Shown here piece by piece: positions 1 to 64,000 of a stretch of 64,000 nucleotides of DNA. The stretch comes from Microbacterium marinum. Lineage in GTDB: Bacteria; Actinomycetota; Actinomycetes; Actinomycetales; Microbacteriaceae. Numbering within the stretch: the stretch's first letter is position 1; each line of letters starts with the position of its first letter. A model generated the notes under the pieces. The model saw nothing but the letters and a program-made list of their open reading frames with translations. It had not been told where the DNA came from and did no database searches. Made by a program: the position numbers and the translations under genes. The stretch lies in NCBI RefSeq assembly GCF_014204835.1, contig NZ_JACHMD010000001.1, positions 2,790,001 to 2,854,000 on the forward strand, read 5' to 3'.

Positions 1-42
1 CGCCACGCGGAGGGGATCGCGTCGCCCCCCCCACTCAATGAC

Positions 43-84
43 AGAGGCCCGGACTCACGACGTTCTGCGTGATTCCGGGCCTCT
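43..84 (-). terminator. hairpin terminator after tRNA-Tyr
   Basis: Positions 43-53 and 74-84 are perfect reverse complements, giving an 11-bp G+C-rich stem with a 20-nt loop. It starts 11 nt past the 3' end of the tRNA-Tyr gene in the direction of its transcription. No U-run follows, which is common for actinobacterial intrinsic terminators. It may also stop a gene entering from the left of the window. Confidence 0.7.
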
Positions 85-94
85 CTCGGTCGGG

Positions 95-176
95 TGGCGA
101 GTGAGGGATTCGAACCCCCGAATGCAATGCAGTCTGATTTACAGTCAGATCCCTTTGGCCGCTTGGGTAACTCGCC
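95..176 (-). tRNA. tRNA-Tyr (anticodon GTA)
   Basis: The 82-nt gene folds with a 7-bp acceptor stem (GGCGAGT at the 5' end pairing with ACTCGCC) and a T-loop GTTCGAATC. The anticodon stem TCTGA/TCAGA closes the loop CTGTAAA, so the anticodon is GTA, at 140-142 read in reverse. The length implies the long variable arm of type II tRNAs, as expected for bacterial tRNA-Tyr. The 3' CCA end is not encoded: the discriminator A is followed by CCC. It is the only tRNA gene I find in the window. Confidence 0.95.
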
Positions 177-263
177 AGGTGCGCACCCGCCCGGCTTGTG
201 CAGTCGACCGGAGGCGCGATCACCTATCTTACCCTCCGATCGGAGCCACCGAAAACCACGGCT

Positions 264-752
264 TCAGGCCGCTGTTGCCACCCGCTCGACGAACGACTCG
301 AGACGGTGCCGAGTGCCGTCGATCCGCCGGTCCACACTCGCGCGGATCTCGCTCGGCGCGAGAGGACCCGCGATGCGCACGTTCTCGTGGCAGGTCAGAT
401 CGGCGCAGACGTAGGTGCCCACGCTGTCGCCGCGATCACCGGCATCCCCCGTCTTGCGCGCTGTGAACATGGTGACCTGGTTGCCCGGCTGCATCGTGTG
501 GCAGATGTTGCACATCGACGACCGCCCCTGCGAGGAGCCGCTCGCAGCACGCAACACGATTCCGGTGGGTTCGCCGCCGAGTTCCGCCACGACGTATCCG
601 CGGCTGCGGGTGGTGGGGTCGCGCCAGGCGAGGAAGTCGAGGTGGTCCCACTCGAGGAGGGCGAAGTCGTGGGGCAGTTCCAGGCGTTCGCGCTCGTCCT
701 GCGTCGCGTTGACGAGCACGTCGCGCAGCTGGTCTTCTGTCAGCGGCCGCAT
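264..752 (-). CDS. FBP domain-containing zinc protein
   Basis: A 162-residue protein of the FBP family, named for the C-terminal treble-clef zinc finger of EF-G-binding proteins such as FusB. Two cysteine pairs fit the finger: C81-x2-C84 followed by a His, and C116-x4-C121. The N-terminal half is a helical segment and a small beta domain without a recognisable catalytic motif. By family knowledge it may bind elongation factor G or the ribosome; whether this actinobacterial member rescues EF-G is unknown. The start is fixed by a TAGACT -10 element at 759-764, six nucleotides before the ATG, so the mRNA is probably leaderless. It is a single-gene unit between the tRNA and a small membrane protein. 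Confidence 0.85.
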   Translation of the reverse strand: MRPLTEDQLRDVLVNATQDERERLELPHDFALLEWDHLDFLAWRDPTTRSRGYVVAELGGEPTGIVLRAASGSSQGRSSMCNICHTMQPGNQVTMFTARKTGDAGDRGDSVGTYVCADLTCHENVRIAGPLAPSEIRASVDRRIDGTRHRLESFVERVATAA

Positions 753-758
753 GCGGCA

Positions 759-764
759 AGTCTA
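759..764 (-). promoter_or_regulatory. -10 element (TAGACT), leaderless promoter
   Basis: TAGACT lies six nucleotides before the ATG of the FBP-family gene. That spacing puts the transcription start at or next to the start codon. The same arrangement precedes many genes of this window. Confidence 0.6.
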
Positions 765-801
765 CGAACGCGCAGCGCGTGACCGGGCCGCGACGACGTG
801 G

Positions 802-1122
802 TCAGACGCGCGCGACGCCGAAGACGAGAGACACGGTGGCGACGACGGCGATGCCGAGGACGACAGCGACGATCGGCCACACGAACCCACGACGCCGTAT
901 ACCCGCGTAGACGAGCCCGACGATTCCCGCGAGCATCCCGATGACCCCGCCCGCCACCGTCGCCGCGAGGCTGATGAGCATGATCCAGCCGTAATCGGGG
1001 TTGACGGTCACGGCGAGGATGAACGACAGCACGGGGGGAACGATCGAGATGACCTCGATCACCACGCCGCCGATCCCCCAGGCGCGCTGAGCGGTCAGAG
1101 AAACGGGCTGCGCACTGCTCAC
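802..1122 (-). CDS. small three-helix membrane protein, unknown function
   Basis: A 106-residue protein, almost entirely hydrophobic, with about three membrane helices (roughly residues 15-40, 45-72 and 80-103). A basic IRRR loop between helices two and three is probably cytoplasmic. I recognise no named family; it resembles the DUF4190-like small membrane proteins of actinobacteria only in general layout. I chose the GTG at 1122 rather than the ATG at 1134, because that ATG lies inside a TATGCT -10 hexamer seven nucleotides upstream of the GTG. It is divergent from yajQ and shares its short promoter region. Confidence 0.7.
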   Translation of the reverse strand: MSSAQPVSLTAQRAWGIGGVVIEVISIVPPVLSFILAVTVNPDYGWIMLISLAATVAGGVIGMLAGIVGLVYAGIRRRGFVWPIVAVVLGIAVVATVSLVFGVARV

Positions 1123-1159
1123 ACGCGCCAGCATAGGGCCGACCCGGATGCCACCTCGT

Positions 1160-1165
1160 TAGACT
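1160..1165 (+). promoter_or_regulatory. -10 element (TAGACT) of yajQ
   Basis: TAGACT precedes the yajQ ATG by exactly six nucleotides, the leaderless spacing repeated through the window. No Shine-Dalgarno sequence fits between them. Confidence 0.6.
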
Positions 1166-1171
1166 CGGCGC

Positions 1172-1660
1172 ATGGCCGACAGCTCATTCGACATCGTTTC
1201 CAAGATCGATCGCCAGGAGGCCGACAACGCCCTCAACCAGGCTCGCAAAGAGGTCGAGCAGCGCTACGACTTCAAAGGCACCGGAGCCTCGATCGAGTGG
1301 AGCGGCGAGTCGGTGCTCATCAAGGCGAACAGCGAGGAGCGCGCCAAAGCGGTCCTCGACGTGTTCCAGTCCAAGGTGATCAAGCGCGGTATCTCTCTGA
1401 AGAGCCTCGACTCGGGTGAGCCGGTGGCATCGGGCAAGGAGTACCGCCTCGTCACCACCCTCAAGGAGGGCATCTCCTCGGAGGACGCGAAGAAGGTGAG
1501 CAAGCTCATCCGCGACGAGGGTCCCAAGTCCGTCAAGTCGCAGATCCAGGGCGACGAGCTGCGCGTGCAGTCGAAGTCCCGCGACGACCTCCAGGAAGTG
1601 CAGCGCCTCCTCAAGGCCGCCGACCTCGACGTCGACCTGCAGTTCGTCAACTACCGCTGA
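1172..1660 (+). CDS. yajQ: YajQ family nucleotide-binding protein
   Basis: A 162-residue protein matching the YajQ/DUF520 family along its whole length, starting with the typical [10 protein letters not shown] segment and a YDFKGT motif near residue 33. YajQ proteins fold as two ferredoxin-like domains. In Xanthomonas a family member binds cyclic di-GMP and acts as a transcriptional co-regulator; in other bacteria nucleotide or tRNA binding has been reported. The cellular role in actinobacteria is not settled. The gene stands alone, with a leaderless promoter directly in front of its ATG. Confidence 0.95.
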
Positions 1661-1723
1661 GGCATCGGGGCGCCCTCGTCAAGGGCCGAGTTCGTGTCGG
1701 GCCTCGCGGGTACCGTGACTGGC

Positions 1724-1819
1724 GTGCACCGCTCGACCCGGGGCGGGCACGCGACGAACAGGATCCTCATGCCCCACCGAGCCCGATCAGAAAGTCGACG
1801 ATCGGCCACTCGTGCCTGA
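1724..1819 (+). CDS. possible 31-residue leader peptide
   Basis: A GTG at 1724 follows a TACCGT -10-like hexamer (1711-1716) by seven nucleotides, close to the leaderless spacing of its neighbours. The frame is open for 31 codons and its TGA at 1817-1819 overlaps the GTG start (1812) of the next gene by eight bases. The product is very basic, with nine arginines, and matches nothing I know. Read as a leader peptide it would couple translation of the BLUF pair. It could equally be untranslated 5' leader. I hold this call weakly. Confidence 0.25.
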   Translation: MHRSTRGGHATNRILMPHRARSESRRSATRA

Positions 1820-2063
1820 CCGGAAGGCCGACGCCGGAACCGTGTGGTCGCGAGTGGAAGACGGCTTCCATGTCGCCAGCCGCGACGGGAACTTCCTCGG
1901 ATACATCGACCGTCAGCGCGACGGGCGCTTCCTCGCGTTCAACATGCGCTCCGAGGCCATCGGGCAGTTCGCCGACCTCGTGGCCGCGATGCGCGCCGTG
2001 GCGGCTGCTCCCGCACTCTCGCAGGCCGCGGCGGGCATCTTCACGATCCGGGAGACGCGATGA
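1812..2063 (+). CDS. 83-residue protein overlapping the BLUF gene
   Basis: A small soluble protein that I do not recognise. The first half looks like beta strands (VWSRVEDGFHVASRDGNFLG), the second an amphipathic helix rich in alanine (residues about 50-75). Its stop codon overlaps the ATG of the BLUF gene in an ATGA junction, so the two are translationally coupled and probably made in fixed ratio. Short BLUF proteins have no output domain and signal through a partner protein, so this product is a candidate partner; that role is inference. The GTG start is the only start codon in this frame before the conserved-looking part. Confidence 0.65.
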   Translation: MPDRKADAGTVWSRVEDGFHVASRDGNFLGYIDRQRDGRFLAFNMRSEAIGQFADLVAAMRAVAAAPALSQAAAGIFTIRETR

Positions 2064-2506
2064 CCGACCACGACGAGGCATTGCTGTCTGTCGTCTATTC
2101 CAGCCATGCGCGGGATCGGTTCGACGAGGGGCGGCTGCGCGAACTGCTGGCGCAGAGCCGAGCGGCGAACGAGCACCGCGGAGTGACCGGCATGCTCCTG
2201 TACCGAGGCGGACGCTTCGTCCAGATCCTCGAAGGCCCCGAGCAGGCGGTGCGCGATCTCCTCGAGACGATCGAGGCGGATGACCGCCACACCGGCATCC
2301 GTGTCCTGATCGACGAGTTCGTCGAGCATCGCAACTTCGCCGACTGGACGATGGGCTACGAGCAGATCACCGAACCGCACGAGCAGGCGCCCGACGGCTT
2401 CCGCGACACGTTCGACGACCTCGAGCGCGGTGACGCGTCGGTCACGCTCCGCGCCGCACGCGAGTTGAGCCTGTGGTTCCGCGTCCGCGCGAGGCACCGC
2501 AGCTGA
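2060..2506 (+). CDS. BLUF domain blue-light photoreceptor
   Basis: A 148-residue single-domain BLUF (blue light using FAD) protein. All diagnostic residues are present with spacing identical to AppA: Tyr13, Asn37, Gln55 in FVQILEGP, Trp96 and Met98 correspond to AppA Y21, N45, Q63, W104 and M106, each offset by eight. It should therefore bind FAD and perform the Tyr-Gln hydrogen-bond switch. After the roughly 95-residue domain comes a C-terminal cap of about 50 residues, as in PixD/Slr1694-type short BLUF proteins; no enzymatic output domain follows. The ATG at 2060 overlaps the stop of the upstream small gene. A strong terminator follows 14 nt after the stop. Confidence 0.92.
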   Translation: MTDHDEALLSVVYSSHARDRFDEGRLRELLAQSRAANEHRGVTGMLLYRGGRFVQILEGPEQAVRDLLETIEADDRHTGIRVLIDEFVEHRNFADWTMGYEQITEPHEQAPDGFRDTFDDLERGDASVTLRAARELSLWFRVRARHRS

Positions 2507-2520
2507 CGCCCCAACGAACG

Positions 2521-2556
2521 ACGACGCCCCCGGACCGGATCGGCCGGGGGCGTCGT
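2521..2556. terminator. bidirectional terminator between BLUF and Gfo/Idh genes
   Basis: Positions 2521-2533 and 2544-2556 form a perfect 13-bp stem with a 10-nt loop. It sits between two convergent genes, 14 nt after the BLUF stop and 13 nt before the stop of the oxidoreductase gene on the other strand, so it can end both transcripts. Confidence 0.85.
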
Positions 2557-2569
2557 CGTCGCGAGAAGA

Positions 2570-3700
2570 TCAGACCAGCGTCTGAGCGAACGGGTCGAAG
2601 TCGACCGGAACCGCAGGCACGGGCGCGACCGTGCTGTCGATCTCGAGGTAGGCGCCGGTCTCCGCCGAGGCCTGCGCCGACAGCAGCACATCGAGTACGT
2701 GGAAGCCGAGGTCGCCGGTGGCGACGTGCGGCCGGTCCTCCGCGATGGCGCGGACCATGTCGAGCACGCCGAGGCCGCGGCCGACGACCGTGCCCTGCTG
2801 CTCGACCTCGATCCACTCCTGGTCGGTCTTCATCCCGTCGCGGAAGACACCGAGGGGCTTCACATACGCCGTGCGGCCGTCGAAGCGGTTCGGGTCGGGC
2901 AGCACCATGGAGCCCTCGGTGCCGTGGATCTCCACGACCCCGTGCCGCTCGAGCGCCGAGTCGAAGCTCAGCAGGTGCGTTCCGTGCTGACCACCCTCGA
3001 AGGTCGAGACGACCTGGACCGAGGAGGGAACCTCGACCGGGAAGGTCTCGCCCGCGCGGGGACCGGTGTGGATCTGACGCTCCGTGCGGAACCTCGAGCC
3101 GCGTGCCGCGACACCGGCGATCGGGCCCAGCAGGCTCACGAGCGCGGAGAAGTAGTACGGGCCCATGTCGAGCAGGGGGCCGGCACCGTTCGCGAACAGG
3201 AAGGCGGGTTCGGGATGCCACAGGTCGGGGCCCTGCGTCTGGAACGCGGTCTGCACGAACAGCGGCGTCCCGATGACGCCTTCCGAGATGGCGCGCTTGG
3301 CGGTCTGGAAGCCGGGGCCGAGGATCGTGTCGGGAGCCGAACCGACGCGCACGCCCTTCGCCGCAGCGTCGCTGAGCAGTCGGCGCGCACCCTCGCGGTC
3401 GAGGCCGAGGGGCTTCTCGGTCCAGACGTGCTTGCCTGCAGCGATCGCGGCCGAGGAGACCTCGATGTGCACCTGCGGGATGGTCAGGTTGACGACGAGC
3501 TCGACCTCGGGGTTGGCGAGGACCTCCTCCAGGGTGCCCCACGCGGGCACGCCGTGCTCCTGCGCCTTGGCCTGGGCGCGCTCGGGGATGATGTCGCCGA
3601 TCGCGACGACCTTCACGTCGGGGAACGAGGTGAGGTTCTCGAGGTAGGTCTGGCTGATGACACCGGCGCCGACGACGCCGATTCCGACGGGGCCGGTCAT
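2570..3700 (-). CDS. Gfo/Idh/MocA family NAD(P)-dependent oxidoreductase
   Basis: A 376-residue dehydrogenase. The N-terminal Rossmann fold shows the dinucleotide-binding GxGxxS segment at residues 11-16 (GAGVIS), and the family motif EKP occurs at 95-97, whose lysine acts in catalysis. The C-terminal Gfo/Idh domain follows. These enzymes oxidise or reduce sugars, inositols and their derivatives; the exact substrate cannot be read from the sequence. Its ATG overlaps the stop of the upstream sugar isomerase gene by four bases, so both belong to one operon and presumably one catabolic pathway, inositol-like or sugar-acid breakdown being typical. Confidence 0.92.
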   Translation of the reverse strand: MTGPVGIGVVGAGVISQTYLENLTSFPDVKVVAIGDIIPERAQAKAQEHGVPAWGTLEEVLANPEVELVVNLTIPQVHIEVSSAAIAAGKHVWTEKPLGLDREGARRLLSDAAAKGVRVGSAPDTILGPGFQTAKRAISEGVIGTPLFVQTAFQTQGPDLWHPEPAFLFANGAGPLLDMGPYYFSALVSLLGPIAGVAARGSRFRTERQIHTGPRAGETFPVEVPSSVQVVSTFEGGQHGTHLLSFDSALERHGVVEIHGTEGSMVLPDPNRFDGRTAYVKPLGVFRDGMKTDQEWIEVEQQGTVVGRGLGVLDMVRAIAEDRPHVATGDLGFHVLDVLLSAQASAETGAYLEIDSTVAPVPAVPVDFDPFAQTLV

Positions 3701-4521
3701 GCGATGAACCCGCCGTCGCGCAGGAAGGCGTACGAGGCGGCGATGTCTTCGAACACGTCGCCGGGCGCCTTGTCGTACTCGATGACGGCGAAACGGATCT
3801 CGCCGTTGGCCTTCAGCGACTCGGCGAGGGGCACGTCGCCCGTGCCGGCGCGGCGCTGGTCGAGGGTGTCGGAGCCGAAGCTCCCGGCGCCGGGGGCCCA
3901 CGGGTTGGACGTGGGGACGACGCCGTCCTTGACGTGCACGGCGACCAGGCGCGAGCCGAGGCTCTTCACCAGGGCGGGGACGTCCTGCCCGCCGGTGAGC
4001 GCCCAGAACAGGTCGAGCTCGATCTCGACGCGGTCGTCGGTGAGTTCGATGAATCGCGCGTAGGCGCTCTGTCCGTCGAAGTCGGCGACGAACTCCTGCG
4101 CGTGGTTGTGGTACCCGACGGCCAGGCCGAACTCGGCTGCCTTGTCGGCGGCGCGGTTGAGGCGCTCGGCGATGTCGGCGACGCCGTCTTCGGTGAGCCA
4201 GCGCTCCGGCGCGACGAACGGGTCGATGACCGTCTTGATGCCGATCGTGGCTGCCGCCTCGAAGACGACCTCGGGGGCGGGCGTCGGGATCGCGCCGTCC
4301 GGCGTCCACAGCTCGTCGGAGAGGAGCGGGGCGTGCCCGGTGGGCGAGACGAGGCCGCTGGCATCGAGCGCCGCGCGGATCTCGGCGGGACGGCTCACGA
4401 AATCGAACGCTTCGACGTTGCGAAGGCCGATCGCAGCCAGCTTGTCGAGCGAACCGGACATGTCGGCGCTGAACTCCTTCGCAAGGGAGTACAGCTGGAC
4501 CGAAGCGAGTGGCAGAGCCAT
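3697..4521 (-). CDS. sugar phosphate isomerase/epimerase family protein
   Basis: A 274-residue TIM-barrel protein of the xylose isomerase-like / AP endonuclease 2 superfamily. Typical segments are ASVQLYSLAKEF at the start and metal-site strands such as VAVHVKDG and IEYDKA further on. Family members isomerise or epimerise sugars, inosose or hydroxypyruvate with a divalent metal. Pairing with a Gfo/Idh dehydrogenase is a standard arrangement in cyclitol and sugar catabolic operons. The start has a GGAAG ribosome site. The gene is divergent from a TetR regulator, and the intergenic palindrome at 4584-4605 probably controls both. Confidence 0.88.
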   Translation of the reverse strand: MALPLASVQLYSLAKEFSADMSGSLDKLAAIGLRNVEAFDFVSRPAEIRAALDASGLVSPTGHAPLLSDELWTPDGAIPTPAPEVVFEAAATIGIKTVIDPFVAPERWLTEDGVADIAERLNRAADKAAEFGLAVGYHNHAQEFVADFDGQSAYARFIELTDDRVEIELDLFWALTGGQDVPALVKSLGSRLVAVHVKDGVVPTSNPWAPGAGSFGSDTLDQRRAGTGDVPLAESLKANGEIRFAVIEYDKAPGDVFEDIAASYAFLRDGGFIA

Positions 4522-4583
4522 GGGTCTTCCTTCGTACGTCGTTGTCGGATGCCGCAGCGCGGCGTGGCCCTGACGATACCACC

Positions 4584-4605
4584 AAAACCTCCACGTGGAG
4601 GTTTT
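4584..4605. promoter_or_regulatory. 22-bp perfect palindrome, likely TetR operator
   Basis: All 22 bases form a perfect inverted repeat with core CCTCCACGTGGAGG flanked by A4 and T4. It lies between the divergent isomerase and TetR genes, five bases upstream of the TetR -10 hexamer TACGCT (4611-4616). A dimeric regulator bound here would block the TetR promoter and lie near the -35 region of the catabolic operon. Confidence 0.8.
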
Positions 4606-4622
4606 TGTCGTACGCTGATCGC

Positions 4623-5222
4623 ATGGCAGACGCAGACGACGCGGTCATCGGCCGCCGCGGATCGCAGCCCAAGGGCGTCGCGCGCCGCCAGGAGATCCTG
4701 GACCGCGCGATCGAGGTGTTCCGCGCGCGTGGGGCGGACGGCACGTCGCTGCGCAAGATCGCCGAGGAGATCGGCGTCTCGCACGCGGCGTTGCTCCACT
4801 ACTTCGACTCGCGGGAACAGCTGCTGGTGGCCGTCTACGCGCACGCCGAGGCGCGACGCGACAAGCCCGCCGCCCTCGTTCCGGGCATCGACACGATGAT
4901 CGATGCCGCAACCCGCAACGTCGAGGTGCCGGGGCTGGTCACGCTGTACTCGACGCTCCTCGCCGCGTCGCTGGAGAGCCGCAGCGAAGTCGGCCGGGAG
5001 TTCTTCGCCACCCGCTTCGAGCGCCTGCGCGCCGAACTGACCGCGAGCCTGCGGGCCCAGCAGGCCGAGGGCACGGTGCGTGACGACGTGCCGGCCGAGC
5101 ATCTCGCGGCCCTCATCATCGCCGCGTCGGACGGTCTTCAGATCCAGTGGCTCCTCGAACCCTCCGTCGGGCTCGAATCTACTCTGCGGACGCTCGGCGC
5201 CCTGCTGCGGCCACCGGCATGA
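4623..5222 (+). CDS. TetR/AcrR family transcriptional regulator
   Basis: A 199-residue repressor. An N-terminal helix-turn-helix occupies about residues 18-70 (RKIAEEIGVSHAALLHYFDS), followed by an alpha-helical ligand domain with the TetR_C-like architecture. It is divergent from the sugar isomerase/dehydrogenase operon and a perfect palindrome lies between them, so autoregulation and control of that operon are the simplest reading. The ligand is unknown. A TACGCT -10 element six nucleotides before the ATG suggests a leaderless transcript. Use of a TetR protein rather than LacI, GntR or ROK for a sugar operon is slightly unusual. Confidence 0.92.
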   Translation: MADADDAVIGRRGSQPKGVARRQEILDRAIEVFRARGADGTSLRKIAEEIGVSHAALLHYFDSREQLLVAVYAHAEARRDKPAALVPGIDTMIDAATRNVEVPGLVTLYSTLLAASLESRSEVGREFFATRFERLRAELTASLRAQQAEGTVRDDVPAEHLAALIIAASDGLQIQWLLEPSVGLESTLRTLGALLRPPA

Positions 5223-5233
5223 GCGGCATCCGC

Positions 5234-5425
5234 TCAGTGGTGCATGCGCCGCACCGACACCCGCGCCGCGGCATACGAGCCGGACAGCACGCGGTCGGAC
5301 ATCTGGCGCGCGTACGCCTCGCTGAGGTAACCGGCACTGCCGTCCGACGCGATGACCTGATCCTTGTCGCGCAGCACCCAGCCCCACCGGCCGTCGCCGC
5401 GCTCGTACACAATGCGCTCCACCAT
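5234..5425 (-). CDS. 63-residue YegP/DUF1508-like small protein
   Basis: A short soluble protein whose pattern of WGWVLRDKDQVIASD and a following GYLSEAYA segment resembles one repeat of the DUF1508/YegP fold, in which a WxFxLxDxxG strand pair packs on a helix. Similarity is by eye only. The first codon is ATG, preceded by a GAGGGG ribosome site and, about 30 nt further upstream, a TAGCAT -10-like hexamer. It stands alone between convergent tetR and divergent MFS genes. Function unknown. Confidence 0.65.
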   Translation of the reverse strand: MVERIVYERGDGRWGWVLRDKDQVIASDGSAGYLSEAYARQMSDRVLSGSYAAARVSVRRMHH

Positions 5426-5505
5426 GAGTGCACCCCTCGTCCCCGTGTGCGGCCCATGCTAGCGGCGGCGGCGTTCGCGGCGCACGCACCGCGGGGCGAT
5501 CGCCC

Positions 5506-6717
5506 GTGACCGGCTCCGCCCCGCGGCTCACACGCGGACTCGTCGTCGTCCTGGGCTTCCTTTCGGCCGTCGGCCCGTTCGCGATCGACATGTACCTCGC
5601 GTCGCTGCCGCAGATCGCCCGCGAGCTCGACGCCGCGCCCGCGACGGTGCAGCTGACGCTGACGGCGTTCCTCTTGGGCCTCGGTGTCGGCCAGCTGCTG
5701 CTCGGACCGCTCTCGGACATGTGGGGACGTCGACGGGTGCTCCTGCTCGCGACGAGCGCTTTCACCCTCACGAGCATCGCCCTCATCGCGGCGCCGACCA
5801 TCGAGGTGTTCATCGCCCTGCGGCTCGTGCAGGGACTGGCGGGAGCGGCCGGCGTCGTGATCGCCCGCGCCATCGCCGTCGACCTCAGCACGGGCCGCAC
5901 CGCGGTCCGGGCCCTCAGTCTGATCGCGACGGTCGGCGGCCTCGGCCCCCTCGTCGCTCCCCCGATCGGTGGACTGGTCGCCTCGTTCTCGGGGTGGCGC
6001 GGGGTGCTCACGGCCCTCGCGGTCATCGCCGTCCTGATGCTCGTGCTCGCCTGGCTCGTCGTGCCGGAGTCACTGCCTCGCGAGCTCCGCCACACCGGCG
6101 GGCTGCGCGCCATGCGATCGTCGTTCGCCCACTTCGTGCGGGACCCGATCTACCTCGGCTACACCGGTGCGTACGTCGCCGGGTTCGCGGGCCTGTTCGC
6201 CTACGTCGCGGCATCTCCCTTCGTCGCCCAGGTGATCCTCGGGATGCCGCCCTTCCTCTACGGCCTCGGCTTCGCCGGGGGCGGGGTCGCGCTGCTCGTC
6301 GCGAATCTGATCAACGCGACCTACGCACCGCGCATCGGACCGGAACGGATGCTGGTGGTCGGCGCCGCGCTCGGCGTCGCGTCCGCGACGGTCATGACGG
6401 TCTCGGCGGCCACCGGCATCCTGTCGATCACGCTCTTCCTCGGCTGCGCCTTCGCCACCATGGGGGCGGCGGGTCTCACGTTCGGCAATGCGAACGCGCT
6501 CGGCCTCGCCCGGGCGACGCCCCGCAACCGCGGCGCGGGCGCGGCCCTCATGGGCGCGTGCCAGTTCGCGACCGGCGCGCTCATCACCCCCGTGGTGGGC
6601 CTGTGGGGCGAGGAGACCGCGGTGCCGATGGCGTGCGTCATGCTCGTCGGCGCGCTGCTCAGCCTGACGCTCGGGATCGCCTCGAACCGCGCGAGCGCCC
6701 GATCGCACCCGTCGTGA
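5506..6717 (+). CDS. Bcr/CflA family MFS drug exporter
   Basis: A 403-residue major facilitator with about 12 membrane helices. The first helix reads GFLSAVGPFAIDMYLASLPQ, typical of the Bcr/CflA (DHA1) group, and the loop 2-3 motif A is present as GPLSDMWGRRR. These are proton-coupled exporters for bicyclomycin, chloramphenicol, sulfonamides or related drugs; the substrate is not predictable. I chose the GTG at 5506: it puts a short tail before helix one and has GGGG upstream, while the in-frame ATG at 5428 would add 26 non-conserved residues. The last 59 nt overlap the end of the convergent hydrolase gene. Confidence 0.88.
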   Translation: MTGSAPRLTRGLVVVLGFLSAVGPFAIDMYLASLPQIARELDAAPATVQLTLTAFLLGLGVGQLLLGPLSDMWGRRRVLLLATSAFTLTSIALIAAPTIEVFIALRLVQGLAGAAGVVIARAIAVDLSTGRTAVRALSLIATVGGLGPLVAPPIGGLVASFSGWRGVLTALAVIAVLMLVLAWLVVPESLPRELRHTGGLRAMRSSFAHFVRDPIYLGYTGAYVAGFAGLFAYVAASPFVAQVILGMPPFLYGLGFAGGGVALLVANLINATYAPRIGPERMLVVGAALGVASATVMTVSAATGILSITLFLGCAFATMGAAGLTFGNANALGLARATPRNRGAGAALMGACQFATGALITPVVGLWGEETAVPMACVMLVGALLSLTLGIASNRASARSHPS

Positions 6718-7684
6718 GCCACCGCTCGAGCGCACGGTAGGCCTGCTCGCGAGGACCCGGACGCGACAGGAAGAGGTCGTGGATGCCGCCCTCGATCCGC
6801 GCGAGCGTGATGTCGCGCCCGATCCGGGTGGCGGCGCGGGCGATGTCGTCGACGACGAGCACCGAGTCGCTGCCGGTCATCTCGGCATTCCACGCGAACG
6901 GATTCGTCGATGCGGTCGACAGCATCACGAGGGTCGGAACGCCCACGTCGATGCCCGCTGCCACCCGACGGTGCCCCTCGACGATCGCGGCGAGCCAGCC
7001 CGGGTGCGTCGGGAATCCGCGCTCGGGCCGCCACTCGCGCCGGTAGCCGCGGACGGGCAGCGCGCCGACCTCCGTCTGCGCGCGGGTGTAGAAGCCGAGG
7101 TCGACGACGGGGTGCGCACCCAACGGATCGACGCGCGCCCGCATCTGCACGAGGGGCGACAGCGCCTGGCGACCGAGGGTGCCGATCTGCAGCTCGAGCC
7201 ACGGGCTGTTGAGGACGAGCCCCGCGAGGCGCCCGTGGTGCCGCGATGCCCAGAGCGTGGCGGTGAGGCCGCCCGTCGAGTGCCCCATCATCACGAGCCG
7301 ACGCCGCGACGGCGCACCGTCGAGGCCGTGGCCCATCGCGTCGAGGGCCGTGGCGATGTCGGCGTCGTACACCTCGAGCGACGTCACGAAACCGGGCGTC
7401 TGCCCGGGGCGCAGGCTGCGGCCGTACTTGCGCAGATCGAGCGCGTGGAAGCGCGCTCCGTGCGACGTCCAGAAGCGGCCGAGCTCGACCTGGAAGAAGT
7501 AGTCGGACCAGCCGTGCAGATAGAGGACGTCGACGTCGCGCAGCGGCCCCGTGAGCCGCGCGATCATCGGCGGCTCGAGGCGGACGAGCGTCGCGACGAT
7601 CTCGCCCTCCTGGTCGGTGCCGAGGGGCAGCGTCAGGGACTGGAACGGACGCCCGAGGACGTCCGTCTCCCACTCGCCGCTCAT
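6659..7684 (-). CDS. alpha/beta hydrolase (serine aminopeptidase-like S33)
   Basis: A 341-residue alpha/beta hydrolase. The nucleophile elbow GHSTGG places the catalytic serine at residue 136, and LHGW near residue 56 supplies the oxyanion-hole HG. A late GGIHDLF segment probably holds the catalytic histidine. The layout fits the Hydrolase_4 (monoacylglycerol lipase / lysophospholipase) group. The ATG at 7684 lies seven bases after the ferredoxin reductase stop, so it is the last gene of the minus-strand run menG - polyprenyl synthase - fprA. Its C-terminal codons overlap the convergent MFS gene. It is too long, and has the wrong surroundings in sequence, to be called MenH. Confidence 0.85.
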   Translation of the reverse strand: MSGEWETDVLGRPFQSLTLPLGTDQEGEIVATLVRLEPPMIARLTGPLRDVDVLYLHGWSDYFFQVELGRFWTSHGARFHALDLRKYGRSLRPGQTPGFVTSLEVYDADIATALDAMGHGLDGAPSRRRLVMMGHSTGGLTATLWASRHHGRLAGLVLNSPWLELQIGTLGRQALSPLVQMRARVDPLGAHPVVDLGFYTRAQTEVGALPVRGYRREWRPERGFPTHPGWLAAIVEGHRRVAAGIDVGVPTLVMLSTASTNPFAWNAEMTGSDSVLVVDDIARAATRIGRDITLARIEGGIHDLFLSRPGPREQAYRALERWLTTGAIGRSRGSRRSRASG

Positions 7685-7691
7685 CGGAGCC

Positions 7692-9065
7692 TCACTCCCC
7701 GCGTGAGACCCGCACCATCTCGTCGCGGTCGACGACCTTGATCCGCTCGCGCCCATGCGGTGCGCCCAGGCCGACCTCGTGCTCGTCGAGCCGGTGCCAG
7801 CCGTCGAGGTCGGTCCACGCGACCTGCCGCTCGGCGAGAAGGGCGACGACCGCCTCTTCCTCGGGCTGCTCGGGCGCCCACCACGACGCCTGGTCGTTGA
7901 TGACGTGGCGGACGGTCTCCATCGCGTCGGACTTGGTGTGGCCGATCAGACCCACCGGACCGCGCTTGATCCACCCGGTGGCGTACACGCCAGGCACGCG
8001 CTCGTTGGAGCCCTTCTCGATGACCTGACCCTCGTGGTTCGGGATCACGCCGTGGCGCTTGTCGAACGGCACGTCGGGCAGCGGGGAACCGAAGTAGCCG
8101 ATCGCGCGGTAGACCTGGCCGACGGCGACCTCTCGGATTTCGCCGGTGCCTTCGACACCACCGGAGCCGTCGGGCCGCGTGCGCTCGTAGCGGATGGCGG
8201 CCACATGGCCGGCCTCATCCTTCACGATCTCGACGGGACGGGCGTAGAAGTGCAGATGCAGGCGACGGCTTGCCTCTCCCCCGGCGTTGTTGACGCTGGG
8301 ACGCTGACGCCACGACTGCAGCACGCGGTCGATGACCATGACCTGCTTGTTCGACGCGATGGCGGTCTTCGACGCCTCGTCGTAGTCGAAGTCCTCGTCG
8401 TAGACGACCATGTCGACGTCGTTCAGCTCGCCGAGCTCGCGCAGTTCGAGTGGGGTGAACTTCACCTGAGCGGGTCCCCGACGACCGAAGACGTGGACGT
8501 CGGTGACCGGCGACGCCTTGAGCCCGTCGTAGACGTTCGCGGGGATCTCGGTGGGCAGCAGGTCGTCGGCGTGCTTGGCGAGCATGCGCGCGGCATCCAA
8601 GGCGACGTTGCCGTTGCCGAGGACCGCCACGGATGCCGCATCCAGCGGCCATTCGCGGGGGAAGTCGGGGTGACCGTCGTACCAGCTCACGAAGTCGGCG
8701 GCGCCGAACGACCCTTCGGCGTCGATGCCGGGGATGTCGAGGTCGGCGTCCTTGATCGCACCGGTGCTGAAGATGACGGCGTTGTAGTGCTTCTTCAGGT
8801 CGGCGAGGGTGATGTCCGTACCGAAGCGGACATTGCCGAAGATGCGGATGTCACCGCGGTCGAGCACGTCGCGGAGGGCATTGATGATGCCCTTGATGCG
8901 CGGGTGGTCGGGGGCGACGCCGTAGCGGACGAGACCGTAGGGCGCCGGGAGGTGGTCGAAGAGGTCGATCGACACGTCGAACTTGCGCTCCGCCTTGAGG
9001 AGGATGTCCGCCGCGTAGATGCCGGCGGGTCCTGCGCCGACGATGGCCAGCCGAAGCTTGGTCAT
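7692..9065 (-). CDS. fprA: ferredoxin/adrenodoxin-type NADP+ reductase
   Basis: A 457-residue flavoprotein of the adrenodoxin reductase / mycobacterial FprA family. The FAD-binding motif GAGPAG is at residues 10-15, and a second Rossmann motif VLGNGNVALD binds NADPH. The segment HLPAPYGLVRYGVAPDHP is diagnostic for the family. The enzyme passes electrons between NADPH and ferredoxins, for example for P450s or Fe-S assembly. It has a GAAAGGA ribosome site. The gene follows the polyprenyl diphosphate synthase gene after 61 nt, so co-transcription is likely but not certain. Confidence 0.95.
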   Translation of the reverse strand: MTKLRLAIVGAGPAGIYAADILLKAERKFDVSIDLFDHLPAPYGLVRYGVAPDHPRIKGIINALRDVLDRGDIRIFGNVRFGTDITLADLKKHYNAVIFSTGAIKDADLDIPGIDAEGSFGAADFVSWYDGHPDFPREWPLDAASVAVLGNGNVALDAARMLAKHADDLLPTEIPANVYDGLKASPVTDVHVFGRRGPAQVKFTPLELRELGELNDVDMVVYDEDFDYDEASKTAIASNKQVMVIDRVLQSWRQRPSVNNAGGEASRRLHLHFYARPVEIVKDEAGHVAAIRYERTRPDGSGGVEGTGEIREVAVGQVYRAIGYFGSPLPDVPFDKRHGVIPNHEGQVIEKGSNERVPGVYATGWIKRGPVGLIGHTKSDAMETVRHVINDQASWWAPEQPEEEAVVALLAERQVAWTDLDGWHRLDEHEVGLGAPHGRERIKVVDRDEMVRVSRGE

Positions 9066-9126
9066 GGGTGTCCTTTCCGAGAGCCCGCGGGACGGGCGTG
9101 ACGAAGGGCGCCGGTGCGCCGGAAGA

Positions 9127-10188
9127 TCAGCTGGAGCGGTCGACCATGACCTGGGAGAACCGGGTCAGCGACTCGCGGACGACACCGTCGGGCAGCGGCG
9201 CCAGCGCGGCGACCGCGCGGTCGGCCCACTGGTGCGCGAGGGTCCGCGTCGCTTCGGTGACCGGGTGCTCGCGGAGGGAGGCGAGCGGCGCGTCGAGGAT
9301 GGCGGGGTCCGCTCCGTCGGCGATACGCGCCACCCCGTCGTCGATGGTCGCCTTGAGCGCCTGCGACGAGGGGTCGCCGGCGCGGCCGAGCAGCAGGTAC
9401 GGCATCGTCGGGACGCCCGCACGCAGGTCGGTGCCGGGCACCTTGCCGGTCTCCTCCGCGTCTGCGGAGAGGTCGATGACGTCGTCGAGGAGCTGGAACG
9501 CAACACCCACGCGCTCACCGAACTCGCGCACCGGTGCGGCGTACTCGTCGGGGGCGTCGGAGAAGACGACGCCGGCCTCAGCCGCCGCGGCGATGAGGGA
9601 GCCGGTCTTGTCGCTGAGCACCTGCAGGTAGAAATCGACCGGGTCATCCCCCGCCTGCGCGCCGACCGTCTCGTGCATCTGCCCGAGGACGAGGCGCTCG
9701 AAGGTGTCGGCCTGCATGCGGATCGCCCGCTCGCCGATCGTCGCCATCAGCTGGCTCGCCCGGGAGAAGAGCAGGTCGCCCGTGAGGATCGCGACGCTGT
9801 TGCCCCAGACGGCGTGGGCGCTGGGAACGCCGCGACGGCGGTCCGCCTCGTCCATGACGTCGTCGTGGTACAGCGAACCGAGGTGGGTCATCTCGAGGGC
9901 CACCGCACCGGCGATGACGTGGTCGGTCACGCCGGAGCCGAGCTGAGCCGTCAGGATCGAGAGCATCGGCCGCAGACGCTTGCCACCGGCCTCGTACAGG
10001 TAGCGCGACGTGACGTCGGCGAGGGAATCCCCCACCGTGAGCTCACCAGCGAGGCGCTCCTCGACCTGGTCGAGTCCGACCTCGACGGTCGTGAGCAGTT
10101 TGCGCAGCCGCGGGCCCGCGAAGATCCGCTCGGTGACACCGAGGCGGCTCGCGAACTGCGAACCCGGAGTCGCGGGACGGGGAGTCAT
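9127..10188 (-). CDS. long-chain polyprenyl diphosphate synthase (menaquinone side chain)
   Basis: A 353-residue trans-isoprenyl diphosphate synthase. The first aspartate-rich motif DDVMD is at 109-113 and the second, DDVID, at 235-239; both bind magnesium and the allylic diphosphate. It condenses isopentenyl diphosphate into the polyprenyl tail that MenA attaches to dihydroxynaphthoate. The chain-length-determining residues before the first DDxxD (LGSLYH) include small side chains, fitting a long product such as C40-C60. The ATG overlaps the menG stop by four bases, the same coupling seen in many actinobacteria, which supports the quinone role. Confidence 0.93.
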
Positions 10189-10961
10189 TCCTCCAGCGTA
10201 CCCGTCCGGCCCTCGGCCCGGTCGCCCGCAGACTCCCCCTTGCGTGCGCGGTGAAGCGCCACGATGCCGAAGGTCAGATCGCGATACTCGACCGAGTCCC
10301 AGCCCGCCCCTCGGATGCGCGCGGCGAGCGCGGCCTGGTCGGGCCAATCGCGGATCGATTCGTTGAGGTAGTCGTAGGCGTCGGCGTTCGTGCTGACGGC
10401 CTTCGCGACGATCGGCAGGACCCGATCGTTGTAGAACGAGTAGAGGGTCCGCATGAGTGGAGCCTGCGGGTGCGAGAACTCGCACACGACGAGCGTCCCG
10501 CCGGGCTTCGTCACGCGGAGCATCTCGCCCAGGGCCTTGTCGGGGTCATTGACGTTGCGAAGGCCGAACGAGATCGTCACGGTGTCGAACTCGTCGTCGG
10601 CGAACGGCAGAGCCGTGGCATCCGCTTCGGTGAAGCTCAGGTTCGGGATGCCGCCGTGGCGACGCCGCCCCTCGGCGATCATGCCGGCGGAGAAGTCCGC
10701 GGCGACCACGTCGGCGCCCGAACGGGCGAGCGCGACAGAGCTCGCACCGGTCCCCGCGGCGAGGTCGAGGATCCGCTGGCCCGGCCGGGGCGCGATGGCA
10801 CGCGTCGCCGCGACCCGCCACAGCTTGTCGTTGCCGAGGCTGAGGACGGTGTTGGTGCGGTCGTACCCGGCGGCGACCTCGTCGAACATGCCGCTCACGC
10901 GCGACGGATCCTTGCCGAGATCGGCACGGGTGGAGGCGGCGCGGGTCGGTTCGTCGGTCAC
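10185..10961 (-). CDS. menG: demethylmenaquinone methyltransferase
   Basis: A 258-residue class I SAM methyltransferase of the UbiE/MenG family. The SAM motif LDLAAGTG spans about residues 65-72, and the family signatures [16 protein letters not shown] and GLRNVNDP are present. It performs the last step of menaquinone synthesis, C-methylation of demethylmenaquinol. The GTG start lies six nucleotides after a TAGGCT -10 element. It heads the run to the polyprenyl synthase and is divergent from menF, whose promoter carries the same hexamer at the same distance. Confidence 0.95.
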
Positions 10962-10967
10962 GTACCG

Positions 10968-11030
10968 AGCCTAATCGGGGCGGGCTTGCCCGGGGCCCGC
11001 CGCGGCTCGGCTGACCAGCCGGATTAGGCT
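10968..11030. promoter_or_regulatory. divergent leaderless promoters of menG and menF
   Basis: TAGGCT occurs at 10968-10973 on the minus strand and again at 11025-11030 on the plus strand. Each ends six nucleotides before the GTG of menG and menF respectively. The two promoters thus have identical -10 hexamers and identical spacing, suggesting matched expression. Confidence 0.65.
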
Positions 11031-11036
11031 GAAGGA

Positions 11037-12287
11037 GTGACCTCGTCTGCGCTCGGCATCCCGCGGCTGCGTGCCGTCACCCGGCGGATCGAACCGGTCG
11101 ATGAACCGCTGATCTACGCCTCCCCCGAAGATCCCACCGTGTGGTCGCGCCGCGGTGACCTTCTCATCGGCGTCGGGCGCGCGGCCGAACTCCCCGCCGG
11201 CGCAGCCGCCGCGCAGTGGTGGCGCGAGGTCACCGCCGCATCGGAGATCGACGACAAGGTCCGCCTCGCCGGGTCGGGCCTCGTCGCCTTCGGCACGCTG
11301 CCCTTCGACCCGGCGAACAGCTCGGCGAGCGCCGCCCTCGCCGTGCCGCGCATGATCATCGGGCGCCGCGGGGACACGAGCTGGGTCACCCACGTCTTCG
11401 TCGAAGGCGAACCGGAACGCGACGAGCCTCAGGCGATCGCGTTCGGCCCGCACTGGTCGGCCACCGTCGGCCCCGGGGCCTGCACGCCCGACGGCTACCA
11501 GGGCGAGGTGCGCGCCGGCCTCGAGGCGATCGCGTCCGGCGAGGTCGCGAAGGTCGTCCTCGCCCGCGACCTGGTGGGCACCGTTCCCGCCGGCTCCGAC
11601 CTGCGCCGGCTCGTCCGTGCGCTGGCATCGGCGTACCCCGACACGTGGACCTTCGCCGTCGACGGCACCATCGGGGCGAGCCCCGAGACCCTCGTGACCG
11701 TGTCGGGAGGCACCGTCACCGCACGGGTCCTGGCGGGAACCGCCGCCCGCGGCGCCGATGCGGACGCCGACACCGCGGCATCCGTCGCCCTCGCGACGAG
11801 CCCCAAGGACCTCGACGAACACCGGTACGCCGTGCAGAGTGTGCTGACGGCGTTGCGCGAGCACACGACCGCACTGGTCGCCGAGCCCGAACCGTTCATG
11901 CTGAAGCTGCCGAATGTCTGGCACCTCGCGACGGATGTCGAGGGCAGCCTGTCGGGGCGGGCGTCCTCGCTCGACCTCGTCGCGGTGCTGCACCCGACGG
12001 CGGCCGTCGCCGGCACACCGACGCAGGCAGCGCTCGAGGCCATCCGCCGGATCGAGCCGTTCGATCGGGGCCGCTATGCCGGACCCGTCGGCTGGATCGA
12101 TGCGCAGGGCGACGGCGAGTGGGCCATCGCGCTGCGCTGCGCGCAGTTCGACGTGAACGGGGCGTCCGACGACGGCATCCCGTTCGTCGCACATGCCGGC
12201 GCGGGCATCGTCGCCGGCAGCGACCCCGAGACCGAGATGCTCGAGACGCGGGTCAAGTTCCGACCGATCGTCGACGCGCTGGCCTGA
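11037..12287 (+). CDS. menF: isochorismate synthase
   Basis: A 416-residue chorismate-utilising enzyme. The conserved C-terminal half shows GEVAKVVLARDL, GASPETLV, LAGTAARG, HPTAAVAGTP and the late GAGIVAGSDPE segment, all typical of the MenF/EntC/DhbC family, with magnesium-binding glutamates in the last blocks. It converts chorismate to isochorismate, the first committed step to menaquinone. No siderophore genes are nearby, and the other men genes are, so MenF rather than a siderophore synthase is favoured. The GTG start follows a TAGGCT -10 element by six nucleotides. Confidence 0.92.
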   Translation: MTSSALGIPRLRAVTRRIEPVDEPLIYASPEDPTVWSRRGDLLIGVGRAAELPAGAAAAQWWREVTAASEIDDKVRLAGSGLVAFGTLPFDPANSSASAALAVPRMIIGRRGDTSWVTHVFVEGEPERDEPQAIAFGPHWSATVGPGACTPDGYQGEVRAGLEAIASGEVAKVVLARDLVGTVPAGSDLRRLVRALASAYPDTWTFAVDGTIGASPETLVTVSGGTVTARVLAGTAARGADADADTAASVALATSPKDLDEHRYAVQSVLTALREHTTALVAEPEPFMLKLPNVWHLATDVEGSLSGRASSLDLVAVLHPTAAVAGTPTQAALEAIRRIEPFDRGRYAGPVGWIDAQGDGEWAIALRCAQFDVNGASDDGIPFVAHAGAGIVAGSDPETEMLETRVKFRPIVDALA

Positions 12288-12301
12288 CCGCGCCGGCGCC
12301 C

Positions 12302-13165
12302 TCAGGTCGCCGCGAGTCGCGCCTTCTCGGCCTCGACGTCGAAGTCGGCCGCGGGCCACTGCGGGTCGATGCGCTCGAGCGCGTCGAGCAGCAACGCCTG
12401 CACCGCGAGGCGGGCGTACCATTTCGCGTTCGCGGGAACGACGAACCACGGTGCGTTCGCCGTGGAGGTGCGATCGAACACCGTCTGGTAGGCGTCCATG
12501 TAGGCGGGCCAGAGTTGACGCTCGTCGACGTCGCCCGGGTTGTACTTCCAGTGCTTGTCGGGACGCTCCAGCCGTTCGCCGAGCCGCGCCTTCTGCTCGT
12601 CGGATGAGATGTGCAGCATGACCTTGACGATGTGGACGCCCCGATCGGTGAGGCGCTGCTCGAAATCGACGATGGCCTCGTAGCGGCGCTCGATCTCGTC
12701 GGGCGGAGCGAGCTGACGCACACGACCGATCAGCACGTCTTCGTAGTGCGAGCGGTCGAAGACGCCGATGTACCCCGCCTCGGGCACCTCGCGCTCGATG
12801 CGCCACAGGAAGTCGTGGGCGAGCTCTTCGGGGGTGGGCTTCTTGAAGGCTTTGAGGTGCACCCCTTGCGGGTCGGTCGCACCGATGACGTGACGGACGA
12901 TGCCGCCCTTGCCTGCCGAGTCCATCGCCTGGAGTACGAGCAGCAGTGACGGTGCTCCGTCGTCGAGGCGACTCTGCGCGAAGAGCCGTTCCTGCAGTTC
13001 GTCGAACTGCTCGGCGCCGTCCGCGAGGTCGGCCTTCGCGGCGCTCTTGCCGCCCTCGTAGCCGGGGGTGGCCGCGGGGTCGACGTCGTGCAGTCGGAAT
13101 CCCTCCCCCACTCGCAACAGCTGCGCGGGGTCGCCGGTCCAGTTCTTCTGACTCGTCGCTGTCAT
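12302..13165 (-). CDS. ppk2: polyphosphate kinase 2 family protein
   Basis: A 287-residue PPK2 enzyme. The Walker A region QAMDSAGKGG lies at residues 79-88, the Walker B/lid region FDRSHYEDVL starts at 136, and the conserved KFFL-like basic patch is replaced by the standard KVMLHIS strand. PPK2 enzymes transfer phosphate between polyphosphate and nucleoside mono- or diphosphates; single-domain members of about 290 residues with an N-terminal extension often belong to class III, which act on AMP and ADP. It is convergent with menF, 14 nt apart, and sits inside the men region without evident metabolic link. The start has GAGGGG directly before the ATG. Confidence 0.92.
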   Translation of the reverse strand: MTATSQKNWTGDPAQLLRVGEGFRLHDVDPAATPGYEGGKSAAKADLADGAEQFDELQERLFAQSRLDDGAPSLLLVLQAMDSAGKGGIVRHVIGATDPQGVHLKAFKKPTPEELAHDFLWRIEREVPEAGYIGVFDRSHYEDVLIGRVRQLAPPDEIERRYEAIVDFEQRLTDRGVHIVKVMLHISSDEQKARLGERLERPDKHWKYNPGDVDERQLWPAYMDAYQTVFDRTSTANAPWFVVPANAKWYARLAVQALLLDALERIDPQWPAADFDVEAEKARLAAT

Positions 13166-13246
13166 CCCCTCATCATGGCGATGACGGTGCCGTCACGCAC
13201 CCCGTTGACGGGGCGGATGCCACGGCTCTGCGATCAGCGGGCAAGT

Positions 13247-13273
13247 GGAATTCAGCGAGCCAGGAATTCAGCG
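13247..13273. repeat. 11-bp direct repeat at the menD stop
   Basis: GGAATTCAGCG occurs at 13247-13257 and 13263-13273, sixteen bases apart. The second copy contains the menD stop codon. EcoRI-like GAATTC is otherwise rare in such G+C-rich DNA, so this looks like a small local duplication. Confidence 0.7.
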
Positions 13274-15049
13274 GGCGAGGGGGACCTCGATGATCTGCCG
13301 ACCTCCGACCGGTGCGGTGAGCGCCTGGTCGAGGGCACCGCGCGTGGCGACGCGGGTGTACTCCCACCCGTACGCGCGGGCGAGCTCCTCGAGGCGCGCC
13401 GTCTGCGGCGTGAAGAACACCCGGTCGAAGGCGTCGGGCGACGCCACGTCATGCACCTCGAGTCCGTCGAAGATCGTGCCACCGCCGTCGTTGCCGACGA
13501 TGACCTGGATCCGCGGCTCACCCTCGGCAGGGGGGAGCAGGAGGGCTCCGACGTCGTGGAGGAAGGCGAGATCGCCCAGCAGCACCCGTGTCACCCCGGG
13601 AGACGACCCGCGCTGGGCCGCCACCGCGATGCCCATTCCTGTGGCGATCGTGCCGTCGATGCCGGCGAGGCCGCGGTTGGCGTGGACGGGCACCTTCTTG
13701 CCGCCGAGCAGCTGATCGGCGACGCGGACCAGGCGCGAGGAGCCGAAGAGCAGACGGTCGTGCGGCCAGCTCGCTCGCCACACGGCGTCGACCAGGCCTG
13801 CCCGATCCAACGGCGTTCGGATGGCGCCCAGCTCGGCGGAGAGCGCGCTCATGCGCTCGGCGGGAACGGTCGACGCCAACGCGTCCGCGTCGGGGGCGGC
13901 CGGACTGAGATCGACCGCGTGCTCCCGTGAGGCGCGCATCCACGCTCCGAGCCATTCGCGGTCGGCGTCACCCGCCGGGACGGACACCGCGTCCACCGCG
14001 GTGGTGGAGCCGTTCAGATTGAGGGGCTCGCCGGGGCCACGGATCGCCCAGACCTCGACATCGGATCGGCTGAGCAGCCGAGTCACCTCGCGGCTGAGCG
14101 TCGGGTGCCCGAACACGACGGCCCGCTCGATGCGGCCGCCGAGGGCGTCGTCCGACAGGAGGTGCCGATAGCCGTGGACGAGGTGGCGCCCGAAGCGGGC
14201 TCCGCTCACGATCTCGGCGATGAGCGGGAAGCCGCCGACATGGGCGAGCTCCTCGGCACCGGCGCCGGCATCGGCTCCTGCGATCACCACGGTGCGCGGT
14301 CCGCGCGGCAGCGGCGTCGCCACCGCCGGATCGTCGGGAAGGTCGGCGGCTCCGATCCCGCCTCCACCCTGGTAGTGCGCGCCCCACATCTCGTCGGGCG
14401 CTTCCGCGGTGACCTCGGCGCCGACGACGGATGCCGCGGCATCCGTCAGCCAGTCGGGAAGCACGCCGGAGAGCGGCTCGCGGTAGGGCAGGTTCAGGTG
14501 CACGGGGCCGGCGGCCCGATTGCCCGCCCCCATCGCCGCGCCGAAGGCCGCATCGGCGACCGCCGCGAGAGCGGCCGACTGCTCACCGTCGACGTCGTCG
14601 ACGAGCTCGGGAACGGGGAGGTCGGCTTCGAACCGCACGTACGCGCTGAACATGCCCGGCTGCCGCGTCGCCTGGTTGGCCCCGACCCCGCGCAGTTCGG
14701 GCGGACGGTCAGCCGTCAGCAGCAGAAGGGGAACGCCGGCGTGGTGGGCTTCGAGCACCGCGGGCAGGAGATTCGCGACGGCGGTGCCGGACGTACAGAT
14801 CACGACCGCGGGCACGCGTGTCTCGCGGCCGACACCGAGAGCGGTGAAGCCTGCGACGCGCTCATCGATCCGCACGTGCACATCGGCTCGGCCACGTCGT
14901 TCGAGTTCCGCGGCGACGAGGGCGAGCGCCTGGGAGCGGGAGCCGGGGGCGACGACGAGATGGCGGACACCGCGCCAAACGAGGCGGCGCAGGAGCGCGG
15001 CAGCGGCGTCGGCGGCGGGCGCGCGCCCTCCCGTGTCGGGCGCGGTCAT
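13268..15049 (-). CDS. menD: SEPHCHC synthase (2-succinyl-5-enolpyruvyl-6-hydroxy-3-cyclohexene-1-carboxylate synthase)
   Basis: A 593-residue thiamine-diphosphate enzyme. The N-terminal Pyr domain has VVAPGSRSQALAL and VVICTSGTAVANLLPAVLEA, and the C-terminal PP domain has the cofactor motif beginning GDLAFLHD and ending in GNDGGG. MenD condenses isochorismate with 2-oxoglutarate. A 22-bp palindrome within the coding sequence (14426-14447) encodes an Ala-rich stretch. The ATG lies one base after the stop of the upstream PLDc_N gene, so the two are coupled. Confidence 0.95.
   Translation of the reverse strand: MTAPDTGGRAPAADAAAALLRRLVWRGVRHLVVAPGSRSQALALVAAELERRGRADVHVRIDERVAGFTALGVGRETRVPAVVICTSGTAVANLLPAVLEAHHAGVPLLLLTADRPPELRGVGANQATRQPGMFSAYVRFEADLPVPELVDDVDGEQSAALAAVADAAFGAAMGAGNRAAGPVHLNLPYREPLSGVLPDWLTDAAASVVGAEVTAEAPDEMWGAHYQGGGGIGAADLPDDPAVATPLPRGPRTVVIAGADAGAGAEELAHVGGFPLIAEIVSGARFGRHLVHGYRHLLSDDALGGRIERAVVFGHPTLSREVTRLLSRSDVEVWAIRGPGEPLNLNGSTTAVDAVSVPAGDADREWLGAWMRASREHAVDLSPAAPDADALASTVPAERMSALSAELGAIRTPLDRAGLVDAVWRASWPHDRLLFGSSRLVRVADQLLGGKKVPVHANRGLAGIDGTIATGMGIAVAAQRGSSPGVTRVLLGDLAFLHDVGALLLPPAEGEPRIQVIVGNDGGGTIFDGLEVHDVASPDAFDRVFFTPQTARLEELARAYGWEYTRVATRGALDQALTAPVGGRQIIEVPLAR
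14426..14447. repeat. 22-bp palindrome made of two opposed GGATGCC motifs
   Basis: Within menD, the over-represented words GGATGCCGC and GCGGCATCC overlap head to head, giving a perfect 22-bp inverted repeat. It is the only place where I see the two orientations fused. Confidence 0.75.
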
Positions 15050-15050
15050 C

Positions 15051-15449
15051 TCAGGAACGGCCGCCGCGCGTCTGCTCGCCCGAGTCGTCGTCGGTCGAGG
15101 GCGGGTCGACGTGGCCGCGATCGCGCGGGTCGTCGGCTTCGGAGTCGAGCGCGGCCAGCTCCTCTTCGAGGCGCCGGATGCGCTCGTCCTGATCGCTGAC
15201 CGTGGAGATCCGACCGAGGAACTCCGGGTTGTCGTCGGGTGCCTGGAAACGGGGCGCGCTGGAACGGCGGGTGCGGCCGATCAGGAACCAGAGGACGCCG
15301 CCGACGACCGGAAGCAGCACGACGATGAGGAGCCAGATCGGCTTGCTCACGCCGCGGTGACGGGTCGGCGGCTGGAGCGCGCAGTCGACGATGCTGTAGA
15401 CCCAGAACGCGGTCAGCAGCAGCGCCAGAACGAGGTACACGCGCGCCAT
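15051..15449 (-). CDS. PLDc_N domain membrane protein
   Basis: A 132-residue protein with two membrane helices (about residues 3-23 and 38-60) matching the phospholipase D N-terminal domain family (PLDc_N): YSIVDCALQPPTRHRG, then WLLIVVLLPVVGGVLWFLIGR. There is no phospholipase domain. The C-terminal tail from about residue 70 is acidic and partly coiled-coil (ERIRRLEEELAALDSE). In many Microbacteriaceae such a gene sits beside menD. The ATG has a TAGGAT -10 six nucleotides upstream, so this promoter probably drives menD too. Confidence 0.85.
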   Translation of the reverse strand: MARVYLVLALLLTAFWVYSIVDCALQPPTRHRGVSKPIWLLIVVLLPVVGGVLWFLIGRTRRSSAPRFQAPDDNPEFLGRISTVSDQDERIRRLEEELAALDSEADDPRDRGHVDPPSTDDDSGEQTRGGRS

Positions 15450-15455
15450 GACTCC

Positions 15456-15461
15456 ATCCTA
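15456..15461 (-). promoter_or_regulatory. -10 element (TAGGAT) of the PLDc_N-menD unit
   Basis: TAGGAT ends six nucleotides before the ATG at 15449. With menD only one base behind the PLDc_N stop, this is probably the promoter of menD as well. Confidence 0.55.
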
Positions 15462-15513
15462 AGCGGGGCGCGCTCGCGGAGGGCGCTCACCCGTGCGGTC
15501 GTAGAATGGGAGC

Positions 15514-15774
15514 ATGCGCGCCCGCTCCGCTTTCGTCTACTCGCTGCTGCGGCTGCTCGCCTTCTTCGTGCCGTTCGGCGTCATGATGCTGTTCCCGATC
15601 CTGCGGGAGCACTACTGGCTCGCCGCGATCTTCGCGGCGCTGATCGGCCTCAGCCTGTCGATGCTCTTCCTGCGTCGGCCTCTCGACGAGGTGTCGACCG
15701 GGCTCTCCGAGCGGCGTGAGGAGCGCCGCCGCAACGCCAGAGACGAATCCGTCGAGGACGCCGCGACCGACTGA
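15514..15774 (+). CDS. DUF4229 domain small membrane protein
   Basis: An 86-residue protein with two membrane helices (about 8-26 and 34-53) and a highly charged cytoplasmic tail. The pattern RLLAFFVPFGVMML and the late LSERREERRR fits DUF4229, a small actinobacterial family that usually lies next to menA or menD, as here. Function unknown; a role near the quinone-making membrane enzymes is only suggested by position. A TAGAAT -10 at 15502-15507 stands six nucleotides before the ATG. It is convergent with menA, nine bases apart. Confidence 0.85.
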   Translation: MRARSAFVYSLLRLLAFFVPFGVMMLFPILREHYWLAAIFAALIGLSLSMLFLRRPLDEVSTGLSERREERRRNARDESVEDAATD

Positions 15775-15783
15775 GCTCCCGGC

Positions 15784-16749
15784 TCAGCCGATGAAGGCCC
15801 ACAGCAGCACGGCGCTGTAGGCCACCGAGGTCAGCGAGCTCAGCTGCAGCGCGGTGATCAGCTCGCGCGGTGTGCGGTAGGTCCAGACGATGAGGGTCGC
15901 CGACAGCGAGGCGAGCAGCGCCAGGAGGCTCACCCACGCGATCGGGTAGAGCTGCGCGATGAGGACGGCGATGACGAACGGCAGCAGCATGAAGACGGTG
16001 AAGAGCACCTGCGATCCGCGTCGGCCGATGCGCACGCTCAGCGTCCGCTTGCCGGCCACGGCATCCTGAGCGATGTCCCGGAGGTTGTTCGTCACCAGCA
16101 CACCGCACGCGAGGAAGCCCACGGCGATCGCGGAGAGCCACGACTCCCACGGCACGGCGCTCACCTGGACGAAGGTCGTTCCGGTGGTGGCGACGAGACC
16201 GAAGAAGACGAAGACGAACACCTCGCCGAGGCCGGAGTACCCGTAGGGGCGCTTGCCGCCGGTGTAGAACCAGGCCGCGACGATGCAGAGGGCGCCGACG
16301 GCGAGCATCCACCAGTGCTGGGTGCGCACGACCACCGCGATCCCCACGATCGCGGCGACCGCGAAGGACAGGAGCGCGGCGGTGAGGACGGCGCGCGGCG
16401 AGACCCGGCCCGACGCGGTCAGGCGGGCGGGCCCGACGCGGTGGTCGTCCGTGCCTCGGATGCCGTCGCTGTAGTCGTTCGCGAAGTTCACGCCGACCTG
16501 GAGCGCGACCGCGACCAGCAGGCAGGACAGCGCCAGCACCCAGTGGAAGAGCCCGTCGACCACGACAGCCGCTCCGGTTCCGGCCAGGATCGGGCTCACC
16601 GCGAGCGGGAGCGTGCGCAGCCGTGCGGCGCCGATCCAGTCGCGCGCGGTCACCGGCGCGAGCTTCTGCGGGGCGGCCGTCGCTTTCGGCTTCGCCGGGT
16701 TGCCGGAGCGGCGAGCGGGACGTGAGGGGGTGCGCTTTCGGGATGCCAC
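15784..16749 (-). CDS. menA: 1,4-dihydroxy-2-naphthoate polyprenyltransferase
   Basis: A 321-residue UbiA-family membrane enzyme with about nine helices. The two aspartate-rich motifs are present: NDYSDGIRGTDD in the first half and NNLRDIAQDAVAGKRT in the second. It joins the polyprenyl tail to 1,4-dihydroxy-2-naphthoate, giving demethylmenaquinone. I chose the GTG at 16749. A TAGGAT -10 at 16758-16763, overlapping the menE stop, lies eight nucleotides upstream, and the longer frame adds a tail encoded inside menE. The first 30 residues are basic and probably disordered. Confidence 0.93.
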   Translation of the reverse strand: MASRKRTPSRPARRSGNPAKPKATAAPQKLAPVTARDWIGAARLRTLPLAVSPILAGTGAAVVVDGLFHWVLALSCLLVAVALQVGVNFANDYSDGIRGTDDHRVGPARLTASGRVSPRAVLTAALLSFAVAAIVGIAVVVRTQHWWMLAVGALCIVAAWFYTGGKRPYGYSGLGEVFVFVFFGLVATTGTTFVQVSAVPWESWLSAIAVGFLACGVLVTNNLRDIAQDAVAGKRTLSVRIGRRGSQVLFTVFMLLPFVIAVLIAQLYPIAWVSLLALLASLSATLIVWTYRTPRELITALQLSSLTSVAYSAVLLWAFIG

Positions 16750-16757
16750 GAGCAGTG

Positions 16758-16763
16758 ATCCTA
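16758..16763 (-). promoter_or_regulatory. -10 element (TAGGAT) of menA inside the menE stop
   Basis: TAGGAT overlaps the TAG stop codon of menE and ends eight nucleotides before the menA GTG. It would give menA its own leaderless transcript besides read-through from menB-menE. Confidence 0.5.
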
Positions 16764-17936
16764 TTGCCCGTGTCGATGTGCGCCCTCGCGGTCGCCCCAC
16801 AGGACGCGGAGCGCGCCCCGGTCGGGCTTGCCGCTGGGCAGCAGGGGGACCTCGTCGAGCACCAGCAGGGCTCGCGGACGAGCCGGCGCGCCCGCGGCCT
16901 CGCCGACAGCGTCGCGGAGCTCCGCGAGGACGTCCGACACGTGCCGACCCGCGAGTGCATCACGGGTGATCGCGACGGCGGATGCCTGACCCCACCGCGC
17001 ATCCTCGATCGGGATGACGACCGCGGCATCCAGCCCGGGCTGGATGCGCACGATGCCCTCCACGCGATCCAGCGACACATTCACCCCACCCGAGACGATG
17101 ACGTTGTCGAGGCGTCCGGTCACCCGCACGATGCCCCCCTCGAACGTGCCGGCGTCGCCGGTGCGGTACCAGCGCGTGCCGCCGCCGTCTCGGACGAAGA
17201 CGTCGTCGGTTCGGTCGGTCTCGCCGAGGTAGCCGTCGGCGAGCATCGGTCCGGTCAGCTGCACCTCGCCTTCGACGATGCGGATGCCGACGCCGTCGAG
17301 CGGGACGCCGTCGTAGACGCAGCCGCCGCTGGTCTCGCTCGACCCGTAGGTGCGGACCACGCGGACATCCAATGCGGCGGCCCGCTCGGCCAGCGACGGT
17401 GCAAGCGCCTGCCCACCCACGAGGATCGCTTCGAAGCCGCGCAGCTCTGCTGCGACGCCGGCATCCGCTTCGCCCGCCGTGACGAGGTCGGACAGCTGGG
17501 TCGGCACGAGCGAGGTGAAGCGGGGCACGGGAGCGCCGCCCACGCTCGAACGCATCGAGGCCGCGACGGCCGTGAACGCCCCCACCGAGAATGCGCCCGC
17601 CAGCAGTGACGGCTCGTGCCCGGCGAGGAGGCTGCGCACGAGCACCTGTGCCCCGGCGATGTAGGTCGGCGGCAGCGCGAGCAGCCACGCCCCCTCGCCG
17701 ATGCGCGCCGCGGTCGCCGTCGCGCTCGCGATGAGCGCAGAGCGGCTCAGGACGACGCGTTTGGGGATGCCGCTCGACCCGGACGTCGCGATGACGAGCG
17801 CGGTGCCTCCGGGCACGTGCCGCAGCGGCGGCTCGGTGTCGCCGAGCGCGAGCGCCGGGCCCGCGCCGTCGAGCGTCGCCCGCAGGCCGCGCAGGACGTC
17901 GCGCGGCTCGGCGCCGACGGTGATGAGGTCGCGCAT
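16761..17936 (-). CDS. menE: o-succinylbenzoate--CoA ligase
   Basis: A 391-residue ANL-superfamily acyl-CoA synthetase, compact as MenE enzymes of actinobacteria usually are. The phosphate-binding loop TSGSSGIPKR is at 51-60; VRTYGSSETSGG supplies the A5 motif, YRTGDAG the A7 motif and GRLDNVIVSGG the hinge A8 motif. The last lysine (PSGKPDRGAL) is the A10 adenylation lysine. It activates o-succinylbenzoate with ATP and CoA. It begins seven bases after menB and is followed by menA. Confidence 0.93.
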   Translation of the reverse strand: MRDLITVGAEPRDVLRGLRATLDGAGPALALGDTEPPLRHVPGGTALVIATSGSSGIPKRVVLSRSALIASATATAARIGEGAWLLALPPTYIAGAQVLVRSLLAGHEPSLLAGAFSVGAFTAVAASMRSSVGGAPVPRFTSLVPTQLSDLVTAGEADAGVAAELRGFEAILVGGQALAPSLAERAAALDVRVVRTYGSSETSGGCVYDGVPLDGVGIRIVEGEVQLTGPMLADGYLGETDRTDDVFVRDGGGTRWYRTGDAGTFEGGIVRVTGRLDNVIVSGGVNVSLDRVEGIVRIQPGLDAAVVIPIEDARWGQASAVAITRDALAGRHVSDVLAELRDAVGEAAGAPARPRALLVLDEVPLLPSGKPDRGALRVLWGDREGAHRHGQ

Positions 17937-17943
17937 CGCCCGC

Positions 17944-18846
17944 TCAGTAGTGGTACGGGTAGGGCGACCAGTCGGGGTCGCGCTTCTCGAGGAACGCGTC
18001 GCGCCCCTCGACGGCCTCGTCGGTGCCGTAGGCGAGACGGGTCGCCTCGCCGGCGAACACCTGCTGGCCCACCATGCCGTCGTCGATGGCGTTGAACGCG
18101 AACTTCAGCATGCGGATCGCGGTCGGCGACTTGCCGAGGATGGTGCGGGCCATCGAGATGGCCTCGCGCTCCAGGTCGGCGTGCGGCACGACGCGGTTCA
18201 CGGCGCCCATCTCATAGGCGCGCTGCGCGGAGTACTCCTCCGCGAGGAAGAACACCTCGCGCGCGATCTTCTGGCCGACCTGACGCGCCATGTACGCGGA
18301 GCCATAACCGGCGTCGAACGATCCGACATCGGCATCCGTCTGCTTGAACCTGCCGTGCTCGGCGCTCGCGATCGACAGGTCGCAGACGATGTGGAGGGAG
18401 TGCCCACCGCCGGCGGCCCAGCCTGGAATGACGGCGATGACGACCTTGGGCATGAAGCGGATGAGACGCTGCACCTCGAGGATGTGCAGGCGTCCGGCGC
18501 GCGCCGGGTCTGGGGTCGTCGCGTCATCAGCGGCGTAGGTGTAGCCGTCGCGACCGCGGATGCGCTGATCGCCGCCGGAGCAGAACGCCCACCCGCCGTC
18601 CTTCGCGCTCGGGCCGTTGCCGGTGAGGAGGACGACCCCGATCTTCGGGTCCTGCCGCGCGATGTCGAGGGCGCGGTACAGCTCGTCGACGGTGTGCGGC
18701 CGGAAGGCGTTGCGCACCTCGGGGCGGTCGAACGCGATGCGGGCGATGCGCCCGTCGAGGGAGACGTGCGCGGTGATGTCGGTGTAGTCGTCGGCGCCGG
18801 GCGCGACGGTCCATTCCGACGGGTCGAAGAGCTCGGAGACGGTCAC
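17944..18846 (-). CDS. menB: 1,4-dihydroxy-2-naphthoyl-CoA synthase
   Basis: A 300-residue crotonase-fold enzyme. Family signatures include RPEVRNAFRPHTVDEL, the oxyanion-hole segment AFCSGGDQRIRG, VIPGWAAGGGHSLH, and the DVGSFDAGYGS loop that distinguishes MenB from other crotonases; the C-terminal DWSPYPYHY end is also typical. It closes the second naphthoate ring from succinylbenzoyl-CoA. A GTG start follows TAGGCT (18853-18858) by six nucleotides. It heads the menB-menE-menA unit. Confidence 0.96.
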   Translation of the reverse strand: MTVSELFDPSEWTVAPGADDYTDITAHVSLDGRIARIAFDRPEVRNAFRPHTVDELYRALDIARQDPKIGVVLLTGNGPSAKDGGWAFCSGGDQRIRGRDGYTYAADDATTPDPARAGRLHILEVQRLIRFMPKVVIAVIPGWAAGGGHSLHIVCDLSIASAEHGRFKQTDADVGSFDAGYGSAYMARQVGQKIAREVFFLAEEYSAQRAYEMGAVNRVVPHADLEREAISMARTILGKSPTAIRMLKFAFNAIDDGMVGQQVFAGEATRLAYGTDEAVEGRDAFLEKRDPDWSPYPYHY

Positions 18847-18852
18847 CCCGCC

Positions 18853-18858
18853 AGCCTA
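18853..18858 (-). promoter_or_regulatory. -10 element (TAGGCT) of menB
   Basis: The hexamer TAGGCT lies six nucleotides before the menB GTG, the same hexamer and spacing as at menG and menF. Confidence 0.6.
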
Positions 18859-18991
18859 CGCTCGGGGCAGGTCGCGCCCTCGGGCATCGTTCGCCGGGAA
18901 CTGTTCACCCGACGACCGGCGACCGCGGTGCCGTGACCGTGCGAAGCTTGTAGAGCGGCTTTCACCCGACGGATGCCGCGGAAGGACCGCC

Positions 18992-19408
18992 ATGAAGATC
19001 ACGAGATCATCCGACTGGCGGGACGCTCTTCCCTTCGAGGTGCCGCTGCTCGCAGCCGATGCCGTCCCCGGCGAAGCGACCCGCTGTGTCGGCTGCCCGG
19101 CGTCGTCCGAGCCGCGTGACCGGTCGGAGCTGTGGGTCGTGAAGCACCGGCATCCGAACAATCACGCCGGCTTCGTCCGTTACTACTGTGCGGAGCACAA
19201 GCCGTCGTCCCCGCCCCCGCCCGCGGCGTCGGTCGCGAACCCGGGCAAGCCCCGCGGGTCGGCACCGAAGGCTGCTCGTCCGGAGCGCACCACGGCGCCC
19301 AAGCGCCCGGCGCCGTCGCTGGATGTGGTCCGCGCGATGTGCCCCGACTGCTTCGTCGAGGTGTCCGCGACGGGCGTGTGCGGGATGTGCGGGCAGAAGG
19401 TCGTCTGA
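18992..19408 (+). CDS. double zinc-ribbon protein, unknown function
   Basis: A 138-residue soluble protein with two putative metal sites: C32-x2-C35 paired with C66-x2-H69, and C117-x2-C120 paired with C130-x2-C133 at the very C-terminus. A proline/alanine/lysine-rich linker (about 70-108) joins them. I know no function. It has a clear GGAAGGA ribosome site nine bases before its ATG, so unlike its neighbours it has a leadered mRNA. It is divergent from menB and 87 nt upstream of the DUF1206 gene. Confidence 0.75.
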   Translation: MKITRSSDWRDALPFEVPLLAADAVPGEATRCVGCPASSEPRDRSELWVVKHRHPNNHAGFVRYYCAEHKPSSPPPPAASVANPGKPRGSAPKAARPERTTAPKRPAPSLDVVRAMCPDCFVEVSATGVCGMCGQKVV

Positions 19409-19483
19409 CCGGTCGCGGCAGGCTGTCCCTACACCATCGGTGGGTGGCGGCGCATCGGCGTGATCGCCGCGGATAGCCGTCAT

Positions 19484-19489
19484 TAGGCT
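19484..19489 (+). promoter_or_regulatory. -10 element (TAGGCT) of the DUF1206 gene
   Basis: TAGGCT precedes the ATG by six nucleotides, identical to the men promoters. Confidence 0.55.
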
Positions 19490-19495
19490 GGCGCG

Positions 19496-20308
19496 ATGAC
19501 GCCCTCCGCCGACAGAGCAGCACACGCGACGAAGAACAGCAGCGCCTTCCGGGCGGTGGCCCGTGCGGGCTTCGCTGCCAGCGGTGTCGTGCACGTGCTG
19601 ATCGGCATCATCGCCATCTCGCTCGCGACGGGAGGGTCGGGCGGGGAGCAGGCCGACCAGTCCGGTGCGTTGCAGCAGCTGGCGAGTGCCCCGGGCGGGG
19701 TGTTCCTGCTGTGGGCGGCGGCCGTGAGCCTTGCCGCCCTCGGGGTGTGGCATCTGCTCAGCGCGTTCCTCGACCAGTCCGTGTCGTCGGGTGCCGATCG
19801 CGCGAAGCACATGGTGAAGAACGGCGCGAAGGGGATCGTGTATCTCGCGATCGCGTTCTCCGCGGGCGTGTTCGCCGCCGGGGGTTCGGCGAATTCGTCG
19901 AGTTCGACGAGTTCGCTGACCGCCGATCTTCTGGCTGTGCCGGGTGGGGTGTTCCTCGTCGTGGCGATCGGTCTGGTCATGATCGGGATCGCCGGATATC
20001 TCGTGTTCAAGGGTGTGACCCGCCGGTTCGAGCGCGATCTTCGGGTGCCGGGTGGTGCCGCTGGCCGCGCTGTTCGCGTCCTCGGGACGGTCGGCTATGT
20101 CGCCCGCGGATTGGCTCTGGCTGGGGTGGGGGTGCTCTTCTTGGTCGGCGCGATCACCAATGATCCCGAGAAGTCGACGGGGCTCGACGGTGCGCTGCGC
20201 TCGTTCATCGACCTGCCGGCGGGAGTGGTGGTGCTCATCCTCATCGGTGCGGGGTGGATCGCCTACGGCGTGTACGCGTTCTTCCGGGCGCGGTTCGCCC
20301 GGCTCTGA
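19496..20308 (+). CDS. DUF1206 domain membrane protein
   Basis: A 270-residue membrane protein made of three related two-helix units (about residues 18-90, 100-180 and 190-268), the DUF1206 architecture. Each unit starts with a small-residue motif like ARAGFAASGVVHVLIG, GAKGIVYLAIA or GTVGYVARGLALAGVG. DUF1206 proteins are common in actinobacteria; their role is unknown. A Ser/Asn-rich loop at about 133-143 (SANSSSSTSS) is probably outside. The start is supported by the leaderless promoter in front. Confidence 0.9.
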   Translation: MTPSADRAAHATKNSSAFRAVARAGFAASGVVHVLIGIIAISLATGGSGGEQADQSGALQQLASAPGGVFLLWAAAVSLAALGVWHLLSAFLDQSVSSGADRAKHMVKNGAKGIVYLAIAFSAGVFAAGGSANSSSSTSSLTADLLAVPGGVFLVVAIGLVMIGIAGYLVFKGVTRRFERDLRVPGGAAGRAVRVLGTVGYVARGLALAGVGVLFLVGAITNDPEKSTGLDGALRSFIDLPAGVVVLILIGAGWIAYGVYAFFRARFARL

Positions 20309-20473
20309 CAGGAGCGTGCGGCGGAGTCCGGGCTGCGGCGCGTGCTGCTCCCGCACGGATGCCGCGGGCCCAGGGCTCGTGGTACGGAGTGACGCGCTGT
20401 CAGGCCTCGGCGACCTCAGAAGGGTGCTCGGCCGGTGTCGTGGGTGGGTGCGGCAGGGGTGAAGGCGACGGCC

Positions 20474-21634
20474 GGGGTGGGTGTGGTCGACTTCGCAGCG
20501 GATCGCCGCGGTGCGGCATCCGGGGAATCGGCAGTGCTGGTCTCGGGCTTGCAGGTATCGGCGCATCGCCGACGGGACTCGGTAGGAGTCGACGGCGAGC
20601 ACGGTCCCGGTGATCGGGTCGGTGACGAGCCGCTCCCAGGTCGGTGTCGACCCGGCCAGGAGCCGCGCGGTGGTCGGGTCGATGGGTGAGCGGCCGACGA
20701 GGTCGCACGCTTCGTCGGCACCGGTGAGGGCGAGGGCGGGGATGACGATCTGCACTCGTGCCCGGATCGTGCCGAGCGGACCTGCGGTCGTGTCGCGGGT
20801 GTCGTCGAGGGCGGGCGTGCCCGCGAGGAGGGGGTCGGCGAGAACGTCGGCGCGGACCTGGTCGGTGGAACGGGTGTCGGTGCCGATCACGTCGTGCCGG
20901 TCGCCGCCGTCGACCTCGGCGCTACCAACTCCGTCCGTTCTCGCGCCATCCGCGACGGTGAAGCCATCCGCCCGCTCGCCGCGGCTGTCGATGATCGCCC
21001 GCGCCATCTGCGTGAGCCGGTCGTGCACGCCCTCGACGATCGCGGTGGGCAGTGTCGCGACGAGGTCCGACATCCCATCCCGGCCCGGCAGCACTCGCAC
21101 GCAGCGCCCTGCCGCGGCCTCGGTGTGCCGTTCCGTGAAGGAACGCGGGTGCATCCGTTGCGCGAGGATCTCGAGCTCGGCCCGGACCCGGTTCGGGGTG
21201 TCCCGCTCACACCGGGCGATCGCCGCGGCTTCGAACTCGGCCCGCAGCTCCGGCGGAACGACCGACCCGGTCTCGACGATGACGAGCACGTGGCCTCGCG
21301 TGATCGCCCCCGTCTCCCACGCGGCCAACGCTCCCGGGAAGTCCTCGACGATCACGCGCGCCTCACTGATCCGGCGCTGCACGGTCCGGTCGGCGACCCG
21401 CATCACCCCGCCGAGTTCCGCCGCCATCGAGCGGAGGATCATGTCGTGCTCCCGCACCCGACCCGGCAACCCCGCCGCCTGGCTCTCCGCGAGACGGCCC
21501 GCCGCAGCGAGAACCCGAAGTTCACGTACCTGCGCCGCCGCGACCTGCCGCCCGGCGGACTCGACCTCATGCACCAACCCGGCCAAAGACGCGAGGAACG
21601 CGTCCGATCCGGGAGTCTCCGCCGTGCTGGTCAT
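20474..21634 (-). pseudogene. DUF222 / HNH endonuclease, 3'-truncated
   Basis: The N-terminal 340 residues match the DUF222 domain that accompanies HNH nucleases in actinobacteria. The HNH domain begins normally, with C368-RFPG-C373 and CEVDH at 380-384. After DHTHP (residue 387) the expected remainder, a glycine-rich turn, an NL..LC segment and HHxxKH, is missing. Instead the frame runs on through low-complexity antisense codons past 20309, and the other two frames stop within about 70 nt without supplying the motif. A remnant reading CRTHPRHRPST may be a decayed end. The catalytic histidine pair is therefore lost. These genes are multi-copy and prone to recombination, which could explain the truncation. 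A much-extended intact protein is possible but less likely. Confidence 0.65.
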
Positions 21635-21800
21635 ACCCCCATCCTGGTGAGGGCCTCCGACATTCCCACCCGCGTTGTCGCCACCTGAACCCCAGACCAG
21701 ATGAGAAAAGCCTCATCTTCAACGAACCTTCCGTCCGAAGTCGTCTCTCGGCGAGCAGCACCCTCCGAGACGAACGGGCGCAGTGCGACACTCCTCAGAC

Positions 21801-22217
21801 GTGAAAACCATCGGCGTCCTCCTGGCGGTCATCTTGCTCACCGTGTCTGTGCCCGGATGCGCGCGAACAGTCGACTCCCGTCCGTCCGGCGAGACCGGCG
21901 TGTGGCAGCTGCAGTCAGAACCGAGCCGCGACAGCACGTCGATCGACATCGTCGTCTCGCGGCTTGAATGTGCGAGCGGCGTCACCGGGGAGGTGCTCAA
22001 CCCGCTCGTCCGATCTGAACGCGATCGGGTCGTCGTGACCACTCCGGTCGCCGACAACGGTACGGACGACGGCGAATGCCAGGGCAACAACGGCGTGGCC
22101 CTGAACGTCTCCCTCGGCGAATCGCTGGGCGAACGGATCCTTGTCGACGGGGCGTGTCTCGACACGGACGCACGCACCACCACCCTCTGTGATGATCCCG
22201 TCCGCTGGCGACCCTGA
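21801..22217 (+). CDS. putative lipoprotein, unknown function
   Basis: A 138-residue secreted protein. A short lipoprotein signal ends in the lipobox VPGC, with the lipidated cysteine at residue 20. Four further cysteines in the mature part (in ECASG, ECQGN, ACLDT and LCDDP) are spaced for two disulfides. I recognise no family. I chose the GTG at 21801, which puts a lysine right after the start as in most signal peptides, rather than the ATG at 21783. It is 70 nt before menC and in the same direction. Confidence 0.7.
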   Translation: MKTIGVLLAVILLTVSVPGCARTVDSRPSGETGVWQLQSEPSRDSTSIDIVVSRLECASGVTGEVLNPLVRSERDRVVVTTPVADNGTDDGECQGNNGVALNVSLGESLGERILVDGACLDTDARTTTLCDDPVRWRP

Positions 22218-22287
22218 CACCCGCTCGACGCGCACCACGCGGCGCCGAAAGGATGCCGCCGGCGCAGCCGCGCGGCAGGATGTGAGC

Positions 22288-23280
22288 ATGACGCTCCCGC
22301 CGCTGTCCGATCTGCTCGACACCGCGCGGGTCGTCGCGCTTCCCCTCGTGACGCGGTTCCGCGGAGTCGACCTCCGCGAGGCTCTGCTGCTTGAGGGACC
22401 CGAGGGATGGACCGAGTTCTCCCCGTTCACGGAGTACGCCGACGAGGAGGCCGCCACCTGGCTCGCGGGGGCAATCGACTTCGGCTGGCACCCCTCACCT
22501 CGCGCTGAGCGCTCGGAGATCCCAGTGAACGCCACGGTGCCCGCGGTGTCCGCGGCGTCGGTGCCGCATGTGCTGTCTCGCTTCGACGGATGCCGCACCG
22601 CGAAGGTCAAGGTCGCCGAACGCGGGCAGCGACTCGACGACGACGTCGCTCGGGTGCGCGCGGTGCGCGAGCAGATGGGACCGGAAGGCCGCATCCGAGT
22701 GGACGCGAACGGGGGTTGGAACATGGACGAGGCCGAGCACGCGATCCACGCGCTTGCCGCCTACGACCTCGAGTACGTTGAGCAGCCGTGCGCCGAGGTG
22801 GACGAGCTCGCGGAGGTGCGCCGCCGCGTCACCTACATGGGCATCCCTATCGCCGCGGACGAATCGGTCCGCAAGGCGAGCGACCCGCTCGCTGTCGCTC
22901 GCGCGGGCGCAGCCGACCTCCTCGTCGTGAAGGCGCAGCCGCTCGGAGGCGTCGAGCGCGCGCTGCGCATCGTGGCCGAGGCGGGGCTGCCCGCCGTCGT
23001 CTCCAGCGCCCTCGACACGTCCGTCGGCCTCGCGATGGGCGTCGCCCTCGCGGCATCCCTGCCGGACCTCGACGTCGACTGCGGGCTGGGCACGGCATCG
23101 CTGCTCGCGGCCGACGTGACGAGCGACCCGCTGCGCCCCCAGGGCGGCTCCGTTCCGGTGAGGCGAGTCTCCGCGGAACCCGATCTGCTCGCGCGCCACG
23201 CCGCCGACCGCGAGCGTCGCGAGTGGTGGCTCGATCGTCTCTCGCGCTGCCACGCGGTGCTGTCCGCCCGCGAGGACTGA
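22288..23280 (+). CDS. menC: o-succinylbenzoate synthase
   Basis: A 330-residue enolase-superfamily enzyme of the short actinobacterial MenC type. The catalytic lysine pair is KVK at 106-108, metal ligands are D139 (RVDANGGWN), E165 (YVEQP) and D191 (AADES), and the second acid/base lysine is K215 (VVKAQPLGG). It dehydrates SHCHC to o-succinylbenzoate. The ATG at 22288 has AGGATG upstream; a GTG two codons earlier is possible. It lies 3.4 kb from menB, separated by non-men genes, and is convergent with a TetR gene. Confidence 0.93.
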   Translation: MTLPPLSDLLDTARVVALPLVTRFRGVDLREALLLEGPEGWTEFSPFTEYADEEAATWLAGAIDFGWHPSPRAERSEIPVNATVPAVSAASVPHVLSRFDGCRTAKVKVAERGQRLDDDVARVRAVREQMGPEGRIRVDANGGWNMDEAEHAIHALAAYDLEYVEQPCAEVDELAEVRRRVTYMGIPIAADESVRKASDPLAVARAGAADLLVVKAQPLGGVERALRIVAEAGLPAVVSSALDTSVGLAMGVALAASLPDLDVDCGLGTASLLAADVTSDPLRPQGGSVPVRRVSAEPDLLARHAADRERREWWLDRLSRCHAVLSARED

Positions 23281-23318
23281 CCAGCGGAGCCGTCAGTCCG
23301 CCTCGCCCAGCAGAGCGC

Positions 23319-23915
23319 TCAGGCCGCCTCGACGAGCAGCGCGACCAGTTGCTGCAGGCGCGACTGCAGCGCCTCGTTCGCGCTGCGCTTGGACTTCCGC
23401 TCGAGCGAGGAGCGGATCGAGCACTCCTCCGACACATCGAGCAGCAGCTGCGCGGCGTCGGGCAACGGCATCCGGAGTCGGATGCCGTGTGCCGAGGTCA
23501 CGTCGGTGATGATCGCCTCGACGCGCACGCGCATCTGCTCCCGCCAGGCGAGGAAGGCGGCCGCCAGATTGTCGTCGCGGAGCGCCTGGGTGCGGATCTC
23601 GCTCAGCAGCTGAGGCTCCATCCGCTCGGCGAGGGAGATGTCGGCGATCTGTCGCACGAGGTCGACGGGATCGTCACGCCCCGACAGGGTGCGCACCCGC
23701 ACCGCGACCTCGTCGAGCTTGTCCTCGGCGAGCTGGGTGATCAGGGCGAGGAACAGCTCGTCCTTCGTCTCGAAGTTCGAGTAGAACGCCCCGCGCGTGA
23801 ACCCGGCACGCTCGCAGACCGCCTCGACCGACGCCGCCCCCAGTCCTACCTCGGCGAAGACGTCGTGGGCGGCCTCCAACAGACGCGCTCTCGTGTTCTC
23901 ACGGCTGCGTGCCAC
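23319..23915 (-). CDS. TetR/AcrR family regulator of the MMPL operon
   Basis: A 198-residue TetR-type repressor. The N-terminal HTH (ARLLEAAHDVFAEVGLGAASVEAVCERAGFTRGAFYSNF, split here only by eye at residues 10-50) is clear, followed by a helical ligand domain. It is divergent from the MMPL-YhgE operon. Two adjacent GATACA-N4-TGTATC sites between the genes are the obvious operators, so it should repress both itself and the transporters until a lipophilic ligand binds. This reading is inference from layout. Confidence 0.92.
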   Translation of the reverse strand: MARSRENTRARLLEAAHDVFAEVGLGAASVEAVCERAGFTRGAFYSNFETKDELFLALITQLAEDKLDEVAVRVRTLSGRDDPVDLVRQIADISLAERMEPQLLSEIRTQALRDDNLAAAFLAWREQMRVRVEAIITDVTSAHGIRLRMPLPDAAQLLLDVSEECSIRSSLERKSKRSANEALQSRLQQLVALLVEAA

Positions 23916-23958
23916 TTCACACCCACTCCCCAGACTCGAACGCCACGAACGGGATTAG

Positions 23959-23991
23959 GATACACCTGTGTATCGGATACAGCGCTGTATC
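23959..23991. promoter_or_regulatory. tandem operators GATACA-N4-TGTATC
   Basis: Two 16-bp sites lie at 23959-23974 and 23976-23991, with centres 17 bp apart. The second is a perfect palindrome (GATACAGCGCTGTATC); the first differs only in the four central bases. They fill the space between the divergent TetR and MMPL genes. The spacing allows two dimers to bind the same stretch, as QacR-type TetR proteins do. Confidence 0.82.
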
Positions 23992-24025
23992 GAACTCGTC
24001 TGAATCCTCTTCTTGGGAGCGCCCC

Positions 24026-26890
24026 GTGTCCACTCTGCTGTTCTCGCTCGGCCGCTGGTCGTACCGGCACGCCTGGCGCGTGCTCATCGCCTGGATCCTT
24101 CTGCTCGGTCTCGTCGGAGGCAGCGTCGCGCTGCTCATGAAGGGCACCGACAACTCCTTCTCCATCCCGGGGACCGAGGCCCAGGAGGGAATCGAGCTCC
24201 TCAACCGCACGTTCCCGCAGGCGAGCGGCGCGAGCGCGCAGTTCGTCGTCGTCGCCCCCGAGGGCAGCCGCGTCGATGACGCGCCCCTGCGCGACGAGGT
24301 CGAAACCCTCGCGGACGGCCTGGCCGACGTCGACGGGGTCTCGAACGTCACCGTTCCCTACGACGAGATGGTCGACGGTCTCATCTCCGACGACGGACGC
24401 GCAGGCCTCGTTCAGCTCCAGTTCGATGGTCAGGCGATGGACGTGTCGGATGACACGATCGCCGACGTCGAACAGCTGGTCGCCGACTTCCGAGTCGACG
24501 CACCGGAGGGGACCACGTCGGCGCTCGGCGGCGATCTGTTCGCCACCTCCGTCCCGGCGCTCTCGATCATCGAGGCCGTCGGCGTCCTCATCGCCCTGTT
24601 CGTGCTCATCGTCACGTTCCGCTCCTTCGCGGTGGCGTGGTTCCCGCTCATCAGCGCGCTGATCGGCGTCGGCCTGGCCGTCGCCCTCATCTACGTCTCG
24701 ACCGCCGTCACGACGATCTCCTCGACCACCCCGATGCTCGCCGTCATGCTCGGACTCGCGGTCGGCATCGACTACTCGCTGTTCATCGTGTCGCGACATC
24801 AAGACCAGGTGCGCGCCGGCATGGATCCCGAGGAGTCCGCCGCACGCGCGACCGGCACCGCCGGCTCCGCCGTCGTCTTCGCCGGGGTGACCGTCATGAT
24901 CGCCCTCGTGGGGCTGAGCCTGGCCGGCATCCCCTTCCTGTCGACCATGGGTATCGCGGCCGCCGTCGCCGTCGCGATCGCGGTCGTGGTCTCGGTGAGC
25001 CTCACCCCCGCACTCCTCGGCTTCGCCAAGGGACGCGTCGCGGGATGGGGCGGCCGCACTCTCCAGCGCGGCTTCCCGACCCGTCGCCGCGCTCGCTCGA
25101 CGGATGCCGCGAACGCCGACGCCGAAGCTCCCGAGCCCGCTCCGAAGGCGACCCCCATGCGCCCCAACCGCTGGGTGATGCTCGTGACGCGGCATCCGAT
25201 CATCACGACGGTCGCCGTCGTGGTCGGACTCGGCATCATGGCCATCCCGTCGGCGAGCCTGCACCTCGCGCTGCCCAACGCCGGCGTCCAGCCGACCTCG
25301 AGCGAGGCGCGGCAGGCTTACGACCTGAACGCGGAGTACTTCGGCGCCGGGTCGAACGGCGCGCTGGTGATGGCCGGCACGATCGTGACGAGCACCGACC
25401 CGCTGGGTCTCATGGAGGATCTCAAAGCCGAGGTCGAGGACATCCCCGGCGTCGAGCGCGTCGCCCTCGCCACCCCCAACGAGACGGCCGACACCGGGCT
25501 GATCCAGATCGTCCCCACCACTGCGCCCGACGACCCCGCCACCGCCGACCTCGTGCGCGAGCTCCGCTCGCACCACGACGAGTGGCTCGACGAATACGGT
25601 GTCGACCTGAAGGTCACCGGCTTCACCGCCGTCGGCATCGACATCTCCGACCGGCTCGGCGCCGCGCTGCTGCCCTTCGGCATCTTCGTGGTGGGCCTGT
25701 CGTTCGTGCTGCTGATGATCGTCTTCCGGTCGATCTGGGTGCCGCTGAAGGCGACCCTCGGCTACCTGCTGTCGATCCTCGCCGCGTTCGGTGCGGTCGC
25801 CGCCGTCTTCGAATGGGGCTGGCTGGCCGAGGCGCTGCACGTCACCCGCACGGGCCCGGTGATCAGCTTCATGCCGATCATCCTGATGGGCGTCCTGTTC
25901 GGCCTCGCCATGGACTACGAGGTGTTCCTCGTCTCGCGCATGCGCGAGGACTTCGTCCACGGCCGGCGCGCCCGCGGCGGGCGCGGCGACCGGGCCACGG
26001 CCATCGCCGCGGTGCGCAGCGGCTTCACCGCCTCGGCCCGCGTCGTCGTCGCCGCGGCGGTGATCATGTTCGCCGTGTTCGCGGCCTTCGTCCCCGAAGG
26101 CGACAGCTCCATCAAACCGATCGCGCTGGGGCTCGCGGTGGGCATCGCCGTCGACGCCTTCCTCGTGCGTATGACCCTGGTCCCGGCCGTCATGGCTCTC
26201 CTCGGAGAGAAGGCATGGTGGATGCCGCGCTGGCTCGAGCGGCTGCTCCCCCACGTCGACATCGAGGGCGAGGCGGTCGAGCACGAGCGCGCCCATGCCC
26301 ACTGGCCCGAGCCCGACTACACCGGCGCCCTCGCCGCGGACGGTCTGGAGGTCCGCGCCGAAGGACCGGGCGGCAGCGACATCGTGCTGTTCCGCGATGC
26401 CTCGGTGCGCCTCGCCGACGGCGGCACGCTCCTGGTGACCGCCGACGACCCCCACAGTGCGCGCGCCTTCCTCCTCGCCGTCGCCGGACGCGTCGCGCCC
26501 ACGGAGGGACTCCTGCGGGTATCGGGGCATCTGCTGCCGGGCCGAGCCGCGTGGGTGCGAGCCCACGTCGGCGTCGCGGAGCTCTCCGGCTCGGACGCTC
26601 CCCTGACCGAGCAGCGTCGCGCCCTCGCCGGTCGCACCCGCTTCGTCGCGATCGCCGGTCTCGACACCCTCAGCGGCAGCGACCGCGATCAGGCCGCCGC
26701 GCTCATCCGCGACGCCGCCGCCGGGGTGACCGCACGGGGTCACGCACTCACGATCGTGGCCTCCGCCCGCGACCTCGCCTCCGCACGGAGTGTGCTCGCC
26801 GACGCGCACCGCACTCCCACCGACACGCTGGTCCTCGAGACCCGCACCCCTGCTCCCGCCGCCGCCGACACCCAGGTGATCCCCTCATGA
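24026..26890 (+). CDS. MMPL family transporter with C-terminal degenerate ABC-ATPase-like domain
   Basis: A 954-residue RND-superfamily exporter of the MMPL type: two halves, each with an extracytoplasmic domain and a bundle of helices, carrying the motifs GLAVGIDYSLFIVSRHQDQ and GLAMDYEVFLVSRMREDF with the proton-relay aspartates. From about residue 765 a cytosolic tail of about 185 residues follows that reads like an ABC nucleotide-binding domain: a strand pair LFRDASVRLADGGTLLVT, then AFLLAVAGRVAPTEGLLRVSG, and later a D-loop-like GLDTLSGSDRDQAAALI. The Walker A lysine and glycines are absent (TADDPHSARAF instead), so ATP hydrolysis is not expected. The GTG start has GGGAG upstream. It overlaps the next gene by ATGA. 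Confidence 0.9.
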   Translation: MSTLLFSLGRWSYRHAWRVLIAWILLLGLVGGSVALLMKGTDNSFSIPGTEAQEGIELLNRTFPQASGASAQFVVVAPEGSRVDDAPLRDEVETLADGLADVDGVSNVTVPYDEMVDGLISDDGRAGLVQLQFDGQAMDVSDDTIADVEQLVADFRVDAPEGTTSALGGDLFATSVPALSIIEAVGVLIALFVLIVTFRSFAVAWFPLISALIGVGLAVALIYVSTAVTTISSTTPMLAVMLGLAVGIDYSLFIVSRHQDQVRAGMDPEESAARATGTAGSAVVFAGVTVMIALVGLSLAGIPFLSTMGIAAAVAVAIAVVVSVSLTPALLGFAKGRVAGWGGRTLQRGFPTRRRARSTDAANADAEAPEPAPKATPMRPNRWVMLVTRHPIITTVAVVVGLGIMAIPSASLHLALPNAGVQPTSSEARQAYDLNAEYFGAGSNGALVMAGTIVTSTDPLGLMEDLKAEVEDIPGVERVALATPNETADTGLIQIVPTTAPDDPATADLVRELRSHHDEWLDEYGVDLKVTGFTAVGIDISDRLGAALLPFGIFVVGLSFVLLMIVFRSIWVPLKATLGYLLSILAAFGAVAAVFEWGWLAEALHVTRTGPVISFMPIILMGVLFGLAMDYEVFLVSRMREDFVHGRRARGGRGDRATAIAAVRSGFTASARVVVAAAVIMFAVFAAFVPEGDSSIKPIALGLAVGIAVDAFLVRMTLVPAVMALLGEKAWWMPRWLERLLPHVDIEGEAVEHERAHAHWPEPDYTGALAADGLEVRAEGPGGSDIVLFRDASVRLADGGTLLVTADDPHSARAFLLAVAGRVAPTEGLLRVSGHLLPGRAAWVRAHVGVAELSGSDAPLTEQRRALAGRTRFVAIAGLDTLSGSDRDQAAALIRDAAAGVTARGHALTIVASARDLASARSVLADAHRTPTDTLVLETRTPAPAAADTQVIPS

Positions 26891-29190
26891 CCCTCTCGTT
26901 CGAACGCTCACAGAACCGACGCCCGGTGACCTGGCTCACGCTGCTCGGCGTGCTCCTGCTGCCGGCGATCATCGGCGGCATCCTCGTCGCCGCCCTGTAC
27001 AACCCGACCGAACGTCTGGACGCGATGAACACCGCCATCGTGAACGACGACGAGCCGGTCGAGGTGAACGGGCAGACGACGCCGCTCGGCCGCCTGCTCA
27101 CCGCCGGGCTCGTCGAGGGCTCCGACGACCTCGACAGCAACCTCACCTGGACGATCAGCAACACCGAGGATGCCGAAGAAGGTCTCGCGGACGGCACCTA
27201 TGACGCCATCGTCACCATCCCCGAGAACTTCTCCGCCGCCGCGACTTCGACGGCTCCGGGCGGCAGCCCCGAGAAGGCGACCATCTCACTGACGACCCCG
27301 CCCGACAGCAAGATCGTGGACGACGCCATCACGACCCAGGTGACCCAGACCGCGGCATCGGTCCTCGGCGAGCAGCTCACCGAGACCTACCTCGAAAACG
27401 TGCTGCTCGGCTTCACCACCCTCGGCGAGCAGCTGGGCGAGGCCTCCGACGGCGCCACCCAGCTCGCCGACGGCGCGAGTGAGGCCGCCGACGGCGCCAC
27501 CCAGCTCGCCGACGGCGCCAGCACCGCCGCAACCGGCGGCTACTCTCTGGCCGACGGCATCCGGGAGCTCGCCGGCGGTGCGCAGGGCCTCTCCAGCGGC
27601 ATCCAGGCACTCGGCACCGGCTCCGCCGCTCTCGCCGGCGGCGCCGATCAGCTGGCCACCGGCGCCAACGCCGCCGCGGGCGGCCTCGGCCAGCTCGCAG
27701 ACGGAGCGGCGCAGCTCTCCTCCGGCGCCGCCGCGACCGCAGACGGTCTCGAGACCTGGGCCGCCAGCGCGCGCCCCGTGGCCGACGGCACACAGCAGTT
27801 GGCCGACGGTCTGGCCGCGGCCGCCGGGCAGACCGCAGCCATCCCGGCCATCCCCGACTCGGTCGTCGCCGGGCTGAAAGCCCTCACCTCCGACGGTCAG
27901 CAGAACAGTGCCGCCGTGGGCACCGCCGTGCAGGCGCTTCGCGATGCCGCGGACTCCTGCCTCGCCGAAGGCGGCAGCGCTGATCTGTGCGCCTCGCTGA
28001 CCGATGCCGCAGACGACGCGGAGGCCGCGCTTCCCGGCCTGCAGGAGGCCGTCAGCGACTCCGAGCAGCTCGCCGCCGACATCGACCAGCTTGCCCAGTT
28101 CGGCCCGACCCTGAGTGCAGGTCTCTCCGAGTACGCAAAGGCCGCGCAGCGTCTGGCGGCGGGCATGGACGGCCTCGCTGACGGCGCCGACCGCCTCGCC
28201 GGCGGGGCGAGCGGTCTCGCCGGCGGTGCCGCCGACCTCTCTTCGGGCGCCGACGAAGCGGCGACCGGTGTCGGCCGCCTCGCTGACGGCGCAGCGGAGA
28301 TCGCCACCGGCGCCGACGGCCTGGCCTCGGGCGCGGCACAGCTCGCCACCGGAGCGCAGACCTTCGCCGCAGGCGCCGGCACCGCGGCATCCGGCACCGA
28401 CGAACTCGCGAACGGCATCGGAGCGCTCTCGGACGGTGCCGGTGAGCTCTCCGGCGGGGTCACGCAGCTCGCCGACGGCACGGACGAGCTCGCCGACGGC
28501 CTCGGTCAGGCCGTCGACGGTGTGCCGACCTACACGGACAGCGAGGCGAAGGACCTCGCCGCCGTGGTCGCGAACCCGGTCGTCGCCGACGGCACCAGCA
28601 CCTCGTTCTTCGGCGCGTCGGCCGTGCCCCTGCTGGCGACGCTCGCGCTCTGGTTCGGCGGCCTCGCGTCGTTCCTCGTCCTGCAGGCCGTGCCGCGCGC
28701 CGCGCTCGGCTCGCGGCGCCCGTCGGCCGTGCTCGCGCTGCGCGCGCTCGCTCCCGGCGCGGCTCTCGGCGCCGCGCAGGGCCTGCTGGTCGCCGTCGTC
28801 GTGCAGCTCGCCGCCGGGTACGAGGTCGGCGCGTGGTCGGTGTTCGCCGCCCTCTGTGTCGTCGCCGGGGTCGCCTTCGCCGCCGTCAACCATGCCCTCG
28901 TCGCCCTCGCCGGTGGGGTGGGACGCTGGATCGCCGCGCTCGTCGGCGTCCTCGTCATCGCGACCGGAATCGTCTCGACGGTTCCCGGCGCCCTCGCCGA
29001 CATCGCGGGACTGCTCCCCACCGCACCCGCGTATCACGCCATGCTCGCGGCGCTGACCGAGTCCGACGGCGCGGCCACCGGCGCGGTGGGCCTCGTCATC
29101 TGGGCTGTGCTCGCGATCCTCGGCTCCGTCCTGGCCGTCACCCGGCACCGGTCGACGTCGGCCCGCGCGGTCCTCACGCAGCCCGCCTGA
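26887..29190 (+). CDS. YhgE/Pip domain-containing membrane protein
   Basis: A 767-residue protein of the YhgE/Pip (phage infection protein) family, related to EsaA-like proteins. One N-terminal helix (about 17-40) is followed by an extracytoplasmic domain, then by a long stretch (about 175-550) of heptad-like repeats of the type LADGAxxLAxGA, predicted to form extended helical coils, and about five or six C-terminal membrane helices with the ABC-2-like permease pattern. It is translationally coupled to the MMPL gene, a known pairing in actinobacteria, and probably works with it in moving lipophilic molecules. A strong terminator follows. Confidence 0.9.
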   Translation: MTLSFERSQNRRPVTWLTLLGVLLLPAIIGGILVAALYNPTERLDAMNTAIVNDDEPVEVNGQTTPLGRLLTAGLVEGSDDLDSNLTWTISNTEDAEEGLADGTYDAIVTIPENFSAAATSTAPGGSPEKATISLTTPPDSKIVDDAITTQVTQTAASVLGEQLTETYLENVLLGFTTLGEQLGEASDGATQLADGASEAADGATQLADGASTAATGGYSLADGIRELAGGAQGLSSGIQALGTGSAALAGGADQLATGANAAAGGLGQLADGAAQLSSGAAATADGLETWAASARPVADGTQQLADGLAAAAGQTAAIPAIPDSVVAGLKALTSDGQQNSAAVGTAVQALRDAADSCLAEGGSADLCASLTDAADDAEAALPGLQEAVSDSEQLAADIDQLAQFGPTLSAGLSEYAKAAQRLAAGMDGLADGADRLAGGASGLAGGAADLSSGADEAATGVGRLADGAAEIATGADGLASGAAQLATGAQTFAAGAGTAASGTDELANGIGALSDGAGELSGGVTQLADGTDELADGLGQAVDGVPTYTDSEAKDLAAVVANPVVADGTSTSFFGASAVPLLATLALWFGGLASFLVLQAVPRAALGSRRPSAVLALRALAPGAALGAAQGLLVAVVVQLAAGYEVGAWSVFAALCVVAGVAFAAVNHALVALAGGVGRWIAALVGVLVIATGIVSTVPGALADIAGLLPTAPAYHAMLAALTESDGAATGAVGLVIWAVLAILGSVLAVTRHRSTSARAVLTQPA
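27446..27518 (+). repeat. 42-bp-period repeat in the YhgE/Pip gene
   Basis: A 31-bp stretch at 27446-27476 recurs identically at 27488-27518, a period of 42 bp, or two heptads. It reflects recent duplication within the LADGA repeat region. Weaker copies continue downstream. Confidence 0.75.
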
Positions 29191-29204
29191 GCGCCTCCAC
29201 GCGC

Positions 29205-29234
29205 GATGCCCCCGTCCTCTTGGACGGGGGCATC
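29205..29234. terminator. strong intrinsic terminator, 13-bp stem
   Basis: Positions 29205-29217 and 29222-29234 are perfect complements with a TCTT tetraloop. It lies 14 nt after the YhgE/Pip stop and 29 nt before the stop of the convergent hydrolase gene, so it can serve both. Confidence 0.88.
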
Positions 29235-29263
29235 GTCGTCTCCGCGGGGTCAGGCGGCAGAGG

Positions 29264-29935
29264 TCAGGGCAGCCGCGCGTCCGCGAGCTCGTCGCGGACG
29301 CGCTCGGCGTACCGCCGGTCCCCCGCTTCGGTCGGATGAACGCCGTCCTCGGCGATCGGGATCTCCCACTCCAGCGCCGACACGTAGACGAAGCCGTGCT
29401 CCTCGGCGGCCGTGCGCAGCGCGGCATCCACCTGCACTTCCCCGTCCCTCGCCGGAACGTCCAGGGGCCCGATGACGACGACTGCGTCGGCGACATCGGC
29501 CGCACCGAAGACCTCGTCCACGGCCGCCTCGAGGGTCGTGGCACGGGCGAAGACGTCGTTGAGCCCGCCCTGGATGATCAGCGTCTCCCCCTCGGATGCT
29601 GCGCGAGCGATGCGATCCACGAACGAGTTCGGCCCGCAGGCGCCCCGATTCGCGTATCCCGTGAAGGGGACCGCGTCGAGCGTGACCGTCACCTCCGGGT
29701 CCAGTTCGACGAGGACGTCCGTCCAGCGGTGGCCGCGATCATCGAGCGTGTCGCCCGCTGAGTACGAGTCGCCGAGCACCGTCACGCCGTCGGGGCCGGA
29801 GCCGAGGGTCTCGATCTCGCCGTACTGCTGCTGATACGCGCGGATGTCGTCGCACCCCGGCGGCTCGCCCGGGCGCGCGATCACCACCGCGGTCACGGCG
29901 ACACCGGCCGCGACGACCGCGACCGCGGCGGCCAC
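29264..29935 (-). CDS. secreted SGNH/GDSL hydrolase
   Basis: About 223 residues. The GDSL block I is GDSYS with the nucleophile Ser57 counted from this start, block III is GLND, and block V is DGVHP near the C-terminus, giving the Ser-Asp-His set of SGNH esterases. A hydrophobic N-terminal segment of about 20 residues is a signal peptide or anchor. The start is uncertain. A CTG at 29965 would overlap the ccsB stop (CTGA) and add a basic MSGRLRARW-type n-region that a signal needs, while the GTG at 29935 lacks it. It ends the cytochrome c maturation operon; its substrate is unknown. Confidence 0.8.
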   Translation of the reverse strand: MAAAVAVVAAGVAVTAVVIARPGEPPGCDDIRAYQQQYGEIETLGSGPDGVTVLGDSYSAGDTLDDRGHRWTDVLVELDPEVTVTLDAVPFTGYANRGACGPNSFVDRIARAASEGETLIIQGGLNDVFARATTLEAAVDEVFGAADVADAVVVIGPLDVPARDGEVQVDAALRTAAEEHGFVYVSALEWEIPIAEDGVHPTEAGDRRYAERVRDELADARLP

Positions 29936-29961
29936 AACCCAGCGTGCGCGCAGACGGCCGC

Positions 29962-30978
29962 TCAGCTGAGACCGCTGTACGAGTGGAGGCCCTTGAAGAA
30001 CTGGTTCACGATCGTGAAGTTGAACAGGACCGCGCAGAAGCCGACGATCGAGAGCCAGGCCGACCGGGTGCCGCGCCACCCGCGCGTGGCTCGGGCGTGG
30101 ATGTACCCGGCGTACAGCACCCAGATCACGAAGGTCCAGACCTCCTTCGTGTCGAAGCCCCAGTACCGGCCCCACGCGTCGTTCGCCCAGATCGCCCCCG
30201 CGATGAGGGTGAACGTCCACAGGACGAAGCCGATGATCGCGAAGCGGTACGCGAGCGATTCGAGGACCTCGGCACTCGGCAGGGTGCGGAGGAAGGGCAT
30301 TCGCGTGCGAGGTGCGGCATCCGACCCCACAGCGGCCAGTGCGAGCCGCTCACGGCGGGACTGCAGGAGCTGCACCACCGAGAGGGCGAACGCGATGGCG
30401 AAGAAGGCCGACGCGAGCGAGGCGACGAAGACGTGGATGACGAGCCAGATGCTCTTGAGCGGGTCGGAGAGCGGGACGACCTCGACGTAGTACGCGAGCG
30501 CCGCGCCACCCAGCAGCACGACGATGAGACCGTTGACGAAGGCGCCGAGGAAGCGCAGGTCGTATTTCACGAGGACGCCGAGGAACACGGCGACGACCAG
30601 CATCGTGCCGGTCAGGGCGAACTCGTAGTTGTTCGACCACGGCACGCGGCCCGCGGCGATGCCACGGGTCACGTCGGCCCCCACGTGGAAGAGGAAGGCG
30701 ACGACCGTCATCACGACGCCCAGTCGCGCGAAGAGGAAGCGGCCGCGCTCGGACGGTCGGGCCTCGAGCGCGACCTTCGCGGCAGCCTCCTCGGCCCGGA
30801 TCTCATCGATCGTCTGGCCCCCGGCGGCCACCAGGGTGCGCTCCTTGACCCGCGCGTCCTGCGCCTGGATCGCCAGCTCAGAGCGGCGGGCGAGGTCGAC
30901 GGTGAAGGCGATGAAGCCGAGGGTGTAGATCGCGACAGCGGTCCACAGCAGCAGCACCGACAGATCATCGAGAGACAT
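29962..30978 (-). CDS. ccsB: cytochrome c biogenesis protein CcsB (ResC/CcsA type)
   Basis: A 338-residue membrane protein with about eight helices. The heme-handling WWD-like motif appears as WGRYWGFDTKEVWT in the second half, flanked by conserved histidines in periplasmic-side loops (LFHVGAD and IHVFVAS). Together with ResB it forms the system II haem export and cytochrome c synthetase. The ATG lies 27 nt after the resB stop with a GGAGG ribosome site (ATGGAGGTCC region read in reverse). Partners expected elsewhere are the cytochrome bc1 complex subunits. Confidence 0.95.
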   Translation of the reverse strand: MSLDDLSVLLLWTAVAIYTLGFIAFTVDLARRSELAIQAQDARVKERTLVAAGGQTIDEIRAEEAAAKVALEARPSERGRFLFARLGVVMTVVAFLFHVGADVTRGIAAGRVPWSNNYEFALTGTMLVVAVFLGVLVKYDLRFLGAFVNGLIVVLLGGAALAYYVEVVPLSDPLKSIWLVIHVFVASLASAFFAIAFALSVVQLLQSRRERLALAAVGSDAAPRTRMPFLRTLPSAEVLESLAYRFAIIGFVLWTFTLIAGAIWANDAWGRYWGFDTKEVWTFVIWVLYAGYIHARATRGWRGTRSAWLSIVGFCAVLFNFTIVNQFFKGLHSYSGLS

Positions 30979-31005
30979 GGAGGTCCTCCGAAGGGTGGGG
31001 TTCGT

Positions 31006-32787
31006 TCATTTTACGTTCGCCTGACGGTCACGGGCCGCTGCGGTCTCGCCCTGCAGAGCGGCACGATGCTCGCGTTCGAGGTCGGCGACGGCGAGCGCGA
31101 TGGCGGGGTCCTCACCGCGCGCGAGCCCCGCGTACTCGAGTCGGACGGTGTCACCGTCCGCGGTCGCCTTGACCCACATCCGACGACGGGGCACGAAGAG
31201 GGCGGCGAAGAGTCCGACGAGGGCGAGGATCGCGAACACGAGGACCCAGATGGCCCCGGAGTTGTTGTGCACCGAGAGGGAGATGTAGCGCTTGACCGCC
31301 TCGGGAGCGCCTTCGGCGGTCGCGTCCTCGAAGGTGATCGTGCCGAGACCGTTCGGCAGGTCGACCGTCTCACCGGGGACGAGCTCGAGGGAGGCCAGGC
31401 CGGAATCGCCGCCGGCGAGCTGTTCCATCCCCGTCGGATCGAGGGCGTACACCGACCGAGGCGTGCCGTCGTCGATGCCCAGGTCGCCCGCGTAGACCCA
31501 GAAGGTCATCCGCGGATTGAGGAGGTCGCCGTACATGGAGGTGAGCGCGCCGGTGTCGAGGCTTCCCGCAGTCGGGTAGAAGAAGCCGACGAGGCCCAGC
31601 TGCTCCGCGGAGCCGTCGGCGCCCACGATGCCGTCCGCGACCTTCACGACGCCCTGCGAGGTCATGTTGCCGTCCTGCGGGAGGAAGGGCACCGACTCAC
31701 CGAAGACGACCTCGCCCTCGGCGTTGCGGACGGTGATGGTAGGCGCGTACCCGTTGCCCATCAGATAGATGCGGTCGCCGGCCATCGTGATCGGATGGTT
31801 CACCCGGATGACGTCGGTCTTCGGCGCCTCACCCGGGAAGCGCGTCGTGACGTGCGCCTGGAAGTCGCCCGACTGCCCCTGGCCGGCTTCGCCGATCGGC
31901 GTGTAGGTCACATCGAACCGGTCGAGCGAGATGGAGTACGGCGTCAGCCCGTTCTCGCGGTCGACGAACCGGCCGGGGTTGAACGAGGTGTACCCGAGCC
32001 CCAGGGAGTTCACGAAGCCGTCGCCCTCGGTGATCACGGTCTGCCCGGTGTAGGTGAAGCCGCCGCCGATCCCGACGGAGATCAGGATGCCGACGAGGGC
32101 GCCGTGGAAGAGCAGGTTGCCCGTCTCGCGGATGTATCCGCGCTCGGCCGAGACCGAGGCCACGCCGTCGCGGTCGTACCGTTCGACCCGGTATCGCGCC
32201 GAGCGCAGCTGCGCCTGGGCGAGGTCGATCGCGTGCGACGCGTGCGACGCGGCATCCTCACCCTCGGGGACCTCAGCGGTCGTCTCGAGGTGATCGTCGA
32301 GTCGGGAGAGCCTCGCGGGCGTGCGCGGCGGCCGCTGGCGCAGCGCCTTCCAGTGATGCTTCGTGCGCGGCAGCACGCAGCCGATCAGCGAGATGAACAG
32401 CAGGATGTAGATCGACGAGAACCACACCGACGTGTACACGTCGAACAGCTGCAGCGCCTCGAAGAGGTCGACGAGGTCGGGGTTGTTCACCCGCCACTGC
32501 GAGACGCCGTTCGGATCGGCGCTGCGCTGCGGCACGAGCGAACCCGGGATCGCGGCGATGGCCAGCAGCAGCAGGAGCACCAGCGCGGTGCGCATGCTCG
32601 TGAGCTGACGCCATCCCCAGCGCAGCCACCCCACGATGCCGAGCTGGGGCTGCGTCGGGGCACCGTCGGACGACGAGCCGCCGGTGGCGGCGAGGCGATC
32701 ACTGTTCTCGAGGCGGTCCCCGTGGTCGAGGTGGTCGCTGGGACGCAGCGGGCCGTCGACGGGTCGGTCAGAGGAAGGTCGGGACAC
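31006..32787 (-). CDS. resB: cytochrome c biogenesis protein ResB
   Basis: A 593-residue system II component. It has three N-terminal helices (LVLLLLLAIAAIPGSLVPQR marks the first), a large extracytoplasmic domain, and one C-terminal helix (WVLVFAILALVGLFAALFV) before a charged tail. The motif RYRVERYD and the loop around GALVGILISVGIGGGFTYTG are typical. The complex attaches haem to apocytochrome c outside the membrane. The GTG start overlaps the ccdA stop by 20 nt, so the two are coupled. Residues 1-50 are polar and poorly conserved. Confidence 0.94.
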   Translation of the reverse strand: MSRPSSDRPVDGPLRPSDHLDHGDRLENSDRLAATGGSSSDGAPTQPQLGIVGWLRWGWRQLTSMRTALVLLLLLAIAAIPGSLVPQRSADPNGVSQWRVNNPDLVDLFEALQLFDVYTSVWFSSIYILLFISLIGCVLPRTKHHWKALRQRPPRTPARLSRLDDHLETTAEVPEGEDAASHASHAIDLAQAQLRSARYRVERYDRDGVASVSAERGYIRETGNLLFHGALVGILISVGIGGGFTYTGQTVITEGDGFVNSLGLGYTSFNPGRFVDRENGLTPYSISLDRFDVTYTPIGEAGQGQSGDFQAHVTTRFPGEAPKTDVIRVNHPITMAGDRIYLMGNGYAPTITVRNAEGEVVFGESVPFLPQDGNMTSQGVVKVADGIVGADGSAEQLGLVGFFYPTAGSLDTGALTSMYGDLLNPRMTFWVYAGDLGIDDGTPRSVYALDPTGMEQLAGGDSGLASLELVPGETVDLPNGLGTITFEDATAEGAPEAVKRYISLSVHNNSGAIWVLVFAILALVGLFAALFVPRRRMWVKATADGDTVRLEYAGLARGEDPAIALAVADLEREHRAALQGETAAARDRQANVK

Positions 32788-33571
32788 CGCTCACCATCCC
32801 TGCGAAAGCGGACATGACCGCGGTCCAGACCCCGGTCACCATGAGGATGCCGAGGGCGATCAGCAGGACGCCGCCGACGATGTTCACGACGCGGATGTGG
32901 CGTCGGACGAACGCCACCGATCGTGTGGCCCAGGTCGCGCCCAGGGCGAGCAGGATGAAGGGCACGCCGAGTCCGAGCGAGTAGGCCACGGCCAGGACGC
33001 CCGCGCGCGCGGGATCGGCCTGCGTGTACGCCATGCTCAGGATCGTCGCGAGCGTCGGGCCGATGCACGGCGCCCAGCCGATGCCCATCGCAACGCCCAG
33101 CAGGGGCGCGCCGACGAGCCCGAGGTTCTGGCGGAGCTGGGGTCGGTAGATGCGCTGCGCGAAACCGAACACGCCCACGAAGACGAGGCCCAACACGATG
33201 ACGACGGCGCCGAGGACGCGCGTGATGACGTCCTGGTACTCGATGAAGACCCGACCCATCGCGCCCGCGAAGACCCCCATCGCGAGGAAGACGACGGTGA
33301 AGCCCGCGATGAAGAGGAGGACGCCGAACAGCAGGCGCCCTCTCCCCGGGGCGCGCGTGCGCGATGCTGTGGCGACAGCCGTCGAGGCACCGCCCGAGGC
33401 CGCCGCTTCCCGGCGCGCGTCGCGCGGAGCGACCGCGCCGCCGAGGAAGCCGAGGTAACCGGGGACGAGCGGCAGCACGCACGGCGAGAGGAACGACACG
33501 AGTCCCGCCAGTGCCGCCAGGGGGATGGCGATCCAGAGTGCACCGTCGGCGACGATGGCGCCGGGGTTCAC
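32768..33571 (-). CDS. ccdA: thiol-disulfide transporter CcdA
   Basis: A 267-residue DsbD-like membrane protein with six or more helices. The two redox cysteines are C31 in LSPCVLPLVPGYL and C169 in GWAPCIGPT, the standard CcdA pair. It carries reducing power from cytoplasmic thioredoxin to the extracytoplasmic TlpA/ResA, keeping apocytochrome cysteines reduced. A charged loop (about 50-78) between helices is longer than usual. The GTG start overlaps the stop of the TlpA gene (GTGA). Confidence 0.95.
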   Translation of the reverse strand: MNPGAIVADGALWIAIPLAALAGLVSFLSPCVLPLVPGYLGFLGGAVAPRDARREAAASGGASTAVATASRTRAPGRGRLLFGVLLFIAGFTVVFLAMGVFAGAMGRVFIEYQDVITRVLGAVVIVLGLVFVGVFGFAQRIYRPQLRQNLGLVGAPLLGVAMGIGWAPCIGPTLATILSMAYTQADPARAGVLAVAYSLGLGVPFILLALGATWATRSVAFVRRHIRVVNIVGGVLLIALGILMVTGVWTAVMSAFAGMVSGVPTFL

Positions 33572-34167
33572 TGCCCCTCCGCGAGGGTGTCCTCGACGAG
33601 GGTCTTCAAAATGGAGGCGCTCTCGAGCTGTCCGAACAGGCTGGCCGCCACCCGGCCCTCGCGGTCGAGCACCAGTGTCGTCGGCGCAGCCTGGAGGGAG
33701 GTCCAGTCGGCGAACGCGAGCTTCAGATCGACGTCTCCCCGGGCGAGGATCGACGGGTAGGTGATGTCGTACGTCTCGTCGAAGGATGCCGCCTGCTCGG
33801 GCCCGTCGTAGATGTTGATCCCGAGGAACTCTGCCCCGTCCGACTGCGTATCGGTGTAGGCGGACTGAAGGAAGGGCGCCTCGGCGCGGCACGGACCGCA
33901 CTGGGCGTACCAGAAGTTCAGGACCAGGACCTCTCCGGCATAGTCAGCGCTCGAGATCGTCGACCCGTCGACAGCGGTGCCGGTGAACTCCACCGCGTCG
34001 CCGCGCTCGTCGAGCGGGATCTCGGTGATACGGCCGTCGCCGGAGATGAAGCCCTGGTTGCGGCCTTCACGGTACGTGTCCGCGAGGTCGTCGTTCTGCC
34101 CCGTGCAGGCCGCGAGGCCGACGGCCAGGGCGAGGACGCCGATGGCGGCGAGAATGCGGCGGGTCAT
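33568..34167 (-). CDS. TlpA/ResA-like thiol-disulfide oxidoreductase lipoprotein
   Basis: A 199-residue lipoprotein; the lipobox LAAC puts the lipidated cysteine at 21. The thioredoxin fold carries the active site C90-GP-C93 in FWYAQCGPCRAE, and a cis-proline region AAPTTLVLD follows. By position it is the reductant of apocytochrome c (ResA/CcmG role), re-reduced by CcdA. It overlaps the histidine phosphatase gene upstream (ATGA) and ccdA downstream (GTGA). Confidence 0.92.
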   Translation of the reverse strand: MTRRILAAIGVLALAVGLAACTGQNDDLADTYREGRNQGFISGDGRITEIPLDERGDAVEFTGTAVDGSTISSADYAGEVLVLNFWYAQCGPCRAEAPFLQSAYTDTQSDGAEFLGINIYDGPEQAASFDETYDITYPSILARGDVDLKLAFADWTSLQAAPTTLVLDREGRVAASLFGQLESASILKTLVEDTLAEGQ

Positions 34168-34793
34168 ACGGCTCCTACGTCCACCGCTCCCGCCGTCGAC
34201 GCGGGCTCGGCGTAATCGACCTCACGCCACACGTCGCCGACGAGCTCGAAGCTCGTGATGCTGGAGAGATCGCAGCGGCGCCGGCGAGGGTCGTGTCGCA
34301 GCGAGAGCCCGGCGACGGAGAGGTGGGTGATCCAGATCGGTAGTTGGTGGGACACGATGACGGCGTCACCCGACGGCGTTCGGTTCCAGGCGTCCCGCAT
34401 CGCCGCCTGCATGCGGTCGACGACGTCGAGGTAGGGCTCGCCCCAGCTGGGGAGGGCAGGGGTGCGCAGGTGCCACCAGTTGATCGGGTTGCGCAGCGCA
34501 CGCTGCATCCGGCGGCCTTCGAAGACGTTCGTCGGCTCGATGACTCGCGCATCGACGACAGGCTTCACTCCGAACAGCTCCGCGAACGGGGCCGCAGACT
34601 CGCGCGTGCGCTCCAGCGGGGAGCAGACGAGCGAGCGGACGGGCCGGCCGGAGCTCTTCACGTGCTCTGCGGCGGCGCGGGCCATGCGATGGCCGTCATC
34701 GCTCAGATGGAACTCCGGCAGCCGTCCGTAGAGCACACGGTCGGGGTTGTGGACCTCTCCGTGGCGCACGAGGTGGAGTCGGGCTGCAGGCAC
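34164..34793 (-). CDS. histidine phosphatase family protein
   Basis: A 209-residue phosphatase of the phosphoglycerate mutase-like superfamily. The catalytic RHG is at residues 10-12, and the second histidine occurs in VIVSHQLPI. The physiological substrate is unknown. It is the first gene of the cytochrome c maturation operon and overlaps the TlpA gene by four bases, a common gene order in actinobacteria. The GTG start follows a TAAACT -10 (34800-34805) by six nucleotides. Confidence 0.9.
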   Translation of the reverse strand: MPAARLHLVRHGEVHNPDRVLYGRLPEFHLSDDGHRMARAAAEHVKSSGRPVRSLVCSPLERTRESAAPFAELFGVKPVVDARVIEPTNVFEGRRMQRALRNPINWWHLRTPALPSWGEPYLDVVDRMQAAMRDAWNRTPSGDAVIVSHQLPIWITHLSVAGLSLRHDPRRRRCDLSSITSFELVGDVWREVDYAEPASTAGAVDVGAV

Positions 34794-34799
34794 CCTGCA

Positions 34800-34805
34800 A
34801 GTTTA
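34800..34805 (-). promoter_or_regulatory. -10 element (TAAACT) of the cytochrome c maturation operon
   Basis: TAAACT ends six nucleotides before the GTG of the histidine phosphatase gene. It is the only good promoter I see for the six coupled genes down to the SGNH hydrolase. Confidence 0.55.
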
Positions 34806-34816
34806 CGAGGGAGCGC

Positions 34817-35539
34817 CTATGAGGAGCCTGAATCGTCGGAGGCACCGCTCGCGTCGGCATCCCTCTCGCGGCGGTCGCGGATGACCGCCCGAACGCGGAC
34901 CACGACGAACCAGACGATCGCGACCACCACGACGACGATGACGATCATCTGGAAGATCTCGGCATACTGCTCGACGATGTGCCAGTTCTCACCGAGGAGG
35001 AAGCCTGCGAGCACGAAGATCGAGTTCCAGATGAGGCTTCCGGCCGTCGTCAGGAGGCCGAACTTCCACCAGTGCATCTTCGCGACGCCTGCGGGTATCG
35101 AGATGAGACTGCGGAACAGCGGAACCATGCGCCCGAAGAACACCGCGACGGAGCCGTGGCGCTCGAACCACGCGACGGACTTCTCGACGTCTTCGCCGCT
35201 GACCAGCGGGAGGCGATCGGCGATGCGCGCGAGACGCTCGGCTCCGAGCCACCGGCCGAGGAAGTACAGGATGTAGGCGCCGAACACCGACCCGAACGTC
35301 GTCCAGGCGATCGCTTCGAAGAGCGTGAAGGAACCCCGGCTGGCGGCCAGACCCGCCATCGGCAGCACGACCTCGCTCGGGATCGGCGGGAAGAGGTTGT
35401 CGAGGCCGACGGCGACCGCGGCTCCCGGCGGGCCGATGATCTCCATCAGCGACACCACCCAGTCGGCGAGCGCGGACAGCCACGATCCGTCGGATTGTGC
35501 CGCCGCGCGAATCGTCGCCGCCTGCATCTGTTCGGTCAT
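34817..35539 (-). CDS. DedA family membrane protein
   Basis: A 240-residue DedA/VTT-domain protein. Family marks include GLDNLFPPIPSEVVLPMAG early, then FFGRMVPLFRSLISIPAG and a late GSLIWNSIFVLAGFLLG. DedA proteins are membrane transporters or scramblases needed for lipid-carrier recycling and envelope stability. The C-terminal tail is charged and serine-rich. The ATG at 35539 has GAAGGCA in front and avoids the unconserved leader of the longer frame. It ends 23 nt before the start region of the phosphatase gene, on the same strand. Confidence 0.92.
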   Translation of the reverse strand: MTEQMQAATIRAAAQSDGSWLSALADWVVSLMEIIGPPGAAVAVGLDNLFPPIPSEVVLPMAGLAASRGSFTLFEAIAWTTFGSVFGAYILYFLGRWLGAERLARIADRLPLVSGEDVEKSVAWFERHGSVAVFFGRMVPLFRSLISIPAGVAKMHWWKFGLLTTAGSLIWNSIFVLAGFLLGENWHIVEQYAEIFQMIVIVVVVVAIVWFVVVRVRAVIRDRRERDADASGASDDSGSS

Positions 35540-35686
35540 CGGGTGCCTTCTCGCGCTCGGTGATCGGATGCCCGTCCTCTGTCGAAGACCGGTCCCCCTG
35601 AACCTCCAGGCTATGCGGGCCTCCCCTGCCGCACCTGGGGGATGGCCGTACGACACCGGGAGGGCTTCCCGAACCGGCGCCCCGCG

Positions 35687-35692
35687 TAGACT
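35687..35692 (+). promoter_or_regulatory. -10 element (TAGACT) of aspS
   Basis: TAGACT ends eight nucleotides before the aspS GTG. There is no ribosome site between, so the transcript is probably leaderless or nearly so. Confidence 0.5.
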
Positions 35693-35700
35693 CGTCCCTC

Positions 35701-37041
35701 GTGAGTGAACGCGTTCTCGTCCAGCAGCTGCAGTCCCGTGAAGACGGCCTCGTCTCCGTCTCCGGATGGGTGGAGACCGTCCGTGATCAGAAGAAGGTGC
35801 AGTTCGTCATCCTGCGCGATGAGACCGGCGCCGTGCAGCTGGTGAATCCCGCCATTCGCCCGACGGAGGACGGCACCGAACAGGATGCCGCAGCGCTCGC
35901 GCTCACCTCTCTCATCTCCGAACTGAGCACCGGCACCTTCCTGACGGCGACCGGCGAGCTCAAGCACGACGAGCGCGTCAAGCTCGGCGGCGTCGAGATC
36001 AAGCTCGCGGGGCTCGAGATCGCGGCATCCGCTCTGCCGGAGACCCCGATCGCGGCCGACTCCGGTCTCGACAAGCGGATGGACTGGCGCTTCCTCGACC
36101 TGCGTCAGCGTCGCAACAACCTCATCTTCCGTGTGCAGACGACCCTCGAGCACGCGATGCGCACCTACTGGATCGAGCGCGACTACATCGAGATCCACTC
36201 CCCCAAGCTCATGGCCTCGGCGTCGGAGTCCGCCGCCGAGCTGTTCGAGGTGCCCTACTTCGAGGACAAGACGGCCTACCTCGCGCAGAGCCCGCAGTTC
36301 TTCAAGCAGATGGCGCAGTCGGCCGGCTTCGGCAAGATCTTCGAGATCGGAGACGTGTTCCGCGCCGACCCGTCGTTCACATCGCGCCACGCGACCGAGT
36401 TCACCTCGATCGACGCGGAGATCAGCTGGATCGACTCGCACGAAGACGTCGCCGCGATGCAGGAAGAGCTCCTGCAGTTCGCGTTCCAGGCGGTGAAGGA
36501 CAAGCACGGCGCCGAGATCGCCGAGCTGTTCGGTGTCGACGTGCAGGTGCCTGCCACCCCGTTCCCGCGCATCCCTCTGGCCGAGGCGCGCGAGATCGTC
36601 GCGGCCCGTGGCTACGAGATCCCCCGCACCGACGGCGATCTCGACCCCGAGGGCGAGCGCCAGATTTCGGCGCACGTCGCCGAAACGTACGGCCACCAGT
36701 TCGTCTTCATCACCGACTACCACCCCGAGATCCGCGCGTTCTACCACATGCGCGACGAGGAGACGGGGCTCACCAAGTCGTACGACCTGCTGTTCAACGG
36801 TGTCGAGATCACCACGGGCGCGCAGCGCGAGCACCGCGTCGACGTGCTGATCGAGCAGGCGAAGGAGAAGGGTCTCGACCCCGAGCACCTCGACTTCTAC
36901 CTCGACTTCTTCCGCTACGGCGCCCCGCCGCACGGTGGCTTCGGCATGGGCCTCGCGCGCGTGCTCATGCTGCTGCTCGGCGAATCGTCGATCCGCGAGG
37001 TCACGTACCTCTTCCGCGGACCGACACGGCTCGCCCCGTAA
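35701..37041 (+). CDS. aspS: aspartate--tRNA(Asn) ligase, archaeal type
   Basis: A 446-residue class II synthetase. It has an N-terminal anticodon-binding OB fold (about 1-110) and a catalytic domain with motif 2 (FRADPSFTSRHATEFTSID) and motif 3 (GGFGMGLARVLM). It lacks the large GAD insertion of bacterial AspRS (about 590 residues) and matches the short archaeal AspRS. By family knowledge such enzymes are often non-discriminating, charging both tRNA-Asp and tRNA-Asn, with GatCAB then amidating Asp-tRNA-Asn. Whether a second AspRS exists elsewhere cannot be seen here. Confidence 0.92.
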   Translation: MSERVLVQQLQSREDGLVSVSGWVETVRDQKKVQFVILRDETGAVQLVNPAIRPTEDGTEQDAAALALTSLISELSTGTFLTATGELKHDERVKLGGVEIKLAGLEIAASALPETPIAADSGLDKRMDWRFLDLRQRRNNLIFRVQTTLEHAMRTYWIERDYIEIHSPKLMASASESAAELFEVPYFEDKTAYLAQSPQFFKQMAQSAGFGKIFEIGDVFRADPSFTSRHATEFTSIDAEISWIDSHEDVAAMQEELLQFAFQAVKDKHGAEIAELFGVDVQVPATPFPRIPLAEAREIVAARGYEIPRTDGDLDPEGERQISAHVAETYGHQFVFITDYHPEIRAFYHMRDEETGLTKSYDLLFNGVEITTGAQREHRVDVLIEQAKEKGLDPEHLDFYLDFFRYGAPPHGGFGMGLARVLMLLLGESSIREVTYLFRGPTRLAP

Positions 37042-37050
37042 CGCAAGGCT

Positions 37051-37080
37051 TTGCAGACGGAAACACGCATTCCGTAACGT
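37051..37080 (+). promoter_or_regulatory. putative mscS promoter
   Basis: TTGCAG at 37051-37056 and TAACGT at 37075-37080 are separated by 18 bp. Transcripts would begin near 37087, inside the left arm of the following hairpin, so mRNA from this promoter could not form the full hairpin. Confidence 0.4.
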
Positions 37081-37109
37081 GGCTCCCTCCGACCCGGAGG
37101 GAGCCACGT
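37077..37109 (+). terminator. 15-bp hairpin between aspS and mscS
   Basis: Positions 37077-37091 and 37095-37109 pair perfectly around a 3-nt loop. It begins 35 nt after the aspS stop and ends 3 nt before the mscS ATG. It probably ends aspS transcription. The right arm contains GGAGGG (37096-37101), the likely mscS ribosome site, so read-through mRNA would be poorly translated. Confidence 0.75.
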
Positions 37110-37112
37110 GTC

Positions 37113-38270
37113 ATGTGGGAGAACTGGCTGACGTACGGCATCGCCGTCGCCATCGCGATCGTCGCCGCGGTCATCGTCGCGGCACTCGTGTCGCTGACCG
37201 TGCGGATCATCGCTCGTCGTCGTGAATGGGCCGGGGTCCTCGTCCGGCACGCGCGGCATCCGTTCCGCACGATCCTCCTGATAGCGGGCCTGTGGGCGGC
37301 GACGCAGATCGCCTTCCCGCACCGCGAACTGCTCCCCACCCTCGTCCACGTCCTCACCATTGCGGCCATCGCAGCGAGCGCCTGGCTGCTCGGTTCTCTC
37401 GTGGTCGTCGTCACCGACGTCGCCCTCGGCCGGTACCGCATCGACGTGCCCGACAACCGGGTCGCGCGCCGCATCCGCACGCAGATGCTGATCGTCCGGC
37501 GTCTCGCGATCGTCCTGGTGGTCGTCATCGCCCTCGGTGCGGTGCTCCTCACCTTCGACGCCGTCCGCGCGGTGGGCGCGAGCGTCCTGGCATCCGCCGG
37601 CATCGCCTCGGTGGTCGCGGGGCTCGCCGCGCAGTCGGTCCTCGCGAACGTCTTCGCGGGGCTGCAGCTCGTCTTCAGCGACGCGCTCCGCGTCGACGAC
37701 GTCGTCGTCGCCGAGGGCGAGTGGGGGCGCGTGGGCGAGATCACCCTCAGCTACGTCGTGCTCGATCTGTGGGACGACCGACGACTCGTGCTGCCGTGCA
37801 CGTACTTCACGACGACGCCGTTCCAGAACTGGACCCGGAAGGGATCGGAGCTGCTGGGAGCGGTGGAGTTCGACCTCGACTGGCGCGTGTCGCCCGCGCT
37901 GATGCGCGAGCATCTGGGCGCCGTGCTCGCGCAGACCGACCTGTGGGACGGCCGCGCGTCCGTCCTCCAGGTGACCGAGGCCACCGGCGGCGCGGTGCGG
38001 GTCCGCATCCTCGTCACCGCGAAAGACGCACCCACCCTGTTCGACCTACGGTGCCTCGTGCGGGAGGCCATGGTGGTGTGGGTGCAGCAGACCATGCCGG
38101 CGGCCCTCCCGGTGCAGCGCGTGATGGTCACCGAACCCGCGCCCACCTCGACCCACGACACGGATGCCGCGCCGGCCGCCGACGGCCTGTTCACCGGCAA
38201 TGCCGACGCGGAACGCCGCGCGCAGACCTTCACGAACGCCATCCCCACGGTGGACACCGACCCGCGTTGA
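37113..38270 (+). CDS. MscS-type mechanosensitive channel
   Basis: A 385-residue protein with about four membrane helices. The MscS pore helix and beta-domain entry are visible as SVLASAGIASVVAGLAAQSVLANVF (read in two parts, about residues 155-180) followed by LRVDDVVVAEGEWGRVGEI. A C-terminal alpha/beta domain of about 110 residues and an unstructured tail follow. Such channels open on membrane tension to release solutes. Expression may be insulated from aspS by the hairpin directly before its ATG. Confidence 0.92.
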   Translation: MWENWLTYGIAVAIAIVAAVIVAALVSLTVRIIARRREWAGVLVRHARHPFRTILLIAGLWAATQIAFPHRELLPTLVHVLTIAAIAASAWLLGSLVVVVTDVALGRYRIDVPDNRVARRIRTQMLIVRRLAIVLVVVIALGAVLLTFDAVRAVGASVLASAGIASVVAGLAAQSVLANVFAGLQLVFSDALRVDDVVVAEGEWGRVGEITLSYVVLDLWDDRRLVLPCTYFTTTPFQNWTRKGSELLGAVEFDLDWRVSPALMREHLGAVLAQTDLWDGRASVLQVTEATGGAVRVRILVTAKDAPTLFDLRCLVREAMVVWVQQTMPAALPVQRVMVTEPAPTSTHDTDAAPAADGLFTGNADAERRAQTFTNAIPTVDTDPR

Positions 38271-38408
38271 GCCGCGGCGTCTCGCCACCCGGGCGTCACC
38301 GATCGTTCACCGCAGCGGCCCGCCCGGGTCACCCGCGCGCCGTAGCTTCCCCTCGTCCCCTCCGACGTCGCCCTCCCGAGCGGCGCCGGATCACCCGAGA
38401 GGAAAACG

Positions 38409-39548
38409 ATGTCCCGCAACCACCCGCGCCGCGCGTACGCTGCGCTCGCACTCACCACGATCGCCGCGCTCTCGCTCGCCGCGTGCGCCGGCTCCCCCGA
38501 CACCGAGAACGCCGCCGCCGGCGACGAGTCCACAGCATCCACAGCGACCAGCGTCGCCGACTTCGGCAGCTTCGAAGAGCTCGAAGCCGCAGCGAAGGCC
38601 GAGGGCAACCTCAACGTCATCGCGCTGCCGCGCGACTGGGCGAACTACGGCGAGATTCTCGACCTCTTCGCCGAGCGTTACCCCGAGATCACGATCAACG
38701 AGCAGTCCCCCGACGTCTCGAGCGCCGAGGAGATCACCGCCGCCGAGACCAACAAGGGTCTCGACACCGCTCCCGACGTCTTCGACCTGGGCCTGACCGT
38801 CGCCCTCCAGAGCACCGATCACTTCGCCCCGTATCAGGTCGAGAACTGGGATGACATCCCCGACGCGCTCAAGGAGCCCACCGGCCTGTTCGTCGGCGAC
38901 TACGGCGGGTACATGTCGGTCGGCTACGACTCCGCGAAGTTCGAGGCACCCGCGGAGCTCGCCGACCTGCTCGGGGACGACTACCGCGGCGCCGTGGCCA
39001 TCAACGGCGACCCGACCGCGGCGGGCGCAGCCTTCGCGGCCGTCGGCCTGGCCTCGGTCCAGTCCGGTGGCTCGCTCGACGACTTCCAGCCCGGCATCGA
39101 CTTCTTCTCCGAGCTCAACGCGGCCGGCAACATGCTGAAGCTCGACGTGACCAGCGCCACGGTCGCCAGCGGCGAGACGCCGGTCGTCTTCGACTGGGAC
39201 TACCTGAACGCCGCCCACAAGGCCGACGTCCCCACCTGGGAGACGGTCGTCTTCGACGGCACCGGCTACGCGGGCTACTACAACCAGGCCATCAACGTCG
39301 ACGCGCCCAACCCGGCCGCCGCGCGCCTGTGGCAGGAGTTCCTCTACAGCGACGAGGTCCAGAACCTGTGGCTGAAGGGCGGCGCCCGCCCCGTGCGGAT
39401 GGAAGCCATGATCGAGGCCGGCACCATCGACGAGGACCTCGCCGCGGCACTGCCCGAGGCCCCCGCCGAGACGGTCGTCCCGACCGAGGAGCAGTCCACC
39501 GCCGCCGGTGAGCTGCTCGGCGCGAACTGGGCCGCCGCGGTCCAGTGA
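38409..39548 (+). CDS. ABC transporter substrate-binding lipoprotein
   Basis: A 379-residue extracellular solute-binding protein. The lipobox LAAC puts the lipidated cysteine at residue 26, and a Ser/Thr/Asp linker follows. The fold is of the polyamine / Fe3+ / thiamine / phosphonate cluster (type D-F): FDLGLTVALQS, FVGDYGGYMSVGYDS, and VVFDWDYLNAA. No ligand can be assigned by eye; the absence of a Tyr pair for iron and the neighbouring TOBE-type ATPase favour a polyamine- or organophosphonate-like solute. GAGAGGA stands before the ATG. It overlaps the first permease gene by GTGA. Confidence 0.88.
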   Translation: MSRNHPRRAYAALALTTIAALSLAACAGSPDTENAAAGDESTASTATSVADFGSFEELEAAAKAEGNLNVIALPRDWANYGEILDLFAERYPEITINEQSPDVSSAEEITAAETNKGLDTAPDVFDLGLTVALQSTDHFAPYQVENWDDIPDALKEPTGLFVGDYGGYMSVGYDSAKFEAPAELADLLGDDYRGAVAINGDPTAAGAAFAAVGLASVQSGGSLDDFQPGIDFFSELNAAGNMLKLDVTSATVASGETPVVFDWDYLNAAHKADVPTWETVVFDGTGYAGYYNQAINVDAPNPAAARLWQEFLYSDEVQNLWLKGGARPVRMEAMIEAGTIDEDLAAALPEAPAETVVPTEEQSTAAGELLGANWAAAVQ

Positions 39549-40486
39549 CGACGCTGACGTCGGGGAACCCGCTCGCGGGTTCCCCGACCCCCTCTCCCGA
39601 GGGACGGGAGCACACCGCTCCCGCCCCTCGGGCGGCACGGCGCCCAGGCGGGGCGTGGCTGGGGCTCGTGCCGTTTGCGGCGTACCTCGGCGCGTTCCTC
39701 GTGCTCCCGACGGTGCTCGCGCTGATGACCGGCCTCTTCGACGGCGACGGCGCGCTGACCGGCGACAACATCGCCGCCCTCGTCGACCCCGTGGTGCTCG
39801 CCACCTTCGGCAACTCGACGTGGGTCTCCCTCCTCACCGCCGCCATCGGCGCCGCCACAGGTGCGCTCGTCTGCTTCGCGATGCTGGGGCTGCCCGAGAC
39901 CGGATTCGTCCGCACGACGGTGGATGCCGCGTCGGGGGTGCTCGCTCAGTTCGGCGGCGTCATGCTGGCCTTCGTGCTCGTCGCGACGATCGGCACGCAG
40001 GGCGTGGTGACGCGTCTGCTGGACGATGTGTTCGGCCTCGACATCTTCGCCGGGGGCGCATGGATCTACGCCCTGCCGGGGCTCATCCCCGCCTACGTCG
40101 TGTTCCAGGTGCCGCTGATGGTCATCACCTTCATGCCGGCGCTGGCCGCCCTGAAGCCGCAGTGGGTCGAGGCGCACCTGACGCTGGGCGGGACGAGGGC
40201 CTCGTTCTGGCCCACGATCGGTTTCCCCGTGCTCGCCCCCTCGTTCCTCGCGAGCTTCCTGCTGCTGTTCGCGAACGCCTTCAGCTCGTACGCCACGGCG
40301 GCGGCGCTGGCCAGCCAGGGGTCGCAGATCGTCCCGCTGCAGATCCGCACCGCCCTCACCAGTGAGACCGTCCTCGGACGCGAGAACCTGGCGGGTGCGC
40401 TGGCGCTCGGCATGATCCTCGTGGTGGGTGTGGTGATGGCCGTCTACGCGCTCATCCAGCGCCGGGCCGCGCGGTGGCAGTCGTGA
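39545..40486 (+). CDS. ABC transporter permease 1
   Basis: A 313-residue binding-protein-dependent permease with six or more helices. The EAA loop reads EAHLTLGGTRASFWPTIGFP, which contacts the ATPase. The first 35 residues are Pro/Arg-rich and encoded partly by a strong hairpin (39559-39588). It overlaps the binding-protein gene upstream and permease 2 downstream by four bases each. It should form a heterodimer with permease 2. Confidence 0.9.
   Translation: MTTLTSGNPLAGSPTPSPEGREHTAPAPRAARRPGGAWLGLVPFAAYLGAFLVLPTVLALMTGLFDGDGALTGDNIAALVDPVVLATFGNSTWVSLLTAAIGAATGALVCFAMLGLPETGFVRTTVDAASGVLAQFGGVMLAFVLVATIGTQGVVTRLLDDVFGLDIFAGGAWIYALPGLIPAYVVFQVPLMVITFMPALAALKPQWVEAHLTLGGTRASFWPTIGFPVLAPSFLASFLLLFANAFSSYATAAALASQGSQIVPLQIRTALTSETVLGRENLAGALALGMILVVGVVMAVYALIQRRAARWQS
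39559..39588 (+). promoter_or_regulatory. hairpin inside the 5' end of permease 1
   Basis: Positions 39559-39572 and 39575-39588 are perfect complements, giving 13 usable base pairs and a CTCG loop. It starts ten nucleotides after the stop of the binding-protein gene but lies within the first codons of the permease. It may protect the upstream mRNA or reduce permease expression, allowing an excess of binding protein. Confidence 0.65.
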
Positions 40487-41280
40487 GCGGCCTGCTCGCG
40501 CCCTCGCGCGCGACGCGGTGGATCATCGGGGTCGTGGTCGGCGGCGTCTTCGCGGTGCCGTTCGTGGCCACGGTGCTCTACACGATCTCCTCCCCCGACG
40601 GCTGGACACTGAGCCGCTGGGCGGCCCTGTTCGACCCGGAGCTGGCGTCGAAGTACCGCCCGGTCTGGACGGGGCTCGTGAACTCCCTCACCCTCGCCCT
40701 GGTCACCGTCGCGATCGTGCTGTTCCTCTTCGCCCCCACGATGGTGCTCGTCTCCCTTCGCTTCCCGCGCCTGCGCCGTGCGTTCGAGTTCCTGGCTCTC
40801 CTGCCGATCACGATCCCGGCGATCGTCCTGGTCGTGGGTCTCGCGCCCATCTACCTGCAGATCGGTCGCACGTTCGGGACGGGCGCCTGGACGCTGGCCT
40901 TCGCCTACGGCGTGCTCGTGCTCCCCTTCGCCTATCGTTCGATCCAGGCATCGATCGACGCGATCGACCTGCGCACCCTGTCGGAGGCGGCTCGCACCCT
41001 GGGCGCCGGATGGCCGTCGGTGCTCCTGAGGATCATCGCGCCGAACCTCCGCCAGGGCCTGCTCGCGGCATCCCTCATCTCGGTCGCCGTCGTCCTCGGC
41101 GAGTTTACGATCGCGTCGCTGCTGAACCGCCAGGTGCTGCAGACGGGTCTCGTCGTCATCAACAAGCAGGATGCCTGGGCGTCCGCGATCTTCACGCTCC
41201 TGGCGCTGGCCTTCGCGTTCCTCCTGCTGCTCATCATCGGCCGCGCGGGACGCGTCGGCGCCGGAAGGAAGAACCCATGA
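40483..41280 (+). CDS. ABC transporter permease 2
   Basis: A 265-residue permease with about six helices and an EAA loop EAARTLGAGWPSVLLRIIAP. The GTG at 40483 overlaps the stop of permease 1; a GTG three codons earlier (40474) is also in frame. It is the partner of permease 1 and overlaps the ATPase gene by ATGA, so the four-gene importer is fully coupled. Confidence 0.9.
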   Translation: MSGLLAPSRATRWIIGVVVGGVFAVPFVATVLYTISSPDGWTLSRWAALFDPELASKYRPVWTGLVNSLTLALVTVAIVLFLFAPTMVLVSLRFPRLRRAFEFLALLPITIPAIVLVVGLAPIYLQIGRTFGTGAWTLAFAYGVLVLPFAYRSIQASIDAIDLRTLSEAARTLGAGWPSVLLRIIAPNLRQGLLAASLISVAVVLGEFTIASLLNRQVLQTGLVVINKQDAWASAIFTLLALAFAFLLLLIIGRAGRVGAGRKNP

Positions 41281-42389
41281 CCGACACGACCACCGCCACG
41301 GACGCGGGCCGGCCCCTGCCGCGCACCGCGGACAACGCCCTGCTGGCGGGAGCCGGAGAAGGCACGCGGGTCGAACTGCGCGGCATCGTCAAGGACTACG
41401 GCACGACCCGGGTGCTGCACGGCGTCGACCTCGACATCGCCCCGGGCGAATTCGTGTCGCTCCTCGGCCCGTCGGGCTGCGGAAAGACGACGGCGCTGCG
41501 GGTGATCTCGGGACTGGAACGCGCGACAGCGGGCTCGGTCGCGTTCGCCGGCACCGACGTCTCCCGCGTCGCCACCAACAAACGCGACATCGGCATGGTC
41601 TTCCAGGCGTACTCGCTGTTCCCCCACCTCCGGGTGATCGAGAACGTCGCCTTCGGCCTGCGCCGCCGACGAGTGGATGCCGCCTCGGCACGCCGCCGGT
41701 CCGGCGAGGCGCTCGATCTGGTCGGCCTCGGGCACCTCGCCGACCGCTATCCCCATCAGCTGTCCGGTGGTCAGCAGCAGCGCGTCGCCCTCGCCCGGGC
41801 ACTGGTGACCGAGCCGCGCGTGCTTCTCCTGGACGAGCCGCTGTCCGCCCTCGACGCGAAGGTCCGCGTGCAGCTGCGCGATGAGATCCGCCGCATCCAG
41901 CTGCGACTCGGGACGACGACCGTGTTCGTCACGCACGACCAGGAGGAAGCTCTCGCCGTCTCCGACCGCATCGCGGTGATGGATGCCGGGCGCATCGAGC
42001 AGATCGGCACGCCCGAGGACCTCTACCTGAGGCCCGCTTCCGCCCGGGTCGCGGCGTTCGTGGGGCTGTCGAGCGCGGTCGCCGGTGTCGGAGGGGGGAA
42101 CGCGGTCACCGTGTGGGGCTCGGTGCTGCCGGTGCAGGGCGAAGCCGCCACCGGTGACGTGGAGGTGCTGGTGCGACCCGAGAACGTCCGTCTCGTCGGC
42201 GAGGGTCAGGGTGTCGCGGCCGTCGTGGAGGAGAGCACGTTCCTCGGCAGCATCCGGCGCACCCTCGTGCGCACCGACGACGGAACGCTCGTGCGACTGC
42301 AGCATCCCGCCGGCGAACGCCTCGAGTTCGGTCAGCGGGTGCGGATCGCCCTCGCACCCGTGCCGGTGACGGTGCGTGCCGCAGACTGA
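41277..42389 (+). CDS. ABC transporter ATP-binding protein (PotA/FbpC type)
   Basis: A 370-residue ATPase: Walker A GPSGCGKTT at 64-72, Q-loop VFQAYSLFPHL, signature LSGGQQQR, Walker B VLLLDEP, and H-loop VTHDQEEAL. A C-terminal TOBE domain (EVLVRPENVRLV onward) is typical of polyamine, iron, sulfate and sugar importers. The first 30 residues before the first strand are an unusual polar extension. GGAAGGAAG stands before the ATG. It is the last gene of the importer and is convergent with the Dabb gene nine bases away. Confidence 0.95.
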   Translation: MTDTTTATDAGRPLPRTADNALLAGAGEGTRVELRGIVKDYGTTRVLHGVDLDIAPGEFVSLLGPSGCGKTTALRVISGLERATAGSVAFAGTDVSRVATNKRDIGMVFQAYSLFPHLRVIENVAFGLRRRRVDAASARRRSGEALDLVGLGHLADRYPHQLSGGQQQRVALARALVTEPRVLLLDEPLSALDAKVRVQLRDEIRRIQLRLGTTTVFVTHDQEEALAVSDRIAVMDAGRIEQIGTPEDLYLRPASARVAAFVGLSSAVAGVGGGNAVTVWGSVLPVQGEAATGDVEVLVRPENVRLVGEGQGVAAVVEESTFLGSIRRTLVRTDDGTLVRLQHPAGERLEFGQRVRIALAPVPVTVRAAD

Positions 42390-42398
42390 TGCGCCCGA

Positions 42399-42698
42399 TC
42401 AGAGGGTGAAGTCGACCGCCATCCGGCCGCCGGTGACACTGCGGATGTAACCCACGACCGCCTGGTGCGCCGGGTGCGTCTGATACGCCTCCAGCGCGGC
42501 GAGGTCGTCGAGGTCGATCACGACGGCGACATCGGCGTTGCCGGCGACGGCGGGGTCGTTGACGCCCACCGACAGCGACCGGATCGCGGGGACGACGCCG
42601 ACGAGCCCGCGCAGCAGGCGCGCCACCTCGGTCGCATGCTCGGTGCGGACAGCGGCATCCTCGGCGGCCATGGCCCAGACGACGACGTGACGGATCAT
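42399..42698 (-). CDS. Dabb (stress-responsive A/B barrel) family protein
   Basis: A 99-residue dimeric alpha/beta barrel domain protein. It starts with the family pattern MIRHVVVWAM and contains DVAVVIDLDDLAALEAYQTHPAHQAVVGYI, here recognised from the HPxH-like segment at about residues 76-79. Members are small stress proteins or cyclases/decarboxylases; no specific role is known. Its ATG overlaps the stop of the glutaredoxin-like gene. Confidence 0.88.
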   Translation of the reverse strand: MIRHVVVWAMAAEDAAVRTEHATEVARLLRGLVGVVPAIRSLSVGVNDPAVAGNADVAVVIDLDDLAALEAYQTHPAHQAVVGYIRSVTGGRMAVDFTL

Positions 42699-42961
42699 GC
42701 GGAGACTCCTTCGGCGAGGGCGGCGCGCAGACGGTCGGCCGACACGCGCCAGTGCGCGTGCAGCTCACCGTCGACGAGGACGACGGGGATCTTCTCCCAC
42801 CACTGCGCGTACAGCGCGGGGTCGTCCGCGATCGAGAGCTCCTCGATCGCGACCCGGCCCTCGGGCAGATCGGCGACAACAGTCTCGACGATCTCGCGAG
42901 CGACGTCGCAGAGATGGCAGTCGGGTTTCGAGATGAGGGTCAGCGAGGTCACGGCATCCAT
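42695..42961 (-). CDS. glutaredoxin-like protein (DUF836 type)
   Basis: An 88-residue thioredoxin-fold protein. The redox motif is C15-HL-C18 in ISKPDCHLCDVA, and the cis-proline follows in KIPVVLVDGE. It belongs to the short glutaredoxin-like family found beside redox genes in actinobacteria. I chose the ATG at 42961, which starts just before strand one; the ATG at 42979 would add six residues. It overlaps the Dabb gene. Confidence 0.87.
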   Translation of the reverse strand: MDAVTSLTLISKPDCHLCDVAREIVETVVADLPEGRVAIEELSIADDPALYAQWWEKIPVVLVDGELHAHWRVSADRLRAALAEGVSA

Positions 42962-42999
42962 TCTCCCCTGCGCACGCACCGGCGAGCGCAGGAAACACG

Positions 43000-43037
43000 A
43001 AGCGCCCCGGCGATCGGCGGACCGATCGGGGGCGCTT
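43000..43037 (-). terminator. terminator after the bS22 gene
   Basis: Arms 43000-43017 and 43022-43037 pair over 16 bp with a 2-base bulge and a CGGA loop. It lies 17 nt after the stop of the bS22-like gene in its direction of transcription. Confidence 0.75.
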
Positions 43038-43054
43038 GGTGTTGCGGTGCCGCG

Positions 43055-43153
43055 TTACTTCTTGTTGCGGCGCTGGTGGCGAGTCTTGCGAAGCAGCTTG
43101 CGGTGCTTCTTCTTCGCCATGCGCTTGCGGCGCTTCTTGATGACTGAACCCAC
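43055..43153 (-). CDS. bS22-type mini ribosomal protein (AURKAIP1/COX24 domain)
   Basis: A 32-residue, extremely basic peptide that begins MGSVIKKRRKRMAKKKHRKL and ends in RRNKK. It nearly matches the mycobacterial ribosomal protein bS22, which sits in the small subunit near the decoding centre. The gene is below the length that most gene finders accept. The GTG start has GAGG eight bases upstream. As in mycobacteria it follows a small BldC-like HTH gene, and proC is nearby. Confidence 0.9.
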   Translation of the reverse strand: MGSVIKKRRKRMAKKKHRKLLRKTRHQRRNKK

Positions 43154-43235
43154 GGGAAACCTCACTAGATCGGGGTCTGGACGCGCGGTGTTCGCGTCCG
43201 GGAACGGCACAACGGAAAAAATGCCTCGGATCAGT

Positions 43236-43427
43236 CTAGCCGACGTCGGCGATAGGCCGTTGCAGTGCCTCGGTGACCGCCGTTTCGGGAACCCGATAGC
43301 TGCGACCGAAGCGCACTGCGGGGAGCTCTCCGGAGTGGACGAGGCGGTAGACGGTCATCTTCGACACGCGCATGAGGTCCGCCACCTCCGCAACGGTGAG
43401 AAAGCGCACATCCGAGATGCCCGACAT
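43236..43427 (-). CDS. BldC/excisionase-like HTH protein
   Basis: A 63-residue protein consisting of one MerR-like winged helix-turn-helix: LTVAEVADLMRVSKMTVYRL, then the wing GELPAVRFGRSYRVPE. It corresponds to the small HTH protein encoded beside bS22 and proC in mycobacteria (Rv0500A) and resembles BldC of Streptomyces, a developmental DNA-binding protein. Its targets here are unknown. AAGGGGA stands before the ATG and a vegetative-type promoter lies upstream. It probably shares a transcript with the bS22 gene 82 nt downstream. Confidence 0.9.
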   Translation of the reverse strand: MSGISDVRFLTVAEVADLMRVSKMTVYRLVHSGELPAVRFGRSYRVPETAVTEALQRPIADVG

Positions 43428-43465
43428 CTGTGTCCCCTTATGAGTCCCCTGTGATGAATCACCTA

Positions 43466-43495
43466 ACAGTAGGGCCTGCGTGTGACCGGTGTAAA
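43466..43495 (-). promoter_or_regulatory. promoter of the HTH-bS22 unit
   Basis: On the minus strand TTTACA (43490-43495) and TACTGT (43466-43471) are separated by 18 bp, a good housekeeping-sigma promoter. Unlike most promoters here it gives a leadered mRNA of about 30 nt with a ribosome site. Confidence 0.55.
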
Positions 43496-43522
43496 CCGAT
43501 GTGACGGCTGTGATCCGCCGGT

Positions 43523-43930
43523 TCAGCGCCCGGGCAGCTTGCTGAACACGCTGGTGACGGCGTGCTTGGCGGATGCCGCGGCGCGCCCGACGACCTCCGC
43601 CGCGTGTGCGGCACTCTCCGGCAGGGGCACGGGGGCATACCCGACGCCGTCTTCGCCGGTGGTGAGGAAGGGCAGGAGCCAGTCGTCGACCTCGTCGAGC
43701 GGGGCGGGCGAGAGGCTGTAGTAGCGGTGCTGCCCGACCTCGCGCACCGAGACCAGGGAGGCCTCCCGAAGCACCTTGAGGTGCTTGGAGACGGTCGGCT
43801 GGCTGACACCGAGGGTCGACACGATCTGCGAGACGCTCGTCCCGTCCTGCCCGGACTCCCCGCGTTCACGCAGCAGCTGAAGGATGTCCCGACGGGTGCC
43901 GTCGGCGATCACGTCGAAGATGTCCGCCAT
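43523..43930 (-). CDS. ArsR family winged-helix regulator
   Basis: A 135-residue regulator. The HTH reads SVSQIVSTLGVSQPTVSKHLKVL, and GQHRYYSLSPAPLDEV is the wing plus dimer helix. There is no ELCVCDL-type metal site, so a metal ligand is not suggested. A C-terminal extension of about 45 residues is Ala/Ser-rich. TAACCT six nucleotides before the ATG suggests a leaderless mRNA. It is divergent from the potassium transport genes, which it might control. Confidence 0.9.
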   Translation of the reverse strand: MADIFDVIADGTRRDILQLLRERGESGQDGTSVSQIVSTLGVSQPTVSKHLKVLREASLVSVREVGQHRYYSLSPAPLDEVDDWLLPFLTTGEDGVGYAPVPLPESAAHAAEVVGRAAASAKHAVTSVFSKLPGR

Positions 43931-43998
43931 GACGTTAGGTTAGCCCGCGCGAGCGCCGGAGTACCATGACAACCATCCGAACGAGGAAGGGGCGCCAG

Positions 43999-45441
43999 AT
44001 GGCGGGAACGACCGTCGATGCGCGCGCCCCCCGGGGCGGCCCGGCTTGGCATCGACGCGTGTTCTCCGCGCTGAAGGATCTGGCCACCGCCTCGCCGTCC
44101 CGTTTCGCCGTCCTCATTTTCTCGGCCCTCATCCTGCTGTTCACGGCCCTGTTCTCGCTGCCCATCGCGGCTGCGGACGGCCGGCCCACTCCGCTGGCGG
44201 ACGCCCTGTTCACGGCCGTGTCCACGATCTGCGTGACGGGCCTGTCGACCGTCGACATGAGCACGCACTGGTCGCCCTTCGGTCACGTGCTCGTCTACAT
44301 CGGCGTGAACGTCGGGGCGATGGGTGTGCTGACCCTCGCGTCGATCCTCGGTCTCGTCATCGCGAAGCGCCTCGGCCTGCGCGCGAAGCTCCTCGCCGCG
44401 GGCGACAGCAACCCCCTGCGCGCGCACGGCGGACCCGTCAACGAGGGGCAGACGGTCCGCCTGGGTGAGGTGGGTGCGCTGTTGTCGACGGTCGCCCTCT
44501 CGACGCTCGTCATCGAGGCCGCCCTCGCGATCCTGATCTATCCGACGATGCTCGCGAGCGGGATCGACCCGCTCACTGCACTGTGGGAAGCACCGTTCTA
44601 CTCGGCGATGGCGTTCACGAACACGGGTTTCACCCCGAACGCCGAGGGGCTCATCCCCTTCGAGCAGAACTACCTGTTCATGACACTGCTCATGACCGGT
44701 GTGTTCCTCGGTTCGATCGGCTTCCCGGTGATCTTCGCCCTCGCGCGGCAACGCTGGCACCTGCGCCGCTGGACGCTCCACGCGAAGCTCACCGTCATCA
44801 CAACCACGGTGCTGTTCGTCGTCGGCGCCGCCGCGTTCCTCATCCTCGAGTACGACAACCCGAAGACCTTCGGGTCGATGGACGCGTGGGATACCACGTT
44901 CCAGGCGTTCTTCCTCTCCGCGATGACCCGATCCGGTGGCTTCGCGGTCGTCGATGTGGGGTCGCTCGGCGGCGCGTCGCTCGTCGTCGGTTGCATGCTC
45001 ATGTTCGTCGGCGGCGGCTCGGCATCCACCGCCGGTGGCATCAAGGTGACGACACTCGCGGTCCTCGCCCTCGCGGTATGGTCCGAGGCGAAAGGCCGCC
45101 AGAGCGTCTCGGCGTTCGGCCGCCGCATCCCCAGCGACGTCCAGCGCGTTGCGCTCTCGGTTGTCGCCTGGGGCGCCACGATCGTCGCGCTCTCGACGAT
45201 CGTCATCACCCGCATGACTGGTGCGCCCGTCGAGGACGTCCTCTTCGACGTCATCTCCGGATTCGCAACAGTGGGCCTGTCGACCGGCCTCACCGCGGAA
45301 CTCCCCGACCCGGCCGTCTACGTCATGGCCGCCACGATGTTCATGGGGCGCGTTGGTACAGTGACTCTCGCCGCGGCCGTGGCCGCGACCAGTCGTTCGC
45401 AGCTCTACTCGCTGCCCGTCGAAAGGCCCATCGTTGGTTGA
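43999..45441 (+). CDS. ktrB: TrkH/KtrB potassium transporter
   Basis: A 480-residue superfamily-of-K-transporters channel subunit. Four pore loops with filter-like sequences are visible: TVSTICVTGLSTVD, AMAFTNTGFTPNAEG, AMTRSGGFAVVD and SGFATVGLSTGL. The gating-loop glycine/serine stretch GGGSASTAGGIKV is present. Length and the neighbouring soluble RCK gene fit Ktr rather than Trk. I chose the ATG at 43999 with AGGAAGGGG upstream over the ATG at 43966. It overlaps the RCK gene by eight bases. Confidence 0.93.
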   Translation: MAGTTVDARAPRGGPAWHRRVFSALKDLATASPSRFAVLIFSALILLFTALFSLPIAAADGRPTPLADALFTAVSTICVTGLSTVDMSTHWSPFGHVLVYIGVNVGAMGVLTLASILGLVIAKRLGLRAKLLAAGDSNPLRAHGGPVNEGQTVRLGEVGALLSTVALSTLVIEAALAILIYPTMLASGIDPLTALWEAPFYSAMAFTNTGFTPNAEGLIPFEQNYLFMTLLMTGVFLGSIGFPVIFALARQRWHLRRWTLHAKLTVITTTVLFVVGAAAFLILEYDNPKTFGSMDAWDTTFQAFFLSAMTRSGGFAVVDVGSLGGASLVVGCMLMFVGGGSASTAGGIKVTTLAVLALAVWSEAKGRQSVSAFGRRIPSDVQRVALSVVAWGATIVALSTIVITRMTGAPVEDVLFDVISGFATVGLSTGLTAELPDPAVYVMAATMFMGRVGTVTLAAAVAATSRSQLYSLPVERPIVG

Positions 45442-46105
45442 GCAGCTGCGCAGCGACGCCCCCGTCCTGGTGATCGGTCTCGGCCGATTCGGAGCCGCCT
45501 GTGCGGGCGAGCTGGACCGCCTCGATCGCGACGTCCTCGCCATCGACGGGAACCTCGACCTCGTGCAGAAGTGGTCGGAGCGGGTCACTCACGCGGTGCA
45601 GGCCGACGCGCGCAACATCGAGGCGCTGAAGCAGATCGGTGCGCAGGACTTCCAGGTGGCCGTGGTCGCCGTCGGATCGTCGATCGAGGCGTCGGTGCTG
45701 ATCACGGCCAACCTCGTCGATCTGAAGGTGCCGCAGATCTGGGCGAAGGCCGTCTCGCAGTCGCACGGCAAGATCCTGTCCCGCGTGGGCGCGAACCACG
45801 TGATCTATCCGGAGCGCGAGGCCGGCGAGCGCGTCGCGCACCTCGTCAGCGGCCGGATGCTGGACTTCATCCGGTTCGACGACGACTTCGTGCTGGCCAA
45901 GATGTACCCGCCGCGCTTCATCCGGGGCGTCGGCCTGAACGAGTCGGGCGTGCGGTCGAAGTACAACGTGACGGTCGTCGGCGTGAAAAGCCCGGGCAAG
46001 CCGTTCCGCTATGCCGAGGCGAACACCGTCGTCACCAACCACGACCTGATCATCGTTTCGGGCACCAACTCCGACATCGAGCGGTTCGCCTCGCTCGACC
46101 GCTGA
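45434..46105 (+). CDS. ktrA: TrkA/KtrA potassium uptake regulatory subunit
   Basis: A 223-residue RCK protein. The N-terminal Rossmann domain has GLGRFG at 15-20 and the ribose-binding acidic residue in AIDGN; the C-terminal RCK_C domain occupies about 140-220. It binds nucleotides (ATP/ADP, NADH), and RCK_C domains of Gram-positive KtrA often bind cyclic di-AMP, to gate the KtrB channel. The start is TTG at 45434, overlapping the ktrB stop. Confidence 0.92.
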   Translation: MVEQLRSDAPVLVIGLGRFGAACAGELDRLDRDVLAIDGNLDLVQKWSERVTHAVQADARNIEALKQIGAQDFQVAVVAVGSSIEASVLITANLVDLKVPQIWAKAVSQSHGKILSRVGANHVIYPEREAGERVAHLVSGRMLDFIRFDDDFVLAKMYPPRFIRGVGLNESGVRSKYNVTVVGVKSPGKPFRYAEANTVVTNHDLIIVSGTNSDIERFASLDR

Positions 46106-46156
46106 TCGTCACCCACGCTCAGCGAAGGCTGAGGACTGCGGATCGCTTCGCCACGC

Positions 46157-46993
46157 TCACGCGCCGGCGGCGAGCTCCCGGGCGCGGGCGAGAGCGGCAT
46201 CCGTCGCCTGGGCGAAGAGCCCGTCGAGGTTGCCGGTCTGCAGGACGCCGATCGCGCGCTCGGTCGTGCCCTTCGGGCTCGTGACGCGGCGGCGGAGCTC
46301 CGCGGGGTCCTCGCCCGAGGCCGCCAGCAGCGCTGCCGCGCCGATGAAGGTCTGCTCCGCCATCACGCGGGCGTCGGCCTCGTCGAAGCCCTTTCCGCGG
46401 GCGGCCTCGGTGAGCGCCTCGACGAGGAGGAACACGTAGGCCGGGCCGGAACCCGAGATCGTCGAGAGCGCGTCGATCTTCTCCTCCGGCACCTCGATGA
46501 CGACGCCGCACGTCTCGAACAGACGGCGCACCGACGCGAGGTGCTCGGGCGTCGCGGTCGTCCCACCCGCGATGCCGGTGACGGCCTTCCCCACCACGGC
46601 GGGAGTGTTCGGCATCGAGCGCACGACGGGGATGGCGTCTCCGACGATCGACTCGAACGTCGCGATCGTCACCCCTGCGGCGAGGCTCACGATGAGCGTG
46701 CCGGGCCGGAGGTGACCCTCGATCTCACGGAGGAGGTCGGGCACCATCGCCGGCTTCACGCCGATGAGGACGATGTCGGCCGATGCCGCGGCATCGGTGT
46801 TCGCGGTCGGCACGTCGGCGAGGGCGAGGCTCGTCACACCGGCGAGGCCCTCGAGTTCGGCGGCCTTCGCCGTGGAACGGTTCGTCACCGTCACCGCGAT
46901 CCCACCTCCCGAGCGCGCGATGCCCTGGGCGATCGCACCGCCCATCGAGCCTGCTCCGAGGATGGCGACGGTCGGGAGGGGGTGGTGCGTCAT
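46157..46993 (-). CDS. proC: pyrroline-5-carboxylate reductase
   Basis: A 278-residue enzyme with the N-terminal NADP motif GAGSMGGAI at residues 13-21 and the C-terminal dimerisation domain carrying the signature beginning FLLVEALTEAARGKGFDEADA (abbreviated) and GTTERAI. It makes the last step of proline synthesis. The ATG has CAGGAT six nucleotides upstream. Proximity to the HTH-bS22 pair repeats the mycobacterial neighbourhood. Confidence 0.95.
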   Translation of the reverse strand: MTHHPLPTVAILGAGSMGGAIAQGIARSGGGIAVTVTNRSTAKAAELEGLAGVTSLALADVPTANTDAAASADIVLIGVKPAMVPDLLREIEGHLRPGTLIVSLAAGVTIATFESIVGDAIPVVRSMPNTPAVVGKAVTGIAGGTTATPEHLASVRRLFETCGVVIEVPEEKIDALSTISGSGPAYVFLLVEALTEAARGKGFDEADARVMAEQTFIGAAALLAASGEDPAELRRRVTSPKGTTERAIGVLQTGNLDGLFAQATDAALARARELAAGA

Positions 46994-47097
46994 GCTTCCA
47001 TCCTGGCATCCGCCGCCCGCGAGCTGCCTGCCTGACGCACTCTCCCGCCCGACGCAAGAGCCTGGGAGCGCAAAAGAAGCGGGCCTATCATCGGGGC

Positions 47098-48210
47098 ATG
47101 ACCCTCCTCGACGGAATCACGTCCCGATTGATCGACACGGACCGCCTGAGCGTCAACATCCTCGAGCGCACCGGCGACAGCCCCGAAACCGCCGACGAAT
47201 CGACGATCGTCTTCATCCACGGCAACGTCGCGTCGAGCCTGTTCTGGCAGGAGCTCATGCAGGATCTGCCTGCCGAGCTCCGCGTGCTGGCGGTCGACCT
47301 GCGCGGCTTCGGCGACACCGAGCACATGCCCGTGGACGCCACCCGCGGCGTCCGCGATTTCAGCGACGACCTGCACGCGACCCTGACCGAACTCGGCATC
47401 GAGTCGGCCCACCTCGTCGGCTGGAGCCTCGGCGGGGCCGTCATCATGCAGTACGCGCTCGAGCACCCGGTGCGCTCGCTCACCCTGCAGGCGCCCGCCT
47501 CCCCCTACGGCTTCGGCGGCACCCGCCGGGACGGCAGCCGCCTGACCGACGACGACGCGGGGTGCGGCGCGGGCGGCACCAACCCCGACTTCGTCGAACG
47601 GCTGAACCAGCGCGACGCGAGCGACGAGGCCCCCACGTCGCCGCGGAACATCTTCCGGAACGGCTTCGTCGCGCCGGGGTACACGACGGAGCACGAGGAC
47701 ATCTGGGTCGAGTCGATGCTCTCGACCTCCACGGCGACCGGCAACTTCCCGGGCGACTCTGCGGCGAGCGAGCACTGGCCCGGCTTCGCCCCGGGTCGGA
47801 TCGGCGTCGGAAACACCCTCGCGCCGAAGTACTTCAACGTGTCGTCGATCGTCGACCTCGAGGAGAAGCCTCCGATCCTGTGGGTGCACGGCGACGCCGA
47901 TGCGGTCGTCTCGGACGCATCGTTCTCCGACATCAACCATCTCGGCGCACTCGGCATCGTCCCGGACTGGCCCGGCGAGGAGATCGCACCGGCGCAGCCG
48001 ATGGTGTCGCAGACGCGCGACGTGCTGCAGGCCTATGCGAACGCGGGCGGACAGGTGAGCGAGCTCGCGCTCGAGGGCGTCGGCCACGCACCCCACCTCG
48101 AGCGCCCCGTCGAGTTCCGTCGCGCGCTGCTCGAGCTGATCGGCTACATCGGCGCTCCGCAGCATCCAGCGCCGCCGACCGAGGCGATCATCCTCAGCTC
48201 CTCGGACTGA
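47098..48210 (+). CDS. alpha/beta hydrolase
   Basis: A 370-residue hydrolase. HGN at 41-43 forms the oxyanion hole, the nucleophile elbow is GWSLGG with Ser110, and the catalytic His lies in GVGHAPHLE near residue 330. A cap-domain insertion of about 120 residues after the elbow is Gly/Asp/Thr-rich and unusually long. Substrate unknown; overall layout is like epoxide hydrolases or lipases. A TATCAT -10 six nucleotides before the ATG suggests a leaderless mRNA. It is convergent with tadA. Confidence 0.87.
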   Translation: MTLLDGITSRLIDTDRLSVNILERTGDSPETADESTIVFIHGNVASSLFWQELMQDLPAELRVLAVDLRGFGDTEHMPVDATRGVRDFSDDLHATLTELGIESAHLVGWSLGGAVIMQYALEHPVRSLTLQAPASPYGFGGTRRDGSRLTDDDAGCGAGGTNPDFVERLNQRDASDEAPTSPRNIFRNGFVAPGYTTEHEDIWVESMLSTSTATGNFPGDSAASEHWPGFAPGRIGVGNTLAPKYFNVSSIVDLEEKPPILWVHGDADAVVSDASFSDINHLGALGIVPDWPGEEIAPAQPMVSQTRDVLQAYANAGGQVSELALEGVGHAPHLERPVEFRRALLELIGYIGAPQHPAPPTEAIILSSSD

Positions 48211-48216
48211 CTCCGC

Positions 48217-48690
48217 TCAGGGGCGCCTGCGCGCCTCGAAGAATGAGGTGAGTCGTGCCGCGGCCTCTTCCGCTCGCAGTCCGCCCACGACTTCGGCGCG
48301 GTGCGGCAGACGGCGATCGCGCAGCAGGTCGTGCATCGACCCGGCGGCGCCGGCCTTCTCGTCCCACGCGCCGAACACGACGCGGCCCACCCGCGCCTGC
48401 AGGATCGCCCCCGCACACATGACGCACGGCTCGAGCGTCACGACGAGGGTGCAGTGCTCCAGGTTCCAGGATCCGAGAGCGGATGCCGCGGCCCGCAGCG
48501 CCACGATCTCGGCGTGCGCGAGCGGATCGCCGTCGCGCTCGCGGAGGTTCCGCCCCTCCCCGAGGACGGCACCGTCTTCGGCGATGACGACCGCCCCGAC
48601 CGGGACGTCCGCGTGGTGCGCGGCCTCGTCGGCGAGCGCCAGCGCCCGCCGCATGGCCGCGTCGTCGGCGGGGCGGACAGGCAGACTCAC
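48217..48690 (-). CDS. tadA: tRNA-specific adenosine deaminase
   Basis: A 157-residue zinc deaminase. The motif HAE is at 59-61 and PCVMC at 88-92, giving the His-Cys-Cys zinc site and catalytic Glu. It converts A34 to inosine in tRNA-Arg(ACG). The GTG at 48690 is favoured by a TACGCT -10 six nucleotides upstream; upstream codons are antisense to upp. The gene is divergent from upp. Confidence 0.92.
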   Translation of the reverse strand: MSLPVRPADDAAMRRALALADEAAHHADVPVGAVVIAEDGAVLGEGRNLRERDGDPLAHAEIVALRAAASALGSWNLEHCTLVVTLEPCVMCAGAILQARVGRVVFGAWDEKAGAAGSMHDLLRDRRLPHRAEVVGGLRAEEAAARLTSFFEARRRP

Positions 48691-48696
48691 GCCGTC

Positions 48697-48715
48697 AGCG
48701 TAGCCCGGGTAGCCT
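48697..48715. promoter_or_regulatory. divergent leaderless promoters of tadA and upp
   Basis: TACGCT (48697-48702, minus) serves tadA and TAGCCT (48710-48715, plus) serves upp. Each ends six nucleotides before its start codon. The two hexamers are only seven bases apart, so simultaneous initiation is probably impossible. Confidence 0.55.
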
Positions 48716-48721
48716 GGTCGC

Positions 48722-49354
48722 ATGCGTGTGCACGTCGCCGACCACCCCCTCATCACCCACAAGCTGACGGTGCTGCGCGACAAGCGCACCTCGTCGCCGG
48801 TGTTCCGCCAGCTGACGGAAGAGCTCATCACCCTCCTCGCCTACGAGGCGACGCGGAACGTCCGCGTCGAGGAGATCGAGATCGACACCCCCGTGACCCG
48901 CACGACGGGCGTCAAGATCAGCGAGCCGCGTCCGCTCGTCGTCCCCATCCTCCGGGCCGGGCTGGGAATGCTCGAGGGGATGACGAAGCTCCTCCCCACC
49001 GCCGAGGTCGGCTTCCTCGGGATGGCCCGCAACGAGGAGACGTTCGAGCCCTACACCTACGCCGAGCGCCTGCCCGACGACCTCAGCGATCGTCAGTGCT
49101 TCGTCCTCGACCCGATGCTGGCGACCGGAGGCTCCCTCGGTGCGGCCATCGACTTCCTGTTCGCCCGCGGCGCGCAGGACGTCACCGCAGTCTGCATCCT
49201 CGCGGCTCCGGAAGGCCTCGCAGCGATCGAGAAGCAGGTCGGCGACCGCGACGTGACCCTCGTCCTCGGATCCCTCGACGAGCGCCTCAACGAGAAGGGC
49301 TACATCGTGCCCGGGCTCGGCGACGCGGGCGACCGCCTGTACGGCACCGTCTGA
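48722..49354 (+). CDS. upp: uracil phosphoribosyltransferase
   Basis: A 210-residue salvage enzyme that makes UMP from uracil and PRPP. The PRPP-binding segment is [18 protein letters not shown], and the C-terminal uracil-binding [12 protein letters not shown] is intact. The N-terminal [16 protein letters not shown] is typical. Pairing with tadA across a shared promoter region is frequent in actinobacteria. Confidence 0.97.
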
Positions 49355-49412
49355 CGCGACGCCGCGCGGCGCGGCATCCGTGCGGCGTGATCGATGGCAA
49401 CGGATCCAACGG

Positions 49413-52400
49413 TCAGGCGGCGCCGACGAGCCGGGCGAACGCGCTGAGGCGGGCGACGCCTTCTGGGGTGCGTGGCAGGTCGTCGAGCAGCCCGGTGCTG
49501 TAGACGACGTACGCGGTGTGCATCGCGCGGCTCACCGCCACGTTGATCCGGTTCTGCAGCAGCAGGAACTCGAGCCCGCGCGGCGCATCGCGACCGGATG
49601 ACGCCGCGAGCGACACGATCACGACCGCGGCTTCCTGGCCCTGGAAACGGTCGACCGTCCCGACGGGAGCGTCGGCGAAGCCGGCTGCGGCGAGGGCTTC
49701 CTCGACGAGCACCTGCTGCGCGTTGTACGGGGTCACCACGATGATGTCGCGGTCCTCGAGCGGCCGCACCCCCGTCCCGTCGTTCCACGCCCGGCCGCGC
49801 AGCCCGCGGACGAGTTCGACGACCCGCTCGGCCTCTTCGGGCGATTGCGTCGCATTTCGCGTGTGCGCCATCGGTACGGTGATGACCCCGGATGCCACGC
49901 CGTCGAGCGTCCGCACCGAGGTGTCGGGGTGTGCCGCGAGGCGTCCGGCGTACGACAGCTCGGAGACGGGTCCGGCGACTTCGGGACGCATCCGCCGGGT
50001 CTGCGCGAGGAAGTAACCGCGCTCCGGCGGGATCACCGAGGCACCGTCCATCACCCACCCGAGCGCCGACGTGTCGACCGGCTCGGGATGCGTGCCCTGA
50101 CTCACCTGCGGGAGCTGCTGCGGGTCGCCGAGCAGGAGCACCCGTGAGGCTGCCATCGACACCGCGATGGTCGATGCGAGCGAGAACTGCCCGGCCTCGT
50201 CGATCACGAGCAGGTCGAGGCTGCGACGGCCGATCCGGCCGGCGTGAGTGAGGTCCCACGCGGTGCCGCCGACCACGAAACCCGCCTGCTGCTCGGCGAT
50301 GTACGGTGCCATGCCGTTCTTCGCGATGACGGTGAACGACTCGGCGCCGGTCGCCGGGCCCTTCGGCGCCTTCGCGACCTGCGCCTTCGGCACACCGGCA
50401 TCCACGATCCGATCGAGCATGTGCTCAACGACGTTGTGAGACTGCGCCACGACCCCGACCCGGAAGCCGCGCTCGCGGACGAGCCGCGCGACGACGTGCG
50501 AGCCGACATACGTCTTCCCCGTTCCCGGAGGCCCCTGCACCGACAGCGCGCTGTCCTGCAGCGCGACGAGGGCAGCGGCGATGTCGTCGATGTCGTCGCC
50601 CGTGCGCGGGAGCGCAGCACCACCGGCGAGACGCGGTGGCCGACGCAGCAGCAGGTCGCTCGCGGGGTCGGCCGGCAGATCGCCGCCCGCCGCGAGCACG
50701 GCGTCCGCCCACTCGTCGATCGCTGCCTGCTGGCTCCCGGCCATCGGCGGCGCCTGCGGCGTGAGCGCGACGGGCAGCTCCTGCCACGTGAACCCCTGGT
50801 ACGCGTTCTCCTCGATCACCACGCCGTCGTCCAGCACGTCGACGACCTTCACCGTCCGCGCGGCGTGGATCCAGCGCGGGCTCGTCTCGATCGGGAACGG
50901 TGCCGGAACCTCGTAGACGGCGTACGGGCTCTGCCCCTCGACGAGCCGCGTCCCGGGGGCGAGGTCGCCGCGAATCTCGACGATGCGGCGGTGCACGCGG
51001 GCACCCTCGGGCAGGTGCCAGTCGGTGACGACACGGCAGCGGTCGCGGTCGACCACCACGACGTCGCGGGTGTCCTCCCAGACCGACACCGGCTCCCGAA
51101 GCCGCAGGAAGTGCGTCGCCCAGAAGGTCTTCGACTCGCGCGGGTAGTAGTCGATCGCCGCGGCTCCGAGCCGCAGCGCTTCGGCGGCGGTCTCGTCGCC
51201 CGCGTCGGCGGCGAGCCGTGACAGCGCCTCGGCGCGGTGCGACGGTTCGTAGACGACCTCCCCCGCGTCGGGCTCGCGCGACGGCACGAGATTCGCCTCC
51301 CGCGCGCGGTCGACGAGCCAGTCGCGCAGCCGCCGCGTCGACACGCAGTCGTACCGGTTGTAGTCGGCGAGATCGTCGAAGATCTCCTGCGCGGATGCCG
51401 CGTCGCCGGCATCCTGCAGGGTGCGGGCCTCCACGTAGCGGACGATCGAGTCGTCGCCGCGCTGCACGTCGCTCGTGCGCACCTCGTCACCCATGTAGAG
51501 CGGTTCGAGCTTCTTGATCGAGTACGACCGCGATCCGACCCGCAGCGCGCGCCGCACGATCGGGTACAGGTCGACGAAGACACCCTCGGCGAGCAGCCGG
51601 TCGACAGCCGCCTCGCCGACGCCGTGGCGCGCCGCCATCGCGAGCAGATGGGACGGCTCGTACGGTGCGTAGTGATAGATGTGCAGATCCGGGTGGGTCT
51701 GCCGACGCAAGGCGACGAAGTCGAGGAACTGCTCCAGCGCGGCCTTCTCCTCGGCGAACGAGTGCGCCCACAGCGCCGAATACTGCTCGTCGAGGTCGAC
51801 CCATCCGAAGAGGTAGTCGATGCCCCAGTTCGTGACGCCGTTCGCGCCGGCACCCTCCGTGTAGAGCGGGTCGCCCTCGAAGTCGAAGAACAGGTCGCCA
51901 CGCGACGGCCGCGGCAGTGCTCCGAGCGCCTTCGGGAAGACCACCTCGAAGGTCGGCACCGCGACCGGGACGCCGGATGCCACCGGCGCGACCCCGCCCG
52001 CCGGGCTCTCGAGCTGCAGTCGGGCTTGGGTGCGGAGGCCCGCGAAGGTGTCCCACGACATGCGCGGCGGCGCCTCGCGCGCGGCGGCGAGCGCGTCGAT
52101 CGTGACGACACCGGCCGCCCGCAGCCGATCGCGCTGCACCGGCCGCATGCCGGCGACGAGGAGGAGGTCGCGCTGCGCGATGACCTCGAGGTCGCACGTG
52201 GCGCAGCGCCCACACGCGACGACGCGGAGTGCGCCGCGCTCGTCACCCCAGGCGAGCGAGGCGCCCGCCGCGCCCGCGGGGACATCGCGGTCGGCGATGA
52301 GTGCCCGAAGTCGATCGCGACGCAGCCCGAACACCGGCAGCAGGTCGCGCACGGCGTGCTCCGACACGGAGCCGTCGCCGAGGAGCAGCTGCACCCGGTC

Positions 52401-52901
52401 GGAGCGCGGGACGCCGAGTCGGTCGAGCTGATCGACGTATGCGGCCAGCTGCATGAGCGCGGTGACTCTCGCGCGGCGGGCGAGCTTGGTGTCCTGCACG
52501 ATCCAGCTGCCGTCGTCATCGCGCACCAGGAAGTCGGCGAATCCCACGAACTCGTCGGTCGCGAACGCCGCCTGGTAGACGACGGCGACATCGGGGTCGG
52601 CGAGGGCCGCATCCGTGGCGGCGACCGCGGCGGCGAGGGCTGCGGCATCCGACGAACGCGTCTCGGGGATCTCCACGACCCGGCCGGGGAAGCGTGCGCG
52701 GTACTCCTCCAAGACCCGGAGTTCGTGCTGGGTGCCCAGGCGCCCCGCTCGAGCGAGGGTCAGGTCTTCGGGGTCATCGACCGCCGGAAGTCTGCCGAGC
52801 TTCGCGTCGATCGCTCGGAGCCACGCGAACTCGCACTCGGCTGCCGCCTTGAGGTCGCTCGCGCTCCAGACGATCCGGCCGTCGTCGTCGATGTATCGCA
52901 T
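49413..52901 (-). CDS. TM0106-family RecB-like nuclease fused to SF1 helicase
   Basis: A 1162-residue protein in three parts. Residues 1-240 are a RecB/Cas4-like nuclease: D123, then QDTK with D137 and K139, bracketed by C23 and C230-x2-C233-x2-C236, which fits a Cas4/AddB-style iron-sulfur clasp. Residues about 330-560 are a ribonuclease H-like domain (FFDFEGDPLY; later YNRYDC). Residues about 780-1160 are a superfamily 1 (Dna2/Upf1-like) helicase: Walker A GPPGTGKT near 789, DEAG near 898, GDPQQLP, and motif VI-like RINVAVSRA. It probably processes DNA ends or flaps in repair; its biological role is not established. GGAAGGG stands before the ATG. It is convergent with upp. Confidence 0.9.
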   Translation of the reverse strand: MRYIDDDGRIVWSASDLKAAAECEFAWLRAIDAKLGRLPAVDDPEDLTLARAGRLGTQHELRVLEEYRARFPGRVVEIPETRSSDAAALAAAVAATDAALADPDVAVVYQAAFATDEFVGFADFLVRDDDGSWIVQDTKLARRARVTALMQLAAYVDQLDRLGVPRSDRVQLLLGDGSVSEHAVRDLLPVFGLRRDRLRALIADRDVPAGAAGASLAWGDERGALRVVACGRCATCDLEVIAQRDLLLVAGMRPVQRDRLRAAGVVTIDALAAAREAPPRMSWDTFAGLRTQARLQLESPAGGVAPVASGVPVAVPTFEVVFPKALGALPRPSRGDLFFDFEGDPLYTEGAGANGVTNWGIDYLFGWVDLDEQYSALWAHSFAEEKAALEQFLDFVALRRQTHPDLHIYHYAPYEPSHLLAMAARHGVGEAAVDRLLAEGVFVDLYPIVRRALRVGSRSYSIKKLEPLYMGDEVRTSDVQRGDDSIVRYVEARTLQDAGDAASAQEIFDDLADYNRYDCVSTRRLRDWLVDRAREANLVPSREPDAGEVVYEPSHRAEALSRLAADAGDETAAEALRLGAAAIDYYPRESKTFWATHFLRLREPVSVWEDTRDVVVVDRDRCRVVTDWHLPEGARVHRRIVEIRGDLAPGTRLVEGQSPYAVYEVPAPFPIETSPRWIHAARTVKVVDVLDDGVVIEENAYQGFTWQELPVALTPQAPPMAGSQQAAIDEWADAVLAAGGDLPADPASDLLLRRPPRLAGGAALPRTGDDIDDIAAALVALQDSALSVQGPPGTGKTYVGSHVVARLVRERGFRVGVVAQSHNVVEHMLDRIVDAGVPKAQVAKAPKGPATGAESFTVIAKNGMAPYIAEQQAGFVVGGTAWDLTHAGRIGRRSLDLLVIDEAGQFSLASTIAVSMAASRVLLLGDPQQLPQVSQGTHPEPVDTSALGWVMDGASVIPPERGYFLAQTRRMRPEVAGPVSELSYAGRLAAHPDTSVRTLDGVASGVITVPMAHTRNATQSPEEAERVVELVRGLRGRAWNDGTGVRPLEDRDIIVVTPYNAQQVLVEEALAAAGFADAPVGTVDRFQGQEAAVVIVSLAASSGRDAPRGLEFLLLQNRINVAVSRAMHTAYVVYSTGLLDDLPRTPEGVARLSAFARLVGAA

Positions 52902-52971
52902 GTCACCCTTCCGCTCTAGACCCTAATCGCCGCCTCCGACACCCCCTTGCCCGCTCGACTCGGGCACCTGC

Positions 52972-52977
52972 GAGACT
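52972..52977 (+). promoter_or_regulatory. -10 element (GAGACT) of nadE
   Basis: GAGACT ends six nucleotides before the nadE GTG. The 82-nt region between the helicase gene and nadE holds this and, on the other strand, a TAGGGT hexamer for the helicase gene. Confidence 0.45.
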
Positions 52978-52983
52978 GGGGCG

Positions 52984-55062
52984 GTGAGCGAGGACCTGCC
53001 CTTCGAGAACCCGTACCGGCACGGCTATGCGCGCGTGGCGGCCTGCACCGTCCCAGTCGCGATCGCCGACCCGCTGAGCAACGCCGACGCCGTGCTCGCC
53101 GCCGCCGCCGAGTGCGACGCCGAGGGAGTCGCCGTCGCGGTGTTCCCCGAGCTCTGCCTCACCGGCTACGCGATCGAAGACCTCGTCATGCAGGACCCCG
53201 TCCTGGATGCCACGCTCACGGCCATCGAGCGGATCGTCGCGGCATCCGCCGACCTCGCCCCCGTCCTCGTCGTCGGTGCGCCCCTCCACGTCGAGTCCCG
53301 GCTCTACAACTGCGCCGTGGTGATCCATCGCGGGAGCATCCTCGGCGTCGCGCCGAAATCGCACCTGCCCACCTACCGGGAGTTCTACGAGGCGCGCTGG
53401 TATGCGCGCGGCGGTGACAACGCGCCCGACGCGATCGAGCTCCTCGGCACGCCCGTTCCGTTCGGTGCGAACCTGCTGTTCCGCGCGACGGACGTCCCGG
53501 GGCTCGTCGTCCACGCCGAGATCTGCGAAGACATGTGGGTGCCGGTGCCGCCGTCCTCCCGCGCAGCCCTCGCCGGCGCCACCGTGCTCCTCAACCTCTC
53601 CGGAAGCCCCATCACGATCGCGCGTGCCGAGGACCGCCGCGCCCTCGTCCAGTCCCAGTCTCAGCGCTGTCTCGCGGCGTACGTCTTCGCCGCCGCCGGT
53701 CAGGGCGAGTCCACGAACGACGTGTCGTGGGACGGGCAGACGATGATCTACGAGGGCGGCACCCTCCTTGCCGAGACGGAGCGCTTCCCCGACGGCCCGC
53801 GGATCGCCGTCGCCGACATCGACCTCGATCGGCTCCGACAGGACCGCCTCCGTCAGGGCACCTTCGACGACAACAGGCGTGAGGTGGGCACGTGGCCCGA
53901 CGTGATCGAGTTCACCCTCGAGCCCGCGGCATCCGTCACCGGTCTTCGTCGCCCGCTCGACCGCTTCCCCTTCGTGCCCGACGACCCCGCCCGCCTCGAC
54001 CTCGACTGCTACGAAGCGTTCAACATCCAGGTGTCGGGACTGGAGCAGCGTCTGCGCGCCATCGGGCAGCCGAAGCCCGTGATCGGCGTGTCCGGCGGAC
54101 TCGACTCGACGCACGCGCTGCTGGTCGTCGCGCGGGCGATGGACCGGATGGGCCGCCCGCGCAGCGACATCCTCGCCTACACGATGCCCGGGTTCGCCAC
54201 CGGCGACCACACCAAATCGAATGCCATCGCGCTGGCCGAGGCCATCGGCGCCACGATCGAGACGATCGACATCCGCCCGATGGCCACCGAGATCCTCAAG
54301 GGGATCGATCACCCCTTCGGTCGCGGCGAGCCCGTGTACGACGTCACGTTCGAGAACGTGCAGGCCGGTGCGCGCACCGACTTCCTGTTCCGGCTCGCGA
54401 ACCAGCGTGGCGGCATCGTGATCGGCACGTCCGACCTGTCCGAGCTCGCCCTCGGATGGGCGACCTACGGCGTGGGCGACCACATGGCGCACTACGGGGT
54501 CAACGCCGGCGTCCCCAAGACCCTCATCCAGCACCTCATCCGCTGGGTCATCGCCCACAGCGACGAGTCGGGCACGACCCTCACCGATCGCGCCAAAGAG
54601 GTCCTCCAGGCCGTGCTCGACACCGAGATCAGCCCCGAGCTGGTGCCGGCCGGCGAAGACGGCGAGGTGCAGTCCACCGAAGCGACCATCGGACCCTACG
54701 CGCTGCACGACTTCACGCTCTTCCACGTGCTCCGCTACGGCCTGCGGCCGTCGAAGATCGCGTTCCTGGCCGAGCAGGCGTGGCACGATGCGGATGCGGG
54801 CGCGTGGCCGGCCGGTTTCCCGAGCGACGTTCGCTACGCCTACGACCGCGAGACCGTCGTGCGGTGGCTGCGAGTCTTCCTGCAGCGGTACTTCGGGTTC
54901 GCCCAGTTCAAGCGCAGCGCCGTCCCGAACGCGCCGAAGGTCTCCCCCGCCGGGTCGCTGTCGCCGCGTGGGGACTGGCGTGCCCCCTCGGACGGGAACG
55001 CCCGCGCGTGGCTCGCCGAGCTCGACGCGGCCCTCGCCGCGCCGGGAGCGGCGTCGGCCTAG
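52984..55062 (+). CDS. nadE: glutamine-dependent NAD+ synthetase
   Basis: A 692-residue two-domain enzyme. The N-terminal nitrilase-type glutaminase has the Glu-Lys-Cys triad at E56, K125 and C181. The C-terminal synthetase has the ATP pyrophosphatase loop SGGLDS at 370-375. Ammonia is channelled between them to amidate deamido-NAD. Length matches the mycobacterial enzyme. The TAG stop shares its bases with the stop of the convergent PPTase-like gene. Confidence 0.96.
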   Translation: MSEDLPFENPYRHGYARVAACTVPVAIADPLSNADAVLAAAAECDAEGVAVAVFPELCLTGYAIEDLVMQDPVLDATLTAIERIVAASADLAPVLVVGAPLHVESRLYNCAVVIHRGSILGVAPKSHLPTYREFYEARWYARGGDNAPDAIELLGTPVPFGANLLFRATDVPGLVVHAEICEDMWVPVPPSSRAALAGATVLLNLSGSPITIARAEDRRALVQSQSQRCLAAYVFAAAGQGESTNDVSWDGQTMIYEGGTLLAETERFPDGPRIAVADIDLDRLRQDRLRQGTFDDNRREVGTWPDVIEFTLEPAASVTGLRRPLDRFPFVPDDPARLDLDCYEAFNIQVSGLEQRLRAIGQPKPVIGVSGGLDSTHALLVVARAMDRMGRPRSDILAYTMPGFATGDHTKSNAIALAEAIGATIETIDIRPMATEILKGIDHPFGRGEPVYDVTFENVQAGARTDFLFRLANQRGGIVIGTSDLSELALGWATYGVGDHMAHYGVNAGVPKTLIQHLIRWVIAHSDESGTTLTDRAKEVLQAVLDTEISPELVPAGEDGEVQSTEATIGPYALHDFTLFHVLRYGLRPSKIAFLAEQAWHDADAGAWPAGFPSDVRYAYDRETVVRWLRVFLQRYFGFAQFKRSAVPNAPKVSPAGSLSPRGDWRAPSDGNARAWLAELDAALAAPGAASA

Positions 55063-55664
55063 CCGAACAGCCGTCGGCGCGGCGCCTCGGGAGCCGCGTG
55101 GGCGATCGTGACCACCCAGCCGTCCCGGGAGAGGTCGGTGACGGTGTAGACCGCGTCGCGGTCGGGGATCCAGCCGGTGTGGCGACCCGTCCCGAGCTTG
55201 ACCCGCTCCGGCAGCACCCTCGTGCCGCGGCCGTCGGCTTCGAGGACGGCCTGGACCCGCGTCCAATGGTCCAGCAGATCGAGGACGTTCGACTCGTCGA
55301 AGAGGTGACTGTGCCGACGCATGATGGACAGCTCGCGGGCGTCGGGGGTGGCGTCGCGAAGATCGAGGCCGATGCGCACGTCGGGTTCGCACACGGCGAC
55401 GACGGTCGCCGCACGGTGACTCGCGGTCATGATGGTGAGCGGCAGGTCGACGCCGTCGCGGGTGGCGATGAGACGGCGGTGGTAGCCGAATCCCCGCGGC
55501 GCCTCGCGGTCGACCCGCACCTCAGCGGGGTCGCATCCCAGCCGCGCGGCCACGAGTTCCCGGGCCAGCAGGCGCCGCCGGTCGTGCACGCTCGTCCGCG
55601 GGTCCCATCCGAGCCGGGCTGAGATGCCGTCCGGCGCCTGCAGGTCGACCGAGCTGAACGTCAT
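55059..55664 (-). CDS. 4'-phosphopantetheinyl transferase-like protein, catalytic residues missing
   Basis: A 201-residue protein with the layout of Sfp-type PPTases: a TASH strand (residues 80-83), the IGLDL strand with Asp101, and a helix reading HWTRVQAVLEADGRGTRV at about 133-150. In active PPTases the magnesium motif is GxDxE and the helix is WxxKEA; here Glu103 is Arg, and Lys-Glu become Val137-Gln138. Transfer activity is therefore doubtful, and the protein may have kept a binding or regulatory role. No polyketide or peptide synthase gene is nearby. The ATG at 55664 has GGAG upstream. Confidence 0.7.
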   Translation of the reverse strand: MTFSSVDLQAPDGISARLGWDPRTSVHDRRRLLARELVAARLGCDPAEVRVDREAPRGFGYHRRLIATRDGVDLPLTIMTASHRAATVVAVCEPDVRIGLDLRDATPDARELSIMRRHSHLFDESNVLDLLDHWTRVQAVLEADGRGTRVLPERVKLGTGRHTGWIPDRDAVYTVTDLSRDGWVVTIAHAAPEAPRRRLFG

Positions 55665-55774
55665 GTCGTCTCCATCCCGCACGGACATCTCCGCGCCTTC
55701 CCATCCTGTCCGACCGGGGCGAGGTCGCGGCACCCCGCGGGCCGGGGGAAATCGACGGGTGGGACAATGGTGGG

Positions 55775-56332
55775 GTGAAGCTCCTGGTCGCTGCCCTCGA
55801 ATCCGAACTCGTCGCGTTCCCCGCCGAACTCGAAGGGTTCGCGCGACTGGTGACCGGGCCGGGCAAGCTGCAGGCGACCTATGCGCTCACGCGTGCCCTC
55901 GATGCCGACGTGTATGACGAGATCCTGGTCGTCGGCACCGCCGGCGCAGTGGATGCCGCGACGGTGGGCGTGCACGATGTGACGGCCGCCATCCAGCACG
56001 ATGTCTCCGACGTCGACGGCATCGCGGGTCAGCACGTGTCGCTTCCTCCGATCGTGACGATCGCGGGCCGCGAGGGGGCGACGATCGCGACCGGCGATCA
56101 CTTCGTCGACGATGCCGCGACGGTGGCCGCGATCCGCGAGTTGGGCGGCTCGCTCGTCGATATGGAGACGTACGCCTACATCTGGGTGGCGCAGCAGTTC
56201 GGCATCCCGATCCGTGTGCTGAAGGCGGTCTCGGACAACGCGCAGGACGATGCGATCACCGACTGGCGCGCCGCCGTGGCCGCGTGCAGCGTGCAGTTGC
56301 GGCAGCGGGTCGGGGACCTCTACGACGTGTGA
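55775..56332 (+). CDS. nucleosidase / nucleoside phosphorylase-like protein
   Basis: A 185-residue protein of the MTA/SAH nucleosidase-purine phosphorylase superfamily, shorter than the usual 230. Recognisable parts are VTGPGKLQATYAL (phosphate or glycine-rich loop), VVGTAGAV, the substrate segment LVDMETYAYIWVAQQFGIP with the ME pair that binds ribose, and VSDNAQDD with the catalytic Asp. The base specificity is unknown. The GTG start follows GACAAT by six nucleotides. Confidence 0.85.
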   Translation: MKLLVAALESELVAFPAELEGFARLVTGPGKLQATYALTRALDADVYDEILVVGTAGAVDAATVGVHDVTAAIQHDVSDVDGIAGQHVSLPPIVTIAGREGATIATGDHFVDDAATVAAIRELGGSLVDMETYAYIWVAQQFGIPIRVLKAVSDNAQDDAITDWRAAVAACSVQLRQRVGDLYDV

Positions 56333-56370
56333 GGCGCCTCGCCGTCAGGCGTCGCGGTCAGGCCCCGCCC

Positions 56371-56550
56371 TCAGGCGTCGCGGCGGCGGAACACCCACCG
56401 CAGCAGCAGGAAGACGATCAGCGCGACGACGGCGACGACCGCGAGCTTCGCGATGAAGAAGACGGCCTTCAGCGCGATGTCGACGATGAACCACGCGATC
56501 ACGATCGCCGCGATCACTCCGAGGATGGTCCACAGCAGGCCTCTGTTCAT
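56371..56550 (-). CDS. 59-residue two-helix membrane protein
   Basis: A short protein starting MNRGLLWTILGVIAAIVIAW with two hydrophobic helices (about 5-25 and 30-50) and a basic RRRDA end. I know no function; the pattern is like small inner-membrane stress or stability proteins. The frame is clean and its base use fits coding, but it is easily missed because a longer unrelated frame overlaps it. It is convergent with the nucleosidase gene. Confidence 0.65.
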   Translation of the reverse strand: MNRGLLWTILGVIAAIVIAWFIVDIALKAVFFIAKLAVVAVVALIVFLLLRWVFRRRDA

Positions 56551-56626
56551 GCCCCCAGCCTACGGAATGTGGACGGCACGACGCCCTCGGCTCGAGAGCG
56601 GAGGGCGTCGTGGCTGACGACGTTCG

Positions 56627-57109
56627 TCAGTTCGACCCGGCGGACGCCACCGAGCCCGCACTCGCTGCCGAGACGGGGCTGGCGGGGGATGCGGCTGACG
56701 GCGGCGTCGCGGGGCTCGGCGCCGACACGGGCGACGCAGCCGAGACCGGCGACGCGACGGAGACTGGCGACGCGGCGGACACGGGCGACGCAGCCGAGAC
56801 CGGCGACGCGGGCGTGGCCGGCGAGGCAGCCGAGACCGGCGACGCAGGCGTGGCCGGGGACACGGCGCTCGCCACAGGTGTGGGCGAGGGAGCCGAGACC
56901 ACGGTGACCGCCGAGCCGGTGACGCTCAGCTGGATGGTGGGACGTTCGAGCAGGGTTCCGTTCTTTCCGGTGAGTCCACCACCGGGAATGGTCGTGCCGT
57001 CTGCGGCGCGCAGATCCATGGCTGCCGCGGCAGCGCCGGCGCCACCGGCGAGGATGCCGATCCCGACGATTCCGGTCACGCCGTATACGACCCATTTCTT
57101 ATTCTTCAT
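56627..57109 (-). CDS. secreted or anchored protein with SPVSAA hexapeptide repeats
   Basis: A 160-residue protein. A basic start (MKNKK) and one hydrophobic helix (about 7-31) form a signal peptide or anchor. After a short domain of about 50 residues come nine consecutive hexapeptides of the type SP[VA][ST]xA (residues 84-137), then an Ala/Ser/Gly end. Regular prolines suggest an extended stalk spanning the wall. There is no LPxTG motif. GAGGAG stands before the ATG. I know no function. Confidence 0.75.
   Translation of the reverse strand: MKNKKWVVYGVTGIVGIGILAGGAGAAAAAMDLRAADGTTIPGGGLTGKNGTLLERPTIQLSVTGSAVTVVSAPSPTPVASAVSPATPASPVSAASPATPASPVSAASPVSAASPVSVASPVSAASPVSAPSPATPPSAASPASPVSAASAGSVASAGSN
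56699..56860 (-). repeat. nine tandem 18-bp units
   Basis: The stretch encodes nine hexapeptides in a row without gaps. The 20-bp word GCAGCCGAGACCGGCGACGC recurs at three places on the plus strand, showing recent unit duplication. Copy number may vary between strains. Confidence 0.85.
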
Positions 57110-57155
57110 GATGTCTCCTCCGTGTGGGGGCCGCGATCGTACGACCGCGCTGCAT

Positions 57156-58325
57156 TCAGCGTGCTCGGCGGTCGTAAGCCGCCTCGAAGGCGCCGATGAG
57201 AGGGACCTTAGGTTGGTCGACGTCCACCAGGAGCGTGCGCGCGACAGCGAGCAGACCGAACGCACGGTCGCCGTCACCCAGCTGGGTCGCGGCGAGAGCG
57301 TGGCCCAGCAGGTGCACCGCCGACAGTGCACCCGCGCGCGACTCGTGGCCCCACCGCTCCCATGCCGCGTCCGCCAATGCCCACACGTGACCGGCATCAC
57401 GCAGGTGCGCGGTGAGGGTCGCGCTGGCGACGATGTGGCCGAGAAAGGCCGCGAGGTCGTCGACGGGGTCGCCCCGGCCGGCGGTGTCGACATCGATGAG
57501 CCCACTGATCCGTCCGGTGCCGGCTTCGAGGAAGAGCTGCCCGAGATGCAGGTCACCATGGATGACGACCCGCGCGGCATCCGGCGCATCGTCTCCGATC
57601 GACGCGGCGATCGAGACGATATCGTCCGCGTGCTCTGGAAGTGCCCGCACAAGCCGCTCGGCGTACCAGTCCCGCCGGGAGAGGAGGGAGGTGCGCGCCC
57701 TCCCGGGCAGCTCTGCGACGGCCAGTCGCTCACGGAGCTCATCAATCTGGTCGAGGAGCGCGAGCGGATGCCACGGGGCGTCGGTCGCGGCGATACCCTC
57801 GGCGCCATCGAGCACCAGCAGCCCCTCGGGTGACCACCCGCGAACGGCGGGCACGGGAAGGCCCGCTGTGCGGAGAGCGGCGTGCACCTCGACGATGCGC
57901 TCCACGCGCGACGGGCGGACCACCTTGACCCACGCATGGTCGCCCGCGGGCCCAGCGACCCGCAGAACTGCTCGACGGCCGGGGCGATACGCGATCATCT
58001 CCGGCGACCCCGTCGCCGCGATGCCGATGCGCGCGAGCAGTTCCTGCGCTGCATGCCCGAAGGCCGCGGGCACCAGCGCAGGCAGATGAGGATCGGCCGG
58101 ATGCATCCAGACACGGGCGACACCCTCGAGCGCGAGCCCGGTTTCGGCGGCGACGTCGAGGAGCGAGGTGTCGACGTAGGCGATCGCCTCCGACTCTGCG
58201 GGAATCCGGTAGCCCGCCACGACGCCGCGACCCAGCGGCTCGCGGCTGATCACTGTGAGCGTGGTGGGGTCGAGGTCGAGCGCATCGCCGAGGAGGTCGG
58301 CTTCGCAATCGCGGACATCGGACAC
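57156..58325 (-). CDS. aminoglycoside phosphotransferase-like kinase
   Basis: A 389-residue APH/choline-kinase-fold protein. The catalytic motif HGDLHLGQ lies near residue 255, and the metal motif GLIDVDTAG follows about 18 residues later. The N-terminal third (about 1-110) has no clear match. The ligand is unknown; such kinases act on antibiotics, sugars or amino alcohols. The GTG start is at the head of the frame after the divergent histidine kinase promoter region. It ends 46 nt upstream of the start of the hexapeptide-repeat gene, on the same strand. Confidence 0.85.
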   Translation of the reverse strand: MSDVRDCEADLLGDALDLDPTTLTVISREPLGRGVVAGYRIPAESEAIAYVDTSLLDVAAETGLALEGVARVWMHPADPHLPALVPAAFGHAAQELLARIGIAATGSPEMIAYRPGRRAVLRVAGPAGDHAWVKVVRPSRVERIVEVHAALRTAGLPVPAVRGWSPEGLLVLDGAEGIAATDAPWHPLALLDQIDELRERLAVAELPGRARTSLLSRRDWYAERLVRALPEHADDIVSIAASIGDDAPDAARVVIHGDLHLGQLFLEAGTGRISGLIDVDTAGRGDPVDDLAAFLGHIVASATLTAHLRDAGHVWALADAAWERWGHESRAGALSAVHLLGHALAATQLGDGDRAFGLLAVARTLLVDVDQPKVPLIGAFEAAYDRRAR

Positions 58326-58403
58326 ACCTCGATCCCACCACGCGCCGGGCAAGGGCGGTGTGAGACCTCTCTTAGACTCCACCGGGCGCGCGCCCGGACT
58401 CGT

Positions 58404-58409
58404 GATACT
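58404..58409 (+). promoter_or_regulatory. -10 element (GATACT) of the two-component operon
   Basis: GATACT, with a T just before it, ends six nucleotides before the ATG of the histidine kinase gene, the usual leaderless spacing here. Confidence 0.5.
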
Positions 58410-58415
58410 GAAGAC

Positions 58416-59912
58416 ATGGATCAGCCCGCACACCACCGCCGGCGCTTCGCCGTGTCGGTACGGACGCGCATCGTGACGGCGATCACGCTTGTCGCGGCCC
58501 TCGGGCTGGCGTCGGTGGGCATCACCGTGTTCTTCGTCGAGCGGGCCAACATCCTCCGCAACATCGACGATCGCCTGCACGACAACCTCGACTCCGCCCG
58601 CTTCATCGTCGAGAACGGGGCGGACGGCCGCGGTACCTGGGACGCCGCAGACTCCGCCCTCTACGACGTCGTGCAGCGGATGAGCCCCGATGACAATACG
58701 GGCGCGCTCGGCCTCATCGGCGGGCGCGCGGTGATGAAGCCGGGTATCCGACTCGATGTGGACCTGACGTCCGCGCCGGGGTTCGCAGCGGACGCCGCCG
58801 GGGCCGTCGCAGAAGGCGATCCCATCATCGGGTCGTATCTCGCGGACGGCGTCGCGTGGCGCTATCTGGCCGCCCCTATCGCGGTCGATGGCGCTACCGC
58901 CGCCGAAGAGACGGTGTTCGTCCTCGCCTACGACATCGACGCGGAACTGGCTGAGCTCGGTCATGCCGGCCAGGCCTACCTCTGGGCAGCCGGTGGCGCA
59001 CTGCTGGTGGTCACCGCCGTCGCCTTCATCGTGTCGACCCGTCTCCTGCGCCCGCTGCGACGCATGCGTGAGACGGCCGAACGCGTGTCGGGCCAATCGC
59101 TCGATGAGCGGCTTCCCATCGACGGCCGCGACGATGTGGCCGATCTCGCCGAGACGATCAACGCCATGCTCGACCGCCTCGATGCGGCGCTCGACTCGCA
59201 GCGGCAGCTGCTGAACGACGTCGGACACGAACTGAAAACGCCGATCACGATCGTTCGCGGCAACCTGGAGGTCATGGATCCGAACGACCCCGCGGATGCC
59301 GTGTCCTCACGCGACCTCGCCGTCGACGAGCTCGATCGCATGGCAGGGCTCGTGCAGGACCTCGCGAGCGCGGCATCCCTGCATGGTCCCTCACCGATCA
59401 AGACGATGCCGGTGGACGCCGGGGACCTCGTGCAGCAGGTCGTTCGAAAGGCGTCGTCGCTCGCGGGAGCGTCGGTCATCCCTGGGAGTATCGCCGACGT
59501 CGTGATCGAAGCGGATGCCGATCGGTTGACGCAGGCGCTGCTGCAGCTGGCGCAGAACGCTGTGACGCACGGCCGCGGCGACATCGTGATCGGCAGCCGC
59601 GTCGTGCCGGGCGCCGTGGAATTCTGGGTCCGCGACCATGGCGCCGGTGTTCCCGACGAGGCGAAGCCGCTCGTGTTCGAACGGTTCCATCGAGGCGACG
59701 AGAACGGTGGCAGCGGCCTCGGGCTGAACATCGTGCAGGTCATCGCGCGTGCCCACGGTGGAAATGCGCGGGTCGCAGATGCGGCGGGAGGCGGTGCGGT
59801 CTTCCTCATCGCGATCCCGCACGAGGGCGCAGAACCCGTCCCGACCGACGCCGCGCTCCCCGCGGTGGCACCGGCGCCACCGCTCCCCCCGCTGGTCCGA
59901 GAGGATGCGTGA
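58416..59912 (+). CDS. sensor histidine kinase
   Basis: A 498-residue membrane kinase. Two helices (about 21-43 and 188-210) bracket an extracytoplasmic sensor domain of about 145 residues with no family I recognise. HAMP follows, then HisKA with the phosphorylated His271 in DVGHELKTP, and HATPase_c with N-box LLQLAQNAVTHG, G1 DHGAGVP and G2 GSGLGLNIV. The Ala/Pro tail after residue 475 is not conserved. It overlaps the upstream reach of the response regulator gene and should form an operon with it. Confidence 0.94.
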   Translation: MDQPAHHRRRFAVSVRTRIVTAITLVAALGLASVGITVFFVERANILRNIDDRLHDNLDSARFIVENGADGRGTWDAADSALYDVVQRMSPDDNTGALGLIGGRAVMKPGIRLDVDLTSAPGFAADAAGAVAEGDPIIGSYLADGVAWRYLAAPIAVDGATAAEETVFVLAYDIDAELAELGHAGQAYLWAAGGALLVVTAVAFIVSTRLLRPLRRMRETAERVSGQSLDERLPIDGRDDVADLAETINAMLDRLDAALDSQRQLLNDVGHELKTPITIVRGNLEVMDPNDPADAVSSRDLAVDELDRMAGLVQDLASAASLHGPSPIKTMPVDAGDLVQQVVRKASSLAGASVIPGSIADVVIEADADRLTQALLQLAQNAVTHGRGDIVIGSRVVPGAVEFWVRDHGAGVPDEAKPLVFERFHRGDENGGSGLGLNIVQVIARAHGGNARVADAAGGGAVFLIAIPHEGAEPVPTDAALPAVAPAPPLPPLVREDA

Positions 59913-59913
59913 C

Positions 59914-60573
59914 GTGGCCTCCGTGTTGATCGCCGAGGACGAAGCCCGGATCTCCGGGTTCGTCGAGAAGGGGCTGCGTGCCGCCGGTTTCGCGACGCGT
60001 ATCGCCCCGGATGGCACGATGGCGCTTCACCTCGCGCAGACCGACGAGTTCGACCTCCTGGTCCTCGATGTGAACCTGCCCGGGATGGACGGCTTCGAGG
60101 TGCTCGAACAGCTCCGCGGGAGCGGGTCGCGAATGCCCGTCATCATGCTCACCGCGAGGGTCGATGTGAAGGACACCGTCGCGGGACTCGAGGGTGGTGC
60201 GGACGACTATCTCGGGAAGCCGTTCCGCTTCGACGAGCTGCTGGCCCGCATCCGTCTGCGGATGCGCAAGGACGACGACACCGGAGCGATGCCGACGTTG
60301 TCGCACCGTGATCTGACACTCGACATCCGCACGCGCGAGGCGCGCGTCGGCGACCGACGGGTGGAGCTGTCGGCGCGGGAGTTCGCCCTCGCCGAAGAGT
60401 TCGTCCGCAACCACGGCCAGGTGCTCAGCCGTGAGCAGCTGTTGAGTCGGGTCTGGGGTTACGATTTCGACCCCGGGTCCAACGTCGCCGATGTGTACGT
60501 GGGATACCTGCGTCAGAAGCTCGGGCAGGACCGCATCGAGACCGTGCGCGGCGTCGGGTACCGGCTGACCTGA
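59914..60573 (+). CDS. OmpR/PhoB family response regulator
   Basis: A 219-residue regulator. The receiver has the acidic pair E8-D9, phospho-acceptor D52, T80 and K102. The winged-helix DNA-binding domain follows, with VLSREQLLSRVWGYDF and the wing VYVGYLRQKLG. I chose the GTG at 59914, which has AGAGGA at a proper distance; an ATG at 59905 overlaps the kinase stop and has no room for a ribosome site. Targets unknown. It is convergent with sbcC, seven bases apart. Confidence 0.94.
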   Translation: MASVLIAEDEARISGFVEKGLRAAGFATRIAPDGTMALHLAQTDEFDLLVLDVNLPGMDGFEVLEQLRGSGSRMPVIMLTARVDVKDTVAGLEGGADDYLGKPFRFDELLARIRLRMRKDDDTGAMPTLSHRDLTLDIRTREARVGDRRVELSAREFALAEEFVRNHGQVLSREQLLSRVWGYDFDPGSNVADVYVGYLRQKLGQDRIETVRGVGYRLT

Positions 60574-60580
60574 CGTTCGC

Positions 60581-63571
60581 TCAGCCCGCGACGACCGCGT
60601 CCTGGAGGATGCGGCTCGGCCCATCGGACGATGCCGCCACGACGATCTGCGCGGGGATCTGCTCCTTCATCGTCTCGACGTGACTGATGACGCCGACCAC
60701 GCGACCGCCGGCGCGCAGTTCGTCGAGCGTCCGCATGGCCAGGTCGAGGGTCTCGGGGTCGAGCGATCCGAAGCCTTCGTCGATGAAGAGCGTGTCCAGT
60801 CGGATGCCGCCGGCGCGGGAGGTGACGACCTCGGCGAGCCCGAGCGCCAGAGCCAACGATGCGAGGAACGTCTCGCCTCCGGAGAGGGACTGCGGCGATC
60901 GCTGCCGTCCGGTGTGCGCGTCGCGGACCTCGATGCCGAGGCCCGATGCGGCGCCCCTGGCCTGGCGGGCATCGGAGTGATGCAGGGTGTACCGGCCCGA
61001 CGACATCTCCTGGAGCCGCAGGTTCGCCGCGCAGACGATCTCCTCGAGCTCGGCGGCGAGGACGAAGGTTTCGAGGTCCATCTTCATGGTGTTCGGCGCG
61101 CGTCCCGCGACGGTGTCGGCCAGCCTCAGGGTGGCCGCCGCTTCGTCGGCGAGGCCGGCGATCGCGGCCGTCGCCTCGTCGATGCGGAGGAGGAGGTCGC
61201 GCAGGCCCGACGCCGCCGACGCCGCGGATGCGGCAGCGGCGATCGCGGCGTCGCGCACCGCTTCGGCCTCTGCGACGGCTGCGGCGGAGGCTGCGATCTC
61301 GCCGTCACCGACCGTCATGTCGACCGTCTGCAGTTCGAGCTCGAGGGCTCGCGACCGCGCGGCGGCGAGGGCGGCGGCGTGGTCTGCGAGGCGTGCGTCC
61401 AGCGCGTCGCGCTCGTCGGCGCTCAACATCGCCTCGCGTGCCGCGTCGGCATCGGCGAACGACGCGGCGGCCAGACGTGCGTCGAGGTCGGCGGCGGCTT
61501 CGCGGTGTCCGCGGCGACGCTCCGCGGCGGATCGTCTCGCGTCGATCAGAGCGCGGGCGCGGGCGCGGTGCGCGTCGTCGGCCGCGATCCTGTCACGCAC
61601 AGAGGGGTGGGCGCCGCGCGCCGACTCCACGTCGCGGCGGATCGCGGTGCGCTCGGCATCGGCGACGGCCTGCTCCTCGCGGGCCGACGACAGTCGCTCT
61701 GTCAGAGCGGCGGCTTCACCGCGCGCGGCGGTCTCGAGCTCGTCGAGCCCTGCCAACGAGGTCGCGAGCGCCTCGAGACGGCCGGCGGCCGCCGTGGCGT
61801 CGGCGAGGTCGCTCTCCCGTGCTGCCAATTCGGTCGAGACGGCCGCGACGCTGTGACCGGCCGCGGTCGCCGCCGCGACGGCGAGAGCCTCACGTGCGGC
61901 CCCGGCGGCCGACCCCGCGACGCGCTCGGCCGCGGTCGCGGCGTCACGCGCCGCTTCGGCCGCCGTGAGGTCGTCGTCGCTCACCGGTTCGTCAGCGTGG
62001 ACGGCCGGGGCGGGGTGCTCGACGGCGCCGCAGACCGGACACGGCTCACCGGGATCGAGGGATGCCGCGAGCTCCCCCGCGTACCCCCGGAGGCGCCGCT
62101 GGAGCAGATCCCTCACTCGTCGGACCGCCGCCTCGGATGCCGCGCTCGCCTCGGCGTACGCCGCTTCTGCGGCGGCAGCTTCGGGGGTGAGACGTTCGAG
62201 GGTCCGGGCGGACTCGAGGCGTGACGCCAGCGCCGCGCGCGTTGCCGCGAGGTCGTCGACCCGGGACGCGGCGACGCGGGATGCGGCGAGCTCCTCGGTG
62301 ACGGCGGACCTCCGCGGCGGCACTGCGGCGATCTGGGCTTCGATCTCGGCGAGCGCCGCCACCATGGCCGCGAGCTCCGCAGCGCGCTGGGCGGCGGTCT
62401 CGTCGAGGTCGCGCAGCCGACGCTCCGCATCGGCCGCTGCCTGCGAACGGGTGATGTCCGCGGTGAGCGTCTCGATCCGGGCGTCGAGGTCGTCTTCCGG
62501 ATCGCCCCCGTGCTCTATCCAGTCGCCGAGGGCTGCCGTGTGCTCCCGCTCTGCCGTCGCGAGCGCTGTCGCCGCACGGTCGACCGCGTCGAGCGCCGCG
62601 CGCACGTCCTCGGCGCGCCGGGCCTCCTTGAGCCGCGCCCGAAGGAGATCGACGGCAGGAGCCTCTGTCTCGCGCGCGGCGAGTTCAGCGCGTGCGGCAC
62701 CGAGTTCGGCCAGCAGTGCGGCCCGTTCGGTGAGCTGCGCATGTCGCGTGGCAGCCGCCTCCGCCGCTGCGACCGCGGCATCCCGTTCGTGACCGCGCGC
62801 CTCCACGCGGTAGGCGGCGCGGTCGACCGCGCGCTCGAGGAGGGCGCCACGGGTCGCGATGTCGTCTTCGGCCGGAGGCGCATCGTCGGTTCCGAGCGCG
62901 GCCGCCGCGACAGCCTGTTCGGCGACGTCGAGGAGGGTGCGCGCGCGTGCCCCACCCTCATCCAGTCGGGAGCGGGCGTCACGCCGACGCTCGTCGAGAG
63001 CGTCCTTATACTCCTCGAACCGACGGGTCCCGAAAAGGGTCCGGAGCAGCTGCTGTCGTTCGGTGTTGCCCGCGAGGAGGAAGCGGGAGAACTTGTTCTG
63101 GGCGAGGAGGATCACCTGCTGGAACTGGGTGGCGGTCAGGCCCAGCACCTCATCGAGAAGCTGACCGACGTCGCGGAGCTTCGCCGCGCGCCCCACCCAT
63201 CGCCCGTCGACCCACTCGTCGAGTTCGGCTCGCGCGGGCTCGACCGTCATGCCGCCGCCGCGCTTGGCGGGCCGCTCGTATTCGGGCGCCCTCGTGACCC
63301 GCCACCGCGCTCCGCCGACGGTGAATTCCAGGCGCACCTCGGTCGGATCGGTGAGGAAGCTGTGATCGCTGCGCAGCCGGCGGTCGCCGCCGTCGTACCG
63401 CGGAACCGACCCGTAGAGCGCGAAGCTCACCCCGTCGAGGATGCTCGACTTGCCGGCGCCGGTCCGGCCCGTGATCAGGAACAGCCCGTCGCCGTCGAAC
63501 GCATCGAAGTCGACCGTCTGCGTCTCGCGGAAGGGACCGAACCCCGTCAGGTCGAGACGATGCAGCTTCAC
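60581..63571 (-). CDS. sbcC: SbcC/Rad50-type exonuclease subunit
   Basis: A 996-residue SMC-like ATPase. Walker A GRTGAGKS is at 35-42, long Ala/Arg-rich coiled coils occupy about 180-480 and 540-800, and the zinc hook CPVC lies near residue 510. The C-terminal half has the ABC signature LSGGETFLASLALALGLA and Walker B LFIDEGFGSLD. With SbcD it cuts hairpins and blocked DNA ends. The GTG start overlaps the sbcD stop (GTGA). Confidence 0.95.
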   Translation of the reverse strand: MKLHRLDLTGFGPFRETQTVDFDAFDGDGLFLITGRTGAGKSSILDGVSFALYGSVPRYDGGDRRLRSDHSFLTDPTEVRLEFTVGGARWRVTRAPEYERPAKRGGGMTVEPARAELDEWVDGRWVGRAAKLRDVGQLLDEVLGLTATQFQQVILLAQNKFSRFLLAGNTERQQLLRTLFGTRRFEEYKDALDERRRDARSRLDEGGARARTLLDVAEQAVAAAALGTDDAPPAEDDIATRGALLERAVDRAAYRVEARGHERDAAVAAAEAAATRHAQLTERAALLAELGAARAELAARETEAPAVDLLRARLKEARRAEDVRAALDAVDRAATALATAEREHTAALGDWIEHGGDPEDDLDARIETLTADITRSQAAADAERRLRDLDETAAQRAAELAAMVAALAEIEAQIAAVPPRRSAVTEELAASRVAASRVDDLAATRAALASRLESARTLERLTPEAAAAEAAYAEASAASEAAVRRVRDLLQRRLRGYAGELAASLDPGEPCPVCGAVEHPAPAVHADEPVSDDDLTAAEAARDAATAAERVAGSAAGAAREALAVAAATAAGHSVAAVSTELAARESDLADATAAAGRLEALATSLAGLDELETAARGEAAALTERLSSAREEQAVADAERTAIRRDVESARGAHPSVRDRIAADDAHRARARALIDARRSAAERRRGHREAAADLDARLAAASFADADAAREAMLSADERDALDARLADHAAALAAARSRALELELQTVDMTVGDGEIAASAAAVAEAEAVRDAAIAAAASAASAASGLRDLLLRIDEATAAIAGLADEAAATLRLADTVAGRAPNTMKMDLETFVLAAELEEIVCAANLRLQEMSSGRYTLHHSDARQARGAASGLGIEVRDAHTGRQRSPQSLSGGETFLASLALALGLAEVVTSRAGGIRLDTLFIDEGFGSLDPETLDLAMRTLDELRAGGRVVGVISHVETMKEQIPAQIVVAASSDGPSRILQDAVVAG

Positions 63572-64000
63572 GCGAGGGCCTCCGCGCGCACCCGCTGCTC
63601 GAGCACGTCCTCCAAGAGGGCGTCCTCGCGATCCGACGCCCCCTCCCCCTCGCGGACGTGGACGAGGAAGGCCTCGACGAGCTCGCGGTCGGTGCGCGCA
63701 GCGCGCACCCGCTCGACGTACGTCGTGCGGGCTTCCTCCCGCGCCGCAGCGGGCGTGTGCGCCACGCGGGCACAGAACGGGAACCGCTCCTGCAGGCGAC
63801 GCAGCGGGTCGGGCTCGGGCAGGTCGTCGGTGTACTCCACGCACACCCAGGCCTCGCGGTGCTCCGCGTACGCCTCATCGGAGAGGATGTCGGCGAAAGC
63901 GCCGCGAAGGGTGACCAGGCGCCGCGGAATCGGGAGGTCCACCCACTCGACGGCGGAAAGACCCGCGGCATCCAGGTCGACGATCCACGCACCCCGAGGC
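63568..64000 (-). CDS. sbcD: SbcD exonuclease subunit, 5' part outside the window
   Basis: The last 143 codons of SbcD. The visible part starts in the capping region, PRGAWIVDLDAAGLSAVEW, and runs through IPRRLVTLRGAFADIL to a charged end. The phosphodiesterase motifs lie beyond base 64000. The frame is open to the window edge, so the GTG at 63942 is not the true start. It is coupled to sbcC. Confidence 0.9.
   Translation of the reverse strand, partial: PRGAWIVDLDAAGLSAVEWVDLPIPRRLVTLRGAFADILSDEAYAEHREAWVCVEYTDDLPEPDPLRRLQERFPFCARVAHTPAAAREEARTTYVERVRAARTDRELVEAFLVHVREGEGASDREDALLEDVLEQRVRAEALA

Follow-up and report, generated by a model that had tools for sequence, protein, structure and literature searches.

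A hyperabundant nine-base word with within-genus dialects in Microbacterium, a candidate DNA uptake sequence of Microbacteriaceae

The 64,000-nt window, by which we mean the whole stretch of DNA analysed, contains 52 copies of the word GGATGCCGC, 25 on the forward and 27 on the reverse strand (Table 1), and 95 copies of its core GGATGCC (46 and 49, respectively). These counts bear out an earlier note on this DNA, which had reported about 50 copies of the 9-mer (about 24 and 26 on the two strands) and about 85 of GGATGCC/GGCATCC; its chance counts of about 2 and 15 likewise agree with the 1.9 and 15.2 computed from base composition. Markov models of order 1–3 predict 2.5–4.2 copies of the 9-mer and 14.7–22.3 of the 7-mer, and an order-4 model, which takes up part of the word signal itself, predicts 9.4 and 46.8. 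Of eight positions that had been listed as intergenic copies, seven lie outside called genes, whereas 22251 falls within one; those at 1146 and 13215, though both outside called genes, carry only the 7-mer (GGATGCCAC). Two of the copies overlap on opposite strands and form a 16-bp palindrome.

Table 1. Copies of GGATGCCGC in the 64,000-nt window.
Position	Strand	Remark
4547..4555	+	outside called genes
5223..5231	-	outside called genes
6242..6250	+	
6781..6789	+	
8590..8598	-	
8631..8639	+	
10646..10654	+	
11775..11783	-	
14429..14437	+	first half of 16-bp palindrome (14429..14444), overlaps 14436..14444
14436..14444	-	second half of 16-bp palindrome
17023..17031	-	
17765..17773	+	
18971..18979	+	outside called genes
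20357..20365	+	outside called genes
20513..20521	-	outside called genes
22251..22259	+	inside called gene 22192-23280 (start uncertain)
22588..22596	+	
23050..23058	-	
25102..25110	+	
25189..25197	-	
26220..26228	+	
26975..26983	-	
27596..27604	-	
28384..28392	-	
29421..29429	-	
30314..30322	-	
32249..32257	-	
33784..33792	+	
35883..35891	+	
36022..36030	-	
37253..37261	-	
38162..38170	+	
39922..39930	+	
41065..41073	-	
41675..41683	+	
42652..42660	-	
43571..43579	+	
46194..46202	-	
48481..48489	+	
49371..49379	-	outside called genes
51393..51401	+	
52642..52650	-	
53239..53247	-	
53926..53934	-	
55951..55959	+	
57574..57582	-	
59370..59378	-	
60802..60810	+	
62060..62068	+	
62135..62143	+	
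62775..62783	-	
63965..63973	-	

The excess is real and genome-wide. The whole 3.12-Mb genome holds 1077 copies of the 9-mer on each strand (2154 in total, 0.69 per kb), compared with 32 and 44 for the reversed word used as a control. A 1.264-Mb sample, comprising the window and 60 stretches of 20 kb, carries 865 copies (0.68 per kb) against 45–79 expected under order-1 to order-3 models and 162 under order 4. Within this sample, 740 copies lie in 1197 called genes, where four synonymous or codon-pair shuffles gave means of 92, 100, 154 and 187 and a maximum of 193. Intergenic DNA (148.8 kb) contributes a further 116 copies, or 0.78 per kb, versus 4.2–7.9 expected, an excess of 26- to 28-fold under order-1 and order-2 models and 15-fold under order 3. 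The earlier note would have abandoned the signal if a codon-pair-preserving shuffle reproduced the count and intergenic copies were at chance; neither was found, and codon preference is ruled out as the explanation. Codon-pair and dinucleotide accounts are rejected by the same Markov, shuffle and intergenic tests. The reading frame GAT GCC is used by 326 of the 366 sense copies. Word density increases with G+C among genome stretches, and three word-poor stretches are low in G+C, one of them carrying a transposase.

The extended word reads approximately C-GGATGCC-G-C-G, with an asymmetric core and a weak flank preference reaching +21. In the sampled genome, one-mismatch copies at core positions 0–6 are not enriched, nor is any of these neighbours emptied, with some falling below expectation (GCATGCCGC at 0.48, GGATGCAGC at 0.52, others at 0.64–0.70). 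Because no single-base neighbour is emptied, a mutational footprint, as suggested in the earlier note, is disfavoured in both its plain and its Vsr-like forms. A REP-like mobile repeat was also rejected, since most sites are genic, their flanks share only a weak preference, and flank identity between relatives is ordinary.

The word is symmetric with respect to strand. Copies in called genes are divided almost evenly between sense and antisense (366 and 374), and no replichore bias appears under any placement of origin and terminus (largest asymmetry 0.064, null mean 0.083, P = 0.89). Frequent short words of bacterial chromosomes such as Chi, KOPS and AIMS are strand-biased; unlike these, E. 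coli Chi included, the present word shows no such bias, and the strand tests that the earlier note had proposed thus give no support to its Chi-like polar signal. Of the close intergenic pairs, 27 are inverted, versus a null mean of 8.0 and a maximum of 16 in 200 trials, and none is direct, versus a null mean of 7.7. Downstream of at least one gene lie 24 of the 27 inverted pairs, with the other three in divergent spacers; judged from position, these pairs occupy terminator-like places and are candidate terminators.

Comparison with relatives, also proposed in the earlier note, showed that the large excess is confined to Microbacteriaceae (family assigned via nearest named matches) and that its spelling differs between species. 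Many relatives have the word in hundreds to thousands of copies. Across 139 genomes from 19 other families, the word reaches at most about 64 copies per Mb. All four sampled Microbacterium genomes that are word-poor (fewer than five times control) carry a related (C)GGAT word, namely GGATGCTGC, CGGATCC (two genomes) and CGGATGGCC, and (C)GGAT is the part that these words share. Frigoribacterium uses GGAGGCGCG, genome G008 has a variant with T at +8, and mixed C/T states of the word occur in G022, G033, G042 and G054. No such word was found in sampled DNA of Curtobacterium (84 kb), Rathayibacter (19 kb), G109 and G103 (40 kb each), or at two Naasia loci, one Amnibacterium locus and the locus L063 of a Microbacterium MAG (12–21 kb). 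The Microbacterium phage Min1 (46 kb) contains 16 copies of the 7-mer and none of the 9-mer; its host may use another word.

Retention of aligned sites was followed in five relatives. In G015, G056 and G018, 48–55% of sites are kept, versus 22–27% for control words, and one-mismatch forms account for 2–11%, versus 33–36%; sites in these three close relatives are thus either intact or changed at several bases. In G008 and G050, retention is at or below that of control words, which matches a dialect change and equally any loss.

Turning to possible uptake machinery, the source genome (G000) encodes ComEC and ComEA domains with Pfam scores above cut-off, the corresponding NCBIfam models scoring below or at their cut-offs. 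It also encodes Tad-type proteins: a TadA-family ATPase, a T2SSF protein, a DUF4244 protein and a TadE-type minor pilin, together with an Rv3654c-like protein slightly under its cut-off. Irrespective of which word a genome carries, ComEC is present in 118 of 120 genomes of the family and 58 of 59 of the genus, and therefore does not discriminate; loss of ComEC is rejected as the source of low word counts because low-count genomes retain it. The TadE-type minor pilin occurs in 12 of 12 genomes and, among these 12 sequences, follows relatedness no less than dialect. A type IVa pilus as reader was set aside: a PilB-like match below 1e-130 was present in 13 of 59 genomes, with no tie to word number visible by eye.

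Since related species show dialects, our preferred reading is a DNA uptake sequence, a possibility outside the candidates of the earlier note; we propose that the word probably serves as a self-recognition watermark for natural transformation, as a DUS-like element. The receptor, uptake bias and drive that this supposes would operate as follows. Double-stranded DNA bearing the word would be preferred by a DNA receptor on the cell surface, for which a ComEA-type protein or a minor pilin of the Tad-type pilus is the most plausible candidate; such DNA would be imported by the pilus and ComEA/ComEC and recombined with the chromosome, so that perfect-word alleles would spread. Words would consequently build up wherever protein or terminator tolerates them and be scarce in recently acquired DNA.

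The present word resembles established uptake words in its density and symmetry, and also in its terminator-like pairs and its dialects. The DUS of Neisseriaceae is a short word present in thousands of copies per genome, in genes and spacers and in terminator-associated inverted pairs, with eight dialects described (PMC3630211). Like it, the present word is hyperabundant in both orientations, lies in genes and spacers independently of codons, forms inverted pairs at terminator-like places and varies between related species around a conserved part. Uptake-type genes are encoded as in DUS and USS hosts, but the near-universal ComEC carries no discriminating weight. Unlike in Neisseriaceae, the host is a high-G+C actinobacterium with Tad-type pilus genes in place of the Neisseria ComP/type IV pilus system, and one-mismatch core copies are not enriched. 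The Haemophilus USS has a weaker downstream flank and a density similar to that of the present word. Pasteurellaceae USS have a nine-base core (PMC3630211) and divergent dialects (PMC12616744); the latter work also describes, for ComN, a ranking of orthologous proteins by how they co-vary with dialect. The Microbacterium word shares the nine-base length and the divergent dialects, but its core sequence is unrelated and its flank signal weak. In the literature searched (mostly open access, without bioRxiv preprints), we found no report of a Microbacterium uptake sequence or a Microbacteriaceae natural-competence motif, and, among the matches listed, no title or abstract opening describes the word or an actinobacterial uptake sequence.

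Other readers of the word must be weighed against uptake. A protein of chromosome maintenance or recombination could have its binding site selected at thousands of places, the site being that of a nucleoid protein or else a Chi-like signal without polarity that shields self DNA from a nuclease; this would equally yield hyperabundance and scarcity in acquired DNA, and is consistent with retention in three close relatives at about twice that of control words. We regard it as unlikely, given that leading-strand and coding-strand bias are both absent, that close inverted pairs are placed after gene ends, and that a change of word within a genus is hard for a housekeeping protein because thousands of sites would have to change. 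A statistical artefact of codon, codon-pair or amino-acid preference at high G+C, or of mutational bias, has a negligible chance of being correct: order-4 Markov models do absorb part of the excess and density does follow G+C, but the codon-pair shuffles fall far short, the intergenic excess persists, related high-G+C families lack the word excess and no single neighbour is emptied.

Methylation may be either a partner or a rival of the uptake reading. An orphan adenine methyltransferase could mark the word, with repair, replication or uptake favouring marked sites. A PF01555 methyltransferase is found in 12 of 12 Microbacterium genomes; in G000, its gene adjoins one resembling lipoate ligase, no nuclease was noticed within the 2.8 kb inspected there, and the closest solved relative of the enzyme is M.RsrI. 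Uptake of methylated DNA has a described precedent in C. jejuni (PMC8468864). The cyanobacterial word HIP1 is hyperabundant, limited to one group and found in hosts with orphan methyltransferases, and is said to be a single palindrome (GCGATCGC), identical in all cases described (PMC4390886). The present word is similarly hyperabundant and group-restricted in a host with an orphan M.RsrI-like enzyme, but most species have it in an asymmetric form, and its spelling changes inside one genus. This asymmetry counts against a methylation-linked word, which we consider a still fainter prospect than a maintenance-protein site. Moreover, in a sequence comparison covering two of the 12 genomes, G000 (GGATGCC) and G043 (CGGATCC), the PF01555 copies are nearly identical centrally and C-terminally and differ mainly near the N-terminus, and the enzyme is therefore not an obvious dialect reader. 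Members of PF00145 occur in only 7 of the 12 genomes, G000 among them with two matches.

Whatever its function, a word that changes spelling inside one genus at about 1–2 copies per kb needs a specific reader, of which we found no description in the literature searched. We consider it an even prospect that Microbacteriaceae possess a multi-dialect DNA-uptake watermark outside the two established Gram-negative families, probably read by a Tad pilus, with dialect shifts acting as barriers to gene exchange between Microbacterium species. If this is true, self-selective natural transformation would not be peculiar to two Gram-negative families, and cells of a high-G+C Gram-positive group would recognise DNA by its sequence at their surface. 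The receptor would be findable through its co-variation with the dialects, and a genus of many species would offer a test of the long-standing question whether such words originate through drive or through benefit.

The M. marinum genome (G000; 3,124,335 bases in a single contig) carries 1077 copies of the 9-mer GGATGCCGC on each strand, against 32 and 44 of the reversed word; the window (bases 2790001–2854000) holds 25 and 27 copies on its two strands, and 46 and 49 of the core, GGATGCC. Among the 80 named loci retained in a comparison of the window's polyprenyl-synthetase gene, a set from which very near records may be missing, the best matches are three Microbacterium records (71–75% identity). 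The earlier note had held that codon preference could not explain the copies between genes, and this was borne out in a sample of 1.264 Mb made up of 61 stretches, the window and 60 others of 20 kb each, in which a simple purpose-made caller gave 1197 genes (88% coding). The called genes contain 740 copies of the 9-mer, compared with means of 92 after shuffling that preserved protein and codon use, 100 when junction dinucleotides were kept, 154 with two bases on each side and 187 with the left codon; outside called genes (148.8 kb) there are 116 copies against 4.2–7.9 expected. The word is not a coding by-product. The intergenic DNA of the sample is also enriched in CCAGTCTA / CCAGCCTA, 7.8-fold (12 copies) and 8.6-fold (20 copies) over expectation; they are perhaps -10 promoter elements.

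With the background corrected for codon phase, the flanks of GGATGCC (positions 0–6) favour C at -1, A or G at -3, G at +7, C at +8 and G at +9, with weak preferences farther out (for C at +20/+21, against T at +16/+17). When one base of GGATGCCGC is altered within positions 0–6, the variants range from 0.48 to 2.25 times their expected number, and variants with A at +7 or any base at +8 are enriched 6.1-fold and 4.0–5.0-fold, respectively; a putative reader of the word is thus predicted to be strict on GGATGCC and looser past the core. Between genes, GGATGCC forms 27 inverted pairs spaced by no more than 60 bp (random-placement mean 8.0, maximum 16 in 200 trials), and direct pairs 0 against 7.7 expected. 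Per 10 kb, convergent spacers hold 5.5 inverted pairs, tandem spacers 1.9 and divergent spacers 0.7; 24 lie downstream of a gene, 19 of these within 40 bases of a gene end. By their placement, they appear to occupy sites where terminators lie.

The word was found in all 59 genus genomes, from 120 copies (in a 44%-complete genome) to 2595, and 50 of these exceed five times the reversed-word control (by our count). Among the 120 family genomes, drawn from 85 genera, the word occurs 8 to 1980 times, apart from 2154 in G000. An order-level comparison covered 10 genomes of the same family and 139 from 19 other families; the latter do not exceed about 64 copies per Mb, versus about 690 in G000 (table read by eye, genome sizes rounded), and in family f4 a few genomes stand 3–7 times over a low reversed-word control, in small absolute numbers (e.g. 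G242, 94 vs 13). Nine genus members fall under five times the control (G026, G032, G035, G038, G039, G040, G043, G050 and G057). Of these, G032, G043, G050 and G057 were sampled at 120–160 kb each, and all four carry another, related word, or dialect. The C and T forms are mixed in G022, G033, G042 and G054.

Dialects and related forms of the word
Source	Form	Copies or scope
G050	GGATGCTGC	606+564 genome-wide
G043	CGGATCC	294 vs 92 after shuffling (sampled DNA)
G057	CGGATCC	214 vs 70 after shuffling (sampled DNA)
G032	CGGATGGCC	52 vs 8 (sampled DNA)
G008	GGATGCC, then R, then T instead of C at +8	
Three Frigoribacterium loci and G093 (another genus)	GGAGGCGCG	
Pseudoclavibacter (weaker hint)	GGATGCGG	one 21-kb locus
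Leifsonia MAG (weaker hint)	GGATGCCCG	one 21-kb locus

No related word was detected in six pooled Streptomyces loci (126 kb; top 7-mer CCGTACG, 95 vs 44), 84 kb of Curtobacterium DNA (four loci), 19 kb of Rathayibacter DNA (one locus), genomes G109 and G103 (40 kb each) or, by a simpler count, two Naasia loci, one Amnibacterium locus and Microbacterium MAG locus L063. Over-represented words in G103 (L173–L174) and G066 (L159–L160), GCGTATCGA / GCTACTCGA and GTTTCGAGA, are probably interspersed repeats, not dialects. A Propionibacteriales MAG locus (L107) has 29 copies of ACGACCGGC and 14 of CGGCAACAC in 21 kb (expected 1.7 and 0.2). In the 46 kb of Microbacterium phage Min1 (L264), CGGATCC occurs 28 times, or 0.61 per kb, between the 0.09–0.37 of genomes without this dialect and the 1.3–2.1 of G057 and G043.

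Word counts across the 61 stretches are over-dispersed (dispersion 2.4) and track G+C (Spearman 0.72). Three stretches are significantly word-poor (G+C 0.655–0.665); ten of their larger proteins, hand-picked, include a Mutator transposase, oxidoreductases, a hydrolase, a Na+/H+ antiporter and a UvrA-like ATPase, and when nine proteins of two such stretches were scanned against PHROGs, no clear phage structural genes emerged. Acquired DNA fits these stretches, short of proof.

Among the proteins of G000 are one of ComEC type (767 aa) and one of ComEA type near holA. A further locus codes for a TadA-family ATPase, a T2SSF protein, a TadE-type minor pilin, an Rv3654c-like protein and a small DUF4244 protein that we take to be a Flp-like pilin. 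Pfam domains exceed their cut-offs; for ComEC and ComEA, scores with the NCBIfam models are under the cut-off or only just reach it. Micrococcus luteus, an actinobacterium, is described as having comEA and comEC and as needing Flp/Tad-type pili for transformation (PMC6370729). Because ComEC occurs in 118 of the 120 family genomes, the uptake genes are permissive evidence. Sporadically, in 13/59 genus genomes, Microbacterium has a PilB-like ATPase (T2SSE matches below 1e-130), alongside weaker Tad-type T2SSE matches.

Coordinates of genes discussed here and of two further window genes
Feature	Location	Strand
Protein with RecB-like nuclease part (TM0106-type) and helicase-like matches	window 49413-52901	-
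SbcC-like protein	window 60581-63571	-
PF01555 methyltransferase, orphan, M.RsrI-like	L262:968-1825 (G000:C1:769768-770625)	
PilB-like ATPase (example)	G008:C1:549118-550275	

Several kinds of function could underlie such a word. A methylation link has a candidate in the PF01555 methyltransferase, present in 12/12 Microbacterium genomes examined (it was also read on locus L263), whose closest solved relative is M.RsrI (E 8.5e-28). Its gene follows a lipoate-ligase-like gene in G000 and G043 (the two genomes read; ligase named by eye), and the two enzymes are near-identical over their central part though the words differ; the enzyme may still mark the shared half GGAT. A Chi-like recombination signal, as the earlier note suggested, fails in its polar form on strand: copies in called genes are 366 sense and 374 antisense, and with every origin/terminus placement tried on the 61 stretches no replichore bias appeared (largest asymmetry 0.064, below the random-assignment mean of 0.083; P = 0.89).

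Site turnover was followed in alignments of the window's copies with five relatives (76–80% identity) and a small G043 set (74%). GGATGCC is retained at 41/75 sites in G015, 31/65 in G056 and 24/48 in G018, against 22–27% for same-composition control words, and one-mismatch forms make up 2–11% versus 33–36%, so sites in these three relatives tend to be either whole or clearly lost; their flanks show ordinary identity. Retention is low in G008 (10/62; control 0.20), G050 (3/49; 0.20) and G043 (0/12; 0.16), with one-mismatch forms in G050 at the control rate (0.31 vs 0.32). The whole-or-gone pattern is what uptake drive would predict, and strong selection on binding would predict the same.

No prior report of the word was found among the matches listed in the literature searched. 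Polar recombination signals are strand-biased and HIP1 is palindromic, and the word failed both tests; every sequence feature tested as defining the DNA uptake sequences of Neisseriaceae and Pasteurellaceae (DUS/USS) is found in it too. Since these features are common to both and the other two tests failed, we lean towards the view that, among the kinds of hyperabundant word compared, the M. marinum word works like DUS/USS.
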